Source of the DNA: Acidithiobacillus sp.
Lineage (GTDB): Bacteria > Pseudomonadota > Gammaproteobacteria > Acidithiobacillales > Acidithiobacillaceae
Assembly (NCBI GenBank): GCA_028697715.1
Contig: JAQVDS010000001.1
Coordinates: 115,932 to 179,931, forward strand
DNA: 64,000 nt
Direction: 5' to 3'
Numbering within the stretch: the stretch's first letter is position 1; each line of letters begins with the position of its first letter. This document shows, piece by piece, positions 1 to 64,000 of this stretch. The position numbers were made by a program, and so were the translations under genes. The notes under the pieces were generated by a model. It was not told the DNA's origin, made no database searches, and was given only the letters and a program-made list of their open reading frames with translations.

Positions 1-665
1 GGCGGGTGGATGCCATCCTCGCCGATCTGGGGGTTTCGTCGCCGCAACTGGACGAGGCCGAGCGTGGCTTCAGCTTTTTGCGCGATGGCCCGCTCGATAT
101 GCGCATGGACCCCAGTCAGGGGCTGTCTGCCGCCGAGTGGCTGGCGCAGGTGGAGTTTCGGGAGCTGCGACGCGTGCTGCAGGAGTATGGTGAAGAGCGG
201 GCGGCAACGCGGATCGCCAAAGCCATCATCGCCCAGCGTCAAGACGCCCCTCTTCTGCGTACCCGCGAGCTCGCGGAGCTGATCGGCGATCTGCTCCCTG
301 CAGGGAAAGGGATCCACCCCGCTACCCGGAGCTTCCAGGCAATTCGCATCCAGGTGAATGACGAACTGGGTCAACTGCAGCGCTTCCTGCCCCAGGTCTT
401 GGCCGCCCTGCGCCCCGGTGGAAGGCTCGCCATCATCAGCTTTCACTCCCTCGAAGACCGCTTGGTCAAGCGCTTTTTCCGCGCGCACGAAGCGCGTCCT
501 GATCCCCGCCTGCCGTTGCGCGCCGCGGAACTGCCCGCCCAGCCCTGGGTCGAGATCAGCCCCGCTATTCGTGCACAGGAGTCAGAAATCGCCAAAAATC
601 CCCGCGCCCGTTCCGCCGTGTTGCGTGCCGCTACCAAGAATCCGGAGTATTGTCATGCGTCGTAG
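1..665 (+). CDS. rsmH: 16S rRNA (cytosine1402-N4)-methyltransferase, 3' part
   Basis: This is the C-terminal part of RsmH (MraW), the SAM-dependent enzyme that methylates N4 of C1402 in the decoding centre of 16S rRNA. The window opens inside the gene, so roughly the first 90 residues, including the SAM-binding glycine-rich loop, are missing. Visible family hallmarks are [34 protein letters not shown] and [16 protein letters not shown] near the end. As usual in dcw clusters it is directly followed by ftsL, whose start lies 11 bases inside this gene. The GTG at position 6 is an internal codon, not a start. Confidence 0.95.
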
Positions 666-918
666 CACCATCCTTCTCGTCGCGCTGATCACTCTCACCC
701 TCTTCGGCATCGTTGCTGCACGCGAAAACAGTCGGGCGCAATTCATTCATCTGCAGGCCCTGCAAAATCACATTTTCACCCTCAACAATCGTTGGGGGCA
801 GTTGCAATTGGAGCAAGCGACTCTGGCTTCCGATACTCGCGTTGGCGACATTGCGCATCAAAAGCTAGGGCTGGAGGCACCGAAAAACAGCCAGATCGTC
901 ATGGTGAAAGCCCGGTGA
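655..918 (+). CDS. ftsL: cell division protein FtsL
   Basis: A small bitopic inner-membrane protein of 87 residues that acts in the FtsQLB complex to activate septal wall synthesis by FtsWI. A short basic N-terminus (MRRS) is followed by one membrane helix at about residues 5-22 and then a periplasmic coiled-coil-like stretch ([20 protein letters not shown]). It ends in a segment like that of other FtsL proteins ([13 protein letters not shown]). Sequence identity in this family is low, so position between rsmH and ftsI carries much of the weight. The ATG at 655 overlaps rsmH by 11 bases, and its stop overlaps the ftsI GTG (GTGA). Confidence 0.88.
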
Positions 919-2657
919 ACGGCCTGGCGGAATCGTCCCTGCCCAGCTGGCGACCGCGTCTGATCTTCGCGGTATTGGGCGCTGGATTTTGTGCCATTCT
1001 CTATCAGTCCTGGCAGACGCAGGTGGAGCAGAGCGCCTTCCTGCGCGCCCAGGGTCAGCAGCGTTACCAGCGGCAACTGCCGCTTCCGGCGCCGGCGCGC
1101 GGGGAGATCTTCGACCGCTATGGTCAGCCCTTGGCCCTATCGGTGCCCAGCAGTACCCTCTGGGTAGACCCCAAGGTTTTTGCGCAACAGCAGGCGCGCT
1201 GGCCAGAACTGGCCAGGGTCTTGGGAATGTCGTCAGCAGAGATTGGCAAACGCCTGCAACACAGTGGTAGTGCCTTTGCCTACCTGCTTCGACAGGTCGA
1301 CCCGCAACTGGCTGCACGAGCACTGGCCCTGGGCATCCCCGGGCTGCATGAATTGCAGGAGTACCGACGCTTCTATCCCAGCGGGCAGATCACCGGTCCA
1401 TTGCTGGGTTTTACCAATATCGAAGGAGTTGGTAGTGAAGGCCTGGAACTGGCCTATGATAACATCCTGCGCAGTCGAGCCGGCCAGCGCGAAGTTCTGC
1501 GCGATAATCATGGGCACCTGCTGTCCAGCGCCCCGGAAAATGTCAGCCACCCAGGCCAGCCCCTGACCCTGACGATCGATCGCCGCCTGCAGTATGCGGC
1601 CTACACGGCTCTGGCGGCTGCCGTGCAGCGTTTCGCCGCGCACACGGGCTCTGCGGTCCTTCTCGACGCCCACAGTGGTGCCATCCTGGCAATGGTCAAC
1701 TATCCGGCGAGCAATCCCAACGATCGGGAACACTATGATCCCGCCGGTGCCACGGATCGCGCCATTACCCACACCTTCGAACCCGGCTCGGTAATGAAGC
1801 CCTTTGCCGTGGCAGCGGCCCTGGATAGCGGCAGTATCCAGGCCGGCAGCCGCTTCGATGTCGACACCAACTGTTTTCGCGTCGCCAGTTATTGCATTCA
1901 GGATGACGCCCGGCATGGCACCCTCGATATCGCGCAGATTCTCAAATATTCCAGCAACATCGGCGCAGCAAAGATTGCTCTGCGTACCCCTGCGGCAGAT
2001 CTCTATGGCTTGCTCAGCCGCGCTGGGTTCGGGCGATCCGTGGGCCTGGCCCTGCCCGGCGAGAGTGCCGGCCGCTTACCCGCCTATCAACAATGGGGGC
2101 CAGCGGCGCATGCTGCGATTGCGTACGGCTACGGCATCTCGGTTAATACCCTGCAGCTGGCCGCCGCCTATGCGGCGATCGCCAATGGGGGTGTCTATGT
2201 CCAACCACACCTACTCAAGGGGCAACAAGGCGAGGAGCGCCGAGTGATGGCGGCCAGTACCGCCGCCGAGCTGCGCAATTGGCTGGCCGGGGTCGTCGCG
2301 TCCGGGGGCACCGGCTTTCTCGCTGCCATCCCCGGCTACACGGTAGCTGGCAAGACCGGCACGGCGGCCATGGCCAACGGCAAAGGGGGGTTTCATCGCC
2401 ATCAGGTGAATACTAGCTTCGTCGGCTTTGCGCCGGCGCAGAATCCGCGTTTTGTGATGGCGGTGACAGTGCGCGACCCTACCCAAGGCTGGCGCTATGG
2501 CGGCGTCGTCGCGGCACCGGTCTTTCGTAGCACCATGAGCGTGGCCTTGCGCAACGCCGGTATTCCGCCGCAGGCAGGAAGCGCCCAGGCTATCCACCCA
2601 CGGAGCATTGCCGAACAGCAGCGCTGGGCAGAAGGAGCGGGTGATGTCCAGCACTGA
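915..2657 (+). CDS. ftsI: septal peptidoglycan transpeptidase FtsI (PBP3)
   Basis: Class B penicillin-binding protein of 580 residues that cross-links septal peptidoglycan together with FtsW. An N-terminal membrane anchor (about residues 15-35) precedes a dimerisation domain and a C-terminal transpeptidase domain. The active-site motifs are intact: S292-V-M-K (catalytic serine), S346-S-N and K480-T-G-T. The start is the GTG at 915, which overlaps the ftsL stop as GTGA. An upstream in-frame ATG at 792 would lie inside ftsL and give a basic, non-membrane leader, so it was rejected. Confidence 0.95.
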   Translation: MNGLAESSLPSWRPRLIFAVLGAGFCAILYQSWQTQVEQSAFLRAQGQQRYQRQLPLPAPARGEIFDRYGQPLALSVPSSTLWVDPKVFAQQQARWPELARVLGMSSAEIGKRLQHSGSAFAYLLRQVDPQLAARALALGIPGLHELQEYRRFYPSGQITGPLLGFTNIEGVGSEGLELAYDNILRSRAGQREVLRDNHGHLLSSAPENVSHPGQPLTLTIDRRLQYAAYTALAAAVQRFAAHTGSAVLLDAHSGAILAMVNYPASNPNDREHYDPAGATDRAITHTFEPGSVMKPFAVAAALDSGSIQAGSRFDVDTNCFRVASYCIQDDARHGTLDIAQILKYSSNIGAAKIALRTPAADLYGLLSRAGFGRSVGLALPGESAGRLPAYQQWGPAAHAAIAYGYGISVNTLQLAAAYAAIANGGVYVQPHLLKGQQGEERRVMAASTAAELRNWLAGVVASGGTGFLAAIPGYTVAGKTGTAAMANGKGGFHRHQVNTSFVGFAPAQNPRFVMAVTVRDPTQGWRYGGVVAAPVFRSTMSVALRNAGIPPQAGSAQAIHPRSIAEQQRWAEGAGDVQH

Positions 2658-4086
2658 AACCCTCGACTACCTCCTCCCGGAATTGCAGCCAGCACGAGCC
2701 ATTCCCATTACCGGCATCGACAGTGACAGCCGCCGCTTGCCCGAAGGGGGGCTCTTTGTCGCTCTGGATACGCGCCATGGACCCACGGCGCACTTTCTGC
2801 CCGATGCCTGGCAGGCAGGTGCCGCCGCTGCCATCGTCGAGGCCGAACACGAAGGGTTTACCGACACCGAAGCCGGTCCGCTATGGTCGCGCCCCGATGC
2901 CCGCGCGCTCCTGGGGCTGGCCTTGCGGCGCCATTACTGCTGGGACGCGGACGCAACCCCCCGGCTCATCGGCGTGACCGGGACCAATGGCAAGAGTAGT
3001 GTGACGCGGCTGATCGCCCAACTGGCACCGGCGCCGGCGCAGATCATCGGCACCCTCGGCTATGGGCCGGTGGATGCGCTGCAGGCACTGCCCAACACTA
3101 CCCCCGAGGCGGTCGAGTTGTGGCGCCTACTGGTCGCGGCGCGTGCTGCCGGCGCACAGACGGTCAGTATGGAGGTTTCCTCCCACGCCCTTGCCCTGGG
3201 CCGGGTGGCTGCGGTCCCCTTCCACATTGCTGTCTTCACCAACCTTACCCAGGATCATCTCGACTTTCACGGCGACATGGCGAGTTATGGGGCAGCCAAG
3301 GCACGGCTCTTTCAGACGCCGGAACTGCAATACGCCGTCCTTAATGCCGATGATCCCTTCACTGCGCAACTGCGGCAAAGCATCGCAGCGCAGGTAGAGG
3401 TTCTGGACTATGGCTTTGATGCGGCTGCCATCAAAGTGCGCGACTACCATCCGGGTGCCAGTGGCACTCTGCTGGAGCTGGATACGCCCTGGGGGAGACG
3501 TCGCTTGCGCAGTCCTCTGCTCGGGCGCAGCAACACTTACAATCTGCTGGCGGCCCTGGCCTGCGCTGCGGCTCTCGGCTGGGAGATCGAAGACGAGCAG
3601 ATTGCCCACCTCAGCCTGCCGGTCGGACGCTACCAGTGCCTGCCGGCTGTACCGGGCAAGGCGCGGGTGATGATCGATTACGCCCACACCCCGGATGCCC
3701 TGGATGCCGTCCTGCAAGACCTGCGTGCCATTGCCAAGGGGAAGATCACGCTGGTCTTTGGTTGCGGCGGCGATCGCGATCACGGCAAGCGTCCGCAGAT
3801 GGGCGCCATTGCCGCGCGTCTGGCGGATCGGGTGATCGTCACCGACGACAACCCGCGCATGGAAGACCCGGAACAGATCACCAACGAGATTCTGACCGGA
3901 ATTCCGAGCGGTCGGGCGACCGTAGAACATAATCGGGCACGCGCCATCCAGCTGGCCATCGCCGATGCCCAGTCTGGCGACTGGGTACTGATCGCTGGCA
4001 AGGGTCACGAGAGCTATCAGGATCGCGGCGGTCAGAAACAGCCCTTCGCTGACGCGCAGCACGCAGAGGAGGCGTTACGTCAATGA
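2644..4086 (+). CDS. murE: UDP-MurNAc-tripeptide synthetase MurE
   Basis: Cytoplasmic Mur ligase of 480 residues that adds the third amino acid, probably meso-diaminopimelate, to UDP-MurNAc-L-Ala-D-Glu. The ATP loop GVTGTNGKSSVTRL is clear, followed by the MurE-type substrate segment (NTTPEAVELWRLL). The segment TDDNPRMEDPEQI contains the DNPR motif that goes with diaminopimelate rather than lysine. The start chosen is the ATG at 2644, with AAGGAG seven bases upstream; it overlaps ftsI by 14 bases. An in-frame ATG at 2608 lies deeper in ftsI and was not used. Confidence 0.95.
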   Translation: MSSTETLDYLLPELQPARAIPITGIDSDSRRLPEGGLFVALDTRHGPTAHFLPDAWQAGAAAAIVEAEHEGFTDTEAGPLWSRPDARALLGLALRRHYCWDADATPRLIGVTGTNGKSSVTRLIAQLAPAPAQIIGTLGYGPVDALQALPNTTPEAVELWRLLVAARAAGAQTVSMEVSSHALALGRVAAVPFHIAVFTNLTQDHLDFHGDMASYGAAKARLFQTPELQYAVLNADDPFTAQLRQSIAAQVEVLDYGFDAAAIKVRDYHPGASGTLLELDTPWGRRRLRSPLLGRSNTYNLLAALACAAALGWEIEDEQIAHLSLPVGRYQCLPAVPGKARVMIDYAHTPDALDAVLQDLRAIAKGKITLVFGCGGDRDHGKRPQMGAIAARLADRVIVTDDNPRMEDPEQITNEILTGIPSGRATVEHNRARAIQLAIADAQSGDWVLIAGKGHESYQDRGGQKQPFADAQHAEEALRQ

Positions 4087-5432
4087 TCGAGCTGAGTCTC
4101 CGGGAAGTCGCCAAGATCTGTCATGGGAAAACCCTCCCTGGCAGCCCGGCAGAACTGCGGATTCGCGGACTCAGTAGCGATAGCCGCAGCGCGCAACCCG
4201 ACACGCTCTTCGTTGCCCTCTCTGGGCCACATTTCGATGCCCATGACTTTGTTGCCCAGGCACGCAGCAACGGCGCCGCGGCCGTGCTCGTCAGCCGGGC
4301 GATGGCGGAGCCCGGAGTCTTGGTCACCGATACCCTGCAGGCGCTGCAAGACCTCGCTGCCGCCTGGCGCCAGCGTTGTCCCGCCAAGGTCATTGGCGTT
4401 ACCGGTTCCTGCGGCAAGACCACGGTCAAGGAGATTCTCGCGGCAATCCTGCAGGAAACCGGTCCCGGTATCGCCACCCAGGGCAACCTCAACAACCATA
4501 TCGGCGTTCCCCTGACCCTGGCGCGCCTCAGCCAGACGGACCGCTATGCGGTGGTCGAAATGGGGATGAACCATGCCGGAGAGATTCGGATGCTGAGCCG
4601 TCTGGCCACACCGGATCTCGTCATCATCAACAACGCGGGGACGGCGCATCTCGAAAACCTGGGGACGGTAGAGGCCATCGCCGCGGCCAAGGGGGAAATC
4701 CTCGATGGCTTGGGCACCCACGGCATCGCCGTGCTCAATGGGGATGATCGCTTTTGTGAGGAATGGGCGGCGCAGGCGCCTGGAGAGGTCTGGCGTTTCA
4801 GTCTGGAAGACCGGCCTGCACGCGTTCGCGGCGCCTGGCAGGCGAGTGCGACGGGCGGGGAGATGCAGGTGCGGGCTCCGCAGGGAACCTTTGATCTGCA
4901 GATTCCCCTGCCCGGCCGGCACAACGGCGCCAATGTCCTGGCGGCGGTTACTGCTGCCCTGGCCCTCGACACCCCGATCGCTGCCATTGTGCGTAGCGTC
5001 GCCCAGCTGCGCGGCGTCTCCGGACGCCTGCAGTGGGTCGCGGGGCGGCAGGGCAGCCGTCTCCTGGACGACAGCTACAACGCCAACCCGGCGAGTCTGG
5101 AGGCAGCGATGCAGGTCCTGGCGCAGCAACCAGGTCGGCGTTTTCTGGTTTTAGGGGATATGGGCGAACTAGGCCCGGAGGCGCGCAGTTACCACGCCCA
5201 GGCGGGGAAACGCCTGCGCGAACTGGGCATCGACGGGCTCTTCGCCACGGGCCCCCTGAGCGCGGCAGCGGTGGAGGCCTTCGGCAGCGGCGCCAGCCAC
5301 TTCGCCGGGATCGACGCCCTCGTTACCGCCCTGCAGCCAGTGCTGGCGGGCGATGTCACGGTGCTGGTGAAGGGTTCTCGTGCCGCCCATATGGAAGGGG
5401 TGATTACTGCCCTGCGGCAGGAGGCTGGCTGA
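4083..5432 (+). CDS. murF: UDP-MurNAc-tripeptide:D-Ala-D-Ala ligase MurF
   Basis: Mur ligase of 449 residues that adds the D-Ala-D-Ala dipeptide to make UDP-MurNAc-pentapeptide. It has the P-loop [15 protein letters not shown] near residue 105, the MurF-typical [10 protein letters not shown] segment, and [16 protein letters not shown] in the C-terminal domain. The start overlaps the murE stop by four bases (ATGA), so translation is probably coupled. Length is normal for the family. Confidence 0.95.
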
Positions 5433-5433
5433 A

Positions 5434-6516
5434 ATGCTCTATTATCTTCTGCTCCAGCTCCAGAGCCTCTACCATGGCTTTCATGTCTTCTCTTACCTGA
5501 CCCTGCGCGGGGTCTTGAGTATCCTCACCGCCCTGGTCCTGTCCCTGGGTCTTGGGCCCATCGTCATTTCCCGTCTGCGCCAGTACAAGATTGGACAGAT
5601 GGTGCGCAGCGACGGGCCGGAGACCCATCTCAGCAAACAAGGCACCCCGACCATGGGTGGGGCGCTGATTCTGCTGGTCGTTCTGTTGACCACCCTGCTC
5701 TGGTCCGACCTCGGCAACCCCATGGTCTGGATTGCCATGCTGACGACCCTCGCCTTTGGCGCCGTGGGATTCATCGATGACTGGCGCAAGTTGCGCCGCA
5801 AAAACAGTAAGGGCCTCTCGGCGCGCGGCAAATATGGCCTGCAGTCGCTTTTTGCCATCGCGGCTGCCACGGCCCTGTATTTCTGGGGCCAGGGGAGTCT
5901 ACCCCACAGCCTGATCGTGCCTTTCGTCCCGCACGTACTGATTCCACTGGGCATCGGCTTCATCGTCTTCAGCTATTTCGTCATTGTCGGTACCTCCAAT
6001 GCCGTCAACCTTACGGATGGTCTCGACGGACTCGCCATTGTCCCCACGGTGATGGTGGCTGGGGCTCTGGGCATCTTCAGTTATGTGGCAGGCAATGCGG
6101 TATTCGCCAACTATCTCGAGGTTCCCTTCGTCCCTGGTGCCGGCCAGTTGATCATCTTCTGCGGCGCGCTGGTGGGAGCAGGACTGGGCTTTCTCTGGTT
6201 CAATACCTATCCTGCCGAGGTCTTCATGGGCGATACCGGCGCCCTGGCCCTGGGAGCCGCCTTGGCCATCGTTGCCATCGTCGCCCGGCAGGAGTTGGTG
6301 CTGGTGATCATGGGTGGAGTCTTCGTGGTCGAGACGCTCTCGGTAATGATCCAAGTCGCGTCTTTCCGCCTGACCGGCAAGCGCGTATTCCGCATGGCGC
6401 CACTCCATCATCACTACGAAAAGAAAGGCTGGCCGGAACCACGCGTTGCAGTCCGCTTTTGGATCATTACCGTGATCCTGGTCTTGATTGGCCTGTCGAG
6501 TCTGAAAATCCGATGA
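5434..6516 (+). CDS. mraY: phospho-MurNAc-pentapeptide transferase MraY
   Basis: Polytopic inner-membrane enzyme of 360 residues that transfers phospho-MurNAc-pentapeptide to undecaprenyl phosphate, giving lipid I. About ten hydrophobic segments are visible. Conserved cytoplasmic motifs include GTPTMGG, the aspartate pair in [36 protein letters not shown] and the histidine-rich [12 protein letters not shown]. It begins two bases after the murF stop and its stop overlaps murD. Confidence 0.96.
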
Positions 6517-7871
6517 AGAAGACCGACTGGCGAGCACGCAAGGTGGCGATAGCAGGGGCGGGCAAGACTGGGGAATCCCTGCTCCGTTTTGCCCTGGCGC
6601 GGGGGGCTCAGTGCTCCTTGTGGGATACCCGCGCAACATTGGACGCGCAAGGCTGGCGGGAACGGTATCCGGGAGTCCATATCCATTTTGGTGACTGGCC
6701 AGAGGATGCCTTTTTGCCGTACGAGCGGGTGCTTTGCAGTCCGGGATTATCGCCCCTTACCCCAGCCCTGGCGGCAGCGCGGCGAGCGGAGATCCCGCTC
6801 TGGGGCGATATCGAGCTTTTCGCGCAAGAGGTGCAGACGCCGGTCATCGCCATCACCGGCAGCAACGGCAAAAGCACCGTCACCACCCTGATCGGAGAGA
6901 TGGCGCGAGCCGCGGGACTGCAGGTGGCGGTGGGGGGAAACCTCGGCACCCCGGCACTGGAATTGCTGCCGCAGGAAGGGGCGGCGGAGCCGGAACTCTA
7001 CGTCCTCGAACTGTCCAGCTTCCAGCTGGAATACTGTGAGAGCTTGCGTCCCCGTGCCGCGACCATCCTCAACATCAGCGCGGATCATCTGGACTGGCAT
7101 GGTGATTTTGCCAGCTATGTCGCCGCCAAGTGGCGTATCGCTCGGTGCATGAGCGCTGGCGACACTCTGGTGCTACCTAGCCAGGATGCGGAGTTGCAAA
7201 CGCTTCCTAGCAACCTTTCTGCACAACTCTCATTACGCCGTTTTGGGCTCGGTGCCGCAGGGGAGATTGTCGACGGGCAGATCGTCATCGACGGCAAGGC
7301 ACTCCTTCCCATTAGTGAACTCCGTATTCCCGGACGCCATAATCAGGAGAACGCCCTGGCAGCAGCATTGTTGGCACGCGCGGCAGGGATTCCGCAGGCG
7401 GCCATCCGGCAGACCCTACAGAATTTCACTGGTCTACCGCATCGCCTGCAGTGGGTGGCGACGGTAGATGATGTCGAATATTTCGATGATTCGAAAGGCA
7501 CCAATCTCGGCGCCAGCCTGCGCGCCATCGAGGCCCTTTCCGGCCCCTTGGTCCTGATCCTCGGCGGCGACGCCAAGGGTGCTGATCTCCAACCTCTTGC
7601 GGCAGCCTGTGTCGGACAGCGTGGCGCTGTGCTTCTGGGTAATTCAGAAGAGGAACTGGCAAGAATCCTGGCTGGCAAGCTACCCATCCGTCGTACCGGA
7701 CAAAGCGGCATGTTGGAATGCGTGCGTCAGGCCGCCGCCCTCGCCCGACCTGGCGATCAGGTACTGCTCTCGCCGGCCTGCGCCAGTCTCGACATGTTCC
7801 AGAACTATCATGACCGCGGACAGCAGTTTACCGCTGCCGTCCATGCCCTGGCAGGAGCTTCCCATGCGTAA
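6513..7871 (+). CDS. murD: UDP-MurNAc-L-alanine:D-glutamate ligase MurD
   Basis: Mur ligase of 452 residues that adds D-glutamate to UDP-MurNAc-L-Ala in the cytoplasm. It shows the N-terminal dinucleotide-like fold ([14 protein letters not shown]), the ATP loop [15 protein letters not shown] and the segment LELSSFQLE. Further landmarks are ISADHLDWH and FDDSKGTN. The ATG at 6513 overlaps the mraY stop by four bases. The in-frame ATG at 6459 lies inside mraY and was rejected. Confidence 0.95.
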
Positions 7872-9045
7872 GCCGAGTTGGTGGTTGGCGGAAAACGGCA
7901 AGGCCGACACCGTATTGTGGTGGATCCTGATCATCCTGCTCTGTTTTGGCTTGGTGATGGTCTACTCGGCCAGCGCTCCGGTGGCCCAACAGGAAACCGG
8001 CAATCCACTGTTTTTTGCCGAACGGCAGGTGCTCTATGCCATCCTCGGACTCACTGGGATGTACTACATCAGCCGCATCGACCTGGAATTCTGGGAACGC
8101 ATGACCTTCCCACTCATGGGCATCTCCCTCATTGCCCTGCTGGTGGTCTTTGTGCCGGTCATCGGCGTGGGGGTGAATGGCTCGCACCGCTGGATCAATT
8201 TTCTGATCGTCCGCCTGCAACCCTCAGAGCTGCTGAAGTTTGCCCTGCTCCTGTTCATGTCCCGCTATGTGGTGCGCAAGGGAGAGCTGCTCGGCGATTT
8301 CAAGGAGGGGCTCTGGCCGATCTTCATCCTGCTCTTCGTCCTCGGTGTGCTACTGCTCTTGCAGCCGGATTTTGGCTCCTTCTTCATGGTCGTGGCAATC
8401 ACCGGCACCCTGCTCTTCCTGGGCGGATTACCGATGCGCTATGTGCTCTTTGCCGGTATCGTCGCCGGCGCGGCCCTGGGGGTACTTGCCGTATCTGCGC
8501 CTTATCGCCTTGCCCGCATTACCTCCTTTTCCAACCCCTGGGCCGATCCTTATGGCAGCGGCTTCCAGTTGGTGCAATCTCTGATTGCTTTTGGTCGCGG
8601 TGGTGTGTTTGGAGTAGGACTGGGCAACGGTATCATGAAGTATTTTTACCTGCCAGAGTCCTACACCGACTTCATCCCGGCGGTAATCGGCGAAGAACTC
8701 GGGATGATCGGTATCTGGGCCCTGATTTTCCTCTATGCGGTGGCCTGCTGGCGCATCTATCGCGTTGGTCGTCGCGCCGCCGCCGCCGGTGATGCCTTTT
8801 ATGCCCTCTTCTGTTACGGCACCCTGATCTGGTTTGGTGGCGAGGCGGTGATGTCCCTGGGCGTAAACCTTGGGGCCTTGCCGACCAAGGGCTTTGCCCT
8901 GCCCTTGATCAGTTATGGCGGCAGCGCCCTGGTTTTCCTCTGCGCTACCTTGGGAGTAGTGCTCGCGGTGAGCCGCCGCTATCCGCCGCTTGCCAAACGG
9001 GCGAAGGTGCAGCAAGTAAAGGCTGAGGAGGTGGCGCATGGCTAG
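7864..9045 (+). CDS. ftsW: septal peptidoglycan polymerase FtsW (SEDS family)
   Basis: Polytopic SEDS protein of 393 residues, the lipid II glycosyltransferase partner of FtsI at the septum. About ten membrane helices are visible. SEDS landmarks include VGVNGSHRWI followed by LQPSELLKFALLLF, then FTDFIPAVIGEELG-like sequence (written here as YTDFIPAVIGEELG), and LPTKGFALPLISYGGSALV near the C-terminus. The ATG at 7864 lies eight bases inside murD. The longer open frame from 7579 is antiparallel in sense to no known domain and overlaps murD, so it was not used. Confidence 0.95.
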   Translation: MRKPSWWLAENGKADTVLWWILIILLCFGLVMVYSASAPVAQQETGNPLFFAERQVLYAILGLTGMYYISRIDLEFWERMTFPLMGISLIALLVVFVPVIGVGVNGSHRWINFLIVRLQPSELLKFALLLFMSRYVVRKGELLGDFKEGLWPIFILLFVLGVLLLLQPDFGSFFMVVAITGTLLFLGGLPMRYVLFAGIVAGAALGVLAVSAPYRLARITSFSNPWADPYGSGFQLVQSLIAFGRGGVFGVGLGNGIMKYFYLPESYTDFIPAVIGEELGMIGIWALIFLYAVACWRIYRVGRRAAAAGDAFYALFCYGTLIWFGGEAVMSLGVNLGALPTKGFALPLISYGGSALVFLCATLGVVLAVSRRYPPLAKRAKVQQVKAEEVAHG

Positions 9046-10111
9046 GGGCGTCGTCATCGCTGCCGGCGGTACCGGCGGGCACATTTTCCCCGCCCTTTCC
9101 GTGGCGCAGGAGTTGCGTGCGCGAGGCGTCGCCGTCGACTGGATCGGCACGGCGCAAGGCATGGAACAGCATCTGGTACCTGCCGCAGGCTATTCTCTAC
9201 ACCAACTGGACATGCAGGGCCTGCGCGGAAAGGGATGGCAGCGTTGGCTGAGCGCGCCCTGGCGCTTGGGGCGAGCGGTACTGCAGGCGCGCCGGATCCT
9301 CCGCCAGTGCGGCGCCGAAGCGGTATTGGGCATGGGAGGCTACGTCTCGGCCCCTGCCGGGATTGCTGCCTGGAGTCTGGGCCAGCGCCTTTGCCTGCAT
9401 GAGCAAAATGCCATTCCCGGACTCGCCAATCGATTGCTCGCTCCCCTGGCTGCCCAAGTTTTTGCCGGCTTTCCCAATACCGGGCTCAAGAAGGCCCGCT
9501 GGGTGGGTAACCCAGTACGCGCGGAAATTGCCGCTTTACCAGCGCCAGCGCTACGCTTTGCGCAACACCAGGGTAAAGCGCGGATTCTGATCATGGGGGG
9601 CAGTCAGGGCGCCCAGGTGCTGAATGAGATCTGCTCTGCCACCCTGATCAAACTGCCGCCGGAGCAGCGGCCGGAAATCTGGCACCAATGCGGCAAGACG
9701 CATCTGGAAAAGACCCAGGCGGCCTACGCTGCCGCAAACGTCCCGGCGCGGGTCGATGCGTTCATCGACGATATGGCCGCGGCCCTCGCCTGGGCCGATC
9801 TGGCGATTTGCCGGGCCGGCGCGGCAACGGTGGCGGAGTTATGCGCTGCCGGCCTCGGCAGTCTGCTGATTCCATTCCCCTTTGCCGTAGATGATCACCA
9901 GGCGGCCAATGCCCGTTTTCTGGAAGACGCCGGAGCCGGTCGCATGCTGCGTCAGGAGGGGCTCGACGCGGCGCAACTGCACAGCGTTCTGTTGCCACTG
10001 CTCGAGGATCCGTCACTGCGACTGCGCTGGGCCGAGGCGGCCCGCCGTCAGGCGCGGGTAAACGCCGCGCAGGATGTCGCCGATGCCTGCGAAGGAATTG
10101 CACATGCGTAA
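9038..10111 (+). CDS. murG: lipid II synthase MurG
   Basis: Peripheral membrane glycosyltransferase of 357 residues that adds GlcNAc from UDP-GlcNAc to lipid I to form lipid II. The N-terminal glycine loop AAGGTGGHIFPALSVA and a second glycine-rich loop (VLGMGGYVSAPAG) are present. In the C-terminal donor domain are LIMGGSQGAQVLNE and CRAGAATVAELCAAGL, which bind UDP-GlcNAc in known MurG structures. The start overlaps ftsW by eight bases, and the SD GAGGAGG lies in the ftsW 3' end. Confidence 0.95.
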   Translation: MARGVVIAAGGTGGHIFPALSVAQELRARGVAVDWIGTAQGMEQHLVPAAGYSLHQLDMQGLRGKGWQRWLSAPWRLGRAVLQARRILRQCGAEAVLGMGGYVSAPAGIAAWSLGQRLCLHEQNAIPGLANRLLAPLAAQVFAGFPNTGLKKARWVGNPVRAEIAALPAPALRFAQHQGKARILIMGGSQGAQVLNEICSATLIKLPPEQRPEIWHQCGKTHLEKTQAAYAAANVPARVDAFIDDMAAALAWADLAICRAGAATVAELCAAGLGSLLIPFPFAVDDHQAANARFLEDAGAGRMLRQEGLDAAQLHSVLLPLLEDPSLRLRWAEAARRQARVNAAQDVADACEGIAHA

Positions 10112-11501
10112 CTGGGTGCGGCAAATCCATCTGGTGGGCATCGGCGGTGCCGGCATGCGGGGTATTGCCGAGGTTCTGCTCAATCTGGGCTACGCCGTCT
10201 CCGGCTCCGATCTGCGTCCCGGCCCGGCGACCCTGCGCCTCAGCGATCTGGGCGCGAGCATCTTCAGTGGTCACGCGGCCGCCAATGTGCGCGGCGCAGA
10301 TGTGGTGGTCGTCTCCTCCGCCATCCACGATGACAACCCCGAGATCGTCGCCGCCCGGGAACAGCGTATCCCCGTCATCCGCCGCGCGGAGATGCTGGCG
10401 GAGCTAATGCGCTTCAAGCAGGGAATCGCCATCGCTGGTACCCACGGCAAGACCACCACCACCAGTCTGGTGGCCAGCATCCTCGGGACAGCAGGCCTGG
10501 ACCCCACCTTTGTCATTGGGGGACGCCTGAAAAGTGCCGGAACCCACGCCGCCCTTGGCAGCGGTGAGTATCTGGTGGCGGAGGCGGACGAATCCGATGC
10601 CTCATTTTTGTACCTGTCTCCGGTAATGGCAGTGGTCACCAATATCGATGCCGACCACATGGAGACCTACGGCAATACCATGGGGCAATTGCGCGCCGCC
10701 TTCCTGCAGTTTCTGCAGCGTCTGCCGTTCTATGGCCTGGCAGTACTCTGTACCGATGAGCCCATGGTGCGCGGCTTGCTGCCGGAGTTGCGCACACCGG
10801 TGCTTGGCTATGGGCTGGCCGAGGATAGTGACCTGCAGGCACGCAACATTCGCTATTGCGGTCTGGGTAGCGAGGTCGAGATCTGGCGCCGCGTCGATGG
10901 TCAGGCGGTGCACTGGTTCGACCTGCAACTGAATATCCCCGGCGAGCATAATGTCCTCAATGCCCTGGCAGCCATTGGCATCGCCAGCAAAGTGGGAGTC
11001 AACCAGGAAATCATCGCCGAGGCCCTGGCCGGGTTTCGAGGAGTGGCAAGACGCTTCGAGCTGCTCGGCGACTGGCAGGGGTACACCATTGTCGATGACT
11101 ATGGTCATCACCCCCGGGAACTGGCCGCCACCATCGCCGCCGCGCGCCGAATCTGGCCGCAGCGCCCCTTAGTACTACTCTTTCAGCCACATCGCTTTAC
11201 CCGTACTCGGGACCTCTTCGCCGATTTTGTGGAAGTTTTGGCGCAGGCCGACCGCAGCATCCTGCTCGATGTCTATGCGGCGGGAGAGGCCCCCATCAGC
11301 GGCGCCGACAGTGCCAGCCTGGTAGCCGCCCTACAACAGCAAGGAGCCGATGCCCTACATCTCCCCGGCGCCTTGCAGCAGCCAGCACAAATCCCGATCC
11401 AGCTACCCGAGAATGCGGTGCTGCTCTGTATGGGAGCAGGGAATATCAGCCAGCTTGCCGGGGCTTGGGATGCGGTTTTTGGCAAGGGGGCACCGGCATG
11501 A
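10104..11501 (+). CDS. murC: UDP-MurNAc:L-alanine ligase MurC
   Basis: First Mur ligase of the pathway, 465 residues, joining L-alanine to UDP-MurNAc. It has the N-terminal motif HLVGIGGAGMRGIAEVL, the ATP loop IAGTHGKTTTTSLVAS, and EADESDASFLYL. The C-terminal domain has DDYGHHPRELAATI and FQPHRFTRT. Start ATG at 10104 overlaps murG by eight bases; the upstream ATG at 10074 lies inside murG and lacks a better ribosome site. Confidence 0.95.
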   Translation: MRNWVRQIHLVGIGGAGMRGIAEVLLNLGYAVSGSDLRPGPATLRLSDLGASIFSGHAAANVRGADVVVVSSAIHDDNPEIVAAREQRIPVIRRAEMLAELMRFKQGIAIAGTHGKTTTTSLVASILGTAGLDPTFVIGGRLKSAGTHAALGSGEYLVAEADESDASFLYLSPVMAVVTNIDADHMETYGNTMGQLRAAFLQFLQRLPFYGLAVLCTDEPMVRGLLPELRTPVLGYGLAEDSDLQARNIRYCGLGSEVEIWRRVDGQAVHWFDLQLNIPGEHNVLNALAAIGIASKVGVNQEIIAEALAGFRGVARRFELLGDWQGYTIVDDYGHHPRELAATIAAARRIWPQRPLVLLFQPHRFTRTRDLFADFVEVLAQADRSILLDVYAAGEAPISGADSASLVAALQQQGADALHLPGALQQPAQIPIQLPENAVLLCMGAGNISQLAGAWDAVFGKGAPA

Positions 11502-12376
11502 TCGGTGGTCGTCTGCGCCTCGGTGAATCTCTGGCCCGCCATAACAGCTGGCGGGTAGGGGGTGCAGCAGAGCGTTTCTATATACCCGACGCCATAGAAG
11601 ATCTGGTCGGCTTTTTGCGGAATTTTTCCCAGGGGCCGATCACCTGGCTGGGCCTCGGTAGCAACGTCCTGGTGCGCGATGCCGGCCTGCGCGGGACGGT
11701 CATCTGTCTTGCCCATGGACTAGATCAAATGACGATCGGCGAGCATAGCGAACTGGTTGCCGAGGCCGGGATTTCAGCGGTCAAACTCGCCCATTTCGCC
11801 GCCCGCAATGGTCTCGCCGGTACGGAATTTCTCGCCGGGATTCCCGGCACCCTGGGCGGTTGCCTGGCCATGAATGCCGGTGCCCATGGTGGAGAAACCT
11901 GGCCCCTGGTGGAGTGGGTCGAACTGCTCCACCCCAACGGTGAGCTGGAGCGCCGTCCTGCAGCCGCGTTTCAGGTGGGCTATCGCTCCGTACGCGGCCA
12001 GGGCGATGCCTGCTTTGTGCGCGCCGGGCTGCGTTTGTCCGCGGGAGAACCTGATGCACTGCGCGCCCAGCTGCGCGCCTGGCAGAGCCAGCGGGCGGCG
12101 ACCCAGCCCCTGTCCTGGCCGAGTTGTGGCTCGGTCTTCCGCAACCCCCCTGGCGACCACGCGGCGCGTTTGATCGAGGCGGCAGGACTCAAGGGACGTC
12201 GCATCGGCGATGCCGAAGTGAGCATGCAACACGCCAATTTCATTCTCAATCGCGGACAGGCTCGCGCACGTGAAATCGAGGGCTTGGTCATGGAAGTGCA
12301 GGAAACGGTACGCCGTCGCTTCGGCGTTGTCTTGCAGCCTGAAATGCGTGTGCTGGGAGAAGATTTTGATGAATGA
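11498..12376 (+). CDS. murB: UDP-N-acetylenolpyruvoylglucosamine reductase MurB
   Basis: FAD-dependent reductase of 292 residues that converts UDP-GlcNAc-enolpyruvate to UDP-MurNAc using NADPH. The FAD-binding segment LGLGSNVLVRDAGLRGTVI, the AGIPGTLGGCLAMNAGA loop and GCLAMNAGAHGGE are visible. The C-terminal region carries SCGSVFRNPPGDHAARLIE with the catalytic-type serine, and the motif HANFILNRGQA. This looks like a type I MurB but is shorter than E. coli MurB. Start overlaps the murC stop as ATGA. Confidence 0.94.
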   Translation: MIGGRLRLGESLARHNSWRVGGAAERFYIPDAIEDLVGFLRNFSQGPITWLGLGSNVLVRDAGLRGTVICLAHGLDQMTIGEHSELVAEAGISAVKLAHFAARNGLAGTEFLAGIPGTLGGCLAMNAGAHGGETWPLVEWVELLHPNGELERRPAAAFQVGYRSVRGQGDACFVRAGLRLSAGEPDALRAQLRAWQSQRAATQPLSWPSCGSVFRNPPGDHAARLIEAAGLKGRRIGDAEVSMQHANFILNRGQARAREIEGLVMEVQETVRRRFGVVLQPEMRVLGEDFDE

Positions 12377-12383
12377 GGGCAGG

Positions 12384-13307
12384 ATGTCGAAAAAACAGCG
12401 CATTGGCGTACTCTACGGCGGCCCCTCGGAGGAGCGCGAGGTCTCCCTACTCGGTGGTGCAGCGGTACTCAGAGCGCTTCAGGATGCGGGCTTGAACGCC
12501 TGCGGCATCGACGTCGAGCCGCAACACCTCGCCGCGCAACTGGGCGATGCGGGCGTCGACATTGCCTTCAACATCTGCCATGGTGCCTTCGGCGAAGACG
12601 GACATCTGCAGGCGAATCTCGACAACCTGGGCATCCCCTATACCGGTAGCGGGGTACTCGCCAGCGCCCTGTCGATGGACAAGTGGCGCTGCAAACGTCT
12701 CTGGCAAAGCGCTGGCCTCCCCACCACCCGCGGCATTCTGCTGCGCGCCGATGACGCCCTGCCCGACAGCCTGTCCAGCTGGGGCTGGCCGCTTTTCGTC
12801 AAGCCCAACCGCGGCGGCTCCAGCATTGGCGTCAGCCGCGCTGGCAACGCCCAGGAGCTGCAAAGTGCCCTCGGCGCGGCCTTCGCCCACGACAGCGAAG
12901 TGCTGGTGGAAGCCGCCGTCAGCGGCAAGGAAGTCACCGTCGGTATTGTCGGTGGCGAGGCTCTGCCACCGATCGTCATCGAGGCCAGTGGTCAGTTTTA
13001 TGATTACCACGCCAAGTACATTGCCAACGACACCCGTTACCTCTTGCCCTCGGGCCTCGGCGATGTGCTAGACCGCCAACTGCAGGATCTTGCCTTGCAG
13101 GCCTTCAGCGAAATCGGCGGCTGCGGCTGGGGCCGAGTGGATTTCTTAGTAGATGCGAACGGGGCGCCGACTTTGCTCGAAATCAACAGCGTTCCCGGTA
13201 TGACCAGCCACAGTCTGGTACCCATGGCGGCACAGGCCATCGGCTGGGATTTTGGCCAGTTATGCAGACGTATCCTCGACGCGGGGGAGGGAGTGAAATC
13301 ATGGTAA
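12384..13307 (+). CDS. ddl: D-alanine--D-alanine ligase
   Basis: ATP-grasp ligase of 307 residues that makes D-Ala-D-Ala for MurF. N-terminal GVLYGGPSEEREVSLLGG, the nucleotide-binding region FVKPNRGGSSIGVSRA and the C-terminal LEINSVPGMTSHSLVP match Ddl. Two starts are possible: ATG 12369, with GGAGA nine bases upstream and overlapping murB, or ATG 12384, with GAGG/CAGG upstream and beginning closer to the conserved core. The second was chosen with modest confidence. The symbol ddlB could apply if the genome carries a second copy. Confidence 0.93.
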   Translation: MSKKQRIGVLYGGPSEEREVSLLGGAAVLRALQDAGLNACGIDVEPQHLAAQLGDAGVDIAFNICHGAFGEDGHLQANLDNLGIPYTGSGVLASALSMDKWRCKRLWQSAGLPTTRGILLRADDALPDSLSSWGWPLFVKPNRGGSSIGVSRAGNAQELQSALGAAFAHDSEVLVEAAVSGKEVTVGIVGGEALPPIVIEASGQFYDYHAKYIANDTRYLLPSGLGDVLDRQLQDLALQAFSEIGGCGWGRVDFLVDANGAPTLLEINSVPGMTSHSLVPMAAQAIGWDFGQLCRRILDAGEGVKSW

Positions 13308-14170
13308 GTGCCATTCGCGATATGCAAGGATACCGGCGGGAACCGGTCACCAAGGCGCCGCCACCGCAAGAGAGTCAAAAGCCAACTACGGCCATCGCTC
13401 CCAGCCGGCCCTTTCCCTGGGGCAAGACCCTGCGCATAACCCTCGGGGGTGGGCTGTTGCTCGCTCTTGGCTTCGGCGCCTGGCAGGCCTGGGACTGGGT
13501 ACGCCAGCCCGCGCTGATGCCCATCGATACGATCCACATCGAAGGACTTTCACCTAAGATACCGGTGTACCGAATCAACCGAGCCATTGCTCCATTCCTA
13601 GGACAGGGGTTTCTCTGGGTGAATCTCACGCAAGTGCGCGACGCCCTGCAGCAGGTACCCTGGGTAGCCAATGTCAATGTGCGTCGGGTCTGGCCCGATC
13701 GCATCGCTATCGACCTGCAGGCGGTGCAGCCAGTAGCCCGCTGGCTGGGGGGCGCCGGCGAGGTCCTGGGGAAAAACGGCAAAGTCTATTCGGTCCCCGC
13801 AAACGAGATCCCGCAACAGCTCCCTGCCCTCTTTGGTCCAGCGGATGCAGGACTACAGATGCTGCAGGAACGGCAAAAGCTGGATCAGGCCCTGGCACCT
13901 CTGCATCTGCAGGTGCGCGCCCTGGAGCTCGACCCACGCGGTGGCTGGCGTTGCATCCTCAGTAACGGGGTCCGACTGGTCCTCGGTCGGGAAAAGATCA
14001 TGGAAGGTGTGCAACGCTGGGTCAGCGTCGCCCCAGAGATTCAACAATATCTGCTGCCCGGTGCCAGCATGGATTTGCGCTACAACAACGGTTTCGCGGT
14101 CGCCTTGCCCGAGGCGGCTTCTACGAGTGTCAGTGAGGGGCCGGCAGCCCCAAGGAGTGAAGGAAAATGA
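13301..14170 (+). CDS. ftsQ: cell division protein FtsQ
   Basis: Bitopic division protein of 289 residues that scaffolds FtsL and FtsB at the septum. A basic, proline-rich cytoplasmic tail of about 45 residues precedes one membrane helix (ITLGGGLLLALGFGAWQAW). The periplasmic POTRA domain follows (IDTIHIEGLSPKIPVYRIN), then the beta domain with WVANVNVRRVWPDRIAIDLQ. Start ATG 13301 has GGGAGGGAG upstream and overlaps ddl by seven bases. Confidence 0.92.
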   Translation: MVSAIRDMQGYRREPVTKAPPPQESQKPTTAIAPSRPFPWGKTLRITLGGGLLLALGFGAWQAWDWVRQPALMPIDTIHIEGLSPKIPVYRINRAIAPFLGQGFLWVNLTQVRDALQQVPWVANVNVRRVWPDRIAIDLQAVQPVARWLGGAGEVLGKNGKVYSVPANEIPQQLPALFGPADAGLQMLQERQKLDQALAPLHLQVRALELDPRGGWRCILSNGVRLVLGREKIMEGVQRWVSVAPEIQQYLLPGASMDLRYNNGFAVALPEAASTSVSEGPAAPRSEGK

Positions 14171-15447
14171 AACGCGGCAATCAGGAACTCATCGTTGGTC
14201 TGGACATTGGTACCTCCAAGGTCGCCTGTATCGTGGCGCAAGCACGCTCCACGGGCGAGGCAGAAATCATCGGTGTTGGCCAGCATCCCTCCCGTGGCCT
14301 AAAAAAGGGCGTGGTCGTCGACATTGAATCTACCGTGCAGGCCATCAATCGCGCGGTACAGGAGGCCGAACTCATGGCCGGAGTGCAAATCCATGGCGCG
14401 GTCGTGGGTATCGCTGGCGGACACATCCGCGGTTACAACAGTCACGGCATCGTCGCCATCAAAAACAAGGAAGTCAGCAATGATGATCTCGGTCGGGTGA
14501 TGGACGCTGCGCGCGCCATCGTCATTCCGCAGGACCAGAATGTGATCCATGTGCTGCCCCAGGAATTCACCATCGACAGTCAGGAAGGGGTACGCGAACC
14601 CATTGGCATGTCGGGAGTCCGCCTGGAAGCGCAGGTCCACATCGTCACCGGCTCCATCAGCGCCACGCAGAATATTGCCAAGTGCGTCGAACGCTGCGGC
14701 CTGCAGGTGCAGGGCCTGGTACTCGAACAACTTGCTTCCGCCGATGCCGTGCTCACCGCGGATGAAAAGGAGCTGGGCGTCTGCCTGGTCGATATCGGTG
14801 GCGGCACCACCGACATCGCCATTTTCCGCGATGGCGCCGTACGCCATACCGCGGTCATTCCCATTGCCGGCGACCAGATCACCAACGACATCGCCCTGGG
14901 CTTGCGTACCCCACCCGTCGAGGCCGAACAGATCAAGAAGCTCTATGGCTGTGCCCTGGGCGACCTAATCGAACAGGACGACGACATCCCGGTGCCGAGT
15001 GTCGGTGCCCGTCCCCCGCGCACCATTTCCCGTCGCGTGCTCAACGACATCATCGAGCCGCGCGTGCGCGAACTCTTCGAGCTCATTCAGGCCGAACTGC
15101 GTCGCACCGGATTTGAAGACCTCGTCGCCGCCGGCGTCGTACTCACCGGTGGCTCGAGCCGCCTGCAGGGCATGGCCGAACTGGCCGAGGAAATCTTGCA
15201 CCTACCGGTGCGCACCGGCGAGCCCATGCATCTGGCCGGGATGGAAACGGTGGTGCGCGCTCCCTGGCATGCCACCGGCGTCGGTCTGGTCATGTATGGC
15301 ATGCACAACGGACTGGCCGGCCAGGCCGAGCCGGTGCAACAGCCCGCTGCCGCCACCAGTACGGTGCGCGACGAAGGACATCGCGCCGCGGCCATGGGCG
15401 GCGTCTTTGGCAAATTGCGCAACTGGGTACAGACCAGCTTCGGCTGA
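14167..15447 (+). CDS. ftsA: cell division protein FtsA
   Basis: Actin-like ATPase of 426 residues that tethers FtsZ to the membrane and recruits late divisome proteins. Phosphate-binding motifs are [16 protein letters not shown] near the N-terminus and [14 protein letters not shown] at about residues 210-222; the adenosine motif is [13 protein letters not shown]. The C-terminus ([12 protein letters not shown]) is a plausible amphipathic membrane-targeting helix. Start overlaps the ftsQ stop by four bases, with GGAG upstream. Confidence 0.95.
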
Positions 15448-15484
15448 GTCCCCCATCCCACAGATCCAGCGAGAGGAATCGACA

Positions 15485-16657
15485 ATGTTTGAATTGAACG
15501 AAATGCAGCAGGAAGGAGCCGTCATCAAGGTCATCGGGGTAGGCGGCGGTGGCGGCAACGCAATCAATAACATGGCCCTGACCGGGCTGGAAGGCGTGGA
15601 ATTCATCAGCGCCAATACCGATGCCCAGGCCTTGCGCAACTCCCACGCCCAGCGCACCTTGCAGCTTGGCAGCGAACTGACCCGTGGCTTGGGCGCAGGT
15701 GCCAACCCCGAGATCGGGCGCAAGGCGGCGGAGGAATGCCGCGAGGAGATCCGCGGCGTGCTCGAAAATACCGACATGCTCTTCATCACGACGGGCATGG
15801 GTGGCGGGACCGGGACCGGTGCAGCGCCCGTGGTCGCTTCCATCGCCCGCGATATGGGCATCCTGACCGTCGGCGTGGTCACCAAACCCTTCAACTTTGA
15901 AGGCAAAAAGCGCCAGCAATATGCCCTGTCCGGTATCGATGAACTGGCCCAGCATGTCGATTCGCTGGTAATCATCCCCAATGAAAAACTGCTGGCGGTG
16001 CTGGGCAAGCAGATCAGCCTGCGCGATGCCTATCTCGCTGCCGACAACGTCTTGATGGGGGCAGTGCAGGGTATTTCCGAGCTGATCACCCGTCCGGGCC
16101 TGATGAATCTGGATTTTGCCGACGTGCGCACGGTGATGTCCGGCATGGGACTGGCGATGATGGGTACGGCTGCCGCCCGTGGCGAAAGCCGCGCCCGCGA
16201 TGCCGCCAACCGCGCTGCCAGCAGCCCGCTGCTGGATGACATCAACCTCTCCGGCGCATGTGGCATTCTCGTCAACATCACCGCCGGCAACGACCTGTCC
16301 CTTGGTGAATTCGAGGAAGTCGGTGAGCTGATTCGCAGCTACGCCTCGGACGATGCCAACGTCAAGGTCGGCACCGTGATCGACGAAAACTTGGAAGGGG
16401 AAATGCGCGTCACCGTGGTCGCCACCGGTCTGCAGCGCGAGCCAGTGCGGCTGGCGGTAGAAAACAACCGTCTGCGTCCGGAGGTAACCATGCCCGCCAA
16501 CGCCGTCGATTGGCGCCAGCTGGATCGCCCTGCAGCCCTGCGCCAGCAAGCGACGCGCAGTGCCGCAACTGGCACCGACCAGCGCAGCGCCCCACGCCCG
16601 GTGGCAGATTATGCCGACCTCGACATTCCCGCTTTTCTCCGTCGGCAAGCCGACTGA
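15485..16657 (+). CDS. ftsZ: cell division GTPase FtsZ
   Basis: Tubulin-like GTPase of 390 residues that forms the cytokinetic ring. N-terminal [17 protein letters not shown], the tubulin signature [14 protein letters not shown] at about residues 105-118 and the T7 synergy loop region ([11 protein letters not shown]) are present. The C-terminal peptide [13 protein letters not shown] is the conserved tail that binds FtsA and ZipA. Start ATG 15485 follows GAGAGGAAT after a 37-base gap, the largest in the cluster. A strong terminator lies directly downstream, and lpxC, which often follows ftsZ in gammaproteobacteria, is absent. Confidence 0.97.
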
Positions 16658-16679
16658 AGCCCGCCGTGCTGACACTCCA

Positions 16680-16702
16680 CCCCGCCATTGGCGGGGTTTT
16701 TT
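16680..16702 (+). terminator. rho-independent terminator after ftsZ
   Basis: A perfect seven-base-pair stem (CCCCGCC at 16680-16686 with GGCGGGG at 16690-16696, loop ATT) is followed by six T residues. It sits 22 bases past the ftsZ stop and should end the dcw transcript. Confidence 0.92.
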
Positions 16703-16806
16703 CTTTGCTATATGTGCAAGTTGGGGGTATTTCTTTACCGGCACTTTGCCGTAGAATGAGAAATACTCCTGTTTGACAGGCAAGGTTTTCGAGAGAGGTT
16801 GGTACC

Positions 16807-17637
16807 ATGCTATACCCAGAATTGTTCAGAGCCCTGGAGGCCGCCCGCTGGAACATGGAGAAGGACATCCCGTGGGATCAGTTCGACGCCAGCAAGATCA
16901 CCCCAGAGCATCTACAAACCATCAAGATGAACGCCATTACCGAGTGGTCGGCCCTGCCTGCCACAGAGATGTTTCTGCGCGACAATCGCGACGATTCGGA
17001 TTTTTCGGCCTTCATGTCGATCTGGTTTTATGAAGAGCAGAAGCATGCCCTGGTGCTCATGGAATACCTGCGCCGCTTCGCTCCCGAGTACCTGCCCACC
17101 GAGGAAGAGCTGCATGAGGTGCGCTTCGAGTTTGATCCAGCGCCGGCGATGGAGACCCTGATGCTGCATTTCTGCGGTGAGATTCGTCTGACGCATTGGT
17201 ACAAGGCCGCCGCCGAGTGGCATCAGGAACCAGTCATCAAGTTCATCTATGAAACGCTTTCCAAGGATGAGGCACGGCACGCCGGCATCTACCTCAAGTA
17301 CATGCGCCGTGCGGTGGAGCGTGTGGGCGACTCTGCCCGCTTGGCCTTTGCCAAGATTGGTGTGCTCATGGCCAATACCAAGACTGCCAAGGCCTTGCAT
17401 CCCACCAATCTGCACGTCAATAAGGAGATGTATCCGCAGGACAGCGTACAGAGTCACCTCCCCGATCCCGGCTGGCTGGAACGTTGGCTCGACAACCAGA
17501 TTCACTTCGACACGATCTGGGAGGGCAAGGTGGTCAATGGCATTCTGCGCAATCTGTCGGCGCTCCTCGAGGTACCGATCCGCAGCGCCAAGGATCTAAG
17601 CCAGTATCGCAAGCGAATGGCCAGTTCTGTGGGCTAA
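16807..17637 (+). CDS. ferritin-like diiron protein, acyl-ACP-desaturase-like
   Basis: A soluble, mostly helical protein of 276 residues with two carboxylate-histidine motifs of the ferritin-like diiron fold. The first half has NAITEWSALPATEMFL and WFYEEQKHALVLMEYLRR (E-E-x-x-H). The second half has HFCGEIRLTHWYK and LSKDEARHAGIYLKYMRR (D-E-A-R-H). This E...ExxH...E...ExxH pattern can bind two irons, as in acyl-ACP desaturases and related oxygenases. The exact reaction cannot be read from the sequence; fatty-acid desaturation is a guess. It stands alone after the ftsZ terminator, with GAGAGAGG upstream of its ATG. Confidence 0.75.
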   Translation: MLYPELFRALEAARWNMEKDIPWDQFDASKITPEHLQTIKMNAITEWSALPATEMFLRDNRDDSDFSAFMSIWFYEEQKHALVLMEYLRRFAPEYLPTEEELHEVRFEFDPAPAMETLMLHFCGEIRLTHWYKAAAEWHQEPVIKFIYETLSKDEARHAGIYLKYMRRAVERVGDSARLAFAKIGVLMANTKTAKALHPTNLHVNKEMYPQDSVQSHLPDPGWLERWLDNQIHFDTIWEGKVVNGILRNLSALLEVPIRSAKDLSQYRKRMASSVG

Positions 17638-17769
17638 TGTCGCCAAGCCCCGACAAAAGATCGTTTTGACGCAAGCAAACACGTTGATTTTTCTGCGATG
17701 CATATCGGGCACGCTTCGTGCTGAGCGCGTCAACGTCAACTGGTGACGAAGAGAACGAGGAGAAAGACG

Positions 17770-18120
17770 ATGAAAAAATGGTTGGGCATGATGCTGACCA
17801 CGTTGATGCTGGCGGGTTGTGCGAACAATCCGTATGGCAACTCCTATGGGTACAACAGCAGCCCTTTGGGCAACAGTAAAACCACCACCGATACTGCTGC
17901 AGGCGCCGCCTTGGGTGCCGTTGCCGGTGCCGTAATCGGCAATCAATCTGGCAGTCCCCTGACGGGAGCGGCAATTGGTGCGGGTTTGGGTGGGCTGGCA
18001 GGCTACGCGATCTCCAAAAACCAACAGCAGCAGCCAGCCAACTGCCCACCGGGATACAACTGTATCCCAAATTCCCCACCCCCCTCCTGCCCGCCGGGCT
18101 ATACCTGCAACCCGCAGTAA
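17770..18120 (+). CDS. glycine-zipper outer-membrane-type lipoprotein
   Basis: A 116-residue predicted lipoprotein. The signal peptide MKKWLGMMLTTLMLAGC ends in a lipobox (LAGC) with Cys17 as the likely acylation site. The centre is a glycine-zipper region typical of the SlyB/Rick-17kDa group (AAGAALGAVAGAVIGNQSG and AAIGAGLGGLAGYAI). The C-terminus has glutamine- and proline-rich sequence with two CPPGY-C repeats, suggesting exported, possibly disulfide-bonded tails. Start ATG 17770 has AGGAG eight bases upstream; the in-frame ATG 27 bases earlier lacks one. Function unknown beyond envelope association. Confidence 0.8.
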   Translation: MKKWLGMMLTTLMLAGCANNPYGNSYGYNSSPLGNSKTTTDTAAGAALGAVAGAVIGNQSGSPLTGAAIGAGLGGLAGYAISKNQQQQPANCPPGYNCIPNSPPPSCPPGYTCNPQ

Positions 18121-18123
18121 CGG

Positions 18124-18567
18124 ATGCAGGAATGCGACATATTTGATCTGCCGCCCTGGCGTAGTCTCGACCTGGCGGCCCGGCTGCGCTGGGCCTTGGC
18201 CCCAAAAATTCCTGATCTCTACCGGCAGGCCCTGGCCCGGGAGCAGTGGGTGCAAACCCGCTGCTACTTTGCCCGGCGCCAGGATCTCCGGCCCGGCGAA
18301 GTGGCACAGTTTGCTGAAGACGGCGACTATGTGATTCGTCTATGCATTGCCAAGCGCCCCGATCTGACCCCCGAGCAGGTTGCGGCCTTCTGTAGCGACA
18401 GAGATCCCAACGTGCGCTACGCGATCGCTCGCAATCCTCTTCTCGACGAAACCCAACGACAGATGCTTTTGCAGGATCCGGACGAGGTCGTCCGTCAGGC
18501 AGCAGCCAAGGGTGCCCGCCCCAGCCAGACCCGGCAACGCCAGGGCCAAGCGGCACTCTACCGCTAA
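18124..18567 (+). CDS. HEAT/LRV-like repeat protein
   Basis: A 147-residue soluble protein of unknown function. The C-terminal half contains repeats of about 24 residues with a D-x-x-V-R pattern: DGDYVIRLCIAKRPDLTPEQ, SDRDPNVRYAIARNPLLDE and QDPDEVVRQAAAKGARPS. These resemble the leucine-rich repeat variant seen in some nitrogen-fixation proteins, but the N-terminal four-cysteine iron-sulfur motif of those proteins is not present (only single cysteines). It starts three bases after the lipoprotein stop with no clear ribosome site, so coupling is likely. The tail is basic. Confidence 0.55.
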   Translation: MQECDIFDLPPWRSLDLAARLRWALAPKIPDLYRQALAREQWVQTRCYFARRQDLRPGEVAQFAEDGDYVIRLCIAKRPDLTPEQVAAFCSDRDPNVRYAIARNPLLDETQRQMLLQDPDEVVRQAAAKGARPSQTRQRQGQAALYR

Positions 18568-18573
18568 GCGGTA
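18559..18573. promoter_or_regulatory. perfect short palindrome before the LysR gene
   Basis: TACCGCT and AGCGGTA form a perfect seven-base inverted repeat around one central base, covering the stop of the repeat-protein gene and ending seven bases before the LysR ATG. It could be an autoregulatory site or a weak attenuating hairpin; only its symmetry supports it. Confidence 0.3.
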
Positions 18574-18579
18574 ATCGAC

Positions 18580-19566
18580 ATGGCAAGCAGGCTGCTGCGC
18601 AATCTGAGTCTGCGTCAGTTACAGATTTTTGCAGCGGTGGTGCGGCTTGGCGGTGTTGGCAAGGCGGCAGAGGAGCTCTTTGTCTCCCAGCCCACCATAT
18701 CCATCCAGCTAAAAACCCTTGCAGAAACCTTAGGGGAGCCGATTTTCGAAAAGGTGGGACGGGGCCTACGCCCAACCCCAGTCGGCGAGGACCTATACGC
18801 CTGCTGCCGCAGCATCTTTCAAAGTCTGGACGACCTTGAAACGGCCATATCCGAACGTCACGGCTTGGCGCGCGGCCATCTGCGTCTTGCCGTCGTCAGT
18901 ACTGCCAAATATATTGCCCCAGAGTTGCTGGGCGCCTTCGGCGAACGCTATCCCGGAATCGACCTTTTCCTGCAGGTTACCAACCGCGACCGCATCCTCG
19001 AGCGCATGCAAACCGCCGAGGACGACGCCTACATCATGGGCGAGCCGCCGCAGGAGGATTTTTCCATCGAATCCATCGCCTTTGCCTTGAACCCGATTGT
19101 GGTCATGGCACCGGCCAATCATCCTCTGGTGGATAGGATTTCCATTCCCTTGGCAGATCTGGCAAACGAGCCCTTTCTCTTTCGCGAACCGGGCTCCGGT
19201 ACTCGTAAGGCCACCATGCGCGTCTTCGAGCAAGAGGATTTTCACCCGCATGTTCGCATGGAACTGGGCAGTAACGAGGCGATCAAGCACGCCATCATCG
19301 GTCATCTGGGGATTGCCGCCCTGTCCCTGCACTCGCTATCACTGGAGGGCACGCAAGGGCCCGTTCGCGTTCTCGATGTGCAGGGCTTTCCGATTTTGCG
19401 GCAATGGTACCTGGTCTATCCTAAGGAAAGGCCACTCTCCCTGGCGGCGCAGGCATTCCTGCAGTTCGCCCGGCAAAAGGAGGGGGAAATCGGGGAGCGA
19501 CTGGAACAGATCTGGCCGACTATAAAAAAATCCCTCGCGCCGGGCGTCGAGGGATCAGAAACGTAA
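18580..19566 (+). CDS. LysR-type transcriptional regulator, CbbR-like
   Basis: A 328-residue LysR regulator. The N-terminal winged helix-turn-helix covers about residues 9-66 (LRQLQIFAAVVRLGGVGKAA, then SQPTISIQLKTL). The effector domain carries sequences typical of CbbR/CmpR proteins, such as FLFREPGSGTRKATM and LGSNEAIKHAIIGHLGIA. CbbR-type proteins control Calvin-cycle and carbon-concentrating genes in response to metabolic signals. Here the gene converges on dabA with a seven-base gap, which suggests it regulates the dabBA pump, although that is inference. Its last codons contain the dabA terminator. Confidence 0.85.
   Translation: MASRLLRNLSLRQLQIFAAVVRLGGVGKAAEELFVSQPTISIQLKTLAETLGEPIFEKVGRGLRPTPVGEDLYACCRSIFQSLDDLETAISERHGLARGHLRLAVVSTAKYIAPELLGAFGERYPGIDLFLQVTNRDRILERMQTAEDDAYIMGEPPQEDFSIESIAFALNPIVVMAPANHPLVDRISIPLADLANEPFLFREPGSGTRKATMRVFEQEDFHPHVRMELGSNEAIKHAIIGHLGIAALSLHSLSLEGTQGPVRVLDVQGFPILRQWYLVYPKERPLSLAAQAFLQFARQKEGEIGERLEQIWPTIKKSLAPGVEGSET
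19524..19554 (-). terminator. terminator of the dabBA transcript, inside the LysR gene
   Basis: Read on the minus strand, TCCCTCG (548-554 region) pairs with CGAGGGA (531-537 region), extended by four inner pairs past a one-base bulge. Seven T residues follow (plus-strand A tract 19524-19530). It lies 18 bases past the dabA stop and within the coding sequence for the last residues of the convergent regulator. Confidence 0.85.
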
Positions 19567-19572
19567 TCTGGT

Positions 19573-22008
19573 TTACATGGCGCGTGTCTGCCATCTACCT
19601 TCCGGCAAACGCTCGTGCAATGTGCCGTCTTCATCGATCTGAAACAGGGTGATCCAGCGCTTGTCGACCAGATTCGTCAGCACCGCGTGGGCGGCGATGA
19701 TCTGATCCATGGCCGCTTGCGGCGCCTCGATGAACACCGACAAGCGCAGCGGCTCGTGGCGCAGCTCGTAGCCATCGAGTAGCGACTGAACGGCCAGGCC
19801 CACGCGCAGGTCGCCGCCGTTACCCTCCAGAACGCCGACCAGCCCACCGACGACATTGTGCAGCACCTTGTTACCGCTACCCTGGCGCAGGTTATCCACC
19901 GTCGAGCCGTAGTACTGCAGATTGATCCAGCTCGCCACCACGAGTGGTGCAGTCATGATTAGGGTCAGGACGGCAAAATCGGGGTCCCTGGCTGCCTCGT
20001 AATCGTGCAGAAAGGCGCGCCCCGCCAGATTGGCGCCCGCCGTGCGCCAGCGCGGTGCGGCAATGAAGGCCGCATTGCCCGCCAAGGCCCACTCCGGACG
20101 TACCTGCGACCAGTCCTTGCCCCGCCAGGTCAGCAAGCGTTCGGCCTGTTGCGAGTCGCTTACCGCGGGCACGAGCTTCGTGATCCGTTCCAGGCGGGTG
20201 AGATCCCCAGCACGCTGCAGTGCCTCGCGTATCTCCTGCAACAACTCCGGTGCTGGTGTCAGCGAAGATGGATACAACTGCGTCTGGTCCAGGGTAGTGT
20301 CGTGCATACCGGCCAGGAAAACGGTGTCGGAGGGAATAGCGATCCCTCGCTGCCGCAACCCGCTGCGCACCGCCGCATCGTTGAGCAGGTCGGCGGTCAC
20401 CCGGGCGCTGACCTCCCCGGTCTGGCCGGCACAGGCGCCACAGTCAAGACCGGCTCGGTGGGCATTGTTGGTGGTCGTGCTGCCATGTCCAAACAACAGC
20501 ACCAGCGCGGCAAAGCTTTGCGTCAGCCCCAGGCCGCGCAGGATTTTTTCGGCAAGCTCCGTCTTGGCCTCCGGGTTACCGGTGAAGGCCGCATCGGCAA
20601 GCACGGGATGCACCTGTCGCATCTCGTCCGCGCTCAACCCCGCCTGATCCGGTGCCTGGGACGGTTGTTGCCAGCCCAGGCTTTCGCTCAACATGCGGAA
20701 GCCATAGACCACTCCAGAGGACTCCACGAAGGAAAAGCAGGACGCTGCCGCAGTCTTGAACTGTTTCCATTCCGCCCGCCGACGCAGGCGTCCGAGGCGC
20801 CTCTTCTGCAGACTGCCAGGCAACGACTCCTGCGCCGTCATCTTGGCGGGCAGCAGGACCGGGAGATGACCACGGGCATGGCATTCTCCCGCCCGCTGAT
20901 ACTGCAACGGCACCCCAAAAAATCCGGCAAAGCCGATGGTCTGCGCGTCCTCCATAACCGACTCGAGGTGGCGACGGAAGACCTCCGAGCGCACGTCGAT
21001 ACAGAAGGCCGCCTGCAAGCGGGGACGCGTAGCAGACGATACTGGGGAATCCCCCCGACGGCGGTGGAACTGCCGCGCAATCCCCTGGCGAAAGTTCTTT
21101 TCCAGGGCACGCAGGCACGCCTCGCGCAGCTCCATCTCCCGTTGTAATGGCTTGACCTCGCCATGTTGCCAACGACGTAACTCATTACGCCACTGCTTGC
21201 GCTTCTCTGGGCTGGCAAAGGAGTGCAGCATTGCCTCCCAGACCAGGCGGATACTCAAGAGCTCCGGTAGATCACTGCGACTTTTCCCCTGCAACTCCGC
21301 CTGCCAAGTCTGGTAGCGGCACCAACTGGCCCAACCACCGATGGACTTCAGCAAGGCGAGGAAGTAGTCGGGGAGCAGTCCATCCGGGATCTGCAGAATC
21401 TCCAGAGCCCACTGGCGCGCGGCCGCGGCTTCCCTCGGCACCTGCAGCAGGATCCGGCGGATGTCGCCAATGCCGATGACACTGGCGCTGCGATTGCGTA
21501 GTGCATACTGCCGCCAAGCATCGAAGAGCCCCTGTTCGTCCGCCGCGCCGGGACGCGTCCAGGCCGCCTGGCCACGATCATAGTACGCCGCCAGAAACTG
21601 TCCGATCTGATCGAGCAGGAAGTCTTCCAAGGCCGGGGCATCCGGTCGGTGCAGGACATTGCTGAGCAGCGCCAGCGGCTGCGTCTGTGGCGCCTCCTCG
21701 CGGCGAAGATAACGATGCACCTCACTGCTGCTCAGGGTCTGAGCGAAATCCGCGGCCGCCGCCTGCACGTCCTCAATGCGCATCTTGCCAGCTTCCCACT
21801 GCTGGCGAAACCAAGAGCGGTCGAGGAAGAGTTTTTCACCGGAGAGACGGTTCAGATACACTGCCGTCTCGGCAAAATCCTGTTCCATGAAGCCCCAATA
21901 GGGGTTGACGGCAACAAAGGAATCCAGAGGCCAAACCGGCGCGATGCGGGCACAGGCCTGCTGTACGGCTTCTTCCCACTGCTTCTGCTGCATGATCTCT
22001 TCTTTCAT
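19573..22008 (-). CDS. dabA: DabA, carbonic-anhydrase-like subunit of the DAB inorganic carbon pump
   Basis: An 811-residue DUF2309-family protein. In the DAB complexes of chemoautotrophs it is thought to hydrate CO2 vectorially on the cytoplasmic side, energised by its membrane partner DabB. The beta-carbonic-anhydrase-like zinc site is intact: Cys336 and Asp338 in FCIDVRSEVF, His508 in LLFGHGSTTTNN and Cys523 in GLDCGAC. The spacing matches what I recall for the characterised Halothiobacillus protein. The N-terminus has AVNPYWGF, also common in this family. The start overlaps the dabB stop as ATGA. The terminator follows at once. Confidence 0.93.
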   Translation of the reverse strand: MKEEIMQQKQWEEAVQQACARIAPVWPLDSFVAVNPYWGFMEQDFAETAVYLNRLSGEKLFLDRSWFRQQWEAGKMRIEDVQAAAADFAQTLSSSEVHRYLRREEAPQTQPLALLSNVLHRPDAPALEDFLLDQIGQFLAAYYDRGQAAWTRPGAADEQGLFDAWRQYALRNRSASVIGIGDIRRILLQVPREAAAARQWALEILQIPDGLLPDYFLALLKSIGGWASWCRYQTWQAELQGKSRSDLPELLSIRLVWEAMLHSFASPEKRKQWRNELRRWQHGEVKPLQREMELREACLRALEKNFRQGIARQFHRRRGDSPVSSATRPRLQAAFCIDVRSEVFRRHLESVMEDAQTIGFAGFFGVPLQYQRAGECHARGHLPVLLPAKMTAQESLPGSLQKRRLGRLRRRAEWKQFKTAAASCFSFVESSGVVYGFRMLSESLGWQQPSQAPDQAGLSADEMRQVHPVLADAAFTGNPEAKTELAEKILRGLGLTQSFAALVLLFGHGSTTTNNAHRAGLDCGACAGQTGEVSARVTADLLNDAAVRSGLRQRGIAIPSDTVFLAGMHDTTLDQTQLYPSSLTPAPELLQEIREALQRAGDLTRLERITKLVPAVSDSQQAERLLTWRGKDWSQVRPEWALAGNAAFIAAPRWRTAGANLAGRAFLHDYEAARDPDFAVLTLIMTAPLVVASWINLQYYGSTVDNLRQGSGNKVLHNVVGGLVGVLEGNGGDLRVGLAVQSLLDGYELRHEPLRLSVFIEAPQAAMDQIIAAHAVLTNLVDKRWITLFQIDEDGTLHERLPEGRWQTRAM

Positions 22009-23675
22009 CGTCCACCTCCCGCAGTATTCGAGACCTCATCAGACTCCAGGGTCGCAAATTCCATGCTCGGTCCCTGTTTTTCGACGGCAAACTTCTCTGG
22101 CCATAGCCGATAGGCAATCCTCTCGATCCAGAGGTCAACATAAAGGCCGTTGTACAAGGCCACATAGAGACTCTGTTGCCAGGCTACCGGCAGCTGCACC
22201 CTTCCCGGTCCCTGAATCCAGGAGAGGAACAGGAAGGTCAGCATCACCCAAGCGGTAAAGACCTGGTAGTGGACGGAATTGCTGACAGAGACAGCGAAAT
22301 CTGGTCCAAAGAAGCCATGAAAAAGGATATGCAGCACGTAGTAGACCAGCATCATCAGTACCGCCAGCACGGCCGCGCCGGCACGGCTGCCCCAACTGGG
22401 AAACAGCGTCCCCTTGATGAAGATCTGCGACATGGCGATACCAATGATGACCACAATCGCGAGGGTCACTGGGTGCCCCAGGGGTTGCAGCGCAAAAGCC
22501 AGGGCCAAACCCAAAGACGCCGCCAAACCCAACAGGGTACCGAGAAGCCAGGTCGCAAAGCCGCCCTTCTCTGCCTGCGGCTTCAGCTGCCGTAACTGGT
22601 CCACCCCACTGCTGGAACTGAGGAAGGCATGCGCCTTGTACAAGGAGTGTCCCAACAAGTGCAGTAGGGCCAGATAAAAGAGCCCCAAGCCCAACTCCAG
22701 CAACATGAAGCCCAGCTGTGCCACCGTCGACCAGGCCAGAGAGGACTTGATCGCCGTTTGCGTAATCATGACCAGCGAGCCAATCGCCAGGGTCAGCAAG
22801 CCAATGGCGCCCAAAAAGAGCAGAGCAGACTCTTCGCGCAGGAGCAGCGGGCTCATGCGCATGGCGACAATGGCACCACTATAGACTACACCCGCGTGCA
22901 TCAAGGCCGAGACCGGGGTTGGCGCTTCCATGACCTGGATCAGCCAGCCGTGGAACGGAAACTGGGCACTTTTCAGGATCACCGCGAAGACCAGGAACCA
23001 GGCCGCCAGCTGCAACTGCCAGGGGAAGGCTGGAGACTGGGCAAGGACAGTGATCTTGCTGAACTCCAGCGTTCCCGCGCCGCTCGCCGTCAGGCCACTG
23101 GCGAGCAGCAGACAAAGATCGGCGGCACGACTGAACAGGGATTTTTTGTGCGCTGCCATGATCGCCTTGCGCCGGTCGTCGTAGAAATCGAGAAGACGGT
23201 GCAGGCTGAAGCCCGTCGCAATGATCGCCAGGGTGAAGAATCCCAGGTTACCGGCAATGGTCACCAGCAGAAAAAAACCGCCGGTGAGGGCAAGGAGACG
23301 AAAGAAGCGCGCCTGCGCCCAGTCGCCATCCAGATATTCGACACTGAACCGCGCCAGGATCATCAACACGAAGGACACCAAAGGCGCCAGCAGCATGGTC
23401 ATGGCGTTGAGCTGCACCGACAGGTCGAGATGCGCCGCAGTGGCCGGCAAGGGCAGCGCGAACAGGACAAAGTCTCCCTGTGCACCCAGGGCGTAGCCCA
23501 TGACTGCTGCCAGTGCAAGCAAAAATCCGGTAATGGACACAAACTGGATCCGCACCCGGTAGCGCTGCGCCGAGGCCATTCCGGGCAGCGCCTTGGGCAG
23601 GGCGGCTAAGATGTACAAAAGCGGTGTGATCAACAGCAGACCGCCCGTGACGGCAGTCAAGAGGTTGGTATTCAT
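22005..23675 (-). CDS. dabB: DabB, NuoL/Mrp-antiporter-like membrane subunit of the DAB pump
   Basis: A 556-residue polytopic protein of the proton-translocating antiporter family (NuoL/MrpA-like). It has about 14 membrane segments and the conserved region FPFHGWLIQVMEAPTPVSAL with the family's charged and proline residues. A pump-type lysine region (ITQTAIKSSLAWSTVAQLGF) is also present. With DabA it forms the bicarbonate-accumulating pump, probably driven by cation influx. The start is the ATG at 23675, with AGGAG upstream and a small GGAG/CTCC self-complementary element next to it. An 18-residue longer frame lacks a ribosome site. Confidence 0.92.
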   Translation of the reverse strand: MNTNLLTAVTGGLLLITPLLYILAALPKALPGMASAQRYRVRIQFVSITGFLLALAAVMGYALGAQGDFVLFALPLPATAAHLDLSVQLNAMTMLLAPLVSFVLMILARFSVEYLDGDWAQARFFRLLALTGGFFLLVTIAGNLGFFTLAIIATGFSLHRLLDFYDDRRKAIMAAHKKSLFSRAADLCLLLASGLTASGAGTLEFSKITVLAQSPAFPWQLQLAAWFLVFAVILKSAQFPFHGWLIQVMEAPTPVSALMHAGVVYSGAIVAMRMSPLLLREESALLFLGAIGLLTLAIGSLVMITQTAIKSSLAWSTVAQLGFMLLELGLGLFYLALLHLLGHSLYKAHAFLSSSSGVDQLRQLKPQAEKGGFATWLLGTLLGLAASLGLALAFALQPLGHPVTLAIVVIIGIAMSQIFIKGTLFPSWGSRAGAAVLAVLMMLVYYVLHILFHGFFGPDFAVSVSNSVHYQVFTAWVMLTFLFLSWIQGPGRVQLPVAWQQSLYVALYNGLYVDLWIERIAYRLWPEKFAVEKQGPSMEFATLESDEVSNTAGGGR

Positions 23676-23691
23676 GGAGGATCTCCTGCTT

Positions 23692-23709
23692 GTACCCGAT
23701 ATTGGGTAC
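23692..23709. promoter_or_regulatory. GTACCC-N6-GGGTAC palindrome upstream of dabB
   Basis: Perfect six-base arms (23692-23697 and 23704-23709) flank GATATT, 16 bases before the dabB ATG. It may be a protein-binding operator, or an mRNA hairpin just upstream of the ribosome site. Confidence 0.45.
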
Positions 23710-23731
23710 GAACAGAGCTTATCCAACAAAA

Positions 23732-23785
23732 TACATAGAATATAATTTTTTATTTAAAAATATTTTATTGATTATAATCTATGTA
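23732..23785. promoter_or_regulatory. long AT-rich inverted repeat, probable dabBA promoter/operator
   Basis: The arms 23732-23746 and 23771-23785 are 15 bases long with one mismatch and are separated by a 24-base run of A and T. The right arm includes the self-complementary GATTATAATC, which also supplies a TATAAT-like -10 box on the minus strand. The composition differs sharply from the GC-rich surroundings. A regulator such as the nearby CbbR-like protein could bind here. Confidence 0.55.
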
Positions 23786-23918
23786 ATTTGCGCAGGGCTT
23801 TGGCGCTGCGACCCTGGCTCACCTCCGGCTGGCTCTGGCAATGCATGTACTGGTGGCATCCCTCTGGCTGGTCGCCGCATCGAGCGAGTGTTGCAGGAAA
23901 ACGCTTCGGAGTGAGGGT

Positions 23919-24224
23919 TCAGCAGCTCCCTCCACGGCACAGCCAGGCATCGCGCACCACTCCGTCACTGCCCAGAACCACATGCAACTCGCCCTGCTGA
24001 CGCAGGCGTTGCCGCTCAGCGGCACCAAAACCGATTTCTTCCTCGAAATCGACCAGACAGCTCAGCAGATTCTGGTCCTGACCGCCTTCTACCAATCGAC
24101 ACTGGCAGTGGGCACCATCCCGCACGGCCACCCCGCCAATACTGGTAAAGCTGGCCAGCATTTGGTGCGCATCCAGATAATCAAGGATTCTCTCCTGCAC
24201 CTGCGGCTCATCCCACAGCGCCAT
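23919..24224 (-). CDS. small unknown protein upstream of dabB
   Basis: A 101-residue soluble protein that I do not recognise. It is acidic in its first half, has two cysteines in GAHCQCRLVEGG and ends in CRGGSC. No signal peptide or membrane helix is seen. The start chosen is the ATG at 24224, because AAGGAG lies six bases upstream; the ATG two codons earlier touches that site. It points the same way as dabBA, 243 bases before dabB, and is divergent from nuoA. A possible accessory or regulatory role in carbon uptake is only suggested by position. Confidence 0.55.
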   Translation of the reverse strand: MALWDEPQVQERILDYLDAHQMLASFTSIGGVAVRDGAHCQCRLVEGGQDQNLLSCLVDFEEEIGFGAAERQRLRQQGELHVVLGSDGVVRDAWLCRGGSC

Positions 24225-24393
24225 AACCATCTCCTTGGGACGAAAGCCCCACTTCGCTTCTCCGCTGCTTTCAGCATAGTGCAGTTGTGGACGATTTTCT
24301 TTGCCCGGATCCGTATCCTAGGCTTCGGCGCGACGGATCTGCCAAGTATGTTTTTCTTGACTATACTCTTAGCAAACTCGCAAGGAGAGCCGA

Positions 24394-24753
24394 ATGCCCC
24401 TGCATCATGCCGCCGCCGTTGCCGTATTTGCCCTGCTCGCGCTGGGCCTGTTGTTCGGGCTACTGATGCTGGCACGCTACCTGGGCGGCCGCCATCCGAG
24501 TAGCAACAAGGACATCCCTTTCGAAAGCGGCTTGGGCGTCAGTACGGCCACGCATCCCGCCACTCCCATTCGTTTTTATCTGCTGGCGGTTTCCTTCCTG
24601 GTCTTTGAGCTCGAAGGTGCCTTTCTGTACGCCTGGGCGGTCGCTTTTTATGGTCTGCCACCAGCGGCACTCTGGGGCGGGATCGCCTTTCTCGTCATCC
24701 TTGCCCTGGGCTGGCTCTACGAATGGGCGATGGGAGGCCTGCGGTGGACATGA
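24394..24753 (+). CDS. nuoA: NADH-quinone oxidoreductase subunit A
   Basis: A 119-residue membrane subunit of NDH-1 with three predicted helices. The conserved loop between helices 1 and 2 is recognisable ([20 protein letters not shown]), though it lacks the usual GC pair of PYECG in many homologues. The [20 protein letters not shown] segment is typical. AAGGAG lies seven bases upstream. A TATACT box at 24362-24367 may be the -10 of the nuo promoter, but no good -35 was found. First gene of a 13-gene operon in which every junction overlaps or nearly so. Confidence 0.93.
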
Positions 24754-25229
24754 AGCGCGGGCCACTGGCCTTCTTTGCCGGACGGCTGGATGAGATCATT
24801 GCCTGGAGTCGCGCTGGTTCCCTGTGGCCGCTCAATTTTGGGACCTCGTGCTGCTTCATCGAGATGGTGGCGGCGCTTACCCCGCGGCACGACCTGGCCC
24901 GCTTTGGCGCCGAGGTGATCCGCAGTTCGCCACGTCAGGCGGACGTGCTGATCTGCTCCGGTACCGTCTTTGCCAAGATGGCGCCGATGATCGTCGAACT
25001 TTATGAACAAATGCTGGAACCCAAGTGGGTAATTTCGATGGGCTCCTGCTCCAATTCCGGGGGTATGTATGACGTCTATAGCGTGGTACAGGGGCTCGAT
25101 CAGATCCTGCCGGTGGATGTCTACGTGCCGGGCTGCCCGCCGCGCCCCGAGGCCCTGATGGATGGCTTGCTGCTCTTGCAGCGGAAGATTCGCGCCCGCC
25201 CGGCCCGGGTTCTGGCGCAGGAGAACTGA
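24750..25229 (+). CDS. nuoB: NADH-quinone oxidoreductase subunit B
   Basis: Peripheral-arm subunit of about 159 residues that holds cluster N2, the last electron carrier before quinone. The four ligands are visible: the Cys pair in [10 protein letters not shown], the Cys in [12 protein letters not shown] and the Cys in [10 protein letters not shown]. The ATG at 24750 overlaps the nuoA stop (ATGA), 12 bases from GGGAGG. A GTG two codons earlier (24744) is better spaced from the same site, so it may be the real start. Confidence 0.94.
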
Positions 25230-26911
25230 TGCTGCTCGCCGAGATCCTGCAGCGCCGCTTCGCCGCTCATCCTGCCGGTGACGCGCGCGACGAGCTGCCG
25301 GATTTCTGGCTACCGGAAAGTCAGATCCTCCCCGCCTTGGCCTACCTCCGGCAGGAGCGCGAGCCCGCCATGCGCCTTCTCTTCGACCTGACCGCGCGGG
25401 AAGAGGAGACTGCAAGCGGAAGTCAGCTCTGCCTGATCTACCACTTGCACAGCCTGCAGCCCGGCGACTGGCTGCGTCTGCGTGTGTCCCTGACGGGCGA
25501 AGAGGCACCCAGCTGTTGCGCGATCTATCCGGCGGCCAACTGGTATGAGCGGGAGATCTATGACCTCTTTGGCATCGTCTTTACCGGGCATCCCGATCTG
25601 CGTCGCATCCTGCTGAGCCCAGACTGGGAGGGACACCCCCTGCGCAAGGCCGAGCCTCTCCGCGCCACCGAGCGCCCGCCCCTGCGCTTTGAGCGCGGCT
25701 GCCTGCAGGAGCAGCTCGCCGTCTACAATCCCGAAGACGCCCCCGGCGAAGGAGAAATGCTGCTCAATGTCGGGCCGCACCATCCCGGCACCCACGGCAT
25801 CCTGCGCTATCGCCTACGTCTGCGCGGCGAGCGCGTCGTGAGCGTCGATCCCGACATCGGCTATCACCATCGCGGCGTCGAAAAAATTGCCGAGGGACAC
25901 AGCTACCACAATTTCATCCCCTATACCGATCGCGTCGATTACCTGGGGGGCGTACTCGGCGAGTGGCCCTACCTGCGCGCCGTCGAGACCCTGGCGGACA
26001 TCCGCGTGCCCGAACGCGCCGAAGGGATCCGCACCCTGCTGGCAGAGATTTGCCGCATCGAGTCGCATTTGGTCTGGTTGGGCAGTTATGGCAATGACCT
26101 CGGCACCATGGGTCCGGCATTTTATGCCTTTCGCGACCGCTCCCTGCTCCTCGACCTGATCGAAGACTTCACGGGCGGACGCCTGCATCCGCAGTTTTTT
26201 CGCATTGGCGGGGTAGCCGAGGATTTGCCGGAGGACTGGCAAGAGAAACTGCGCCCGGTCCTCGACCGCGTCGAAGCTGGCCTGCGCGATACCCAAGCGC
26301 TCAGCATCGATAATGACATCTTCCGCGCCCGCACCCGCGGCATTGGCCAGGTGAGTGCCGCCATGGCCGAGCGCTGGGGAGCGACGAGCATCGTCCTGCG
26401 CAGCACCGGCAGCGCCTGGGATCTGCGCAAAACCGAACCCTACGGATTCTATCCGCAATTGCAGTTTGCCGTGCCCACCGCCAGCGACGGCGACGCCTGG
26501 AGCCGCACCGCCCTGCACCTGGAAGAGATTCACGAGAGCATCGGTATCCTGCGCCAGCTGCTGAAGATGATGCCGTCGGGCCCAGTGCTCGCGCGCGATG
26601 CTGCCGAGGCGCTAATGCCCAAGGACCGCACCCTGCAAGACATCGAGACCCTGATCCACCACTTCGAGCAGATGGCGGCGGAATTTGGCCCACCCGCCGG
26701 GGTGGCCCTGGGGCTGGGGGAGTCGGCGCGTGGGATGCTGGGGTATTTTGTCTGCAGCGATGGTGGCCCACGCCCGCAACGCCTGCGGGTGCGCACGGGC
26801 TCCTTTCCGCATGTGCAGATGATCACCGAGCTGGGGCAGGGTCTCGCCATTCCCGACTTCATCGCCAGTATTGGATCCTTGGATTATGTCCTCGCCGACC
26901 TCGACCGCTGA
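25229..26911 (+). CDS. nuoC: fused NADH-quinone oxidoreductase subunit C/D
   Basis: A 560-residue fusion of NuoC and NuoD (NuoCD). Residues 1 to about 165 are the NuoC domain, with YPAANWYEREIYDLFGI and ILLSPDWEGHPLRK. The rest is NuoD, beginning near LLNVGPHHPGTHGILRYRL, with the quinone-site histidine-rich loop, and including IGYHHRGVEKIAEG. The fusion is the same as in E. coli. NuoD is related to hydrogenase large subunits but has no nickel ligands. It starts on the last base of the nuoB stop. Confidence 0.94.
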   Translation: MLLAEILQRRFAAHPAGDARDELPDFWLPESQILPALAYLRQEREPAMRLLFDLTAREEETASGSQLCLIYHLHSLQPGDWLRLRVSLTGEEAPSCCAIYPAANWYEREIYDLFGIVFTGHPDLRRILLSPDWEGHPLRKAEPLRATERPPLRFERGCLQEQLAVYNPEDAPGEGEMLLNVGPHHPGTHGILRYRLRLRGERVVSVDPDIGYHHRGVEKIAEGHSYHNFIPYTDRVDYLGGVLGEWPYLRAVETLADIRVPERAEGIRTLLAEICRIESHLVWLGSYGNDLGTMGPAFYAFRDRSLLLDLIEDFTGGRLHPQFFRIGGVAEDLPEDWQEKLRPVLDRVEAGLRDTQALSIDNDIFRARTRGIGQVSAAMAERWGATSIVLRSTGSAWDLRKTEPYGFYPQLQFAVPTASDGDAWSRTALHLEEIHESIGILRQLLKMMPSGPVLARDAAEALMPKDRTLQDIETLIHHFEQMAAEFGPPAGVALGLGESARGMLGYFVCSDGGPRPQRLRVRTGSFPHVQMITELGQGLAIPDFIASIGSLDYVLADLDR

Positions 26912-27386
26912 AAGCGTACCCACAGCCCTGCTCAGCCGCTTGCAGCAGGTGGTGGAACATGCGGGCAGCCATCCGGAGGCCGCCGTCTGCGATCTGTTGC
27001 GCATCCTGCAGGCGGAATACGGCTGGATCGATGACGACCGACTGCAGCTGGTAGCGCGTCTCTGCAGCATCAGCCCGGTGCGGGTGGAGGAACTTTGCAC
27101 CTTTTATCCTCTGGTGTTGCGCGAGGACCCTGGACGCCATGTGCTGCGCATTTGTGACAGTATCGCCTGCCATCTCGCCGGCGCACCCGGATTATTGCAG
27201 ATGGCGGTGGCGCAAAGCGGCGTGCCCCTCGGCCAGAGCAACGGGCGCTACAGCGTCCTGCCCCATGTCTGCCTGGGCCTCTGCGAGCGCGCGCCAGCGG
27301 CCTTTGTCGATGGCAAGAACACGGTTGCGCCTCTCAGCGCCGAGGCCCTGCGCCAGCTACTCCAGGACTGGGAGCGCGAGTCATGA
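26886..27386 (+). CDS. nuoE: NADH-quinone oxidoreductase subunit E
   Basis: A 166-residue thioredoxin-fold subunit holding the [2Fe-2S] cluster N1a in the NADH-input module. Ligands are the pair in RICDSIACHLAG (C-x4-C) and the pair in HVCLGLCERAP (C-x3-C). The ATG at 26886 overlaps nuoCD by 26 bases; a TTG five codons earlier is possible but has no better ribosome site. Confidence 0.93.
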   Translation: MSSPTSTAESVPTALLSRLQQVVEHAGSHPEAAVCDLLRILQAEYGWIDDDRLQLVARLCSISPVRVEELCTFYPLVLREDPGRHVLRICDSIACHLAGAPGLLQMAVAQSGVPLGQSNGRYSVLPHVCLGLCERAPAAFVDGKNTVAPLSAEALRQLLQDWERES

Positions 27387-28645
27387 GCATTCAGCCCCTC
27401 AGTATGCTCTTTGCGAGTGACGATCCAGCCAATCTCGACGCCTATCGCGCCGTGGGGGGCTACCAGGGGCTCACGCAGGCGCTGCAGATGTCTCCGGCAG
27501 ATTTAATTGCCCTGGTGGAAAAATCCGGTCTGCGCGGCTGTGGTGGGGCGGGCTTTCCGACCGGTGTGAAATGGCGCCTGCGCGGCCTCGATGCCCCCGA
27601 GCCCCGTTATCTGGTCTGTAACCTGGATGAGACCGAGCCCGGCAGTTTCAAGGATCGCGCCCTGCTCTTTGGTGCCCCCCAGCAGATTCTCGAAGGCATG
27701 CTGATCGCCGCCCATGCCTTGGGGGTGCAGGAGGCGGTGATTTTCATCCGCGGCGAATATGCGGCCGGTGCCGAGGTCTTCGCCCGCGCCCTGGCCGCTG
27801 CCGAGGCGGCGAAATTGCTGGACCTGCCCGCCGGCCGGCTGCAACTGGACATCCATCTCTCCCTCGGACGCTACATCTGCGGGGAGGACTCCGCCATCCT
27901 CAACGCCATTGAGGGACGCCGCCCCAACCCCCGCAAGAAACCACCCCACATCTCCCAGAAAGGACTCTGGCAACAACCCACCACCGTCAACAATGCCGAA
28001 TCCTTTGCCCAGTTGCCTGGGATCCTGCGCAAGGGCGTCGAGACCTATCAGGGCTGGGGGGTCAACGGGGGGGTGGGGACCAAGCTCTACAGCGTCTGTG
28101 GACCAGTGCAGAAGCCGGGGGTCTTTGAGCTACCCATGGGTACGACCCTGCGCGAGATTCTCTACGAACATGCGGGCGGGCCGCTGCCAGGACGGGAAAT
28201 TCGCGGCGTACTGCCCGGGGGCGCCTCGACGCCCTTCGTCCAGCCCCAGGATTTCGACACCCCGATGCACTTCGATGCCATGGCCAAGATCGGCTCGCGC
28301 CTGGGCACCGGCGGTTGTATCGTCCTGGATGATCAACACTGCCCCCTCGATTTTCTTATTGCCACCACCCGCTTCTACGCCCGCGAATCCTGTGGCTTTT
28401 GCACCACCTGCCGCGAAGGTCTTCCCTATCTACTATGGTTACTGGAGAGGATCGAAAGAGGAGAAGGTGAAATGCGCGATCTCGAAAAAATCGAAACTCT
28501 GGGCAAGGAGATCGCCCCCAACAGCTTCTGTGCCTTGGCTCCAGGTGCCCTGATGCCGCTGCTATCGGGGATGGTGATCTTCCGTGACGAGATCGCGGCG
28601 CATGTGCAGGAAGGGCATTGTCCCTACGCGGTGCGCCATGGCTGA
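27383..28645 (+). CDS. nuoF: NADH-quinone oxidoreductase subunit F
   Basis: A 420-residue subunit that binds NADH and FMN and holds cluster N3. The NADH loop RGCGGAGFPTGVKWR, the FMN segment CNLDETEPGSFKDR and the GRYICGEDSAILNAIEG region are present. The [4Fe-4S] ligands are in SCGFCTTCREG, with the fourth in NSFCALAPGA. Starts in an ATGA overlap with nuoE. Confidence 0.95.
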   Translation: MSIQPLSMLFASDDPANLDAYRAVGGYQGLTQALQMSPADLIALVEKSGLRGCGGAGFPTGVKWRLRGLDAPEPRYLVCNLDETEPGSFKDRALLFGAPQQILEGMLIAAHALGVQEAVIFIRGEYAAGAEVFARALAAAEAAKLLDLPAGRLQLDIHLSLGRYICGEDSAILNAIEGRRPNPRKKPPHISQKGLWQQPTTVNNAESFAQLPGILRKGVETYQGWGVNGGVGTKLYSVCGPVQKPGVFELPMGTTLREILYEHAGGPLPGREIRGVLPGGASTPFVQPQDFDTPMHFDAMAKIGSRLGTGGCIVLDDQHCPLDFLIATTRFYARESCGFCTTCREGLPYLLWLLERIERGEGEMRDLEKIETLGKEIAPNSFCALAPGALMPLLSGMVIFRDEIAAHVQEGHCPYAVRHG

Positions 28646-30914
28646 GGTCTTTTACCTGGATGGCGAGGCGATCCCCTTCCGCGCGGGGCAAAATGTCCTG
28701 GAGGCCGTCCTCGAACATCGGCAGGAAAGCAGCATCCCCTATTTCTGCTTTCATCCGGCCATGGGCAGCCTGGGAGCCTGCCGCCAGTGCGGGGTGATGG
28801 TCTATCCCCACGACGGCAAGCACCCGCCGCGCCTTACCATGGCCTGCCTGTTGCCCGCTAGCCGCGATCTGCAACTGGGGCGCGCAGAAGCCAAAGTACA
28901 GCACGAACACCAACTGATCAGCGAACTGCTGATGCGCAACCACCCCCATGATTGCCCGGTCTGTGACGAAGGAGGCCAGTGCCATCTGCAGAACATGACG
29001 GTGGCGAGTGGCCATGCCTACCGCGAATACGAACCAGAAAAGCGCCGCTACCAGAGCCAGGAGCTGGGTCCCCTGATCCGTCAGGAGATGAATCGCTGCA
29101 TCACCTGCTATCGCTGCGTGCGTTTCTATCAGGATCTAGCGGGCGGCGAAGACTTTGGCGTTTTCGGCTCACGCGATCGGGTCTTTTTCGGTCGTCTGGA
29201 GGATGGCCCACTGGAAAGCCCCCTCGCCGGCAATCTCGCCGAGGTCTGCCCCACCGGGGTGTTTACCGACAAGGTCTACCATCAGGACTACCTGCGCCCC
29301 TGGGATCTGGAGGAAAGCGCCGGCATCTGCCCACACTGTAGTATCGGCTGCAATACCCGACCCGGTGCCGCCCGCGGCCACCTGCGGCGCGTCCGCCAGC
29401 GCTCCCATGGCGAAATCAATCCGCATTTTCTCTGTGACCGCGGCCGCTATGGCTTTCGCTACGTCGCCGCCGAGGATCGGCCGCGGCAGGCCCAGGCCGG
29501 GGGGCGCCGCCAGGATGTCGACAGCGTCCTCGACCGACTTGCGGCACGCCTAGCGGAAGGGCGTAGCGCCTTCCTCGGCTCGCCGCGGGAGGATCTCGAC
29601 AGCAATCTGGCCCTCTTTGCCCTCGCGCGTGTCCTCGATGCCCCCTTCGCTGCCTTTTTCGAGCCCTGGGAGGAAGCCAAGGCGCGCGAGATCCTGGCCC
29701 TACCACACCCGCCGGCACCGGCCAGGATTTCCGCTTATGCAGAGATTCTCGTCATCGGCGCGGTGGAGCGGGTCGCGCCCACCCTGCCCCTGTTTCTGCG
29801 CGAGGCGCACGACCGCGGCGCAGCGATCAGCCTCCTGCGCTGCCTGCCCAGTCCACTGACAGCGCTGGCTGGCGAGGATCGTCTGTTACCCCCGGCGGAT
29901 CTGCTCGATGCTGCCTGGGAATGGCTCGGACAGCGCCATCATCGGCCTTTCCTGCTGCTCATCGACAGCGAGTCGGTGGGGCCCGAACTCCTGCACCTGT
30001 TGCGCCGGGAAATCGGCACCTGGCCGGATGGCAGTGGCATCCTGCCGGTCTATCGCCAGGGCAACCTTCCGGGCGCCTCCTTTTACGCCGTCGATGGTCA
30101 CGCCAGCCGTCTGCGTACTGCCCTTGCCGGGAACGACTATGACCATCTGCTGGCCCTCGGCCAGGACCCGCAGGAAATGGATGGGCTTTGGTGGCGGAGC
30201 CACGGCGACATCGATCTCAGCCTCATCGATCACCGCCGCAGCCTGTCCTGGGACGATGTCTGGCTGAGCCTGCCCTGCGCGGCGTTGAGCGAGCGGTCGG
30301 GGCTGTACTACAACGGCGAGGGGCGGCTGCAAGCGGCGGCAGTGGCCTACACCCCGGCACGGGAAGAGCGCCACTGGCGCCCGGAGCTGGGGCCGTTCCC
30401 ACTGGCGGCGGGGGGCGCCCTGCGCGAGGAGCTCCTGCCCAGCCCCGTAGAGCTCTGTCGCGCCCTTGCCGAGCGCCTCGAGCTTTCCGAACGCTGGCAG
30501 GAGCGCCTGCGCTTCTACCGTGATTTTCTGCTGCGCTCTGCGCCCCGGCCGGGGGACCCTGGCGTGTTTTTGCCGGAAGAGCTGCGCGCCCGCTTCCGTC
30601 TGCACTCGGCGCCCCCACCCCGCGCCACGGACCAAGGCTGGAGCGTCTGCCGCTTCAGCCATTACAGCGAGGAAGAGCTCGCCAACGGCGCGCGGGAACT
30701 GCACAGCCTAGCACCCGCCAGTGCTGCCTGGATCGCTCCCGGGCAGCAAGATGCGCGACAGGTGCGACTCCGCGCCGTCGATGGCACGAGCCGGACCCTG
30801 CCGCTACGCGAACTACCGGACATGGCGGCAGAGGTCCTCGCCATCCCGCGCGCCGAACTCGTTTTCCTGGGTCTGCGTCCGGGCGACGGCGTCAATCCGG
30901 AGTGGCTGGACTGA
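28638..30914 (+). CDS. nuoG: NADH-quinone oxidoreductase subunit G
   Basis: A 758-residue subunit with several iron-sulfur clusters. The N-terminal [2Fe-2S] site has GACRQCGV; the His-ligated cluster has HPHDCPVCDEGGQC; the next has CITCYRCVRF with EVCPTG. A further C-x2-C-x3-C (GICPHCSIGC) with a later cysteine in FLCDRGRYG matches the extra cluster N7, kept in only some NuoG proteins. The C-terminal molybdopterin-like domain is divergent and shorter than in E. coli NuoG (about 908 residues). The start overlaps nuoF by eight bases. Confidence 0.93.
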   Translation: MAEVFYLDGEAIPFRAGQNVLEAVLEHRQESSIPYFCFHPAMGSLGACRQCGVMVYPHDGKHPPRLTMACLLPASRDLQLGRAEAKVQHEHQLISELLMRNHPHDCPVCDEGGQCHLQNMTVASGHAYREYEPEKRRYQSQELGPLIRQEMNRCITCYRCVRFYQDLAGGEDFGVFGSRDRVFFGRLEDGPLESPLAGNLAEVCPTGVFTDKVYHQDYLRPWDLEESAGICPHCSIGCNTRPGAARGHLRRVRQRSHGEINPHFLCDRGRYGFRYVAAEDRPRQAQAGGRRQDVDSVLDRLAARLAEGRSAFLGSPREDLDSNLALFALARVLDAPFAAFFEPWEEAKAREILALPHPPAPARISAYAEILVIGAVERVAPTLPLFLREAHDRGAAISLLRCLPSPLTALAGEDRLLPPADLLDAAWEWLGQRHHRPFLLLIDSESVGPELLHLLRREIGTWPDGSGILPVYRQGNLPGASFYAVDGHASRLRTALAGNDYDHLLALGQDPQEMDGLWWRSHGDIDLSLIDHRRSLSWDDVWLSLPCAALSERSGLYYNGEGRLQAAAVAYTPAREERHWRPELGPFPLAAGGALREELLPSPVELCRALAERLELSERWQERLRFYRDFLLRSAPRPGDPGVFLPEELRARFRLHSAPPPRATDQGWSVCRFSHYSEEELANGARELHSLAPASAAWIAPGQQDARQVRLRAVDGTSRTLPLRELPDMAAEVLAIPRAELVFLGLRPGDGVNPEWLD

Positions 30915-31873
30915 TGCTGCTCTTTGCGCAAATCGTCGCCATGTTCGTCACCCTGCTGGTGCTGCTGGGCATCGCCGGCTTTCTCGTCTTTGCCGAACGG
31001 CGTGTGCTGGGCCTGCTGCAAAATCGTCTGGGGCCCAACCGCCTGGGACCTTTGGGGATTGGACAGGCTTTGGCCGACGCTCTGAAACTGCTCTGCAAGG
31101 AAGATTTCGTCCCGCCCTTTGCCAGCGGCCTGCTCTATCGCGCAGCCCCAATTCTGGTCGCCTTCAGTGCCTTGGCGGGCTTTGCCGTGCTTCCCATAGC
31201 CCCGAGCATTTCTTGGGCGGGCGACTGGGAGATCGGTCTTCTGCTTATCCTAGCCCTGAGCTCCCTGCACGTCTACGGGGTATTTCTTGGAGGATGGTCG
31301 TCCAACAACAAGTTTGCCCTCTATGGTGCCATCCGTGCCGTGGCCCAACTGATCAGCTACGAACTGCCCATGGGCCTTGCCCTGCTCGCCCTGGTCCTGC
31401 TGGCCGGCAGTCTCGCCTTGCAGGGGCTCGGTGCGGCGGGTCAGCCGGTGCCGCTGATCGTCTATCAGCCACTGGGCTTTCTGATCTTTTTCATTGCCGG
31501 CATTGCCGAGACCCAGCGTCTGCCCTTTGATCTCGCGGAGGCAGAGAGTGAGCTCGTCGCCGGTTATCACACCGAATATGGGGGGATGCGCTTCGGCTAT
31601 TTCTTCCTGGGAGAGTATCTTGGGCTCGTGCTCATCGCCGCCCTGATCAGCCTGTTCTATCTGGGTGCCTGGAGCGGTCCCTGGTTGCCGGGCTGGTTGT
31701 GGATGTTGCTCAAGACCGGCTTCATCATTGGCATCTTTTTCTGGCTGCGCGCCAGCCTGCCTCGGCCACGCTACGACCAGTTGCTGCATTGGGGCTGGAA
31801 CGCCTTGCTGCCACTGTCCATCCTCAATCTGTTGCTGACGGCCATTGCCGCCGCCCTGTGGGGGACGCTATGA
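30914..31873 (+). CDS. nuoH: NADH-quinone oxidoreductase subunit H
   Basis: A 319-residue membrane subunit with eight or more helices that forms the quinone chamber with NuoB and NuoD. It shows FAERRVLGLLQNRLGPNRLG, DALKLLCKEDFVPPFA and the acidic loop AETQRLPFDLAEAESELVAG. ATG 30914 overlaps the nuoG stop (TGATG). Confidence 0.95.
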   Translation: MLLFAQIVAMFVTLLVLLGIAGFLVFAERRVLGLLQNRLGPNRLGPLGIGQALADALKLLCKEDFVPPFASGLLYRAAPILVAFSALAGFAVLPIAPSISWAGDWEIGLLLILALSSLHVYGVFLGGWSSNNKFALYGAIRAVAQLISYELPMGLALLALVLLAGSLALQGLGAAGQPVPLIVYQPLGFLIFFIAGIAETQRLPFDLAEAESELVAGYHTEYGGMRFGYFFLGEYLGLVLIAALISLFYLGAWSGPWLPGWLWMLLKTGFIIGIFFWLRASLPRPRYDQLLHWGWNALLPLSILNLLLTAIAAALWGTL

Positions 31874-32373
31874 GACTGTGGCACGGCCTACTGGCGAGCT
31901 TGTGGACGACCCTGCGACAGCTTCGGCGCCGGGACACCCTGGAATATCCGGAGCAGCAGCCCAAACTGGGAGAGCGCTGGCGCGGGCGCCCGATCCTGAC
32001 CCGCGATCCCGATGGCGAGGAACGCTGTGTGGCCTGCGAACTCTGTTCGGCGGTCTGCCCAACGCACTGCATTGCCCTGGAAGGGGCAGATCGCCCGAAT
32101 GGTCGCCGCTTTGCGCAGAGCTTTCGCATCAATTTTGCCCGCTGTATCTACTGCGGACTCTGTGAGGAGGCCTGTCCGACGGTAGCGATCCAGCTTTCGC
32201 CGGAATTCGCCTTTGCCAAGACCGAACGTGGTGATTTCGTCTACCACAAAGAGGCCCTGCTCATCGACGGCACCGGCAAGCATCCAGAATACCGCTATTA
32301 CGACCACGCCGGCGTGCGCACCCAAGCCCTCCCCGAGCCGAGAAACTGCGATCCGCGGAGCAACCTGCCATGA
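31870..32373 (+). CDS. nuoI: NADH-quinone oxidoreductase subunit I
   Basis: A 167-residue subunit with two [4Fe-4S] clusters (N6a, N6b) that carry electrons toward N2. Both canonical motifs are present: CVACELCSAVCP and CIYCGLCEEACP. An amphipathic N-terminal helix (LWHGLLASLWTTLRQL) lies along the membrane. The start overlaps the nuoH stop as ATGA. Confidence 0.95.
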   Translation: MRLWHGLLASLWTTLRQLRRRDTLEYPEQQPKLGERWRGRPILTRDPDGEERCVACELCSAVCPTHCIALEGADRPNGRRFAQSFRINFARCIYCGLCEEACPTVAIQLSPEFAFAKTERGDFVYHKEALLIDGTGKHPEYRYYDHAGVRTQALPEPRNCDPRSNLP

Positions 32374-32864
32374 TCTTCCTCGGCTTTTTCTTGCTCGTCG
32401 TGCTTGCCGCCTTGCTGTTGGGGGTGCTCTTGTTGCGCGACGCCATGTACGGGGTGATCGCCGTTGCCGCCGCCCTGGGCATCCTCGCCATCCTTTTTTA
32501 TCTGCTCGGTGCGCCCTTTTTGGCGGCGATGGAGATCCTGCTCTATCTGGGTGCCATCCTGGTGCTGTTTCTCTTTACCCTCATGCTCATCGGACCCGAG
32601 GCCCGGGCCGCCGCCGTCCGGCAAAGTTGGCGTAGCGGCTGGCCCCTTGGCGCCCTGCTGCTACTGGCCTTCGCCCTGGCGCTGGCGGCCCTGCTCTGGC
32701 AGCAGCAACCCATCACCGCTGCGGTCCATGCCTTGGGGCCGGTCCTGCTGGGGCGCGCCCTCTTCGGTCCCAACCTGTGGTGGAGCGAAGCGGCAGCGGT
32801 GCTGCTCTTTGTGGTCATTGCTGCGGTACTGGTTTTGCATGCCGGGGAGAAAGACCATGATTGA
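32370..32864 (+). CDS. nuoJ: NADH-quinone oxidoreductase subunit J
   Basis: A 164-residue membrane subunit with five predicted helices. The conserved third-helix region is visible (AMEILLYLGAILVLFLFTLM). Starts in an overlap with nuoI and ends eight bases inside nuoK. Confidence 0.92.
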   Translation: MIFLGFFLLVVLAALLLGVLLLRDAMYGVIAVAAALGILAILFYLLGAPFLAAMEILLYLGAILVLFLFTLMLIGPEARAAAVRQSWRSGWPLGALLLLAFALALAALLWQQQPITAAVHALGPVLLGRALFGPNLWWSEAAAVLLFVVIAAVLVLHAGEKDHD

Positions 32865-33171
32865 GATCGCCCTGGCTGCCGCCGCCCTGCTCTTCTTTGT
32901 GGGTCTGGCCCTGATCCTGCTGCGCCGTAGCCTGGTCTTCTGGCTGCTCGGGGTAGAACTGCTGTTCAACGCCGCCCTGCTGGTAGCCCTGGCGGGGGGT
33001 GCCCGCTGGCACGCCATCGGCGGTCAGGTGCTGGCGCTCTTCATCATGGCCTTGAGCGGCGCGGCCCTGGCGCCAAGCCTCGCCCTGCTGCTGCGCATCC
33101 GCCGGGAGCTCGGCACCCTCAACGTCGATGGCCTGCGCATGTTGCGCGAACGGGAGAAGCAGGATGACTGA
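32857..33171 (+). CDS. nuoK: NADH-quinone oxidoreductase subunit K
   Basis: A 104-residue subunit with three helices. Its buried glutamate region is recognisable (VFWLLGVELLFNAALLVAL). The C-terminal extension (LRMLREREKQDD) is charged. The ATG at 32857 has GGGGAGA upstream and lies inside nuoJ. Confidence 0.9.
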   Translation: MIEIALAAAALLFFVGLALILLRRSLVFWLLGVELLFNAALLVALAGGARWHAIGGQVLALFIMALSGAALAPSLALLLRIRRELGTLNVDGLRMLREREKQDD

Positions 33172-35029
33172 CTGGCTCTTTCTCATCCCGGGCTTTCCCC
33201 TGCTCGGCGCCCTGATCAACGCCCTTTTTGGCGAACGGCTCGGGCCGCGCCGGTGTGGACGCCTGGCCGCCGCCATGCCCTTACTTTCTTCTCTGGTGGT
33301 ACTCGCTATCTGGCTCGGCCCGGGCGCCGAGCCCGCCCTGCTCGACCGGCTCTGGACCTGGATGGCGGTGGGCGATTTTCGCGTGGATCTGACCCTGCGG
33401 GTGGATGACGTGAGCCTGGTGATGATCTCCATCGCCAGTTTCGTCGGTTTTCTGATTCACCTGTTTTCGCAGCAATATCTGCGCGGCGACTACGGCGAGC
33501 GACGCTACTATTTCTATCTCAATCTCTTCGTTGCCGGCATGCTCATCCTGACCATGGCGAACAATCTCTTGCTGCTCTATCTGGGCTGGGAGACCGTGGG
33601 TCTGTGTTCCTATGCATTGATTTCGCATTGGTACCGCGAACCGGAGAATGCCTGGGCGGGGCGCAAGGCCTTCGTCGTCACCCGCATTGGCGATACCACA
33701 CTGCTGTTGGGCATCTTTTTGCTCTTTGCCCAGTACCATACCCTGAGCATCAGTACCCTTCTACCTCTGGTCACGGCGCATCCTGCGCCTGCCCTCTTGC
33801 TGGCGGCAAGCATCCTGATCCTGATCGGCGCCTATGCGAAATCGGCGCAGTTCCCGTTCCATATCTGGCTGCCGGATTCCATGGCCGGCCCCAGCACCGT
33901 ATCCGCGCTGATCCACGCGGCGACCATGGTGACCGCCGGGGTCTACCTTTGTATCCGTCTGCTGGGACTCTTTGCTGCCGTCCCCGGCATGCTCGAGGCT
34001 ATTGCCGTGCTCGGCGCCTGGACCGCTTTTTTTGCTGCCTCCTGCGGTCTGGCACAAGTCGACGTGAAGCGCGTCCTCGCCTATTCCACCATCAGTCAGC
34101 TGGGATATATGTTCATGGGTGTGGGCATCGGTGCCCCCAGCCTCGGGCTCTTTCACCTGCTCGTGCATGGCTGTTTCAAGGCCCTACTGTTCATGGCCTC
34201 CGGCGCCATCATCCTGATCTACGCCGACGATCACGACATCCGCCATATGGGCGGGCTCAAATACCGCCAGCCCTTCCTGCGCTGGACCTTTCTCGCCGGG
34301 GTCTTTGCGCTCGCCGCCGTGCCTCTGATTTCTGCGGCCTTCTACAGCAAGGACGCGATCATCAACGCGAGCTTCCTGGTAGCGGGCGGTGGCGTTCCTT
34401 ACGCCCTCGGCTTGAGCGGCGCGGTATTGACGGCGGGTTACGCCTTCCGTCTGTATTTTCTGGTCTTCGAGGGCAAGCCCTCGGAACTGGAAGTGCCTTA
34501 TCAGATGGGCTGGGGGATGAAGATCCCGCTGGCCCTCCTCGCGGCGGCAAGCATTGGCATTGGCTGGTTGCAGTTTCCACCCGGCTGGCCTGGGCCTCAC
34601 CTCTGGGTGCACTGGCTGGCTCCCGAGCTGGGACTCCCGCCGCGCCCGATCGGGCTGGAGGGAGGCTTGTTGACCCTGGTGGGGGCATTGGCCACCTTCC
34701 TCGGTATCGCACTCGGTTACTGGGCAGCACGGCGCGAGCGTGCCGGACGCGGTCTCAGTCGCTGGCGGTTTCTGGCCAGCGGCTGGTGGATCGACGGCAC
34801 GATCCTGCGCCTTTTCCCTGCCCCTTTCTACGCCCTTGGCAGATTCCTACGTAGTGGCGTCGAGAACCTGGGTGTGCAGGGACTGGCCCAGGGAGGGCTG
34901 CGCGACGGCCTGCGCCTGTCGGCCTATGCCCTGGCCCGCGGAGAAAATGGACTGGCAAGCCGGTATGCCGTGAGCATGATTGCCGGGCTCCTGCTCCTCC
35001 TGCTGCTGATCTGGAGCTGGCCACTATGA
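33164..35029 (+). CDS. nuoL: NADH-quinone oxidoreductase subunit L
   Basis: A 621-residue antiporter-like proton-pumping subunit. Conserved helices include NNLLLLYLGWETVGLCSYAL, FPFHIWLPDSMAGPSTVSAL and AYSTISQLGYMFMGVGIGA. The C-terminal long lateral helix region is present (SRYAVSMIAGLLLLLLLIWS at the end). ATG 33164 overlaps nuoK by eight bases. Confidence 0.95.
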   Translation: MTDWLFLIPGFPLLGALINALFGERLGPRRCGRLAAAMPLLSSLVVLAIWLGPGAEPALLDRLWTWMAVGDFRVDLTLRVDDVSLVMISIASFVGFLIHLFSQQYLRGDYGERRYYFYLNLFVAGMLILTMANNLLLLYLGWETVGLCSYALISHWYREPENAWAGRKAFVVTRIGDTTLLLGIFLLFAQYHTLSISTLLPLVTAHPAPALLLAASILILIGAYAKSAQFPFHIWLPDSMAGPSTVSALIHAATMVTAGVYLCIRLLGLFAAVPGMLEAIAVLGAWTAFFAASCGLAQVDVKRVLAYSTISQLGYMFMGVGIGAPSLGLFHLLVHGCFKALLFMASGAIILIYADDHDIRHMGGLKYRQPFLRWTFLAGVFALAAVPLISAAFYSKDAIINASFLVAGGGVPYALGLSGAVLTAGYAFRLYFLVFEGKPSELEVPYQMGWGMKIPLALLAAASIGIGWLQFPPGWPGPHLWVHWLAPELGLPPRPIGLEGGLLTLVGALATFLGIALGYWAARRERAGRGLSRWRFLASGWWIDGTILRLFPAPFYALGRFLRSGVENLGVQGLAQGGLRDGLRLSAYALARGENGLASRYAVSMIAGLLLLLLLIWSWPL

Positions 35030-36471
35030 TCGTCTCGCTGCTCGTCTTGCTACCTTGGGGCATCGCCCTGTGGCTGAGCCTAGCGCAGCGCTCGGCCGGT
35101 GCCCTGACGATTGCGGGCGCGCTGGCGGAGATCCTGCTCTGCATTCCCCTACTGGCGGGCGATCCTTCCGCCGTGGCGGCCATTCATCTTCCCCTCCTCG
35201 GCGCCCTGTGGCAGCTGCAGGCCAATCCCCTCGCGGATCTTTTTGCCCTAACGACCGCCCTGCTCTTGCCCGTCGCCCTAGCCGTGCAGTGGCACCACGA
35301 CGAATATCTGCATCTGGCACGGATTCTGGCGGTGCTGCAGGGCGCCCTGATGGGCACCTATTTTGCCAACAATTTCCTCGGCTTCTACATCTTTTACGAG
35401 ATCGTCGCCCTGGCGGCGGCCTGGTTGATCCTGCGCAGCGGCAAAAAAGACCGACGCGCCGCCCTGACCTTTCTACTGTATACGGTAACCGCCTCGCTGT
35501 TTCTGCTGCTGGCAGTCCTGCCCATTTACCTCAATCGCGGCAACAATACCGGTATCTATGATTTTTCCTGGATCCAGTTGAGTGGGAGTGACCTCTCCGG
35601 ACAGATCCAACTGCTGCTCTTTCTGGGGATGCTGGCGGGGCTCGGAGTCAAGCTCCCTCTTTTTCCTCTGCACGGCTGGGCACGCGGAGCTTATGTGCAA
35701 AGCGCTCCCGCTGCCGCCCTCTTTCTTTCCGGGGCGACGGTGCTGGCAGGCGTCTATGGGCTGGTGCACTGGGCCGTGCCCCTGCTGCCCCGGGGAGCGT
35801 TACTCTTCAGTCCCGCCGGCATCATCCTGGCAGCCATCGGCACCCTCTACGGCGCCTTCCTCGCCCTCAGCACCAGCGAGCTGCGCGAGACCGTTGCCTA
35901 TAGCAGTGTCAGCCACATGAACCTCGTTGCCCTCGGAATCTTCGCCCTACAGGAGCAAGCGTGGAGCGGCGCGCTCTTTCTGAGCATCGCCCATGCCGTC
36001 CTCGCCGCCGGACTCTTTACCGTGCTGGCAGTACTCGAGGCGCGTGGCCTTGGCAGCAACTGGGAGGGTCTGGGTGGACTGTTCCGGCGCATGCCACGCT
36101 TCGGTGCCTGGACCCTGCTGTTTTTCCTGATGGCCCTGGGCCTGCCCGGGTTGGGGAACTTTCCTGGTGAGTTCCTGACCCTGCTCGGCAGTTTCCGCGT
36201 CCTGCCGCTTTGGGCGGGTATCGCCACCCTGGGCATGATCGTCAACCTGGTGGTCTTTCTGCGCGCCTATGAACGCAGCATGCTCGGACAGATCAATCCG
36301 CGACTGCCGGCGCAGATTGCCGACCTCGCTCAGCGGGAATGGTGGATTTTTTTGCTCCTGGGCGCGGCAAGCCTCTATCTGGGCCTGGGGAGCCAGACCC
36401 TGCTCAGCGATTTTGCTCAGCTCCTGCCGGTACACAGCCCATTGCTGATCGGGGGTGCGCATGGTCATTAG
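35026..36471 (+). CDS. nuoM: NADH-quinone oxidoreductase subunit M
   Basis: A 481-residue antiporter-like pump subunit. Landmarks are FYIFYEIVALAAAWLILR, KLPLFPLHGWARGAYVQSAP and VAYSSVSHMNLVALGIFAL. Starts in an ATGA overlap with nuoL and overlaps nuoN by 11 bases. Confidence 0.93.
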   Translation: MIVSLLVLLPWGIALWLSLAQRSAGALTIAGALAEILLCIPLLAGDPSAVAAIHLPLLGALWQLQANPLADLFALTTALLLPVALAVQWHHDEYLHLARILAVLQGALMGTYFANNFLGFYIFYEIVALAAAWLILRSGKKDRRAALTFLLYTVTASLFLLLAVLPIYLNRGNNTGIYDFSWIQLSGSDLSGQIQLLLFLGMLAGLGVKLPLFPLHGWARGAYVQSAPAAALFLSGATVLAGVYGLVHWAVPLLPRGALLFSPAGIILAAIGTLYGAFLALSTSELRETVAYSSVSHMNLVALGIFALQEQAWSGALFLSIAHAVLAAGLFTVLAVLEARGLGSNWEGLGGLFRRMPRFGAWTLLFFLMALGLPGLGNFPGEFLTLLGSFRVLPLWAGIATLGMIVNLVVFLRAYERSMLGQINPRLPAQIADLAQREWWIFLLLGAASLYLGLGSQTLLSDFAQLLPVHSPLLIGGAHGH

Positions 36472-37795
36472 TGCGACGCTGTGGGCGCCGATCGCCGTTG
36501 CCATTGCCGCCCTCCTGGCCTTTTTCTTCGACCTGCACCCGCGCCTCGGCCGTCTCGCCCCGTACTGGGGGGTGCTGGGCAGCCTCGGCGCCGCTGCCCT
36601 GGTGCTGCATGGTCGCCTCGACTTGGGCCAGGGTTTCTACTGGGACAGTAGCGCCACGATCCTCGGCACCTATCTGGGTTTGGCCAGTGCCATGCTCTTT
36701 CTGCTACTGGCCCGTCATCCTTTGCTGCAACGCATGCCTGGGGCCTTTACCGGACTTTGCTTGAGTGTGCTGCTGGGAGCGCTCCTGCTGGTGGGCAGTG
36801 ATGAACTGATCGGGCTGTTCATCGGCCTGGAGTTGCAGGTCCTGCCGTTCTTTGCGCTCTTTGTCTGGCCCGGCTCTTCGTCCCGCGCCCTTGAGGCCGC
36901 GATGAAATATGCCTTGCTGGCAGCCCTCGCCTCGGCCCTCTTTGCCCTGGGTATCGCCCTGATCTACCTGGGGAATGGTGACCTCGCCCTGAATCCACCG
37001 CTGGGACCGATCAACGGTACCTTCGCGGCGCGCCTGGGCTTTATCCTGCTGCTCGCCGCCCTCGGCTTTGAGCTGGCGGTCGCCCCCTTTCATGCCTGGG
37101 TGGCGGATATCTATGCCGGCGCGCCAACCCCGGCGGTGCTGTACCTGGGGGCGGTGGGCAAGGTCGCCATCATGGGAGTGCTGATCAATCTGGCCGGGGT
37201 CTCTGGCACCTGGCTCCTGCCCTATCTGGCCCTGGCGGTGCTCAGCATGGTCATCGGCAACCTGCTTGCCTGGCGTACCCCTTCTTTCCGCCGCCTGCTC
37301 GGCTACTCGGCGGTTGCGCACGCCGGCTATTTTTTCGCTGCCCTCGCCGCTGGCCCCTTGGGCCTGATCATCGCCACCTTCTATGCCGTGGTCTACGGTC
37401 TGATGCATATGGGGATTTTTGGCCCTTTGCTCAGCCTGCCTGAGGGAACTGACGAAATTCCCTGGCGTCACCTGCGCCAGCAGGCACCGCTGGCCGCAGG
37501 ACTGCTCGCCGTGAGCCTGTTGTCCCTTGCCGGGATGCCACCGAGCCTGGGCTTTTTTGTGAAACTTGGCGTCCTGGTAGCCGATATCCACGCCCAGGTC
37601 TGGGGTCTTGCCATCGTGCTCATCCTGGGCAGCGCCCTGTCCTTCGCCTACTACCTGCCCAGTCTCTGGCGTCACCCGCACGAGCAACGCAGTCTGGCGC
37701 TCTGGCAACCTGCCATCCTGCGCTTGTATGCCGCTGCGGGAATGCTGCTGCTCGGTCTCGGCTGGCTCCTGTTTCCGCTGTTCCTGGGACAATAA
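36461..37795 (+). CDS. nuoN: NADH-quinone oxidoreductase subunit N
   Basis: A 444-residue antiporter-like pump subunit and last gene of the nuo operon. It has LIGLFIGLELQVLPFFALF, APFHAWVADIYAGAPTPAVL and LLGYSAVAHAGYFFAALAA. ATG 36461 overlaps nuoM; the GC-rich hairpin CCCGG/CCGGG just after its stop has no T tract, so read-through into the next gene is possible. Confidence 0.93.
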   Translation: MVISATLWAPIAVAIAALLAFFFDLHPRLGRLAPYWGVLGSLGAAALVLHGRLDLGQGFYWDSSATILGTYLGLASAMLFLLLARHPLLQRMPGAFTGLCLSVLLGALLLVGSDELIGLFIGLELQVLPFFALFVWPGSSSRALEAAMKYALLAALASALFALGIALIYLGNGDLALNPPLGPINGTFAARLGFILLLAALGFELAVAPFHAWVADIYAGAPTPAVLYLGAVGKVAIMGVLINLAGVSGTWLLPYLALAVLSMVIGNLLAWRTPSFRRLLGYSAVAHAGYFFAALAAGPLGLIIATFYAVVYGLMHMGIFGPLLSLPEGTDEIPWRHLRQQAPLAAGLLAVSLLSLAGMPPSLGFFVKLGVLVADIHAQVWGLAIVLILGSALSFAYYLPSLWRHPHEQRSLALWQPAILRLYAAAGMLLLGLGWLLFPLFLGQ

Positions 37796-37874
37796 CCCGG
37801 TTGGCAGCGCCGGGCAGATACTGCATAGTCGCATACTTTCCCATACTGGAAGCCGAGAAAGCCTGTACGTCCGG

Positions 37875-39074
37875 ATGAAGATCCCGAAGCTCTCGACCTA
37901 TCGCGACCTCCTTCCCCGTCTACGCATCAACTTCGTCACCGCTTTGCTGATCTGGTTCGGGGTGTTCTGCGGCTATTATTTTTTCAGCCGCGGTCTCGAT
38001 CCGGTGCCCGGGCCGCTGGCGGCGAGCCTCGTCAACTGGGATGCCAAGTGGTATCTGGATATTGCGCAGCACGGATACCAATATGTGCCAGGCTCGCCGG
38101 CGGGGCAGAACATCGTGTTTTTTCCCCTGTACTCCCTGATCCTGGCAGTGCTGGGCAAGATCCTGCCCTTTTTCGCGCTGGCCAATATCGGCATTTGGCT
38201 GGCGGCGGGAAGCGGAGTCCTGTCGATCTTCCTCTTCCATCGCTTCGCCCGCGAGAATCTGGAAGAGCCTGCAGCCAATGCTGCCACCTGGTTCTACGCC
38301 CTCTCTCCGGCGGCCTTTTTCTTTGCCAGCGATTACCCCACGGGCCTGATGAATGTCCTGGCACTCCTAGCACTGCTTGCCTGGCACAGGGAAAGACCAG
38401 CTCTGACTGCCTTCTGGCTGGGCCTGGGCAGCGCCAGCGGCCCGCTGATGGTGTTCTTTGCCTTTGCCCTTTGCTCAATATTGGCCTGGCAGCGTTGGCA
38501 AGAACGGTCCTGGCGGAGCTTGGGGGGGTCAGTGCTCCTGGGGTTGTTTGCCAGCAGCGGGCTCATAGCCTTCATCGTGTATCAGTATGTGATTTTTTCT
38601 GCGCCACTCGCCTTCATCCATGGCCACGCTTCGTACCTGGGTGAACTATCGCCGCTGCAAAAGCTCACCAACATTGTCCACCTGTACCCCTTCTCTGGCG
38701 CCGACTACACGCCCCTCTGGCAGGCGCTGGCGGGAGAAGTCACCACCCTCAATCCGGCGCGTTCGGTGTACTTTTTGATGAATGCGAGCGTCTTGGCCAT
38801 CAACCTCGCCGGGCTGCTCTACTTCGTCTGGCGTCGCGCCTGGGCCTGGGCCTGGATTGCGCTGGTGCTGGTGGGCGCCTACCTGTGGTTTCAGGGAGCT
38901 TCCCAGGGACCGGTTTCCACGTACCGGCTCTTGTATCTGAATTTGCCGCTCTTTTTACTCGGTAGCCAGCTCTGGCAATGGCGTCCTCGCTGGGGCTACG
39001 TCGCCCTGACCCTCAGTGCCGCTGCGCTCTTTTTGCAGTCTGCTTTTTTCGCTTCTGGTCATTGGGCGTTTTGA
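37875..39074 (+). CDS. PIG-V-like membrane mannosyltransferase/glycosyltransferase
   Basis: A 399-residue polytopic protein with about nine membrane helices. The first large loop has SLVNWDAKWYLDIAQHGYQY, similar to the WD-x-x-x-(F/Y)L-x-I-A-x-x-GY motif of PIG-V (GT76-type) dolichol- or polyprenyl-phosphate-sugar-dependent transferases. FFPLYSLILAVLGKILPF and SDYPTGLMNVLALLALLAWH support that group. Substrate unknown; a cell-surface glycan or glycolipid is likely. It follows nuoN by 79 bases on the same strand and has a weak ribosome site. Confidence 0.7.
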   Translation: MKIPKLSTYRDLLPRLRINFVTALLIWFGVFCGYYFFSRGLDPVPGPLAASLVNWDAKWYLDIAQHGYQYVPGSPAGQNIVFFPLYSLILAVLGKILPFFALANIGIWLAAGSGVLSIFLFHRFARENLEEPAANAATWFYALSPAAFFFASDYPTGLMNVLALLALLAWHRERPALTAFWLGLGSASGPLMVFFAFALCSILAWQRWQERSWRSLGGSVLLGLFASSGLIAFIVYQYVIFSAPLAFIHGHASYLGELSPLQKLTNIVHLYPFSGADYTPLWQALAGEVTTLNPARSVYFLMNASVLAINLAGLLYFVWRRAWAWAWIALVLVGAYLWFQGASQGPVSTYRLLYLNLPLFLLGSQLWQWRPRWGYVALTLSAAALFLQSAFFASGHWAF

Positions 39075-39386
39075 GAGGGGATGAGGGCTTCGAATATCCG
39101 TCAGACTGACCAAGGCGACAGCCGCGTCCACATCCCGGTTGGCCTGCTCCTGCCATAGCCGCGCTGGCTGAGCTGTTCGTCCACGAAGGACTTCAGCGTT
39201 TCCGGGAGCGAGATGTTCATCGTGCTCATGGCCCAGTTCTGGGTTCCTTGGCAAAACTTGGCAAGATTCGAATTCCAATATGGTTTCCTTCATGCGTAAG
39301 CCATATATTATTTTTATATGACAATAGACAGACTGACGAGCACGCAGCAGCCTTACAGTGGCATACAAGCCAAAGCTACCGCGAAA
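39075..39386. other. gap with a toxin-antitoxin remnant and short repeats
   Basis: The stretch between the PIG-V-like gene and the fluoride-riboswitch promoter has no intact gene. It holds the minus-strand ParD remnant, and just before that gene's start two copies of CTTGGCAA (39247-39254 and 39257-39264) ten bases apart, which might be an old operator. Around 39300-39325 the sequence is AT-rich. Confidence 0.6.
39101..39229 (-). pseudogene. truncated ParD-like antitoxin remnant
   Basis: A 42-codon open frame begins MSTMNISLPETLKSFVDEQL and continues SQRGYG, which is the ribbon-helix-helix DNA-binding start of ParD/CC2985-type antitoxins. After about residue 26 the similarity stops and the frame ends, where the family normally continues for another 40 to 60 residues. 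No ParE toxin gene is seen next to it. It is too short for standard gene calling. The reading frame one base over stays open for a further stretch (LWQEQANRDVDAAVALV) but does not look like ParD. Confidence 0.7.
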
Positions 39387-39415
39387 TTGACAAATCTTCC
39401 GCTCTCGCCTACCTT
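39387..39415 (+). promoter_or_regulatory. sigma70-like promoter of the Ehr/crcB operon
   Basis: A perfect -35 TTGACA at 39387-39392 is followed after exactly 17 bases by TACCTT at 39410-39415, a 4/6 match to the -10 consensus. Transcription would begin near 39422, right at the first base of the fluoride aptamer. Confidence 0.75.
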
Positions 39416-39424
39416 ATAAAAAAA

Positions 39425-39474
39425 GGCGATGAAGTCCGCCTCGAACCGCCCCCGTGGCTAATGACTTCTACCAC
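39425..39474 (+). promoter_or_regulatory. fluoride (crcB-type) riboswitch aptamer
   Basis: The sequence has the layout of the fluoride aptamer. A 5' GGCG (39425-39428) can form the pseudoknot with CGCC (39437-39440). Stem 1 is GAAGTC (39431-39436) with GACTTC (39463-39468), six perfect pairs. An inner hairpin GCC/GGC (39448-39450, 39456-39458) is flanked by the conserved AACCGC and GGCTAATG segments. The 3' end is CTAC. These are the conserved features of the Rfam crcB motif and of the Thermotoga aptamer of known structure. It senses fluoride and should raise expression of downstream genes, which include crcB. Confidence 0.9.
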
Positions 39475-39498
39475 ATCCCCGCAAAATGGGGTGGTAGA
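39467..39498 (+). promoter_or_regulatory. expression-platform hairpin of the fluoride riboswitch
   Basis: TCTACCAC plus CCCC (39467-39480, with a two-base AT bulge) pairs with GGGGTGGTAGA (39488-39498) around a seven-base loop. Its left arm begins within the aptamer's stem 1 strand and conserved CTAC, so folding of aptamer and hairpin should compete. The following sequence, TTGTCTTCTGT, is only moderately T-rich, so it may be an imperfect terminator rather than a classic one. Confidence 0.7.
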
Positions 39499-39528
39499 TT
39501 GTCTTCTGTAGGCAGGGGGAGGTGCACG

Positions 39529-40467
39529 TTGAAGGATATTTTCTTGCAGGTGGCGCAGGTCCTGACGGTCCTGTTGCTCTCGCCTCTCCTGCACGGGTTC
39601 ATCGTCAAGATGGAAGAGAAGGTCCAGCGCGGCCAAGGTCCTTCCATCTTCCAACCCTATTGGGATCTCTGGAAGCTTTTCCACAAAACGCAGCTGGTGC
39701 CGGAAACGGCAACCTGGGTATTCTTCTGGGCGCCGGTGGTGGCTTTCGTGGCGATGATGATCGTGCCCATGCTCATCCCGGTGCTGACCAATTTTCCTCT
39801 GCCCCTTTCCGATATGGGAGACATCCTCGGCGGCGGTCTGATCCTGACCCTGGGGAGCTTTTTCATCTTGCTCGCCGGGCTCGACACCGGCCAGCCCTTT
39901 GGCGGTCTGGGATCGAGCCGGGCGGTGATGCTGGGCATCCTGGCGGAGCCGACGCTGATCCTGGTCTTTGTCGGCATCACCTTTCTCGATCATTCGATGC
40001 TGCCCTTTGTCGCCAATCACCTGCTGGCACAGAGTCCAGTGGCGTACTGGAGCCCGGCCCACATCTTTCTGGTCCTCGCCTTCATCATCCTGCTGACGGT
40101 AGAAACCGACCGTCTACCCATCCATTCCACCATCCCCTATGAAATCTACATGATCGACGAGGCGCGGATACTGGAATACTCCGGGCCGCTACTGGCGCTA
40201 CTGAAGTGGGCGAGCTGGATGAAGCAGTTCATCCTCTACACCATCTTTCTGAATGTCTTTCTCTTCCCGTGGGGCCTGTCGGTCAGCGGGGACTTTGGCT
40301 CGGTATTGCTGGCCCTGCTGGTCATCCTGGCGAAATATGGCGCCGTGGGGCTGTTCATGGTGATGGTGGATACGGTGCAGTCGCGCCTGCGTTTCTATCG
40401 CTACCAGGAGCCGCTGGCCCTGTCCTTTCTCTTTGCCGTACTCGCCATTGTGGCGGACCAACTCTAG
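39529..40467 (+). CDS. Ehr module 1: HyfC/NuoH-like membrane subunit
   Basis: A 312-residue membrane protein with about eight helices, of the HyfC/HycD/NuoH family that anchors the peripheral arm of complex I and group 4 hydrogenases. It has KVQRGQGPSIFQPYWDLWKL and the acidic loop TVETDRLPIHSTIPYEIYMI. The start is a TTG at 39529, chosen because GGGGGAGG lies six bases upstream; the open frame's earlier ATG at 39454 would start inside the riboswitch. First gene behind the fluoride aptamer. Confidence 0.87.
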   Translation: MKDIFLQVAQVLTVLLLSPLLHGFIVKMEEKVQRGQGPSIFQPYWDLWKLFHKTQLVPETATWVFFWAPVVAFVAMMIVPMLIPVLTNFPLPLSDMGDILGGGLILTLGSFFILLAGLDTGQPFGGLGSSRAVMLGILAEPTLILVFVGITFLDHSMLPFVANHLLAQSPVAYWSPAHIFLVLAFIILLTVETDRLPIHSTIPYEIYMIDEARILEYSGPLLALLKWASWMKQFILYTIFLNVFLFPWGLSVSGDFGSVLLALLVILAKYGAVGLFMVMVDTVQSRLRFYRYQEPLALSFLFAVLAIVADQL

Positions 40468-40476
40468 GAGCCTGCC

Positions 40477-41157
40477 ATGCTGATCTTCCATCTAGGCCCC
40501 CTGGCAACGTCGCTGTTCAGTCTGCTCGCCATCCTCGCCCTGGTGCTGTCTTTCGTGATGCTCGGTTCGCACTGGCTGAAAAATCATGTCTATGCCTTTG
40601 CCGCCGAGTCCTGGGTAATCGCCGCCATCTCGGCCTCCATCGGCTACTACGGACACTACCCGGAGCTCTATATCATCGCTGCCCTGTCGGCGCTCTTTCG
40701 CGGCAGCCTCCTGCCCTATCTGGTCCTGCGCCTGGTGAAACGCCTGCACATCAATCGCGAATTCACCCCCTTACTCAAGCCCTCGTCGAGCATGCTCCTG
40801 GGGGCGGCCCTGGTGATTTTTTCCTATGAGGTGGCGCGACAGCTCGGCGTTTCCCTGCATCTCACCGACAACATCGCGGTACTGGCGCTCACCTGCATGT
40901 TCAGCCTGAAATTGATCGGCTTTTTGATGATGATTCTGCGCTCCGAGGCCATCAGTCACATTCTCGGCCTGCTGGTCATCGAAAATGGCATTTTTCTCGG
41001 CTCGCAGATCATCGTTCCTGGCATGCCGGCACTGCTGGAGCTGGTCATCATTTTCGATCTGGTCACCATCGTCATGGCCTTTGGCATGCTGGTCCGCTTC
41101 CTGCAAAGTCACGCCGGGACCACCAGCAGCCGCGGCCTGCAGAAACTGGTGGGCTAA
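40477..41157 (+). CDS. Ehr module 1: HyfE/NuoK-like membrane subunit
   Basis: A 226-residue membrane protein with about seven helices, HyfE type. The C-terminal half resembles NuoK (SHILGLLVIENGIFLGSQII, with a buried glutamate). The protein is predicted to be part of the ion-translocation path. Starts nine bases after the HyfC-like gene, with TAGGAG upstream. Confidence 0.85.
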   Translation: MLIFHLGPLATSLFSLLAILALVLSFVMLGSHWLKNHVYAFAAESWVIAAISASIGYYGHYPELYIIAALSALFRGSLLPYLVLRLVKRLHINREFTPLLKPSSSMLLGAALVIFSYEVARQLGVSLHLTDNIAVLALTCMFSLKLIGFLMMILRSEAISHILGLLVIENGIFLGSQIIVPGMPALLELVIIFDLVTIVMAFGMLVRFLQSHAGTTSSRGLQKLVG

Positions 41158-41159
41158 GC

Positions 41160-42623
41160 ATGGTCGACTTCAATGCCCTGATCGCCGCCTTGTGGATCGT
41201 GCCATCGCTGGCGATTATTGCCATGCTCGCCATTCGCCGCCCTAGCTGGGGAGAGTTCCTCAATCTGGCCAGCGCCCTGGTGGTATTCGGCCTGACCCTG
41301 ACAATTCTGGTCGCCGCCCCGAATAATGCCGTAGTCAGCGCCGACCAGTATATCCTCATTACGCCACTGGGGGCTTGGGTGCTCTTCTGCGTCGGCGTCG
41401 TCTATCTCCTGGCCTCGATCTATGCCATCGGCTACATGCGCCTGCTACCGGAGGAAAGACCGCGTCTGCACAAATTTTACGCGCTGCAGGCGGGTTTCGC
41501 CCTGACCATGCTGATCGCGCCATTGATGAACAACCCGGGCATTTTCTGGATCGCCATCGATTTTACTACCATCGTCAGCGCCTTTCTGGTGGGCTTCGAA
41601 CGCGAGGCGGAGTGCATCGAGGCGGCCTGGAAATATCTGATCGTGGTCTCCGCGGGTCTGGCCCTGGCCCTGCTCGGTATCATCCTCTTTTATTGGGGCG
41701 GGACCTTTACCCTCGGACCCACCTATGCCCTCACCTGGGAGAACCTGCGCCTGACGGCTCCAAAGGTGCCAGAAGCGCTGCTGTTTTTCTCGTTTCTGCT
41801 CACCCTCGTCGGTTTTGGAACGAAAGTGGGTCTCGCGCCGATGCATACCTGGCTCCCCGATGCCCACAGCGAAGGTCCGGCCCCTGCCTCGGCGATGCTT
41901 TCCGGCGCACTGCTCAATATTGCCCTGCTCGGCATTTATCGTTTCCTTTCCATCGTCGACGCCGGGGGGTATAGCCTTATGAGCCACACGGCGCTGCTGG
42001 TCCTGGGGGTCATCTCTCTGGCAGTAGCGGGGCTCTTCATCGTGCGCCAGGATGGCGCCAAGCGCATGCTCGCCTATTCCTCCCTGGAGCACATGGGCGT
42101 GTTGGCCATGGGCTTTGGCTTTGGCGGACCGATCGCCTTCGCCGGGGCCATGTACCACATGATCAACCACTCACTGACCAAATCCCTGATGTTCTTCGGT
42201 GCCGGCAACATGATGCGCGCTTACGAAAGCAAGTCGATGAGCCAGATGCGCCGGATCCTGCGCTACTATCCCTTTTCCGGTGGGGTCTGGCTGCTGGGGG
42301 CGGTGGCGATTACCGGGGCGCCGCCCTTTGGTCTCTTTTTGTCGGAGATCACCATCCTGCGTGGCGGCATACTGAGCGCTAACCCTTGGGCCGTATGGGT
42401 AATGGCAGTGTTGCTGATCCTCATCTTTACCGCCTTCCTGAATCACTTTCGGCGCATGATCTGGGGTCCAGAGCCAGAACCCGGCAAGGAACCGACCCTC
42501 AAGTTATCGCTGTGGAACATCCTGCCCATGCTGCTTGCCTTCGTGCCCATACTGGTGCTTGGCCTGTGGTGGCCCAATGGCCTCTGGACCTTTTTTCAAC
42601 ATGCCTTTGCGGTGGCGCCATGA
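41160..42623 (+). CDS. Ehr module 1: HyfF/NuoN-like antiporter subunit
   Basis: A 487-residue antiporter-like subunit with about 14 helices. Characteristic segments are VGLAPMHTWLPDAHSEGPAP and LAYSSLEHMGVLAMGFGFGG, and FALTMLIAPLMNNPGIFWIA. Related to NuoL/M/N and Mrp subunits and expected to move H+ or Na+. Starts two bases after the HyfE-like gene and overlaps the HyfG-like gene as ATGA. Confidence 0.87.
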   Translation: MVDFNALIAALWIVPSLAIIAMLAIRRPSWGEFLNLASALVVFGLTLTILVAAPNNAVVSADQYILITPLGAWVLFCVGVVYLLASIYAIGYMRLLPEERPRLHKFYALQAGFALTMLIAPLMNNPGIFWIAIDFTTIVSAFLVGFEREAECIEAAWKYLIVVSAGLALALLGIILFYWGGTFTLGPTYALTWENLRLTAPKVPEALLFFSFLLTLVGFGTKVGLAPMHTWLPDAHSEGPAPASAMLSGALLNIALLGIYRFLSIVDAGGYSLMSHTALLVLGVISLAVAGLFIVRQDGAKRMLAYSSLEHMGVLAMGFGFGGPIAFAGAMYHMINHSLTKSLMFFGAGNMMRAYESKSMSQMRRILRYYPFSGGVWLLGAVAITGAPPFGLFLSEITILRGGILSANPWAVWVMAVLLILIFTAFLNHFRRMIWGPEPEPGKEPTLKLSLWNILPMLLAFVPILVLGLWWPNGLWTFFQHAFAVAP

Positions 42624-44116
42624 GAACGTCTCCCTTCACTCCTCAACTCGAAGTCCACGAGATCACGGCTGACGCCCTCGAAAGCCGTGCGCAGGACTGT
42701 CTGCAGCAAGGCATGCGCTTCCTCATGGCCTGGCATGACTGGGAAGAGGACGATGTCTGCGTCTTGCGCTATCTGCTCAGCCGTCCGGGGAACCCCCAGT
42801 TTTTGCTCTGGGAGCTGCGTGCCTCACAGCAGATCCCTTCCCTGGCGAAGCTGGTCCCGCTGCTCGGCTGGTACGAGCGAGAGATGCAGGAACTGGGAGG
42901 GGTCGAGTTCCTTGATCATCCCGAACCCTATCCCCTCGTGATTCACGAGGGCTACCAGCTCGCCGCAGCACCCCTTGGCCCGCAATACAGCGGTGAAAGC
43001 ATCACCGGCGCCTACGCATCCCCCACCATGCCCGAGATTGCCAACGATCAGGTGCAGGATCTCTATTGGGGGCCGGTGCGGGCGGATTTCGTGGAGACGG
43101 GAGAGTTCCACTTCTCGTATATCGGCGAGGCAATCCTCCATTATCACCCGCGCCTCTTTTACAAGCATCGTGGCCTGGAAAAGCGCTTTCAGGGCATGTC
43201 CGCGGAGTCGGCGGTGTTCCTCGCCGAGCGCGTATCCGGCGTGGGGAGCGCCTGCCATGCCTTGACCTACTGCCAAGCGGTCGAGGCAGCCTGGGGCATC
43301 GAAGTGCCGTGGCGGGCACAGTTGTTGCGGGTGATCATCGTGGAGCTGGAGCGCCTCTATAATCATCTCCATTTCTTCGGGCTGCTCGCCAAAACCACGA
43401 CGCTCAAGGTGGGCTCGGCCACCGGTCTGCTACTCGAAGAGCGGGTCAAACAGCTGAACGGCAAGCTCACCGGCTCACGTTTCCTGCGTGGGCTGTTCTG
43501 CGTTGGCGGATTGCGCCGCGATCTCGCTGCCGAGCATCTGGACGGCGATCTGGAGACCTTCATTTACGAAGCCGATGCCTACCTGCAAGACCTTCACGAT
43601 ACTGCCACTCACCTCGATCGCCTCATGGGTACGGGGGTGCTGCCCAAGCAAGCCGCCTTCGATCAGGGAGCGACCGGCCCGGTGGCGCGCGCCTCCGGCC
43701 TGGATCGGGATCTGCGCCGTGACCATCCCTATGCTGCCTACCACAAACTGCGCTTCAACGTGCCGGTGCGCGAAAAAGGCGATGCCATGGCCCGTGCCGA
43801 GGTACGTGCCGAATCGCTGCGCGAGGCGCTGGCGTTGATCGTGCAGGCAGCGGGCCGCCTCAAGCCGGGGCCCGTGCGCGCCGATTTTGCCATCCCCGAT
43901 GGCGAGCAGGCGGGGCTGGGTTGGGCAGAAAGCCCACGCGGCTCCCTGCTCTATGCCGTGCGTATCCGTGCGGGGAAACTACAACGGGTGAAGATCAAGT
44001 CGCCATCATTTTCCAACTGGCGGGTCTTTCCCCTCACCGTACACGACACCAACCTGATGGACTATGCCATCAATGAGGCCAGTTTTGGTTTGACCATTGC
44101 TGGTTGCGATCGCTAG
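42620..44116 (+). CDS. Ehr module 1: HyfG-like large subunit lacking [NiFe] ligands
   Basis: A 498-residue fusion of a NuoC-like N-terminus (WYEREMQELGGVEFLDHPEP) and a NuoD/hydrogenase-large-subunit-like C-terminus, the HycE/HyfG layout. In true [NiFe] enzymes the first nickel motif is RVCGIC-x-x-x-H; here it is RVSGVGSACH at residues 204-213, so both cysteines are lost. The C-terminal DPCxxC motif is replaced (SFGLTIAGCDR). It therefore cannot hold the [NiFe] site, which places it with the Ehr group linking complex I and hydrogenases. The electron acceptor or substrate is unknown. Confidence 0.88.
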   Translation: MRTSPFTPQLEVHEITADALESRAQDCLQQGMRFLMAWHDWEEDDVCVLRYLLSRPGNPQFLLWELRASQQIPSLAKLVPLLGWYEREMQELGGVEFLDHPEPYPLVIHEGYQLAAAPLGPQYSGESITGAYASPTMPEIANDQVQDLYWGPVRADFVETGEFHFSYIGEAILHYHPRLFYKHRGLEKRFQGMSAESAVFLAERVSGVGSACHALTYCQAVEAAWGIEVPWRAQLLRVIIVELERLYNHLHFFGLLAKTTTLKVGSATGLLLEERVKQLNGKLTGSRFLRGLFCVGGLRRDLAAEHLDGDLETFIYEADAYLQDLHDTATHLDRLMGTGVLPKQAAFDQGATGPVARASGLDRDLRRDHPYAAYHKLRFNVPVREKGDAMARAEVRAESLREALALIVQAAGRLKPGPVRADFAIPDGEQAGLGWAESPRGSLLYAVRIRAGKLQRVKIKSPSFSNWRVFPLTVHDTNLMDYAINEASFGLTIAGCDR

Positions 44117-44125
44117 GGGGACGAG

Positions 44126-44917
44126 ATGCCATTCTGGACCTGGACAGGAATCAAGAACGGTCGTGCCAACACCCAATGGCCAGCCCGTGGGCCAGACGGT
44201 CAGGAGGGAGTGCTGGGGATGCCCCGCTGGCAACCGGAGCGCTGCGTGCCGGACTGTCAGGCCTGCGCCGATGTCTGCCCAACGGCAGCCATTCACCGCG
44301 AAGACGACGGCATGAGCATGGATTACGGGCGCTGCATCGTCTGCCAGGCCTGTGTCGAGGCTTGCCCACAGGAGGCGATGCTGCCCTCGGGGGACTGGGC
44401 CTTTGCCGTGCGCGACCGCCAGGATCTGCACTGGCAAGCGACGCTAAGCAGCCCTGCCGCCAAGGACTTGCAAAACAAAGTGGTGGGCAGCCTGCGGCGC
44501 AGTCTGCACATCAAGCACGTGGATGCCGGCTCCTGCAATGGCTGTGAGTCGGAAATCGGCGCCCTCGACAATCCTTTTTATAACCTGCATCGCCTGGGGA
44601 TCTTCTTCACCCCCTCGCCCCGCTTTGCCGATCTACTGCTGGTAACCGGACCGGTGACCGCCCCCATGCGTAACCCCCTGCTGGCTACCTGGGAGGCCAT
44701 GCCGGAGCCTCGCATGGTACTCGCTGTCGGCGCCTGTGCAGTCTCCGGGGCACCTATGGATGCTGGCTATGCCGGCGGGCATGGTCTGGATGGCGTGCTG
44801 CCAGTAGATGTCTGGCTGCCCGGCTGCCCGCCCAATCCGGCGGCGCTCATCCATGCCCTGCTTCTGCTCCTGGAGCGGCAGCCGCAGCGGGTAGAAGGAG
44901 GCCATTATGCTGACTAG
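44126..44917 (+). CDS. Ehr module 1: ferredoxin-HyfI (NuoB-like) fusion subunit
   Basis: A 263-residue soluble subunit that joins a 2[4Fe-4S] ferredoxin domain to a NuoB-like domain. The eight ferredoxin cysteines are C40, C44, C47, C51, C70, C73, C76 and C80; the first motif has an extra residue (C-x3-C). The N2-type ligands C137, C140 (SCNGCESE), C204 (GACAVSG) and C234 (PGCPP) are complete. In E. coli Hyf the ferredoxin part is separate (HyfH), so this fusion supplies both roles. An electron path of three clusters to the NuoD-like subunit is expected. Confidence 0.87.
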   Translation: MPFWTWTGIKNGRANTQWPARGPDGQEGVLGMPRWQPERCVPDCQACADVCPTAAIHREDDGMSMDYGRCIVCQACVEACPQEAMLPSGDWAFAVRDRQDLHWQATLSSPAAKDLQNKVVGSLRRSLHIKHVDAGSCNGCESEIGALDNPFYNLHRLGIFFTPSPRFADLLLVTGPVTAPMRNPLLATWEAMPEPRMVLAVGACAVSGAPMDAGYAGGHGLDGVLPVDVWLPGCPPNPAALIHALLLLLERQPQRVEGGHYAD

Positions 44918-46865
44918 TTTTGCCATCGCCGTCCTACTCCTTCTGTTGACGATTCCCTTGGGGCTGCTGCGTCTGACGGTTCTCGCACGGCTGACGGTGC
45001 TGGCCGGCAGCATTGCCATTGTGGTAGGCAGCGCCCTGGCCTTACCCCAGTCCCAGCAAGCGGCAGTGCTCTGGCCCTTGAGCGCGGAGCTGGTGAGCTG
45101 GATGCTGCAACCGGCGGCGGCCTGGCTGCTCTTTTTTGGGGCGCTGGCGGCCGTTGCGGCCTTTCTTTCGCCTTGCCGGGCGCGCCGCCCGCACCTCTGG
45201 TATGCCGGCGCCGCAGTTGCCTTGCTGGGCAGTCTTGGCGTGGCCGGCCTGCAGGAAGGCATCGCCTTTTTGATCGCCTGGGAATTCCTCAGCTTTGGCG
45301 GGGCCATTCTGTTGCTGGCGGATCGCGGCGAGGCCGTGGCACGTTCGGGGCTGGCCAATCTCTACATGCTGGCCTTGCTGGAGATCGGGGCAGTGGCGCT
45401 GCTACTCTGCGTGCTGCTGCTTGGCGCCAGCGATACGCAGTTTTCCACCTGGGCCGCAAGCTGGGCGCAGTACCCCAATACTGCCTTTGGCATTGCCGTG
45501 CTCTTTATCATTGGTTTTGGCGCGAAACTGGGCCTTCTGCCCTTCTACGAATGGTATCCCGGAGCCTATGGCAGCGGCACCGGCGCTTCCGGAGCCCTGC
45601 TTTCCGGCATCGTGCTGAATGTGGCTTTTTTTGCCCTTGGACGGGCCATCCTCGACTGGCTACCCGTCGGCTCGGCCACCAGCACGGGCATCCTGCTCGT
45701 CGCCGTCGGTACCGTATCGTCCATCCTCGCTATTCTCTACGCCTTTCAGCAGGATGATTGGCGTCGTCTGCTCTCCTTTTCGACGGCAGAGAATGCCGGC
45801 CTGGCAGTGGTGGCGCTGGGTGCTGCCTCGCTCTTTCGCGCCGAGGGCTTTGTCGCACTGAGCACCCTGGCCTGGACCGTGGCCCTGATTCATCTGGGGG
45901 GCCATAGCCTTGCCAAGGGCAGCATGATGCTGTCTGCCGATCGTGCTGCCGACGTCAAGGGTGACTATCAGATCGCGCAAAGCCGGATCCTTGCCCTGGC
46001 CCCCTGGACTCTGGGCTTCGGGGCGGTGCTAGGGGCCATGAGTCTGGCCGCCATGCCCCCCACCGCTGGTTTTGCCGGCGAGTGGTATCTCTTTCAGACC
46101 GTCTTTCAGGACTTCCATTTACACAATACCGCCGCACGGATTGCCCTTGCCCTGAGCGGAGCCGGACTGGCGCTGACCGCCGCCATCGCCCTGGCGACCA
46201 TGATCAAGGTCTTTGGCGTCGGACTCCTGGGCGGTGGGGAGGCGCGTCGGCGTCCTGGCGGCACCTGGCCCGTCCTCCTGCTGGGTCTTCTCGTCCTGCT
46301 CTATGCCGTGGTCCTGCCCTGGAGCCTGCACTGGCTGCGCTTTGCCCACTGGCCAGCTGACCCCCAAGCCGTCCAGGCCATGACCCAAGGGCCAATTCTC
46401 ATTCCGCTGCACTTCCACTTTGCCTTCATTTCGCCCCCCTTGCTCTTGCTGGTAGGGCTGCTCTTTGCCTTGCTGCCCGTGGGTCTCATCGTTTGGGGCC
46501 ATTTGCAACAAGGACGGCGACGGGTACCGGTCTGGGCGCACGGCCTGCGTCAGGTGCCGGCACCAAATGCCGTCACGGCGCTTGCCTTCTCCAATGCCCT
46601 GCGGGTGTTCTACAGCTTCGTGTATCGGCCTACGAACGATCTGCAGCGGCAACATCACGGGCGGGAATATTTTGTGCGAGAACTACATTTCAATTACAGC
46701 GAGGCACCATTTTTTGGGCCGTGGCTCTTTCGTCCCATAGTGCGGCTGACACAGATTTTGGCAGACCGCATCGGACTCGCCCTGCAGAATGGTTCACTGA
46801 ATGCCTACTTAGCGTATATCGGGCTCTTGCTCATCGTCATATTCGCCAGTGTTTTCTATAGTTGA
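44907..46865 (+). CDS. Ehr module 1: HyfB/NuoL-like antiporter subunit
   Basis: A 652-residue antiporter-like subunit with about 15 helices. It has AFLIAWEFLSFGGAILLLAD, GFGAKLGLLPFYEWYPGAYG and SFSTAENAGLAVVALGAASL, then a C-terminal extension (YFVRELHFNYSEAPFFGPWL). The HyfB/HycC type is most similar. Starts inside the preceding gene, with GGAGG upstream. Last gene of module 1; crcB follows after 19 bases. Confidence 0.86.
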   Translation: MLTSFAIAVLLLLLTIPLGLLRLTVLARLTVLAGSIAIVVGSALALPQSQQAAVLWPLSAELVSWMLQPAAAWLLFFGALAAVAAFLSPCRARRPHLWYAGAAVALLGSLGVAGLQEGIAFLIAWEFLSFGGAILLLADRGEAVARSGLANLYMLALLEIGAVALLLCVLLLGASDTQFSTWAASWAQYPNTAFGIAVLFIIGFGAKLGLLPFYEWYPGAYGSGTGASGALLSGIVLNVAFFALGRAILDWLPVGSATSTGILLVAVGTVSSILAILYAFQQDDWRRLLSFSTAENAGLAVVALGAASLFRAEGFVALSTLAWTVALIHLGGHSLAKGSMMLSADRAADVKGDYQIAQSRILALAPWTLGFGAVLGAMSLAAMPPTAGFAGEWYLFQTVFQDFHLHNTAARIALALSGAGLALTAAIALATMIKVFGVGLLGGGEARRRPGGTWPVLLLGLLVLLYAVVLPWSLHWLRFAHWPADPQAVQAMTQGPILIPLHFHFAFISPPLLLLVGLLFALLPVGLIVWGHLQQGRRRVPVWAHGLRQVPAPNAVTALAFSNALRVFYSFVYRPTNDLQRQHHGREYFVRELHFNYSEAPFFGPWLFRPIVRLTQILADRIGLALQNGSLNAYLAYIGLLLIVIFASVFYS

Positions 46866-46884
46866 TGGTAAGGAGAAAAAATAG

Positions 46885-47262
46885 ATGTTCGCCACGTTTG
46901 GGTTCATAGCGCTTTTCGCCATTCTTGGCGCCTGGGCCCGCTATGGACAGTCGCTACTGGTGCAGACGGTGTTTGGCCGGAGCTTTCCCTGGGCCACTCT
47001 CAGCATCAATGTGATGGGATGTTTCATCATGGGATTCCTGTTTTTCGAAACCTTGGAGCGCATTTCCCTGAGCCCAGAATTGCGCACCGGTATGCTCACC
47101 GGGGGCCTGGGGGCCTATACCACGTTTTCCACCTTTTCGCTGGAGACTTTGGTGCTCTTCGAAAATGGCGAACCAGTGAAGGGATTACTGTATATGTTCT
47201 CTTCCCTGTTTTTATGTGTGGCAGCGGCCTTTGCTGGTGCCTGGATTTCGCGCAGCATCTGA
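46885..47262 (+). CDS. crcB: fluoride channel/exporter CrcB (Fluc)
   Basis: A 125-residue protein with four helices, the dual-topology fluoride channel that lets F- leave the cell down its electrochemical gradient. Family hallmarks are ILGAWARYGQSLL, SINVMGCFIMGF with the conserved Asn, and GGLGAYTTFSTFSLETL, containing the phenylalanines and threonine/serine that line the fluoride path. AAGGAG is upstream. It is 7.4 kb downstream of the fluoride riboswitch with no visible terminator between. Confidence 0.94.
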   Translation: MFATFGFIALFAILGAWARYGQSLLVQTVFGRSFPWATLSINVMGCFIMGFLFFETLERISLSPELRTGMLTGGLGAYTTFSTFSLETLVLFENGEPVKGLLYMFSSLFLCVAAAFAGAWISRSI

Positions 47263-47272
47263 GAGGTGAAGC

Positions 47273-47590
47273 ATGACGACGGTATCGGTAGTACGCGTGT
47301 ATATCAAAGAGGGTGATAAACACGACGGGCACAATCTCATGGAAGAGATTTTTCGCATGCTGCATGACCAATACAAGGTTCATGGGGTGACGGCGTTCCG
47401 TGGCATTGCCGGCTTTGGCAGCAAGGGTACGGTCCATGCCGATGACGTGCTGCGACTGAATGTGCATCTCCCCTTGGTTCTGGAATTTTTCGACGAGCCG
47501 GAGGCCGTGGATGCGGTCATGCCGCGCCTGCAAGAGCTGGTGCCCGCCAACCACATCCTGCGCTGGGAAGCGGAGTGTGGCTGCCCGTGA
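47273..47590 (+). CDS. DUF190 (PII-like) protein
   Basis: A 105-residue soluble protein of the DUF190 family (VVRVYIKEGDKHDGHNLMEE, GVTAFRGIAGFGSKG, LPLVLEFFDEPEAVDAVMP). The fold is PII-like and DUF190 genes are frequent neighbours of crcB, so a regulatory or accessory role in fluoride resistance is likely, but the ligand is not established. GAGAGGTGAAGC lies before the ATG; ten bases separate it from crcB. Confidence 0.87.
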   Translation: MTTVSVVRVYIKEGDKHDGHNLMEEIFRMLHDQYKVHGVTAFRGIAGFGSKGTVHADDVLRLNVHLPLVLEFFDEPEAVDAVMPRLQELVPANHILRWEAECGCP

Positions 47591-47982
47591 ACCACCATTA
47601 CTGTCCGCTCTGCTACGCGGAAATTCCCATCGGCAGCCAGATCTGCCCGGCTTGCGGGCGGGACATCGAGGCGTGGGAGCGCAACACCCCCTATTTTGAT
47701 CGCTTGGTCTGGGCGCTGCGCAATCCGCACTCCGAGGTGCGCATGGGCGCCATCCTCAGCCTGCAGAATCAGGGCCGGGCAGAGGCCGCCGTCCCCCTCG
47801 CCGAGTGTGCCCTGCAGTCCGACGTGGATGTGGTACAGGGTCTGGCGGTGGTAGAGGCCATCGCCCGCTTGCCCAACGGTGCGGAAAAGTTGCAGGCACT
47901 TTCACTGCTCGAAAAGCATCCCGCGCACAGTGTGCGGGAAGCGGCCAGGCAGCAACGATTGCTGCTCGGCAAGGAGGATTGA
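47587..47982 (+). CDS. zinc-ribbon plus HEAT-like repeat protein
   Basis: A 131-residue soluble protein not recognised as a named family. The N-terminus is a zinc ribbon (CPLCYAEIPIGSQICPACGR, two C-x2-C pairs). The rest is helical with HEAT-like repeats (HSEVRMGAILSLQNQGRAEA; HPAHSVREAARQQRLL). The start is a GTG whose last bases overlap the DUF190 stop (GTGA). A partner-binding adaptor role is plausible. Confidence 0.7.
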   Translation: MNHHYCPLCYAEIPIGSQICPACGRDIEAWERNTPYFDRLVWALRNPHSEVRMGAILSLQNQGRAEAAVPLAECALQSDVDVVQGLAVVEAIARLPNGAEKLQALSLLEKHPAHSVREAARQQRLLLGKED

Positions 47983-48269
47983 TGCGGATTCGTCGCCTCG
48001 TACTGGATGTCGACAAGGCTTTTGCCAGACCCAGTCTTCTCGACATTGCCCGCGCCATCGAGCCAGTGGCTGGGGTGGAGGGGTTCAATATCTCGGTCGA
48101 AGAAGTCGACCAGGAAACCGTCGGGACCTTGATCAATGTCGAGGGAGACAACATCGATGTCAGCGCACTGCTCGCGGCAATCGAGAAATGCGGGGCTGCC
48201 GTGCACGGCATCGAAGAAATCGTTGTTGGAGAGCGGATGGTGGAATACCGCCACCGAGCTGGTAAATGA
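47982..48269 (+). CDS. DUF211 protein
   Basis: A 95-residue protein of the DUF211 family, small ferredoxin-fold-like proteins also found in archaea. It has IRRLVLDVDKAF near the start, VEGFNISVEEVDQETVGTLI and GAAVHGIEEIVVGERMVEY. Function is not known. The ATG overlaps the previous stop (TGATG), and its own stop overlaps the next gene. Confidence 0.8.
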   Translation: MRIRRLVLDVDKAFARPSLLDIARAIEPVAGVEGFNISVEEVDQETVGTLINVEGDNIDVSALLAAIEKCGAAVHGIEEIVVGERMVEYRHRAGK

Positions 48270-48790
48270 GAATTGGGCCGGAACAGCTCTTCCCCATTGT
48301 GCTCGGCGTGGCCGACGGTACCTGCACGTCTCTGGTACTGGCCAGTCAGAAAATGCTCGCCGGCACCTTCGATCTCTGGCAAGCCCTGCGCATCGGGATC
48401 CTCAGCTCAGCTGCGGGGTTTCTTCCCTTGTGGGTGGCAGAGTACGCCAGCCTGCGCAATGAATTGGCACGTATGGCACGGCAGTTGAACCAGCCTTCTG
48501 TGCGACCGTTGCTGCGCAGCGATCTGGGCTTGAGCGCCCTGCACAGCGCCTGGTTCACTGCCGGCCTCGCTACCCTCAGTAGCTTTCTTGGTGCCTGCCT
48601 ACCCCTTGGCGCTGCGGTTTTGTACCCACGACAAATTTACCTGCCGCTCCTGATGGCCAATCTGGTGCTGATGCTGGTGGGTATCGGCCTGGGCCGTTGG
48701 GTAGAGGGACGCCGCTGGGTCTGGGCCCTGGGTTTGATGGCAATCGGCAATGCCCTCGCATTGCTGGGGCTGAAGGTGGGGATCTCATGA
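48266..48790 (+). CDS. VIT/CCC1-like membrane protein
   Basis: A 174-residue membrane protein with five likely helices. GVADGTCTSLVLASQKMLAG resembles the first helix of VIT/CCC1 iron or manganese transporters (GxxDGxxS), and LWVAEYASLRNELARMARQL resembles their EYxSxRxQ region. GLATLSSFLGACLPLGAAVL matches their SFxxGxxxPL segment. Similarity is partial, so transport of Fe2+ or Mn2+ is a hypothesis. It sits between the DUF211 gene and module 2, overlapping both. Confidence 0.65.
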   Translation: MRIGPEQLFPIVLGVADGTCTSLVLASQKMLAGTFDLWQALRIGILSSAAGFLPLWVAEYASLRNELARMARQLNQPSVRPLLRSDLGLSALHSAWFTAGLATLSSFLGACLPLGAAVLYPRQIYLPLLMANLVLMLVGIGLGRWVEGRRWVWALGLMAIGNALALLGLKVGIS

Positions 48791-49749
48791 GTCCGGTGCT
48801 GAGCCATTTTTTGCTCAACGGTGTGCAGATGGCATTTCTGCTGGCTTTCTCACCCCTCTTGGAGGGGATCCTGCATCGTCTGGAGGAAATTATTCAGGGC
48901 AAACAGGGTCCCAGTATCTGGCAGACCTATCGGGATATCTGGAAACTCTTCGGCAAGGATGAGGTGATTTCAGAAGAGAGCAGCTGGATATTTCGTCTCG
49001 CACCCCTGATCGCTTTTGTCATGCCCCTCTTTGTGGTGCTGTTGATTCCCGCAGTGACCGCCTTTCCACTCTTTTTCGCGTTCATGGGAGATATGGTCGC
49101 GGTCGGCTTTCTCATGGCCATCGCCGGTTTCTTTGTGGCCCTGGCCGGCATGGACACGGGCAATGTTTATGCCGCCGTCGGTGCCAGCCGCACCCATATG
49201 GTCGGTTTCCTGGCAGAACCGGTGTTCATCATGGTCTTCTTCAGCGTCTCCTATGTGGCCAACAGCACCATACCCTACGTTGTCAACGCCACCTGGGCGA
49301 CATCCTGGGGCAGCATGCTGCAACCGGCGCATCTCCTCGTCATCCTCGCCTTTTTCCTGCTGATTCTGGCAGATGAGGGCCGCATTCCAGTGGATAGCCC
49401 CGCCGGCAAGGTCGAGATCGCCATGATTGGGCACTCAAAAGGACTGGAATATTCCGGCAGCAGTGCGGCTTTGATGAAATGGGGCGGCGCCATGAAGCTC
49501 ATGGTCCTGGCGCTGATTTTTGTCAATGTGTTGATCACTCCCTGGGGCTTGAGCAGTACCACCCAGCCTCTCGATGTCCTGCTCGCCATTGTGCTCGTCT
49601 GTCTCAAGTTGTTGGGTTTTGTTGTCGTCCTTGCCTTGGTCGAGACGAGTCTGGCCAAGTTACGTTTGTTTCGGATCACGGAATTTCTGGCGGTCGCTTT
49701 TGTGATCTGCCTTTTTGCCGTGAGCGTGCGCCTCGTGGGGATCGGCTGA
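48787..49749 (+). CDS. Ehr module 2: HyfC/NuoH-like membrane subunit
   Basis: A 320-residue membrane protein, paralogue of the first module's HyfC-like subunit. Both share the QGPSI-x-Q-x-Y-x-D-x-WKLF loop and ALAGMDTG-type sequence. The acidic loop differs (ILADEGRIPVDSPAGKVEIA). The ATG at 48787 overlaps the VIT-like stop, with GGGG upstream. The in-frame ATG at 48697 lies inside the VIT-like gene. Confidence 0.87.
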   Translation: MSPVLSHFLLNGVQMAFLLAFSPLLEGILHRLEEIIQGKQGPSIWQTYRDIWKLFGKDEVISEESSWIFRLAPLIAFVMPLFVVLLIPAVTAFPLFFAFMGDMVAVGFLMAIAGFFVALAGMDTGNVYAAVGASRTHMVGFLAEPVFIMVFFSVSYVANSTIPYVVNATWATSWGSMLQPAHLLVILAFFLLILADEGRIPVDSPAGKVEIAMIGHSKGLEYSGSSAALMKWGGAMKLMVLALIFVNVLITPWGLSSTTQPLDVLLAIVLVCLKLLGFVVVLALVETSLAKLRLFRITEFLAVAFVICLFAVSVRLVGIG

Positions 49750-50423
49750 TGCAAGTGTCTTCTGTTGCCTTCCACCTGGATGGTTCCATTGCCGCTCTCT
49801 TTATCGTGCTTGGGCTGGGCTCGATGGTTGCCCGCCAGATGTATGCGTCTCTGCGTTTCTTCATGTGGCAGGCGATTGCACTCACGCTCTCTGCCCTGGT
49901 GCTGGCGGCCAGTCTGCAAGCCATCAATCTCCTCTGGGTCGCGATCATCACCTTCGTCACCAAGGTGATCGCCGTTCCTTTGGTACTGCGCTGGGCAGCC
50001 GGTGCAGAGGTCTACGGCCGCCGCGAGGTGGATCAGGTCATCGGCATCCCGACCACCGTGCTGGCCGCGGCGATGCTCGCCCTGCTCGGCTGGTTTGCGG
50101 TAGCGCCGACACTGCCACTGCTGCAGGGCGTCCCCTTTGCTCCGCTGAATCTGCCCACTGGGCTTATCATGGTGCTCTGGGGGGCCTTCACGGTCGCGAT
50201 TCGCCGCGAGAGTGTAGCGCAACTCATGGGGCTACTCTTGATGGAAAACGGCGCGTTTTTCGGCTCCATTGCCATCGTCCACAACCTGACGGTAATTGCA
50301 GAAATCGCTGCGGCAGTGGATGTGCCTATCGTGGCGCTGGTCATTGGCCTTCTCATTCGCAACATTCGTCGCGTTACCGGCAGTACCCGGGTCAGCGAAC
50401 TGGATCGCCTGCATGAACGCTGA
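49749..50423 (+). CDS. Ehr module 2: HyfE/NuoK-like membrane subunit
   Basis: A 224-residue membrane protein with about seven helices, HyfE type. VAQLMGLLLMENGAFFGSIA parallels the IENGIFLGS segment of module 1, keeping the buried glutamate. The start overlaps the previous stop (TGATG) and the gene ends inside the next gene. Confidence 0.85.
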   Translation: MQVSSVAFHLDGSIAALFIVLGLGSMVARQMYASLRFFMWQAIALTLSALVLAASLQAINLLWVAIITFVTKVIAVPLVLRWAAGAEVYGRREVDQVIGIPTTVLAAAMLALLGWFAVAPTLPLLQGVPFAPLNLPTGLIMVLWGAFTVAIRRESVAQLMGLLLMENGAFFGSIAIVHNLTVIAEIAAAVDVPIVALVIGLLIRNIRRVTGSTRVSELDRLHER

Positions 50424-51885
50424 TTGGCTTCCCGCGCTAATTCTGCTACTTCCCCTGGCAGGCGCCCTGCTCTCCGTGCCGCGGCAGGATTTTGCCCCTT
50501 ACGTCAGTCTGGTCGCGGCGCTGGGCACCCTTGCCCTCTCCATCGTCGCCGCCCTCTGGGTGACCGCCAATGGGACCCTGCACGGGGGCCCGATCTTTGC
50601 GCTCGACCCCCTGGGGGCACTGTACCTGTTACCTGTGAGCTTCGTGTATTGCACATCTTCACTCTATGCCATCGGCTACCTTTGGGCGCGACGCCAGGAA
50701 CAGCGAGAAAACGAATCGCCGCCCCGTTATCGTCAGTATTTCCCCTTGATGAATGTCTTTGCCCTGGTCATCCTGGCAGTGCCGCTCCTGGCGAACTTGG
50801 CGCTGATGTGGATCGCCATCGAACTAACTACCGTCTTCTCGGCCTTCCTGGTGGCCTATGAAGACCGTGCCGAAGCATTGGAAGCGGCCTGGAAATACGT
50901 GGCGCTGACCAGCATGGGGGCCATGATCGCTTTGCTCGGCGTGCTATTGCTATATTATGCCACCCATGCCGCAGGTACCCCCCCAACCTGGGCTGGCCTG
51001 CTGGCGGCGGCGCCCAGGATTCCGGGGCCACTTCTGCTTCTTGCCTTCGTCCTTTGGCTGATTGGTTTTGGTGCTAAGGCCGGACTGGTGCCCATGCATA
51101 CCTGGCTGCCAGATGCCCACAGCCAGGCCCCGGCTTCGGTCTGCGCCGTGCTCTCCGGGGTCGAGACCAGCGCTGCCCTCTACATGATCCTGCGCCTCTT
51201 CCCCATCCTGGCCAGCAATCCCCAGATCCACGATCCTGCCGCATGGTACCTGGTACTGGGCCTGATCACCGTTGGGAGTGCCGCTTTTCTGTTATTGCAG
51301 GTCCATGACTTCAAGCGCATGTTTGCCTATTCCACGATCGAACACATGGGTATCATTCTGACCGCCTGTGGCCTGGGGGCAGCCGCGCACGAAAGCGGCA
51401 CGGTCTACCAGCTCTTCGCCCATGGCTTTACCAAATCACTGTGCTTTTTCGCTGCGGGACTCGCGGGCATCGTTTTTGGCACCCAGGAAATTGCCAAGGT
51501 ACGTGGTCTGATCAGCCGCGCACCATTAGTGGGGTGGGCATTGGTGCTGGGAACCCTGGCGATCGCCGGCGCGCCGCCTTTCGCGCTGTTCCTTTCAGAA
51601 TTTGAAATTTTGCGTTCTGGCTATGGCAGTGGCCAGTATCTCGCGACTGGCCTCCTGACCCTTTTCATCGCCCTTGCCTTCATTGCCCTCACCTATCAGA
51701 GTACCCGGATTGCCTTTGGCAAACCCGAAGATACCGTTCGTGGGCCAGCCATCCGCCTACCTCGTAGCAGTCTCCTCGCGTTGATTATTGCCTTTGTTCC
51801 GGTGTTCCTCTTTGGCTTCTATCTGCCTCCCCCTCTCACCCACCTGGTGCAGGAAGCAGCCCATATGCTGGAGCTGACGAAATGA
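50413..51885 (+). CDS. Ehr module 2: HyfF/NuoN-like antiporter subunit
   Basis: A 490-residue antiporter-like subunit with about 14 helices. It has AGLVPMHTWLPDAHSQAPAS and FAYSTIEHMGIILTACGLGA, like its module 1 counterpart. It should be one of the two large ion-pump subunits of the second complex. Overlaps both neighbours. Confidence 0.87.
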   Translation: MNADWLPALILLLPLAGALLSVPRQDFAPYVSLVAALGTLALSIVAALWVTANGTLHGGPIFALDPLGALYLLPVSFVYCTSSLYAIGYLWARRQEQRENESPPRYRQYFPLMNVFALVILAVPLLANLALMWIAIELTTVFSAFLVAYEDRAEALEAAWKYVALTSMGAMIALLGVLLLYYATHAAGTPPTWAGLLAAAPRIPGPLLLLAFVLWLIGFGAKAGLVPMHTWLPDAHSQAPASVCAVLSGVETSAALYMILRLFPILASNPQIHDPAAWYLVLGLITVGSAAFLLLQVHDFKRMFAYSTIEHMGIILTACGLGAAAHESGTVYQLFAHGFTKSLCFFAAGLAGIVFGTQEIAKVRGLISRAPLVGWALVLGTLAIAGAPPFALFLSEFEILRSGYGSGQYLATGLLTLFIALAFIALTYQSTRIAFGKPEDTVRGPAIRLPRSSLLALIIAFVPVFLFGFYLPPPLTHLVQEAAHMLELTK

Positions 51886-53462
51886 GTGAGGCTACCGGCC
51901 TGCGGCATTGGCTGCAATCCTACCCGGCTCTCTCGTTGAGCGAGGTTGACGGTTACTGTCTGCGCCTGGTCTGCACCCCGGAGCAGCTCCCTGGCCTGGC
52001 TCGCGAGCTGGTAGAACATTGGCAAGCAGAGTTCGCGACCCTGCTCGTCGAGGAACACCCGGACAGGGCCCTATCTTTCACCGTTCGGTACTATTTCTAT
52101 GCGCCCCGCCAGCATCACCTTCTGGAGTTGCGCATCGCTGTTGCCCCGGGGACGGAACTACCTGCCATCAGTGACGCCGTACATGCTGCCGACTGGCATG
52201 AACGGGAAGCCTGGGACCTTTATGGCCTGCGCTTTACCGGACATCCCTTCCTTGGTGATTTCGTATTGCATGATGAGGATTGGCCAGAAGGCGTAGACCC
52301 CATGCTGCATCGCTTCTCCGCCAGACAACGACCAGCAGGGGAGGGCTCCGGCGAGCACTGGCAACCGCCGCAGCTACTCGAAGAAGAAGGCGCCATCGTC
52401 TTTCCGGTTGGACCCATCTGGGGCGACTACAACGAGTCCGGCCTCTGGTTGCTGGAAACCCCGGGGGAACAGATCCGTTACCTGCATACCCGGCTTTTTT
52501 ACAAGTATCGGGCCGTGGAAAAGATCGCCGAGGGACAGGCCGTCGATCAGGCATTTCTCCTCAGTGAACGCTTTGCCGGGGCGGCGGCCCTCGCGCACAG
52601 CTGGGCATATTGCCAAGCCGTCGAACGCATTGCCGGCTGTACGGCCCCTCGCCGCGCCGAGCAACTACGGATCCTCTTTGCCGAGCTGGAACGGGCCCGC
52701 CATCACTGCGCCAATATTGCGGAAATCTGCGGCTCCACCGCCCTGTCCGTGGCCAAGGCAATGGCACAAAATTTGGTAGAGGACTGGCTGCGTCTCAGTG
52801 CACAGGTAGCCGGCCATCGCTATCTGTTTGGCCTGTTGTGCCCAGGCGGTCTGCGTCAGGATCTGCACGCGGAGCAGCGGAACCTCTGGATCGCCGCCCT
52901 GGCACGCCTGCGTCGCGATCTGTTGGCGCTGCGCGAACACCTGGAAACCAGCTCGAGTTTTCTCGACCGTATCGAGGAAATGGGCACATTGACAGCGGAT
53001 TTTGCCAAGACCTTTGGCGTGGTGGGGCCCATCGCCCGCGCCTCGGGCCGCGCCCTCGATCTGCGCCGGCATTTACCCTATGGCGCCTATTCTGAATGGG
53101 AACCGGAAATTCCGACCGAGGAGCAGGGAGACGGCTATGCGCGACTGCGTATCTTCTTTGCGGAAACCCTGATCAGCATTGGGCTCATGGAGGAAATGCT
53201 GACCCAGATCGCCGACGGACCGATCAGAACCGAATGCCCGATCCGTGCTGGTCATGCCCTGGCCTGGGTGGAGGCGCCCTCTGGAGCGACCTTTCACTGG
53301 CTCCGCCTGGCAGAAGACGGCAGTGTGTTGCGTCTGCGCCTAGGCACTCCGGGCTTCCGCAACTGGCACGCTTTCGAACGGGCGATCCAAGGGGCCGCCT
53401 TCCAGGACTTTCCCATCATCCTGGCCACCTGGGGCCTGTCGGTAGCGGAGAACGATCGCTGA
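51882..53462 (+). CDS. Ehr module 2: HyfG-like large subunit lacking [NiFe] ligands
   Basis: A 526-residue NuoC-NuoD-like fusion. The NuoC part has WHEREAWDLYGLRFTGHP. The first nickel motif is reduced to RFAGAAALAH at residues 230-239, with no cysteine, and the C-terminal motif is ATWGLSVAENDR, again with no cysteine. It is 28 residues longer than the module 1 protein and quite diverged, so the two complexes probably do different work or pair with different donors. Starts in an ATGA overlap. Confidence 0.88.
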   Translation: MSEATGLRHWLQSYPALSLSEVDGYCLRLVCTPEQLPGLARELVEHWQAEFATLLVEEHPDRALSFTVRYYFYAPRQHHLLELRIAVAPGTELPAISDAVHAADWHEREAWDLYGLRFTGHPFLGDFVLHDEDWPEGVDPMLHRFSARQRPAGEGSGEHWQPPQLLEEEGAIVFPVGPIWGDYNESGLWLLETPGEQIRYLHTRLFYKYRAVEKIAEGQAVDQAFLLSERFAGAAALAHSWAYCQAVERIAGCTAPRRAEQLRILFAELERARHHCANIAEICGSTALSVAKAMAQNLVEDWLRLSAQVAGHRYLFGLLCPGGLRQDLHAEQRNLWIAALARLRRDLLALREHLETSSSFLDRIEEMGTLTADFAKTFGVVGPIARASGRALDLRRHLPYGAYSEWEPEIPTEEQGDGYARLRIFFAETLISIGLMEEMLTQIADGPIRTECPIRAGHALAWVEAPSGATFHWLRLAEDGSVLRLRLGTPGFRNWHAFERAIQGAAFQDFPIILATWGLSVAENDR

Positions 53463-54181
53463 TGAGCTTCTGGCCTTGGTATGGACTGCGTGGCGGGCAA
53501 CAAACCGAATCCTGGGAGGCTTCCGTGCCGGCAGGCGCCAGCCCTGGCCGACCTGTGGCGGCTGCGCGCCAGGATGCCGACCAGTTCTCCATGATCTGTC
53601 CCACTCAGGCATTACGGGCGCAGGCAGGGAGGGTGGAAGTGGAGATGGATCACTGCGTGCACTGTCAACGCTGTCGTCAGGGAGCGGATCCCTTACCCTG
53701 GCAAGAGGATGCTGCCTGGAGTCATTGGCGGGATACCCATGCGCAACCCTTTCCTGCCCGTTTCCGTCGTTCCCTGCACGTTCTGTACGTCGACGCGGGG
53801 GCCTGCGGCGCCTGTGTCAACGAGATCCGTCTGGTCGATGCTCCGGTGTATAACTTGCACCGTTTTGGCATCTTCATCACGGCCACACCGCGGGATGCTG
53901 ACGTGCTACTGGTTTCTGGCCCCATTACCGACGCCATGCACCGGGCCGTAGTCAAGGCCTATGCCGCCATGCCGGAGCCCAAGCGAGTGCTTGGTATGGG
54001 AGTTTGCGCCATCAACGGTGGGGTGTTTGGGAAAAGCTTCGCGAGTCACGGTGGCCTGGAGGGCGTGATCCCAGTCGACCTCTGGATTCCTGGCTGCCCA
54101 CCGCCGCCGCTCGCCATTATCGAAGGGCTGCGCAGGCTCATGGGCTGGACAAACGGCCCCGCGGAAAGGGAGGTTCGCTGA
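53462..54181 (+). CDS. Ehr module 2: HyfI-like subunit with reduced ferredoxin domain
   Basis: A 239-residue protein laid out like the module 1 ferredoxin-NuoB fusion. The N2-type ligands C115, C118 (GACGAC), C182 (GVCAING) and C212 (PGCPP) are intact. In the ferredoxin part only C46 (MICPT), C65, C68 and C71 (CVHCQRC) remain. These four are exactly the set that would ligate one of the two clusters in a 2[4Fe-4S] ferredoxin; the other four are gone. The ATG at 53462 overlaps the preceding stop (TGATG). A long open frame in another phase from 53096 is not the gene's start. Confidence 0.87.
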   Translation: MSFWPWYGLRGGQQTESWEASVPAGASPGRPVAAARQDADQFSMICPTQALRAQAGRVEVEMDHCVHCQRCRQGADPLPWQEDAAWSHWRDTHAQPFPARFRRSLHVLYVDAGACGACVNEIRLVDAPVYNLHRFGIFITATPRDADVLLVSGPITDAMHRAVVKAYAAMPEPKRVLGMGVCAINGGVFGKSFASHGGLEGVIPVDLWIPGCPPPPLAIIEGLRRLMGWTNGPAEREVR

Positions 54182-56286
54182 TGCTCTACGTCGCCGCCTA
54201 TCTTCTGGCTTTTCTCGCTCCCCTCCTCGTCCTCCTGCCTGGTCGTCGCGCGACTGCCCTGCTGGCATGGCTGAGCATGGAAGCAGCCGCCGTGCTGCTC
54301 GCCCTTCAGGGAGTTTTGGCCATGGGTAATGGCAAGCTACCCCTGATCCAACTGCAACTGCCGGTCATCGGCGCCTTTACTTTTGCCCAGACGCCTCTCG
54401 CCGGGCTGTTGATACTGATTACCGCTGTGGTATTCGCCATGGCCCTGCCCTTTGTCGCGCACGACGCCAATGCCTATCCGCGCGGACGGCAGGCCCTGTT
54501 CTGTGCCGTGGTACTGCTTACCCTACTTGGAATGACAGGATTCTTCCTGGCCAACAGCGTTGCCGCCTTTCTGTTCTGCTGGGAGATCGCGGCCCTCTCC
54601 ATCTGGGCGATCATCACCTTCGAAACCCGGCAGAGCAAACCCGTGGCCGCAGGACTACTGACCCTCGCTCTATCTGAGATCGGCAGCCTGGCGGGACTGG
54701 CGGGGCTGCTGTTGCTCGCCGCAGGCGCGCACAACGACCGCTTTGGCCCGATCATCGCGGCGATTCCGACGCTTTCGCCATCCTTGTTACTCGCGGCGGG
54801 GCTTCTCGCCTTCTTCGGATTTGGCATGAAGGCGGGGGTGATACCACTCAATGTGTGGCTCCCCGAGGCCCATGGAACCGCGCCACGTTCCACTTCCCCC
54901 ATCCTTTCCGGCGCAACCCTCAACCTGGGGCTCTATGCCTTTTTGCGCATCGATGCCCCTATCGCCCTGCACATGCCGCATCTCGGCCTCATCATTCTGA
55001 GCACTGGTGCACTCACTGCCCTGATCGGCATTCTCTATGCCCTGGTCGAGCGCGACATGAAGCGACTGCTCGCGCAGAGTTCCGTAGAGAATATGGGGAT
55101 CGCCACCGCCGGTATCGGTGCTGGTCTGACCTTTACAGCGTATGGCTATCCTCTGCTCGGCGGCGCAAGTCTGGTGGCGGGCCTCTATCACATGATCAAC
55201 CATTCCAGCTTCAAAACGCTGCTCTTTCTTGGCGCGGGGGGGATCGATGCCGCTACGGGCACCCACAATCTCGATGCCCTGGGTGGGTTGATGAAACGCC
55301 TTCCCGTGCTGAGCAGTCTCTTCGTCGTGGGGGCCCTTGCCATTGCCGCACTGCCACCCTTCAATGGCTTCGTCAGCGAATGGTTGCTTTTGGAATCGCT
55401 GCTTCGGGTGGTGGAAATTCCTGAGGTTCCAGTACGCATTACCTTCGCCCTCTCCGGCGCATTGCTCGCCCTGACCTCCGGTCTCGCCCTCACCTGTTTC
55501 ATCATGCTGCCGGGAATGGCCCTGCTCGGTCTGCCGCGCTCTGCAGCAGCGCGCACTGCGCGCCCCGCCCCCTTGGCCGTGACGCTACCCATGGCCCTGC
55601 TCGCTTTGCTCTGTCTGCTGCTCGGGGTGGGGGCAACGGCAGTCATCCCCGTGCTGGGCCGCATTGCCGAAGGAATTCTGGGCAGTAATCCTACGGCCAG
55701 TCTGGTTCCCGATTTCTTCTCCACTTCCAGCAGCATACCGACGGCCGTACGCCATGCCCTGGCACCCTTGGGCACCGAGATTGGCGCCAGCTGGCTGCCG
55801 CTGCGCGGACTTGCCGTCATGCACCTTAACAGCAGCGCGCCTGTGGTCTACGCCATGTCTACCCTGCTGACCATGCTGGTTCTGCTGTCCCTGCTGGGAA
55901 TCGTCTGGCTGCTGGTGCGTGGCCTACGGCAGCGGAGGGTAACACGGGCTACACTTTGGGATGCCGGTCTGCTGCGGCTGCGTCCGGAGATGACCTACAC
56001 CGCGAGCACCTTTGCGGCACCTGTTCGGGTGGTTTTTCGCAGTTTCCTGCGGCCATCGGTACAGAGCACCGAGGATCGGCAAGGGGCTTTTTTACTCAAC
56101 CTGCGGCACAGTGAGGTGATCAACAACATTTCCGAACGCCTGATAATAGGCCCTATTCGCAGTGCTGCCACGGCAATCGCCGCGTTACTGGCCCGGATGC
56201 ACCATGGTAAGATCAATACCTACGCGGCCTACATCCTCGCCGCGATGGTACTTGCCTTGCTTTTCCTCATCGCGGCGAACTCATGA
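54181..56286 (+). CDS. Ehr module 2: HyfB/NuoL-like antiporter subunit
   Basis: A 701-residue antiporter-like subunit, 49 residues longer than its module 1 paralogue. It has AAFLFCWEIAALSIWAIITF, GMKAGVIPLNVWLPEAHGTA and AQSSVENMGIATAGIGAGLT. The C-terminal extension shares the VFRSFLRP region seen as VFYSFVYRP in module 1. Last gene of the operon; the ATG overlaps the previous stop, and no T-tract terminator is seen before the next gene. Confidence 0.87.
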   Translation: MLYVAAYLLAFLAPLLVLLPGRRATALLAWLSMEAAAVLLALQGVLAMGNGKLPLIQLQLPVIGAFTFAQTPLAGLLILITAVVFAMALPFVAHDANAYPRGRQALFCAVVLLTLLGMTGFFLANSVAAFLFCWEIAALSIWAIITFETRQSKPVAAGLLTLALSEIGSLAGLAGLLLLAAGAHNDRFGPIIAAIPTLSPSLLLAAGLLAFFGFGMKAGVIPLNVWLPEAHGTAPRSTSPILSGATLNLGLYAFLRIDAPIALHMPHLGLIILSTGALTALIGILYALVERDMKRLLAQSSVENMGIATAGIGAGLTFTAYGYPLLGGASLVAGLYHMINHSSFKTLLFLGAGGIDAATGTHNLDALGGLMKRLPVLSSLFVVGALAIAALPPFNGFVSEWLLLESLLRVVEIPEVPVRITFALSGALLALTSGLALTCFIMLPGMALLGLPRSAAARTARPAPLAVTLPMALLALLCLLLGVGATAVIPVLGRIAEGILGSNPTASLVPDFFSTSSSIPTAVRHALAPLGTEIGASWLPLRGLAVMHLNSSAPVVYAMSTLLTMLVLLSLLGIVWLLVRGLRQRRVTRATLWDAGLLRLRPEMTYTASTFAAPVRVVFRSFLRPSVQSTEDRQGAFLLNLRHSEVINNISERLIIGPIRSAATAIAALLARMHHGKINTYAAYILAAMVLALLFLIAANS

Positions 56287-56376
56287 TGCGCGGGCAGCCT
56301 CTACCTTATCAAACAGGCAGGGCGCGCAGTCCCGGCGCCAGATTTCTTGATATGAGACTTGACCAAGGAGAAACCA

Positions 56377-57633
56377 GTGGATCTACGCAAAAACTTTCTT
56401 GACCATGTCAAAAACGGCCTCAACGGCCATTCGCTGCCGCTGCGGATCATTTTCTGGGACGATCACAGCTACGATTTTGCCGACGCGCCCATCGTCACCA
56501 TGCGGCTCAAATCCGCCAAGATCATCACCAACCTGCTCGTGGGGAGCACCCTGGATGTACTTGGCGAGGCCTATGTGCAAGGCGAGCTGGATATTGAAGG
56601 ACGCTACCAGGACATTCTTGCCGTGGCCGAGGGCCTGAGCAATGCCTTCCCCAAGAAAAAATCGTCGAAAACCGGTCTCATCCGCAAGGCCCTGCACAGC
56701 AAGAGCAAAGACAAAGAGGCGATTCACTACCACTACGACGTCTCCAACGACTTCTATCAACTCTGGCTCGACCGCAACATGGTCTACTCCTGCGGCTACT
56801 TCAAAACCGGCGAAGAAGACATCGACACCGCCCAGGAGCAAAAGCTCGACCACATCTGTCGCAAGCTACATTTGCAGCCCGGCGAGAGACTTCTCGACAT
56901 CGGCTGCGGCTGGGGCGGGCTGCTGAGCTGGGCGGCCCGCCATTATGGTATACAGGGCGTGGGCGTAACCCTGAGCGAAGAGCAGTATGCCTTGGCCAAG
57001 GAGCGGATGGAGCGCGAGGGCCTAGCCGACAAAGTCGAGATCCGCCTGCAAGACTATCGGGACATTCCCGAACGGGAATACTTCGACAAGGTCAGTTCCA
57101 TCGGCATGTTTGAACATGTGGGGCGCGCCAAACTCCCCGAATATTTCGATGTCATCCAGCGGGTACTGAAGGAAGGCGGCTGGGTCATGAATCACGGCAT
57201 CACCGCCGCCAGTCAGGATGACGAGGATGGTCATCACTCCGGTAGTGACTTCATCGACAAATACGTCTTTCCCGATGGCGAAATTCCCCATTTATGGCGG
57301 GTGGTACGGGATATGGCCGGAGCCAATCTCGAGGTACTGGACGTCGAAAACCTGCGTCCGCACTACGCTCAGACCCTCATCCACTGGGTACGGCGCCTGG
57401 AGGCACACAAGGAAGAAGCCATTGCCATGGTCGGCGAGACCCGTTACCGCATCTGGGCCATCTACATGGCCGGCTGCGCCTACGGCTTCTGGCGCAACTG
57501 GTCGGCCCTGCACCAGGTGCTGGCGGTCAAGCAAAGTGGAGAGGAACTGACCCCGCGCCCCTGGGAGCGGCGCTACCAGTATGTCGACAACGACCCCTTC
57601 CGTCGGGCTGAGCCAGAGTGGGGAGATCTATGA
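56377..57633 (+). CDS. cfa: cyclopropane-fatty-acyl-phospholipid synthase
   Basis: A 418-residue SAM-dependent enzyme that adds a methylene bridge to unsaturated fatty acids of membrane phospholipids, lowering proton permeability. The SAM loop is LDIGCGWGGLLSWAARHYG; conserved catalytic-region segments are HYHYDVSNDFYQLWLD, YSCGYF and SSIGMFEHVGRAKLPEYF. The start is a GTG at 56377 with AAGGAG six bases upstream. It follows the Ehr operon by 90 bases on the same strand and may be partly co-transcribed. Confidence 0.93.
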   Translation: MDLRKNFLDHVKNGLNGHSLPLRIIFWDDHSYDFADAPIVTMRLKSAKIITNLLVGSTLDVLGEAYVQGELDIEGRYQDILAVAEGLSNAFPKKKSSKTGLIRKALHSKSKDKEAIHYHYDVSNDFYQLWLDRNMVYSCGYFKTGEEDIDTAQEQKLDHICRKLHLQPGERLLDIGCGWGGLLSWAARHYGIQGVGVTLSEEQYALAKERMEREGLADKVEIRLQDYRDIPEREYFDKVSSIGMFEHVGRAKLPEYFDVIQRVLKEGGWVMNHGITAASQDDEDGHHSGSDFIDKYVFPDGEIPHLWRVVRDMAGANLEVLDVENLRPHYAQTLIHWVRRLEAHKEEAIAMVGETRYRIWAIYMAGCAYGFWRNWSALHQVLAVKQSGEELTPRPWERRYQYVDNDPFRRAEPEWGDL

Positions 57634-58217
57634 AGCTCGAAAAGATCCGCTCCATCACCATGGTCCGACATGGGGAGACGGAATGGTCGAAAAGCGGGCA
57701 ACACACCTCCAGCACGGATATCGATCTCACCGAGGAAGGGCGGGAACAGGCGAAGGCCCTGTGGACCCACTTTGCCGAGGGAGAACACCATTTTGACGGG
57801 ATCTACACCAGCCCGCTGCGACGGGCGCGGCACACCGCCGTGCTCGCCGGCTTCGCGCCGGAGGCCCACGAGGCCCTGCACGAGTGGCGCTACGGCCGCT
57901 ACGAGGGCAAAACCACCCCGGAAATCCATCAGGAAAATCCCGACTGGACCATCTTTCGCTGCGGCGCGCCCGAGGGCGAGAGCGGCGAGCAGGTGCAGGA
58001 GCGCTGCCGGCAACTGCTCCAGGATTGGGCGGATGCAGGACACGAACATGTCCTGTGCTTTGCCCACGGCCACATTCTGCGCGCCCTTGCCTGTTGCTGG
58101 CTGGGGCTGGGTCTGGAATTTGGCGACCATTTACATCTGGATGCCGCCAGCATCTCCCGACTAGGCTGGGAGCATACCAGCCCGGCCATCGTCTTGTGGA
58201 ACCAACGACTAGCCTGA
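57630..58217 (+). CDS. histidine phosphatase family protein
   Basis: A 195-residue phosphoglycerate-mutase-like phosphatase. The catalytic motif MVRHGETEWSKSGQ, the TSPLRRARHTAVLAG region and the second catalytic histidine in CFAHGHILRALA are present. The acid/base glutamate is in LHEWRYGRYEGKTTPEI. It resembles CobC/GpmB-type enzymes; the substrate is unknown. The ATG overlaps the cfa stop (ATGA), so the two are co-translated. Confidence 0.87.
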   Translation: MKLEKIRSITMVRHGETEWSKSGQHTSSTDIDLTEEGREQAKALWTHFAEGEHHFDGIYTSPLRRARHTAVLAGFAPEAHEALHEWRYGRYEGKTTPEIHQENPDWTIFRCGAPEGESGEQVQERCRQLLQDWADAGHEHVLCFAHGHILRALACCWLGLGLEFGDHLHLDAASISRLGWEHTSPAIVLWNQRLA

Positions 58218-58297
58218 GATAGCGTCAATCCACGAACACAGTTCCGGACACGCTGTACTACACTTATCTTGTGTCAGACAGAAAGGAGGCATTGCCC

Positions 58298-58492
58298 ATG
58301 AAATTGGTAGAATCTCCCTCCGATACCTTGCGTATCGAATTTGCCAAGAAAGACCTCAACAAGATCGTCGAGCCGATCATCAAAAATGCCGAGCAGTTTT
58401 CCGCTGTCCCGCTGGATATGGCCTATTTGCTTGGTGAGCAGGACTACCGTATCGACGACCATTTCCAGCAACCGAAAGGCGTGTTTGATTGA
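58298..58492 (+). CDS. small protein of unknown function
   Basis: A 64-residue soluble protein, not recognised. AAAGGAGG lies eight bases before the ATG. It is rich in charged residues and has a predicted helix (KKDLNKIVEPIIKNAEQF). Nine bases separate it from the next small gene, so they probably form an operon. Confidence 0.6.
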   Translation: MKLVESPSDTLRIEFAKKDLNKIVEPIIKNAEQFSAVPLDMAYLLGEQDYRIDDHFQQPKGVFD

Positions 58493-58502
58493 GGAGGCCC
58501 GT

Positions 58503-58706
58503 ATGAAGATCATTCGTGAAGATGCAGAGAGTACGACTCTGGAGATGAGCATGGAAGAAGCGCAGGAAATTGCAGCGCAACTGGACAAGAACGCGAAAAT
58601 CGTTGGCGCCGCGGGTGCGGAACTACGGAAATTGTTACCCGATCCCGTGCCCAGCGCAGGCGGAACACCTCGTTATGAATACGACGAACCAGAGGACTTG
58701 CGGTAA
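58503..58706 (+). CDS. small helical protein of unknown function
   Basis: A 67-residue acidic protein, not recognised. GAGGAGG lies before the ATG. A helix-forming centre (MSMEEAQEIAAQLDKNAKIV) is followed by a proline-rich tail ending YEYDEPEDLR. It overlaps no other gene and lies between the other small gene and the attachment-like gene. Confidence 0.6.
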   Translation: MKIIREDAESTTLEMSMEEAQEIAAQLDKNAKIVGAAGAELRKLLPDPVPSAGGTPRYEYDEPEDLR

Positions 58707-58743
58707 GGATGAGAGAGTTAGCGGATACACAAAGGGAGAAAAT

Positions 58744-59199
58744 ATGGGAGCCAAAACCTGGATCCTGGTGGCCAATGCCAGCAGCGCCAAGCTCTACCAG
58801 CGGCATACCCCGCTGCAGATGCCGGAATATCTGCGCGCCTGGAGCCACGAGGACAGCCGCAAACACGCTGCGGATCTGATCGCCGACAGCGCCGCTGGTC
58901 GCAGTCAGCAAAGCTTTGCCCACGGCGCTCGCCCGGCCATCGAGCCGCAGAACAGCCCCAAGGAAAATGAAAAACAGGATTTCGCCGCCAAGCTGGGCAG
59001 CTTCCTCAACGAGGAACGCAAGCAAGGTGCATTCGAGGCACTGATTCTGGTTGCCTCACCCGAATTTCTCGGCCTGCTGCGCGAGGCGCTGGATGGACCC
59101 AGCCAGGCGGCCATCCTTTTGAGTGTGCCCAAAGACTACACCCATACCAGCGCCGAGGAGCTGCAGAGGCATTTGGACGAGCATCAGAAAAAATCCTAG
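58744..59199 (+). CDS. host attachment protein-like (AtsE family)
   Basis: A 151-residue protein of the family annotated as required for attachment to host cells. It has the start TWILVANASSAKLYQ, the middle GRSQQSFAHGARPAIEPQNS and the end LLSVPKDYTHTSAEELQRHL. The family resembles eRF1-like/Rop-fold RNA-binding proteins; the host name comes from plant-associated bacteria and need not apply here. GGGAGAAAAT precedes the ATG. Confidence 0.8.
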   Translation: MGAKTWILVANASSAKLYQRHTPLQMPEYLRAWSHEDSRKHAADLIADSAAGRSQQSFAHGARPAIEPQNSPKENEKQDFAAKLGSFLNEERKQGAFEALILVASPEFLGLLREALDGPSQAAILLSVPKDYTHTSAEELQRHLDEHQKKS

Positions 59200-59590
59200 G
59201 GACGTCGATACGGGCCAAGCTTTTTTAGTAAAAGCAGAGTCGCCGGCGAATATCCCCACCAGGAACAACACAGTCGTGCGCCAGTACCAGTGCGTTCGCA
59301 CGCACTGCTCGGCGCGCTGCGGCGATCGCTTCAATATTTCTACAGCCTGCGTGCCCATGCCTTTATCGCTCGGCCAGAAAGAGCTTTCTACGCCGTACAA
59401 GAGACGAAAAGGAAAGCACACCTAGCGATTATAAATAACCTGAAAATACTCACCATTTGATTAACCAACCTATTACTCGGATATTGGTTGGCGCTCATGC
59501 TTGCCTGCCATAAACGTTTACAAAGCGTTGGCATACATTTTTCTCCCTGACAGCAGGAAGGCTTTTTTCCCTACATATCGCCTCCCCTCT
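59200..59590. other. intergenic region without a convincing gene
   Basis: Between the attachment-like gene and the convergent minus-strand cluster no credible gene was found. It holds an imperfect inverted repeat with arms CCAACC (59465-59470) and GGTTGG (59486-59491), which has no T tract on either strand. The sequence is more AT-rich than the genes on its left, which could mark a boundary of transferred DNA. Confidence 0.5.
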
Positions 59591-60528
59591 TCATTGCCGG
59601 AAGCGCCCCAGCGCTGGTACGGGGGTGGTGATTTTCGGCAAGGGCAGGCGATAGGCGGTGATGGGCATGGGATACTGACGCCAATGCTCGCATACACCCG
59701 GTTTATCACAAGCTACATTCATGCCCAGGGCATCGGCTGCCGCCCAGGCCTGTAGCCCAGGAAGGATTCGCGCAAGCTGGCCGGGCTCGCGCACAAAGAG
59801 CCGAATCCGTGCGTCCTTGGGCAGGGTAGTCTTCCCTTCTCCTTCATAATACAGTTTGTCCACCAATGCTAGGGCAAAGACCTTGCCCTGTGCACCGCTG
59901 AACAGTACCGTCTGCAATTGGGCGTTGTGGGGCTCGAAACCCCAGCTGATGGTCAAATCCTCTGCCAACGGCGCGCGAGGCAGGGGGCTGATGCTCAACC
60001 CCCGGATGGCGCGCTTCTCCAGCGTCTGCCCATCATCCATTCGCAACGAGCCTTCCTTGCCCAAAAAGGCTTCAAAGGCCTCCCGCGTCACTCCAGGTGC
60101 GGTATACCGCTTTTCAATTCCGGCAAGCTGCCATGATCGGTCACTCATCACCTGGACCACACAAGGCCCATTCTTGCCACAGGCAATGAGCTTGCGCTCG
60201 TAGGGCCCCTGGGTATCGATAAGGGCTTTGCAGTAGGGGGTGTTCTTGCCCGCCTGCAGTAGATCCCTACGAAAACTCACTTGCACAGTGCTATCCAAAA
60301 GCGACGGAATATCCAGCCAATCTTTCGGTTTGTAGTTATAGTCTACCCAACAGATGTTTTGGAAAGGCGTTTGGGGGTCCTTGTTGCAGAGCTCGGTAAA
60401 TCCCCATACCAATACTTCGACTCGGCCAGCGCGGGGCAGTCGTATTGGTCGGCTGGCGCTGCGAGGGACACAGCAGCACCGGTGCTGAAAAACAACAAGG
60501 AAATGGCGAGCAACCATCTAACGCACAT
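59591..60528 (-). pseudogene. exported LprI-related protein with a frameshift
   Basis: A signal peptide (MCVRWLLAISLLFFSTGAAV, ending near SLAAPADQYDC) starts at 60528 in one frame that stops at 60343. The rest of a protein of this group continues in another frame to 59591 (from about VLVWGFTELCNKDPQ). One extra base in the C tract at 60402-60405 (G tract on the coding strand) would join the frames as ...SKYWYGGFTELCN. The C-terminal part has the domain shared with the gene ending at 61654 (ISWGFEPHNAQLQTVLFSG) and a Cys-rich LprI-like part (CGKNGPCVVQVMSDRSW). The start overlaps the stop of the upstream gene by 11 bases. A sequencing error could also explain it. Confidence 0.7.
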
Positions 60529-61561
60529 GATCGCTTAGCCTCTGGATACGATTACGGTAAGCCTGCTCCAGGCAGGGCACATCGGCCTTGCAGGTATCGC
60601 GGGTCTTGAGCCAGTTACGCTGGGCCTGGATCAACTCGCGACGTTCGGGGGAATGGGACTGGGTCCGGGCAAAAGCCTGATGGTAGGCCTGGGCCAACTG
60701 CTCATCCAGGGTTTTGAGTTTGGAATTGGCGCAGACCGTCTTTTCGCTGGGGGTATGGGCCTTTTCGCAGGCAGCGTGGGCAGCTTGCGCTGGCTGTTTC
60801 TCCGCAAAGTACTGGGCTGAGTCTGTACCTAGCGCATCCCGATAGGCGGCTGCCAAGTCTTTCACGCTCATCGCACTGTTATCCCGAATCCCCATATCCC
60901 AGTAATAGCCGTTGGCCGCATTCTGTCGCTCCGCGGCAGGCACCTTCAAGAGTCGGTCCCGCAGCCTTGCCCCATACGCTCGATCGAGAGCAGCGAGTTT
61001 GGGGTGCTTGCACACCATTTCTTCGGCTCGGTTGCTCGCCGTTTTGCAGTCGAAGGAAGGGCCCTTGGCAGACAGGGGCTTGGTGTAGAGGTCAAAGATT
61101 CTGCACCGGGGCCCGTAATAGCGGCCTGCGCGTAATATGGCAATGGTATGATCAGCGTCGGCGTGAGAATTCCATTTGCCGCTTTCTTTATCCATTACAT
61201 CGGACTGTTGGAATTCATCTACAAGGGCCCAGTTTTGCGGATTAAAGATCAAAAAGTCATAGAGATCTCCGCCCCACTCGGCGTTATTGTGCTCGGCCCA
61301 TAAAACAACCACCTGGGCCGGAACTCCGCAGTACTTCGTGGGAAAGGTCTGTACCTCTGGGACACGACCGCCTTGCGTATCGTCCTTTCGGGAAACGACA
61401 GTTTTGCCGCCTTGCTTGAGAACAAGGGTATAAGTGTCTGGCCCTAAACCGGGCGAACTCGATTTCCCCGCAAGAGTCTCCGCAGTCACGGAGGCAGGGG
61501 CAGCCTGCAGGACCGGGGGGAAGAGGGCGAGTAGCCAGAATACGAGACCCATGCGTTTCAT
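60518..61561 (-). CDS. exported protein with two LprI-like domains
   Basis: A 347-residue exported protein. It has a signal peptide (MKRMGLVFWLLALFPPVLQA, cut near AAPA), an unassigned region of about 140 residues, then two Cys-containing segments of the LprI/DUF1311 type. The first is FDCKTASNRAEEMVCKHPKL; the second is ACEKAHTPSEKTVCANSKL, with LQTRDTC-like and CLEQAYRNRIQRL parts. LprI of mycobacteria inhibits lysozyme. GGAGG lies five bases before the ATG. The downstream gene starts 11 bases inside it. Confidence 0.75.
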   Translation of the reverse strand: MKRMGLVFWLLALFPPVLQAAPASVTAETLAGKSSSPGLGPDTYTLVLKQGGKTVVSRKDDTQGGRVPEVQTFPTKYCGVPAQVVVLWAEHNNAEWGGDLYDFLIFNPQNWALVDEFQQSDVMDKESGKWNSHADADHTIAILRAGRYYGPRCRIFDLYTKPLSAKGPSFDCKTASNRAEEMVCKHPKLAALDRAYGARLRDRLLKVPAAERQNAANGYYWDMGIRDNSAMSVKDLAAAYRDALGTDSAQYFAEKQPAQAAHAACEKAHTPSEKTVCANSKLKTLDEQLAQAYHQAFARTQSHSPERRELIQAQRNWLKTRDTCKADVPCLEQAYRNRIQRLSDHVR

Positions 61562-61653
61562 TCATTCCTCCGTGAGGAAAACTCGCTGAACAAGGCAAAA
61601 CAGCGCCGCTGTCGGATAGGCCCTATCCCCTGCATCAAACGTGCTTGCCGATC

Positions 61654-62592
61654 CTATTGCCAAAATAGACTCACCTCCTGGAGGCTGCCTTTTGCTCCGT
61701 CTCCCGGCACAGCGCAGGCCGCCACCAGCCGCTTCTGAAGGCAGCGCAAGTCGTAGACCGTTGGCGGCGGCAGGCTGACAAGGGCTTTATTGCAGGCACC
61801 CCGGTCCTTGGCCGCACAATCGATAGAAAAACCCAAACTGCTTGCCACCGCCCAGCTGCGCAGGATGCCCAATACCGCAGAACTCCGCTGGGCATCCGGC
61901 AGAAACACTCGGAATTCCGGCACAGATTTCACTGTAGAGGGGAGTTGGGAGCGATAGAGATCATTGGCTGCGGCAAGGGCCTGAAGATGGCCATCGGGTC
62001 CCAGCAAAGCCACCGATTGCACCATGGCGGCGTGTGGCGCAAATCCCCACTGTACCGTGCGGCCATCGGCGAGGGTGACCTGACGCAGCGGATAGATGCT
62101 GAAACCATCTACCAGACGGTCATACAGGCTCTCGCGCCCGATCTTCCAGCCCTTCGTCAGACGTTGCATCTCGGCATCCGGCAGAGGCTTTTCGAGCTTT
62201 CTACGCAAGGCGTTCAACTCATCCAGGCGCCTCTTTTCTGCCCGCAAAATACATTTCAGATCGTTGCCGCAGTCGTCCATGCCGTCGAGATAGGCCTTTT
62301 GCTCGGCAATCATGGCCTTCTGCTGCGGGCTGTCCATGGGCAAATCTTCCAGGACATGGGTGTAGGCCGATGCTACATATCCGAAGTATTGAAATAATTC
62401 ATCTAAGAGCTTTTCCTCTAAAGCTGACCTTTTATGATGTCCCTCGGACGCCTTACATATAACGTGCCAGACGCGAGGCCCCTCCGAACAGGAGTCGTAG
62501 ACCTGTGTATTGGGCAAATCCTCGACGGATTTTGCCCAGGCGGTATTTGATGCCAGCCATGAAATCACGACTGCAAGTGCCAATTTCTTCAT
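61654..62592 (-). CDS. exported LprI-related protein
   Basis: A 312-residue exported protein. It has a signal peptide (MKKLALAVVISWLASNTAWA) and a Cys-rich helical part (MDDCGNDLKCILRAEKRRLD) like the end of LprI domains. The C-terminal domain has VQWGFAPHAAMVQSVALLGP, homologous to the C-terminus of the gene ending at 59591, sharing W-GF-PH and the aromatic LYRSQLP/LYYEGEG-type region. Function unknown. AAGGAG lies before the ATG at 62592; eight extra upstream codons lack one. Confidence 0.72.
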   Translation of the reverse strand: MKKLALAVVISWLASNTAWAKSVEDLPNTQVYDSCSEGPRVWHVICKASEGHHKRSALEEKLLDELFQYFGYVASAYTHVLEDLPMDSPQQKAMIAEQKAYLDGMDDCGNDLKCILRAEKRRLDELNALRRKLEKPLPDAEMQRLTKGWKIGRESLYDRLVDGFSIYPLRQVTLADGRTVQWGFAPHAAMVQSVALLGPDGHLQALAAANDLYRSQLPSTVKSVPEFRVFLPDAQRSSAVLGILRSWAVASSLGFSIDCAAKDRGACNKALVSLPPPTVYDLRCLQKRLVAACAVPGDGAKGSLQEVSLFWQ

Positions 62593-62616
62593 TTCCTTTC
62601 TCCTTCTGGATCTCAA

Positions 62617-63957
62617 TCAACAAGCCGAACTGTCTGGCCAGCCACGCTGCAGTGCCCGATCGAGCAAGCGTCCACGCGCACGATATCTCTCGTCGTAACT
62701 CCTGGTGCGCAGTGGAAAGTCGGCACTCTTAAGTTTTTCAGCCAGTCGTTTCCAGTCATTGGCGTAGACCAAGGTCCAGAATTCATACCGGGTCTTCTTG
62801 GCGACTGGCGCCCGATAAACCATTCCAGAACTTTCTCTTTCCTTTTCTTTATCTGGGGAATAAGCATTTTTTCCGTGAACGTCATCAGCTCTACCGAAAT
62901 TCCAAACCCAATCCAACAAAAGCGTCTGCGCCTCCTCCGGAAGTTCCTGAAACTTTCTCCCGTCGTTGTTATATTGATTGTAGTTTTCCTCGGCAAGGCG
63001 CACGTTGTACTCGCGCATAGAGTCGCGCATCAGTTCGACATCCGCACGCGTCAGGACGGGCTCCCGACCAAGAATCATGTGATATGCGGCGTCTCCCTGT
63101 GGTCCAGGACGCCCCCCTTTCGCTAAAAATGGGCGCACTTGCCGGAATATTCCATCGATAGACGCCCCTTCGGGATTACCATGCCTTTGCACGTAACTCG
63201 TCATTATGTTGCGTAGGCCCGATTCACTCTGTTGAGCGAGATCCAATCCCGTATCGATGGTGACGCCACTTTTTATGGCGGCTTTTCTCGCCCGTGCGAG
63301 AGCCTCTGCTGTAGCCAGCGGCACAGGGCGAGCCTTCAGGGCACCAGCATCGGGGCCAGACTGTATTTTGATGTCCGCTTTATAATAACCTGGGATATAT
63401 CCATTTATAACTCGATCTCCCTCACCATTTTTGGTCACACTAAAGTCTATTTTATACCTCGGAGAACAATCGTTCTTTGACTTTTGATTTACCGGTAGAG
63501 ATGTTGCCACTGCTGTTGGCGCGGTCGGAAGTGCGGGCTTGTAGCAAGCTCGCCCCAAATACTTCTCAGACGCGTCGTTGATGACCACGCATACCGATGC
63601 ATACGATCTAATCTGATTGGTGCGATCCGCGTATGCAAATTTGATGCAATTCACATCGTTTCCACAGGCATCCCGTTCCTGCAACCAAGATTTCTGCCTG
63701 GCCGCTTCATCTTCCAGCAAGCAATCGTGGTTTCCTTTTTTCTGGTATTCGTCCAGAAAAGACCGGTAGTCGCAGTTCAGCTGTCTATCCGATTTTATCA
63801 ACTCTGGATCATCACAGATGGCCTTTTCTGTGGGGCTTCTCGCCTTACTGCAATCCATCGCGCTGACGCCCTCTGCCACAGTAAATGCAGAGCTGCTGGT
63901 CATAAAGAGTATCGTCCATTTCCATGCTGCAACCCGCAGCATACGCTCAGGCATCAT
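62617..63957 (-). CDS. exported LprI-like plus pesticin/T4-lysozyme-like muramidase
   Basis: A 446-residue exported protein. After a signal peptide ending near EGVSA is an LprI-like domain (MDCSKARSPTEKAICDDPEL, CLLEDEAARQKSWLQERDAC). The C-terminal part resembles the catalytic domain of pesticin and related T4-lysozyme-fold muramidases. The Glu is in NGEGDRVINGYIPG, the Thr and Asp in SGVTIDTGLDLAQQS, and the end has LPEEAQTLLLDWVWNFG and FWTLVYANDWKRLAEKL. It should cut peptidoglycan in the periplasm or in a target cell. The ATG at 63957 follows GGAGGGAGAG; a GTG at the window edge was rejected. Confidence 0.72.
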   Translation of the reverse strand: MMPERMLRVAAWKWTILFMTSSSAFTVAEGVSAMDCSKARSPTEKAICDDPELIKSDRQLNCDYRSFLDEYQKKGNHDCLLEDEAARQKSWLQERDACGNDVNCIKFAYADRTNQIRSYASVCVVINDASEKYLGRACYKPALPTAPTAVATSLPVNQKSKNDCSPRYKIDFSVTKNGEGDRVINGYIPGYYKADIKIQSGPDAGALKARPVPLATAEALARARKAAIKSGVTIDTGLDLAQQSESGLRNIMTSYVQRHGNPEGASIDGIFRQVRPFLAKGGRPGPQGDAAYHMILGREPVLTRADVELMRDSMREYNVRLAEENYNQYNNDGRKFQELPEEAQTLLLDWVWNFGRADDVHGKNAYSPDKEKERESSGMVYRAPVAKKTRYEFWTLVYANDWKRLAEKLKSADFPLRTRSYDERYRARGRLLDRALQRGWPDSSAC

Positions 63958-64000
63958 AATATCTCTCCCTCCTGGTTTGCTCAAGGAGTTAATGGACACA

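Follow-up and report, generated by a model that had tools for sequence, protein, structure and literature searches.

Why should a fluoride riboswitch stand at the head of genes for two complexes of the complex I superfamily? The question is raised by the window (the whole stretch of 64 kb of DNA that was analysed), in which the riboswitch is followed by 17 co-directional ORFs whose spacing runs from -16 to +19 nt and is widest ahead of crcB (start-site scan). The order is Ehr1 (six subunits), crcB, DUF190, HEAT/zinc-ribbon, DUF211, VIT1-like and Ehr2 (six subunits). Domains were called with Pfam and NCBIfam, and the HyfE-like and VIT1-like matches lie only below curated cut-offs. The features, together with the genome's own complex I genes, are as follows.

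About 24.7-37.8 kb of the window: respiratory complex I nuo genes
39387..39415, + strand: predicted promoter, TTGACA, 17 nt, TACCTT (weak -10), from sequence
39416..39477, + strand: fluoride riboswitch aptamer (RF01734; cmscan 57.4 bits, gathering score 34)
39478..39528, + strand: expression platform, predicted translational ON switch (fold model)
39529..40467, + strand: Ehr1 NuoH/HycD/HyfC-like membrane subunit, TTG start (PF00146, 110 bits)
40477..41157, + strand: Ehr1 HyfE-like membrane subunit (NF008556 below cut-off; no Pfam match)
41160..42623, + strand: Ehr1 HyfF-like antiporter subunit (PF00361)
42620..44116, + strand: Ehr1 large subunit (NuoCD/HycE-like), no NiFe ligands (PF00346, PF00374, PF00329)
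44126..44917, + strand: Ehr1 small subunit, two-[4Fe-4S] ferredoxin domain fused to NuoB-like domain (PF01058, Fer4)
44907..46865, + strand: Ehr1 HyfB-like antiporter subunit (PF00361)
46885..47262, + strand: crcB, putative Fluc-family fluoride channel (PF02537, 96.3 bits; TIGR00494 over cut-off)
47273..47590, + strand: DUF190 protein (PF02641)
47575..47982, + strand: HEAT-repeat and zinc-ribbon protein, start 47575 or 47587 (PF13646; zinc ribbon just below cut-off)
47982..48269, + strand: DUF211 protein (PF02680)
48266..48790, + strand: VIT1-like membrane protein, partial (PF01988, 27.6 bits, cut-off 28.1)
48787..49749, + strand: Ehr2 NuoH-like subunit (PF00146)
49749..50423, + strand: Ehr2 HyfE-like subunit (NF008556, PF00420, both below cut-off)
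50413..51885, + strand: Ehr2 HyfF-like antiporter subunit (PF00361)
51882..53462, + strand: Ehr2 large subunit, no NiFe ligands (PF00346, PF00329)
53462..54181, + strand: Ehr2 small subunit, NuoB-like, ferredoxin part reduced (PF01058)
54181..56286, + strand: Ehr2 HyfB-like antiporter subunit (PF00361)
56377..57633, + strand: cyclopropane fatty-acid synthase, probable 18th gene after a 90 nt gap (PF02353)
57618..58217, + strand: histidine phosphatase, probable 19th gene (PF00300)

The fluoride aptamer named in the preliminary description is real by both its score, the sole Rfam match over threshold in a cmscan of the 64-kb window, and the covariation of its stems and pseudoknot. Across 28 aligned aptamers (all of which came via the Rfam model, itself biased towards the structure), 97.0% of the cells in the two stems and the pseudoknot are paired. 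Eight pairs are changed on both sides against a shuffled mean of 3.4 (0/500 shuffles reach 8), and four of five covariation measures exceed all 500 shuffles; further pair types (15 vs 14.3 in shuffles) are not above chance. No second fluoride riboswitch was found elsewhere in the 2.46 Mb draft genome. The promoter proposed for it stands at the -35 element, TTGACA at 39387, which is exact, but less well at the -10 element, because TACCTT agrees with TATAAT in just 3 of its 6 positions and the promoter is therefore missing from a consensus scan. In other families, 4 of 9 aptamers (L087, L091, L095, L103) likewise have an exact TTGACA no more than 60 nt upstream.

Between aptamer and first gene a competing hairpin had been described. 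The competing fold is real, but it is better termed a ribosome-site switch: in the minimum-energy fold of the leader (z -2.8; 4/200 shuffles equally stable), the Shine-Dalgarno GGGGGAGG is paired with the aptamer stretch CCGCCCCC and the pseudoknot strand is held in a hairpin. Modelled Shine-Dalgarno access rises from 0.03 to 0.46 once the aptamer is held folded, and the platform looks like a translational ON switch. The alternative of an intrinsic terminator as the switch was rejected, given that the U-run of the hairpin is weak, terminator-like sites are at chance level and a translational platform is the better fit. Over 39200-57700, on both strands, such sites number 17, against 17.2 in shuffles. 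Accessibility was modelled for 22 leaders (the window and 21 of 80 named loci), with sites chosen by a crude rule. In all 12 leaders of the family set (window, L192-L201, L211) the modelled Shine-Dalgarno has the aptamer as its main pairing partner, and in 10 of them it is freer with the aptamer held (exceptions L197 and L199). Leaders outside the family are mixed (8 modelled, of which 6 are freer and 2 unchanged; L216 and L246 could not be parsed).

The run itself has the 17 genes described, with no gap above 19 nt, but its end was placed too early: cyclopropane fatty-acid synthase and histidine phosphatase probably extend it to 19 genes. Of 28 family loci fetched, 21 have the synthase downstream, and its relatives follow a fluoride riboswitch in L204, L231, L240 and L261; a histidine phosphatase lies ~0.27 kb after Ehr1 in L101 and L102. 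The presence of crcB in the run is borne out by both models (cut-off 32.9 for PF02537; 88.0 vs 80.45 for TIGR00494), its product is predicted by family score to be a Fluc-family fluoride channel, and no other CrcB was found in the source genome. DUF190 recurs behind fluoride riboswitches in other loci. In having RF01734, crcB and DUF190, the locus is like the known fluoride (crcB-motif) riboswitch regulon, to which relatives add enolase, CLC, MutS-like and Usp genes. It is unlike that regulon in that its first and largest genes encode Ehr complexes and its platform looks translational.

Are these complexes hydrogenases? Several sources name relatives formate hydrogenlyase subunit 5 or nickel-dependent hydrogenase, and the earlier statement that formate-hydrogenlyase-like genes occur near fluoride riboswitches agrees with two papers: one, in its available text, names "formate hydrogenlyase" as commonly controlled by these riboswitches (PMC8004769), and a review, in the sections available, takes the link as formate oxidation (PMC11139923). 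The window shares the subunit plan and overall sequence relation with formate hydrogenlyase and hydrogenase 4, and the best solved relatives are formate hydrogenlyase subunit 5 (7z0s_E) for both large subunits and subunit 7 for the Ehr1 small subunit. We nevertheless give hardly any credence to the reading that the genes make H2 from formate, as annotations and reviews state. The NiFe cysteines are missing from both window large subunits and from 12 aligned relatives, with RVSGVG (Ehr1) and RFAGAA (Ehr2) in place of RVCGIC. The C-terminal ends are SFGLTIAGCDR (Ehr1) and GLSVAENDR (Ehr2), with the DPCxxC end lost and no C-terminal extension past the final DR. All 86 complete Ehr1 C-termini end SFG... 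and none has DPCxxC (some genomes carry two locus ids and so enter this count, and the Ehr1 row counts below, twice); for the Ehr1 N-terminal NiFe motif, a simple pattern missed 4 rows and landed elsewhere in 2. Pfam and NCBIfam found no formate dehydrogenase among the 17 genes, and by PF00374 the genome has no full NiFe hydrogenase, the only matches being its three Ehr-like large subunits, all partial. A hydrogenase or formate hydrogenlyase identity was thus rejected on the RxCGxC and DPCxxC motifs and on genome content. A formate-dehydrogenase-like gene does occur on another contig, with a score below the curated cut-off.

Both complexes are of the Ehr type, as first described, neither large subunit having NiFe ligands. 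They share with Ehr complexes (as defined in the available part of PMC6349859) the group 4 hydrogenase-like large and small subunits, the Mrp-antiporter-like membrane subunits, here with ion-path residues, and the absence of NiFe ligands. They differ in forming two separate clades tied to fluoride riboswitches, in an operon without a formate dehydrogenase or Nuo E/F/G partner, and in the ferredoxin domain fused to the small subunit. Conservation is strict: K222, K341 and E396 of the ion path in the Ehr1 HyfF-like subunit are invariant in 93/93 rows, the K/K/E of the HyfB-like subunit in 78/78, the 12 FeS cysteines of the Ehr1 small subunit in 83/83 and 8 cysteines of the Ehr2 small subunit in 10/10. 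The acid assigned to TM5 in the Ehr1 antiporter-like subunits is D or E. The respiratory complex I of the source genome has homologous NuoB, CD, H and L/M/N-like subunits; unlike it, Ehr1 and Ehr2 have no NADH module (NuoE, F, G), and the Ehr1 large subunit, by alignment, is without the tyrosine of the complex I quinone site. The source genome also has a third Ehr-like cluster (contig 43, L321), likewise without the NiFe C-terminal motif, which differs from the window's two in clade and gene order and has no fluoride riboswitch.

How general is the association? Starting from the Ehr1 NuoH-like subunit, we examined the best 80 of 362 relatives in named genomes. A fluoride riboswitch lies 42-249 nt before the aligned gene start in 78 of these 80, and 1-3 genes before it in the remaining two. 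The query alignment for these 80 loci was built from riboswitch loci and may be biased towards them; a class search with a single window protein is an independent check. Among 369 Gammaproteobacteria genomes, with up to 4 candidates scored in each, Ehr1 was found in 7 (large subunit at >=55% identity), every other match being at <=36% identity. It stands directly behind a fluoride riboswitch in all 7, the riboswitch being over cut-off in 21 of the 369 (hypergeometric 7e-10, with kinship ignored; the 7 genomes span 5 families). As controls, 19 loci of the third Ehr-like clade have no fluoride riboswitch (best score 10.8 bits); the 20th locus taken as a control turned out to belong to Ehr2, with a riboswitch site of marginal score (22.9 bits). 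A chance association is rejected on these three sets, and the link extends well past the window. Judged by sequence, the tie of Ehr1 (and Ehr2) to fluoride riboswitches appears to run across phyla, the records being labelled Pseudomonadota, Acidobacteriota and Actinomycetota, although many are metagenome bins whose labels may be wrong.

Seen from the riboswitch side, the picture is different. In a phylum-wide sample with 62 riboswitch places over cut-off (besides the window's and one in the class set), 51 were fetched and none has Ehr genes behind it; Ehr1 was found in no genome of this sample except the window's own. Ehr is thus a minority use of the riboswitch, whereas the riboswitch is the rule for Ehr1. 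That most fluoride riboswitch loci elsewhere are without Ehr, and that several family members kept riboswitch, crcB and DUF190 and lost Ehr1, would suit a reading in which crcB alone matters for fluoride and the Ehr genes merely share its transcript. We consider this very improbable: the riboswitch stays with Ehr1 throughout the best 80 of 362, often with no crcB just behind, and elsewhere Ehr2 is preceded by a riboswitch of its own. Of the 57 loci that extend at least 1.5 kb beyond Ehr1, 31 showed no crcB or DUF190 within that distance downstream; some of the 31 have crcB at another position in the locus (ahead of Ehr1 in L219, and on the opposite strand in L221, L228, L248, L253 and L254).

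Variation inside the family also bears on the claim that one riboswitch serves both modules. For the window the claim is supported by gene packing, but it does not extend to five relatives (G001, G006, G009, G010, G016) in which Ehr2 has its own riboswitch; one is also found upstream of Ehr2 in three genomes outside the family (G068, G262, G295). The two modules are therefore separable, yet both tied to fluoride. In four family genomes (G008, G015, G018, G022), ~300 nt with no second riboswitch separate the HEAT gene from DUF211, so module 2 could there be driven by a promoter blind to fluoride; no hidden riboswitch was found between these genes in L044, L047, L048 or L057 at the Rfam threshold, or in L044 even at E 10. 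Of the 28 fetched family loci, seven have the Ehr1 NuoH gene only as fragments ahead of crcB, one has a HyfB fragment, and in four Ehr1 was not seen, three of these genomes (G008, G018, G022) having it elsewhere. Ehr1 is thus dispensable to the riboswitch-crcB core.

What, then, might the complexes do? Acidophiles are reported, in the available part of PMC12831704, to have an inside-positive membrane potential, and CrcB alone therefore cannot take F- below the outside free F-. By the Nernst relation, internal F- is tenfold lower per 59 mV towards negative; with 1 mM total fluoride at pH 2, an open channel acting by itself would leave internal F- at 0.44 mM if the potential is +50 mV and at 0.0013 mM if it is -100 mV. 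We lean, with modest confidence, towards the explanation that fluoride switches the run on and that the Ehr complexes pump protons out, helping F- to leave through CrcB. At low pH, HF would cross the membrane and split inside into H+ and F-; F- would fold the aptamer, freeing the ribosome site and turning translation on. Low-potential electrons, most likely from reduced ferredoxin, would be taken up by the small subunit's FeS clusters and handed on to some acceptor at the former NiFe pocket, and this flow would drive proton export via the HyfF- and HyfB-like subunits. The HF-borne acid would be removed and the inside made more negative, allowing further drainage of F- by CrcB, and cyclopropane fatty acids and the small DUF proteins may assist through a tighter membrane or ion tuning. 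The sequence itself shows the aptamer, how closely the genes are packed, that the NiFe ligands are lost, and that the lysines and glutamates of the ion path and the FeS-cluster cysteines are intact; for the complexes themselves we infer pumping, its direction and the electron donor and acceptor. A review, in its available text, links the export of fluoride with pmf and with pH homeostasis, and ranks Na+/H+ antiporters as the commonest riboswitch genes after exporters (PMC11139923).

The FeS wiring is compatible with both directions, and the complexes could instead let protons in, the gradient of acid habitats pushing electrons uphill to a ferredoxin-like carrier and restoring reducing power lost under fluoride. 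Such pmf-driven reverse electron transport has been proposed for a group 4 complex of A. ferrooxidans (available text of PMC2621215), but judging from gene order that complex probably belongs to the third, riboswitch-free clade. We regard this alternative as unlikely, since it would put more acid on top of the load from HF and the printed riboswitch regulons, as far as the review text extends (PMC11139923), are rich in exporters and Na+/H+ antiporters, that is, in pH defence. A further option is that the antiporter-like subunits move F- themselves, or exchange H+ for F-, as a respiration-driven exporter. Active export would be useful at an inside-positive potential, and Ehr1 stands behind a riboswitch even in the 31 loci without crcB found just downstream. 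The ion-path lysines and glutamates match those of proton-moving relatives, however, and we know of no member of the complex I superfamily that moves halides; we hold direct export to be quite improbable. If Ehr1 did export F- (or HF equivalents), fluoride could be expelled in very acid places where the membrane is inside-positive and passive CrcB is unable to do so.

Among the matches listed in open-licence PMC, no paper joins the fluoride riboswitch with Ehr or complex I-like genes. A fly-ash proteome reports "formate hydrogenlyase" up and later down, but names no particular cluster in the passages concerned, and the string "fluor" is absent from its text, so it is given no weight here (PMC12053936). 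Part of what riboswitch papers call "formate hydrogenlyase" is likely a branch of the complex I superfamily that is dedicated to fluoride and is not a hydrogenase, made up of two NiFe-less clades; dedicated fluoride defence is likely because the riboswitch lies just before Ehr1 in nearly all of the best 80 of 362 loci. The most likely function of this branch is electrogenic proton pumping, by which HF-borne acid would be cleared and the interior made more negative. If the Ehr complexes do pump protons, a respiratory machine would be reserved for defence against one inorganic poison, and orphan Ehr complexes would gain a role in physiology that is open to testing with added fluoride. In bioleaching, where acidophiles are stopped by fluoride (PMC12831704, in the part available), this may be of practical relevance, as within one family relatives naturally have none, one or both of the Ehr complexes.

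The fluoride riboswitch aptamer (RF01734) in the window scores 57.4 bits and is the only one found in the 2.46 Mb draft genome. The preliminary description, in which it is followed by 17 genes with crcB at gene 7, is borne out, with intergenic gaps of no more than 19 nt. Two six-subunit complexes, Ehr1 and Ehr2, flank the middle of this operon, and the surroundings are as follows:

39416-39477: fluoride riboswitch aptamer
genes 1-6: Ehr1, encoding NuoH-, HyfE- and HyfF-like, large, small and HyfB-like subunits
after Ehr1: crcB, DUF190, HEAT/zinc ribbon, DUF211 and VIT1-like genes
last six of the 17 genes: Ehr2, with the same six subunit types as Ehr1
from 56377: cyclopropane fatty-acid synthase, 90 nt beyond the 17 genes, then a histidine phosphatase
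24723-37795, plus strand: subunit genes of a complex I (nuo) operon, NuoB through the final antiporter-type subunits, immediately before the Ehr operon (Pfam scan covering 8 of them)
19573-23729, minus strand: DabA and a DabB-like NuoL-type partner adjoining the nuo genes, a candidate inorganic-carbon pump

The crcB gene is the only one found in the genome, and three genes of the CLC family were found on two further contigs. Neither a formate dehydrogenase nor an NADH module was found among the 17 operon genes. The stems and pseudoknot of the aptamer covary (28 aptamers; four of five measures exceed all shuffles, and the fifth does not). In the ligand-free minimum-energy fold (-47.5 kcal/mol, z -2.8), the Shine-Dalgarno sequence is paired to the aptamer, and the hairpin downstream takes up the pseudoknot strand. 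Modelled access to the Shine-Dalgarno sequence rises from 0.03 to 0.46 once the aptamer is held folded, and the model thus predicts a translational ON switch.

Fluoride riboswitches occur in 26 of 29 Acidithiobacillaceae genomes, and exceed the cut-off in 21 of 369 genomes sampled across the Gammaproteobacteria and 57 of 398 sampled across the Pseudomonadota. Ehr1 lies directly behind the riboswitch in 15 of the 28 family loci fetched (from 15 genomes besides that of the window) and is absent from four (L031, L037, L042, L046), of which L042 runs riboswitch-crcB-DUF190; one further locus (L058) ends too early to judge. Remnants precede crcB in the others, as NuoH-like fragments (7/28) or a HyfB-like fragment (1/28). 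These remnants lie between riboswitch and crcB at L040, L045, L049, L050, L051, L052, L054 and L056, where the complex has been lost repeatedly while the riboswitch-crcB core stays. Three genomes (G008, G018, G022) have one locus with Ehr1 plus another without. The HEAT and DUF211 genes of the window overlap by one base, with no second riboswitch between them; five family genomes do have a second riboswitch between the HEAT gene and DUF211/VIT/Ehr2, identified by Rfam at L033 and L038 and by a model built here at L193, L195, L196, L197 and L199.

The association extends to named genomes searched with the Ehr1 NuoH-like protein. Among the best 80 of 362 relatives of this subunit, the model built here detects a riboswitch in 78 at a distance of 42-249 nt upstream of where the aligned gene begins. 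Record titles in this set include Acidithiobacillus, Thiomonas, Halothiobacillus, Paraburkholderia, Burkholderia, Caballeronia, Candidimonas, Frateuria, Rhodanobacter, Acidobacteriaceae and Actinomycetes. Among the carriers of Ehr1 are A. ferrivorans and A. marinus records and, at L226 and L265, soil Paraburkholderia. The other two of the 80 have the orders riboswitch-crcB-HIT-DUF190-Ehr1 (L219) and riboswitch-HIT-Ehr1 (L225), both with Rfam-confirmed riboswitches. At least two riboswitches occur in 40 of these best 80 loci, and the genes behind them include DUF190, CLC, MutS-like, Usp, MFS and a dynamin-like GTPase. At L204, enolase is the second gene behind the riboswitch; according to PMC11139923, this element is known to occur with exporters and enolase. 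Some loci (L222, L223, L226, L227, L228, L230, L251, L257, L265, L267, L269) are fluoride islands with four to seven riboswitches in ~20 kb, some of which precede genes without a Pfam match. At L238 and L271 a fluoride riboswitch also precedes the Ehr2 NuoH-like gene.

As a control, we took 20 loci carrying different Ehr-like large subunits. No riboswitch was found in 19 of them, all of a third clade (best score 10.8 bits), and the twentieth, L303, is Ehr2. The general fluoride link is strongly supported. The window's own genome also carries a third Ehr-like cluster without a riboswitch (L321; contig 43, about 4480-11500; order antiporter-C-E-F-L-S). It resembles in order the B-C-E-F-G-I hyf cluster of A. 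ferrooxidans, which HydDB classes as non-hydrogenase (PMC7735108), and is probably of the kind described as a group 4 hydrogenase in that species.

In the class sample, 9 of 24 over-cut-off riboswitch places outside the family, spread over 7 genomes, have Ehr1 or Ehr2 behind them; the 24 lie in 19 genomes, and the examination covered all but the second place of G385. Ehr1 at 55% identity or more occurs in 7 of 369 class genomes, each time behind a riboswitch. Ehr2 at 50% identity or more occurs in five of the 369 (that of the window, G068, G295, G262, G176), with an over-cut-off riboswitch upstream in G068, G295 and G262 (in the last at a distance of 622 nt, an interval that holds a partial NuoH-like sequence) and a marginal site of 22.9 bits, under the Rfam threshold, in G176. 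Ehr1 faces Ehr2 in G262 (L103/L190), each with its own riboswitch, and the riboswitch-Ehr2 operon of G295 (L107) has two consecutive HyfB-like genes, then crcB and DUF190. In the phylum sample, none of the 51 riboswitch loci examined (of 62) has Ehr genes, and Ehr1 occurs in no genome other than the window's own. Thus, most fluoride riboswitches are unrelated to Ehr, and Ehr1 is nearly always tied to a riboswitch.

DPCxxC is the C-terminal NiFe-ligand motif of the large subunit. It is absent from all 86 complete Ehr1 C-termini examined, and the large subunits of the window (Ehr1 ...GLTIAGCDR, Ehr2 ...GLSVAENDR) end where these ligands would stand. The NiFe motif RVCGIC of the solved formate hydrogenlyase large subunit is replaced by RVSGVG in Ehr1 and RFAGAA in Ehr2. 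PF00374 has three partial matches in the genome, each in an Ehr-like large subunit. The Ehr1 small subunit is a two-cluster ferredoxin domain fused to a NuoB-like domain, and all 12 of its cysteines are invariant (83/83 rows). The ion-path lysines and glutamate are likewise invariant in the Ehr1 HyfF-like (93/93) and HyfB-like (78/78) subunits and in nine of nine rows of each Ehr2 antiporter subunit; these counts exclude rows under a set identity or 80% coverage, and include some genomes twice, under two locus ids. The helix-5 acid of the Ehr1 HyfF-like rows is D (47) or E (46). Judged by these residues, the FeS electron-transfer and ion-pumping parts are kept and the hydrogen site is lost. 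In a quick-method tree of 77 large subunits, a single branch sets apart each of Ehr1 (50 rows, support 100), Ehr2 (9 rows, support 97) and the third clade (17 rows, support 100); the root is unsure, given the great length of the branch to the complex I outgroup.

That formate-hydrogenlyase-like genes stand near fluoride riboswitches is in print: 'formate hydrogen lyase' genes are named in PMC8004769 and in PMC11139923, and the latter reads the link as formate metabolism. No paper joining Ehr and fluoride was found among the matches listed in open-licence PMC. PMC11139923, a review, also links the export of fluoride with pmf, and acidification of the cytoplasm with fluoride stress; among riboswitch genes it ranks Na+/H+ antiporters as second in frequency to exporters.

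The cyclopropane fatty-acid synthase probably belongs to the fluoride regulon, because 21 of 28 family loci have it downstream and relatives lie 125-571 nt behind the riboswitch in four named loci (L204, L231, L240, L261; in two of them only part of the gene is aligned, 27% in L231, where the retrieved sequence stops, and 65% in L261). Its position in these four suggests membrane tightening within the fluoride response.

At low pH, HF would cross in and split to H+ and F-, and each F- exiting via the channel after arrival as HF would leave one proton inside. By simple Nernst arithmetic with assumed values, 1 mM fluoride at pH 2 outside would call for ~2 M internal F- at equilibrium, for a cytoplasm of pH 6.5, were HF alone permeant, and an open channel would give 0.44 mM at +50 mV, 0.063 at 0 and 0.0013 at -100 mV. 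An inside-positive potential is reported for acidophiles (PMC12831704). We infer that the Ehr complexes act as electrogenic proton exporters, a pump mechanism that is plausible; such an exporter would meet both needs, clearing protons and lowering internal F-.
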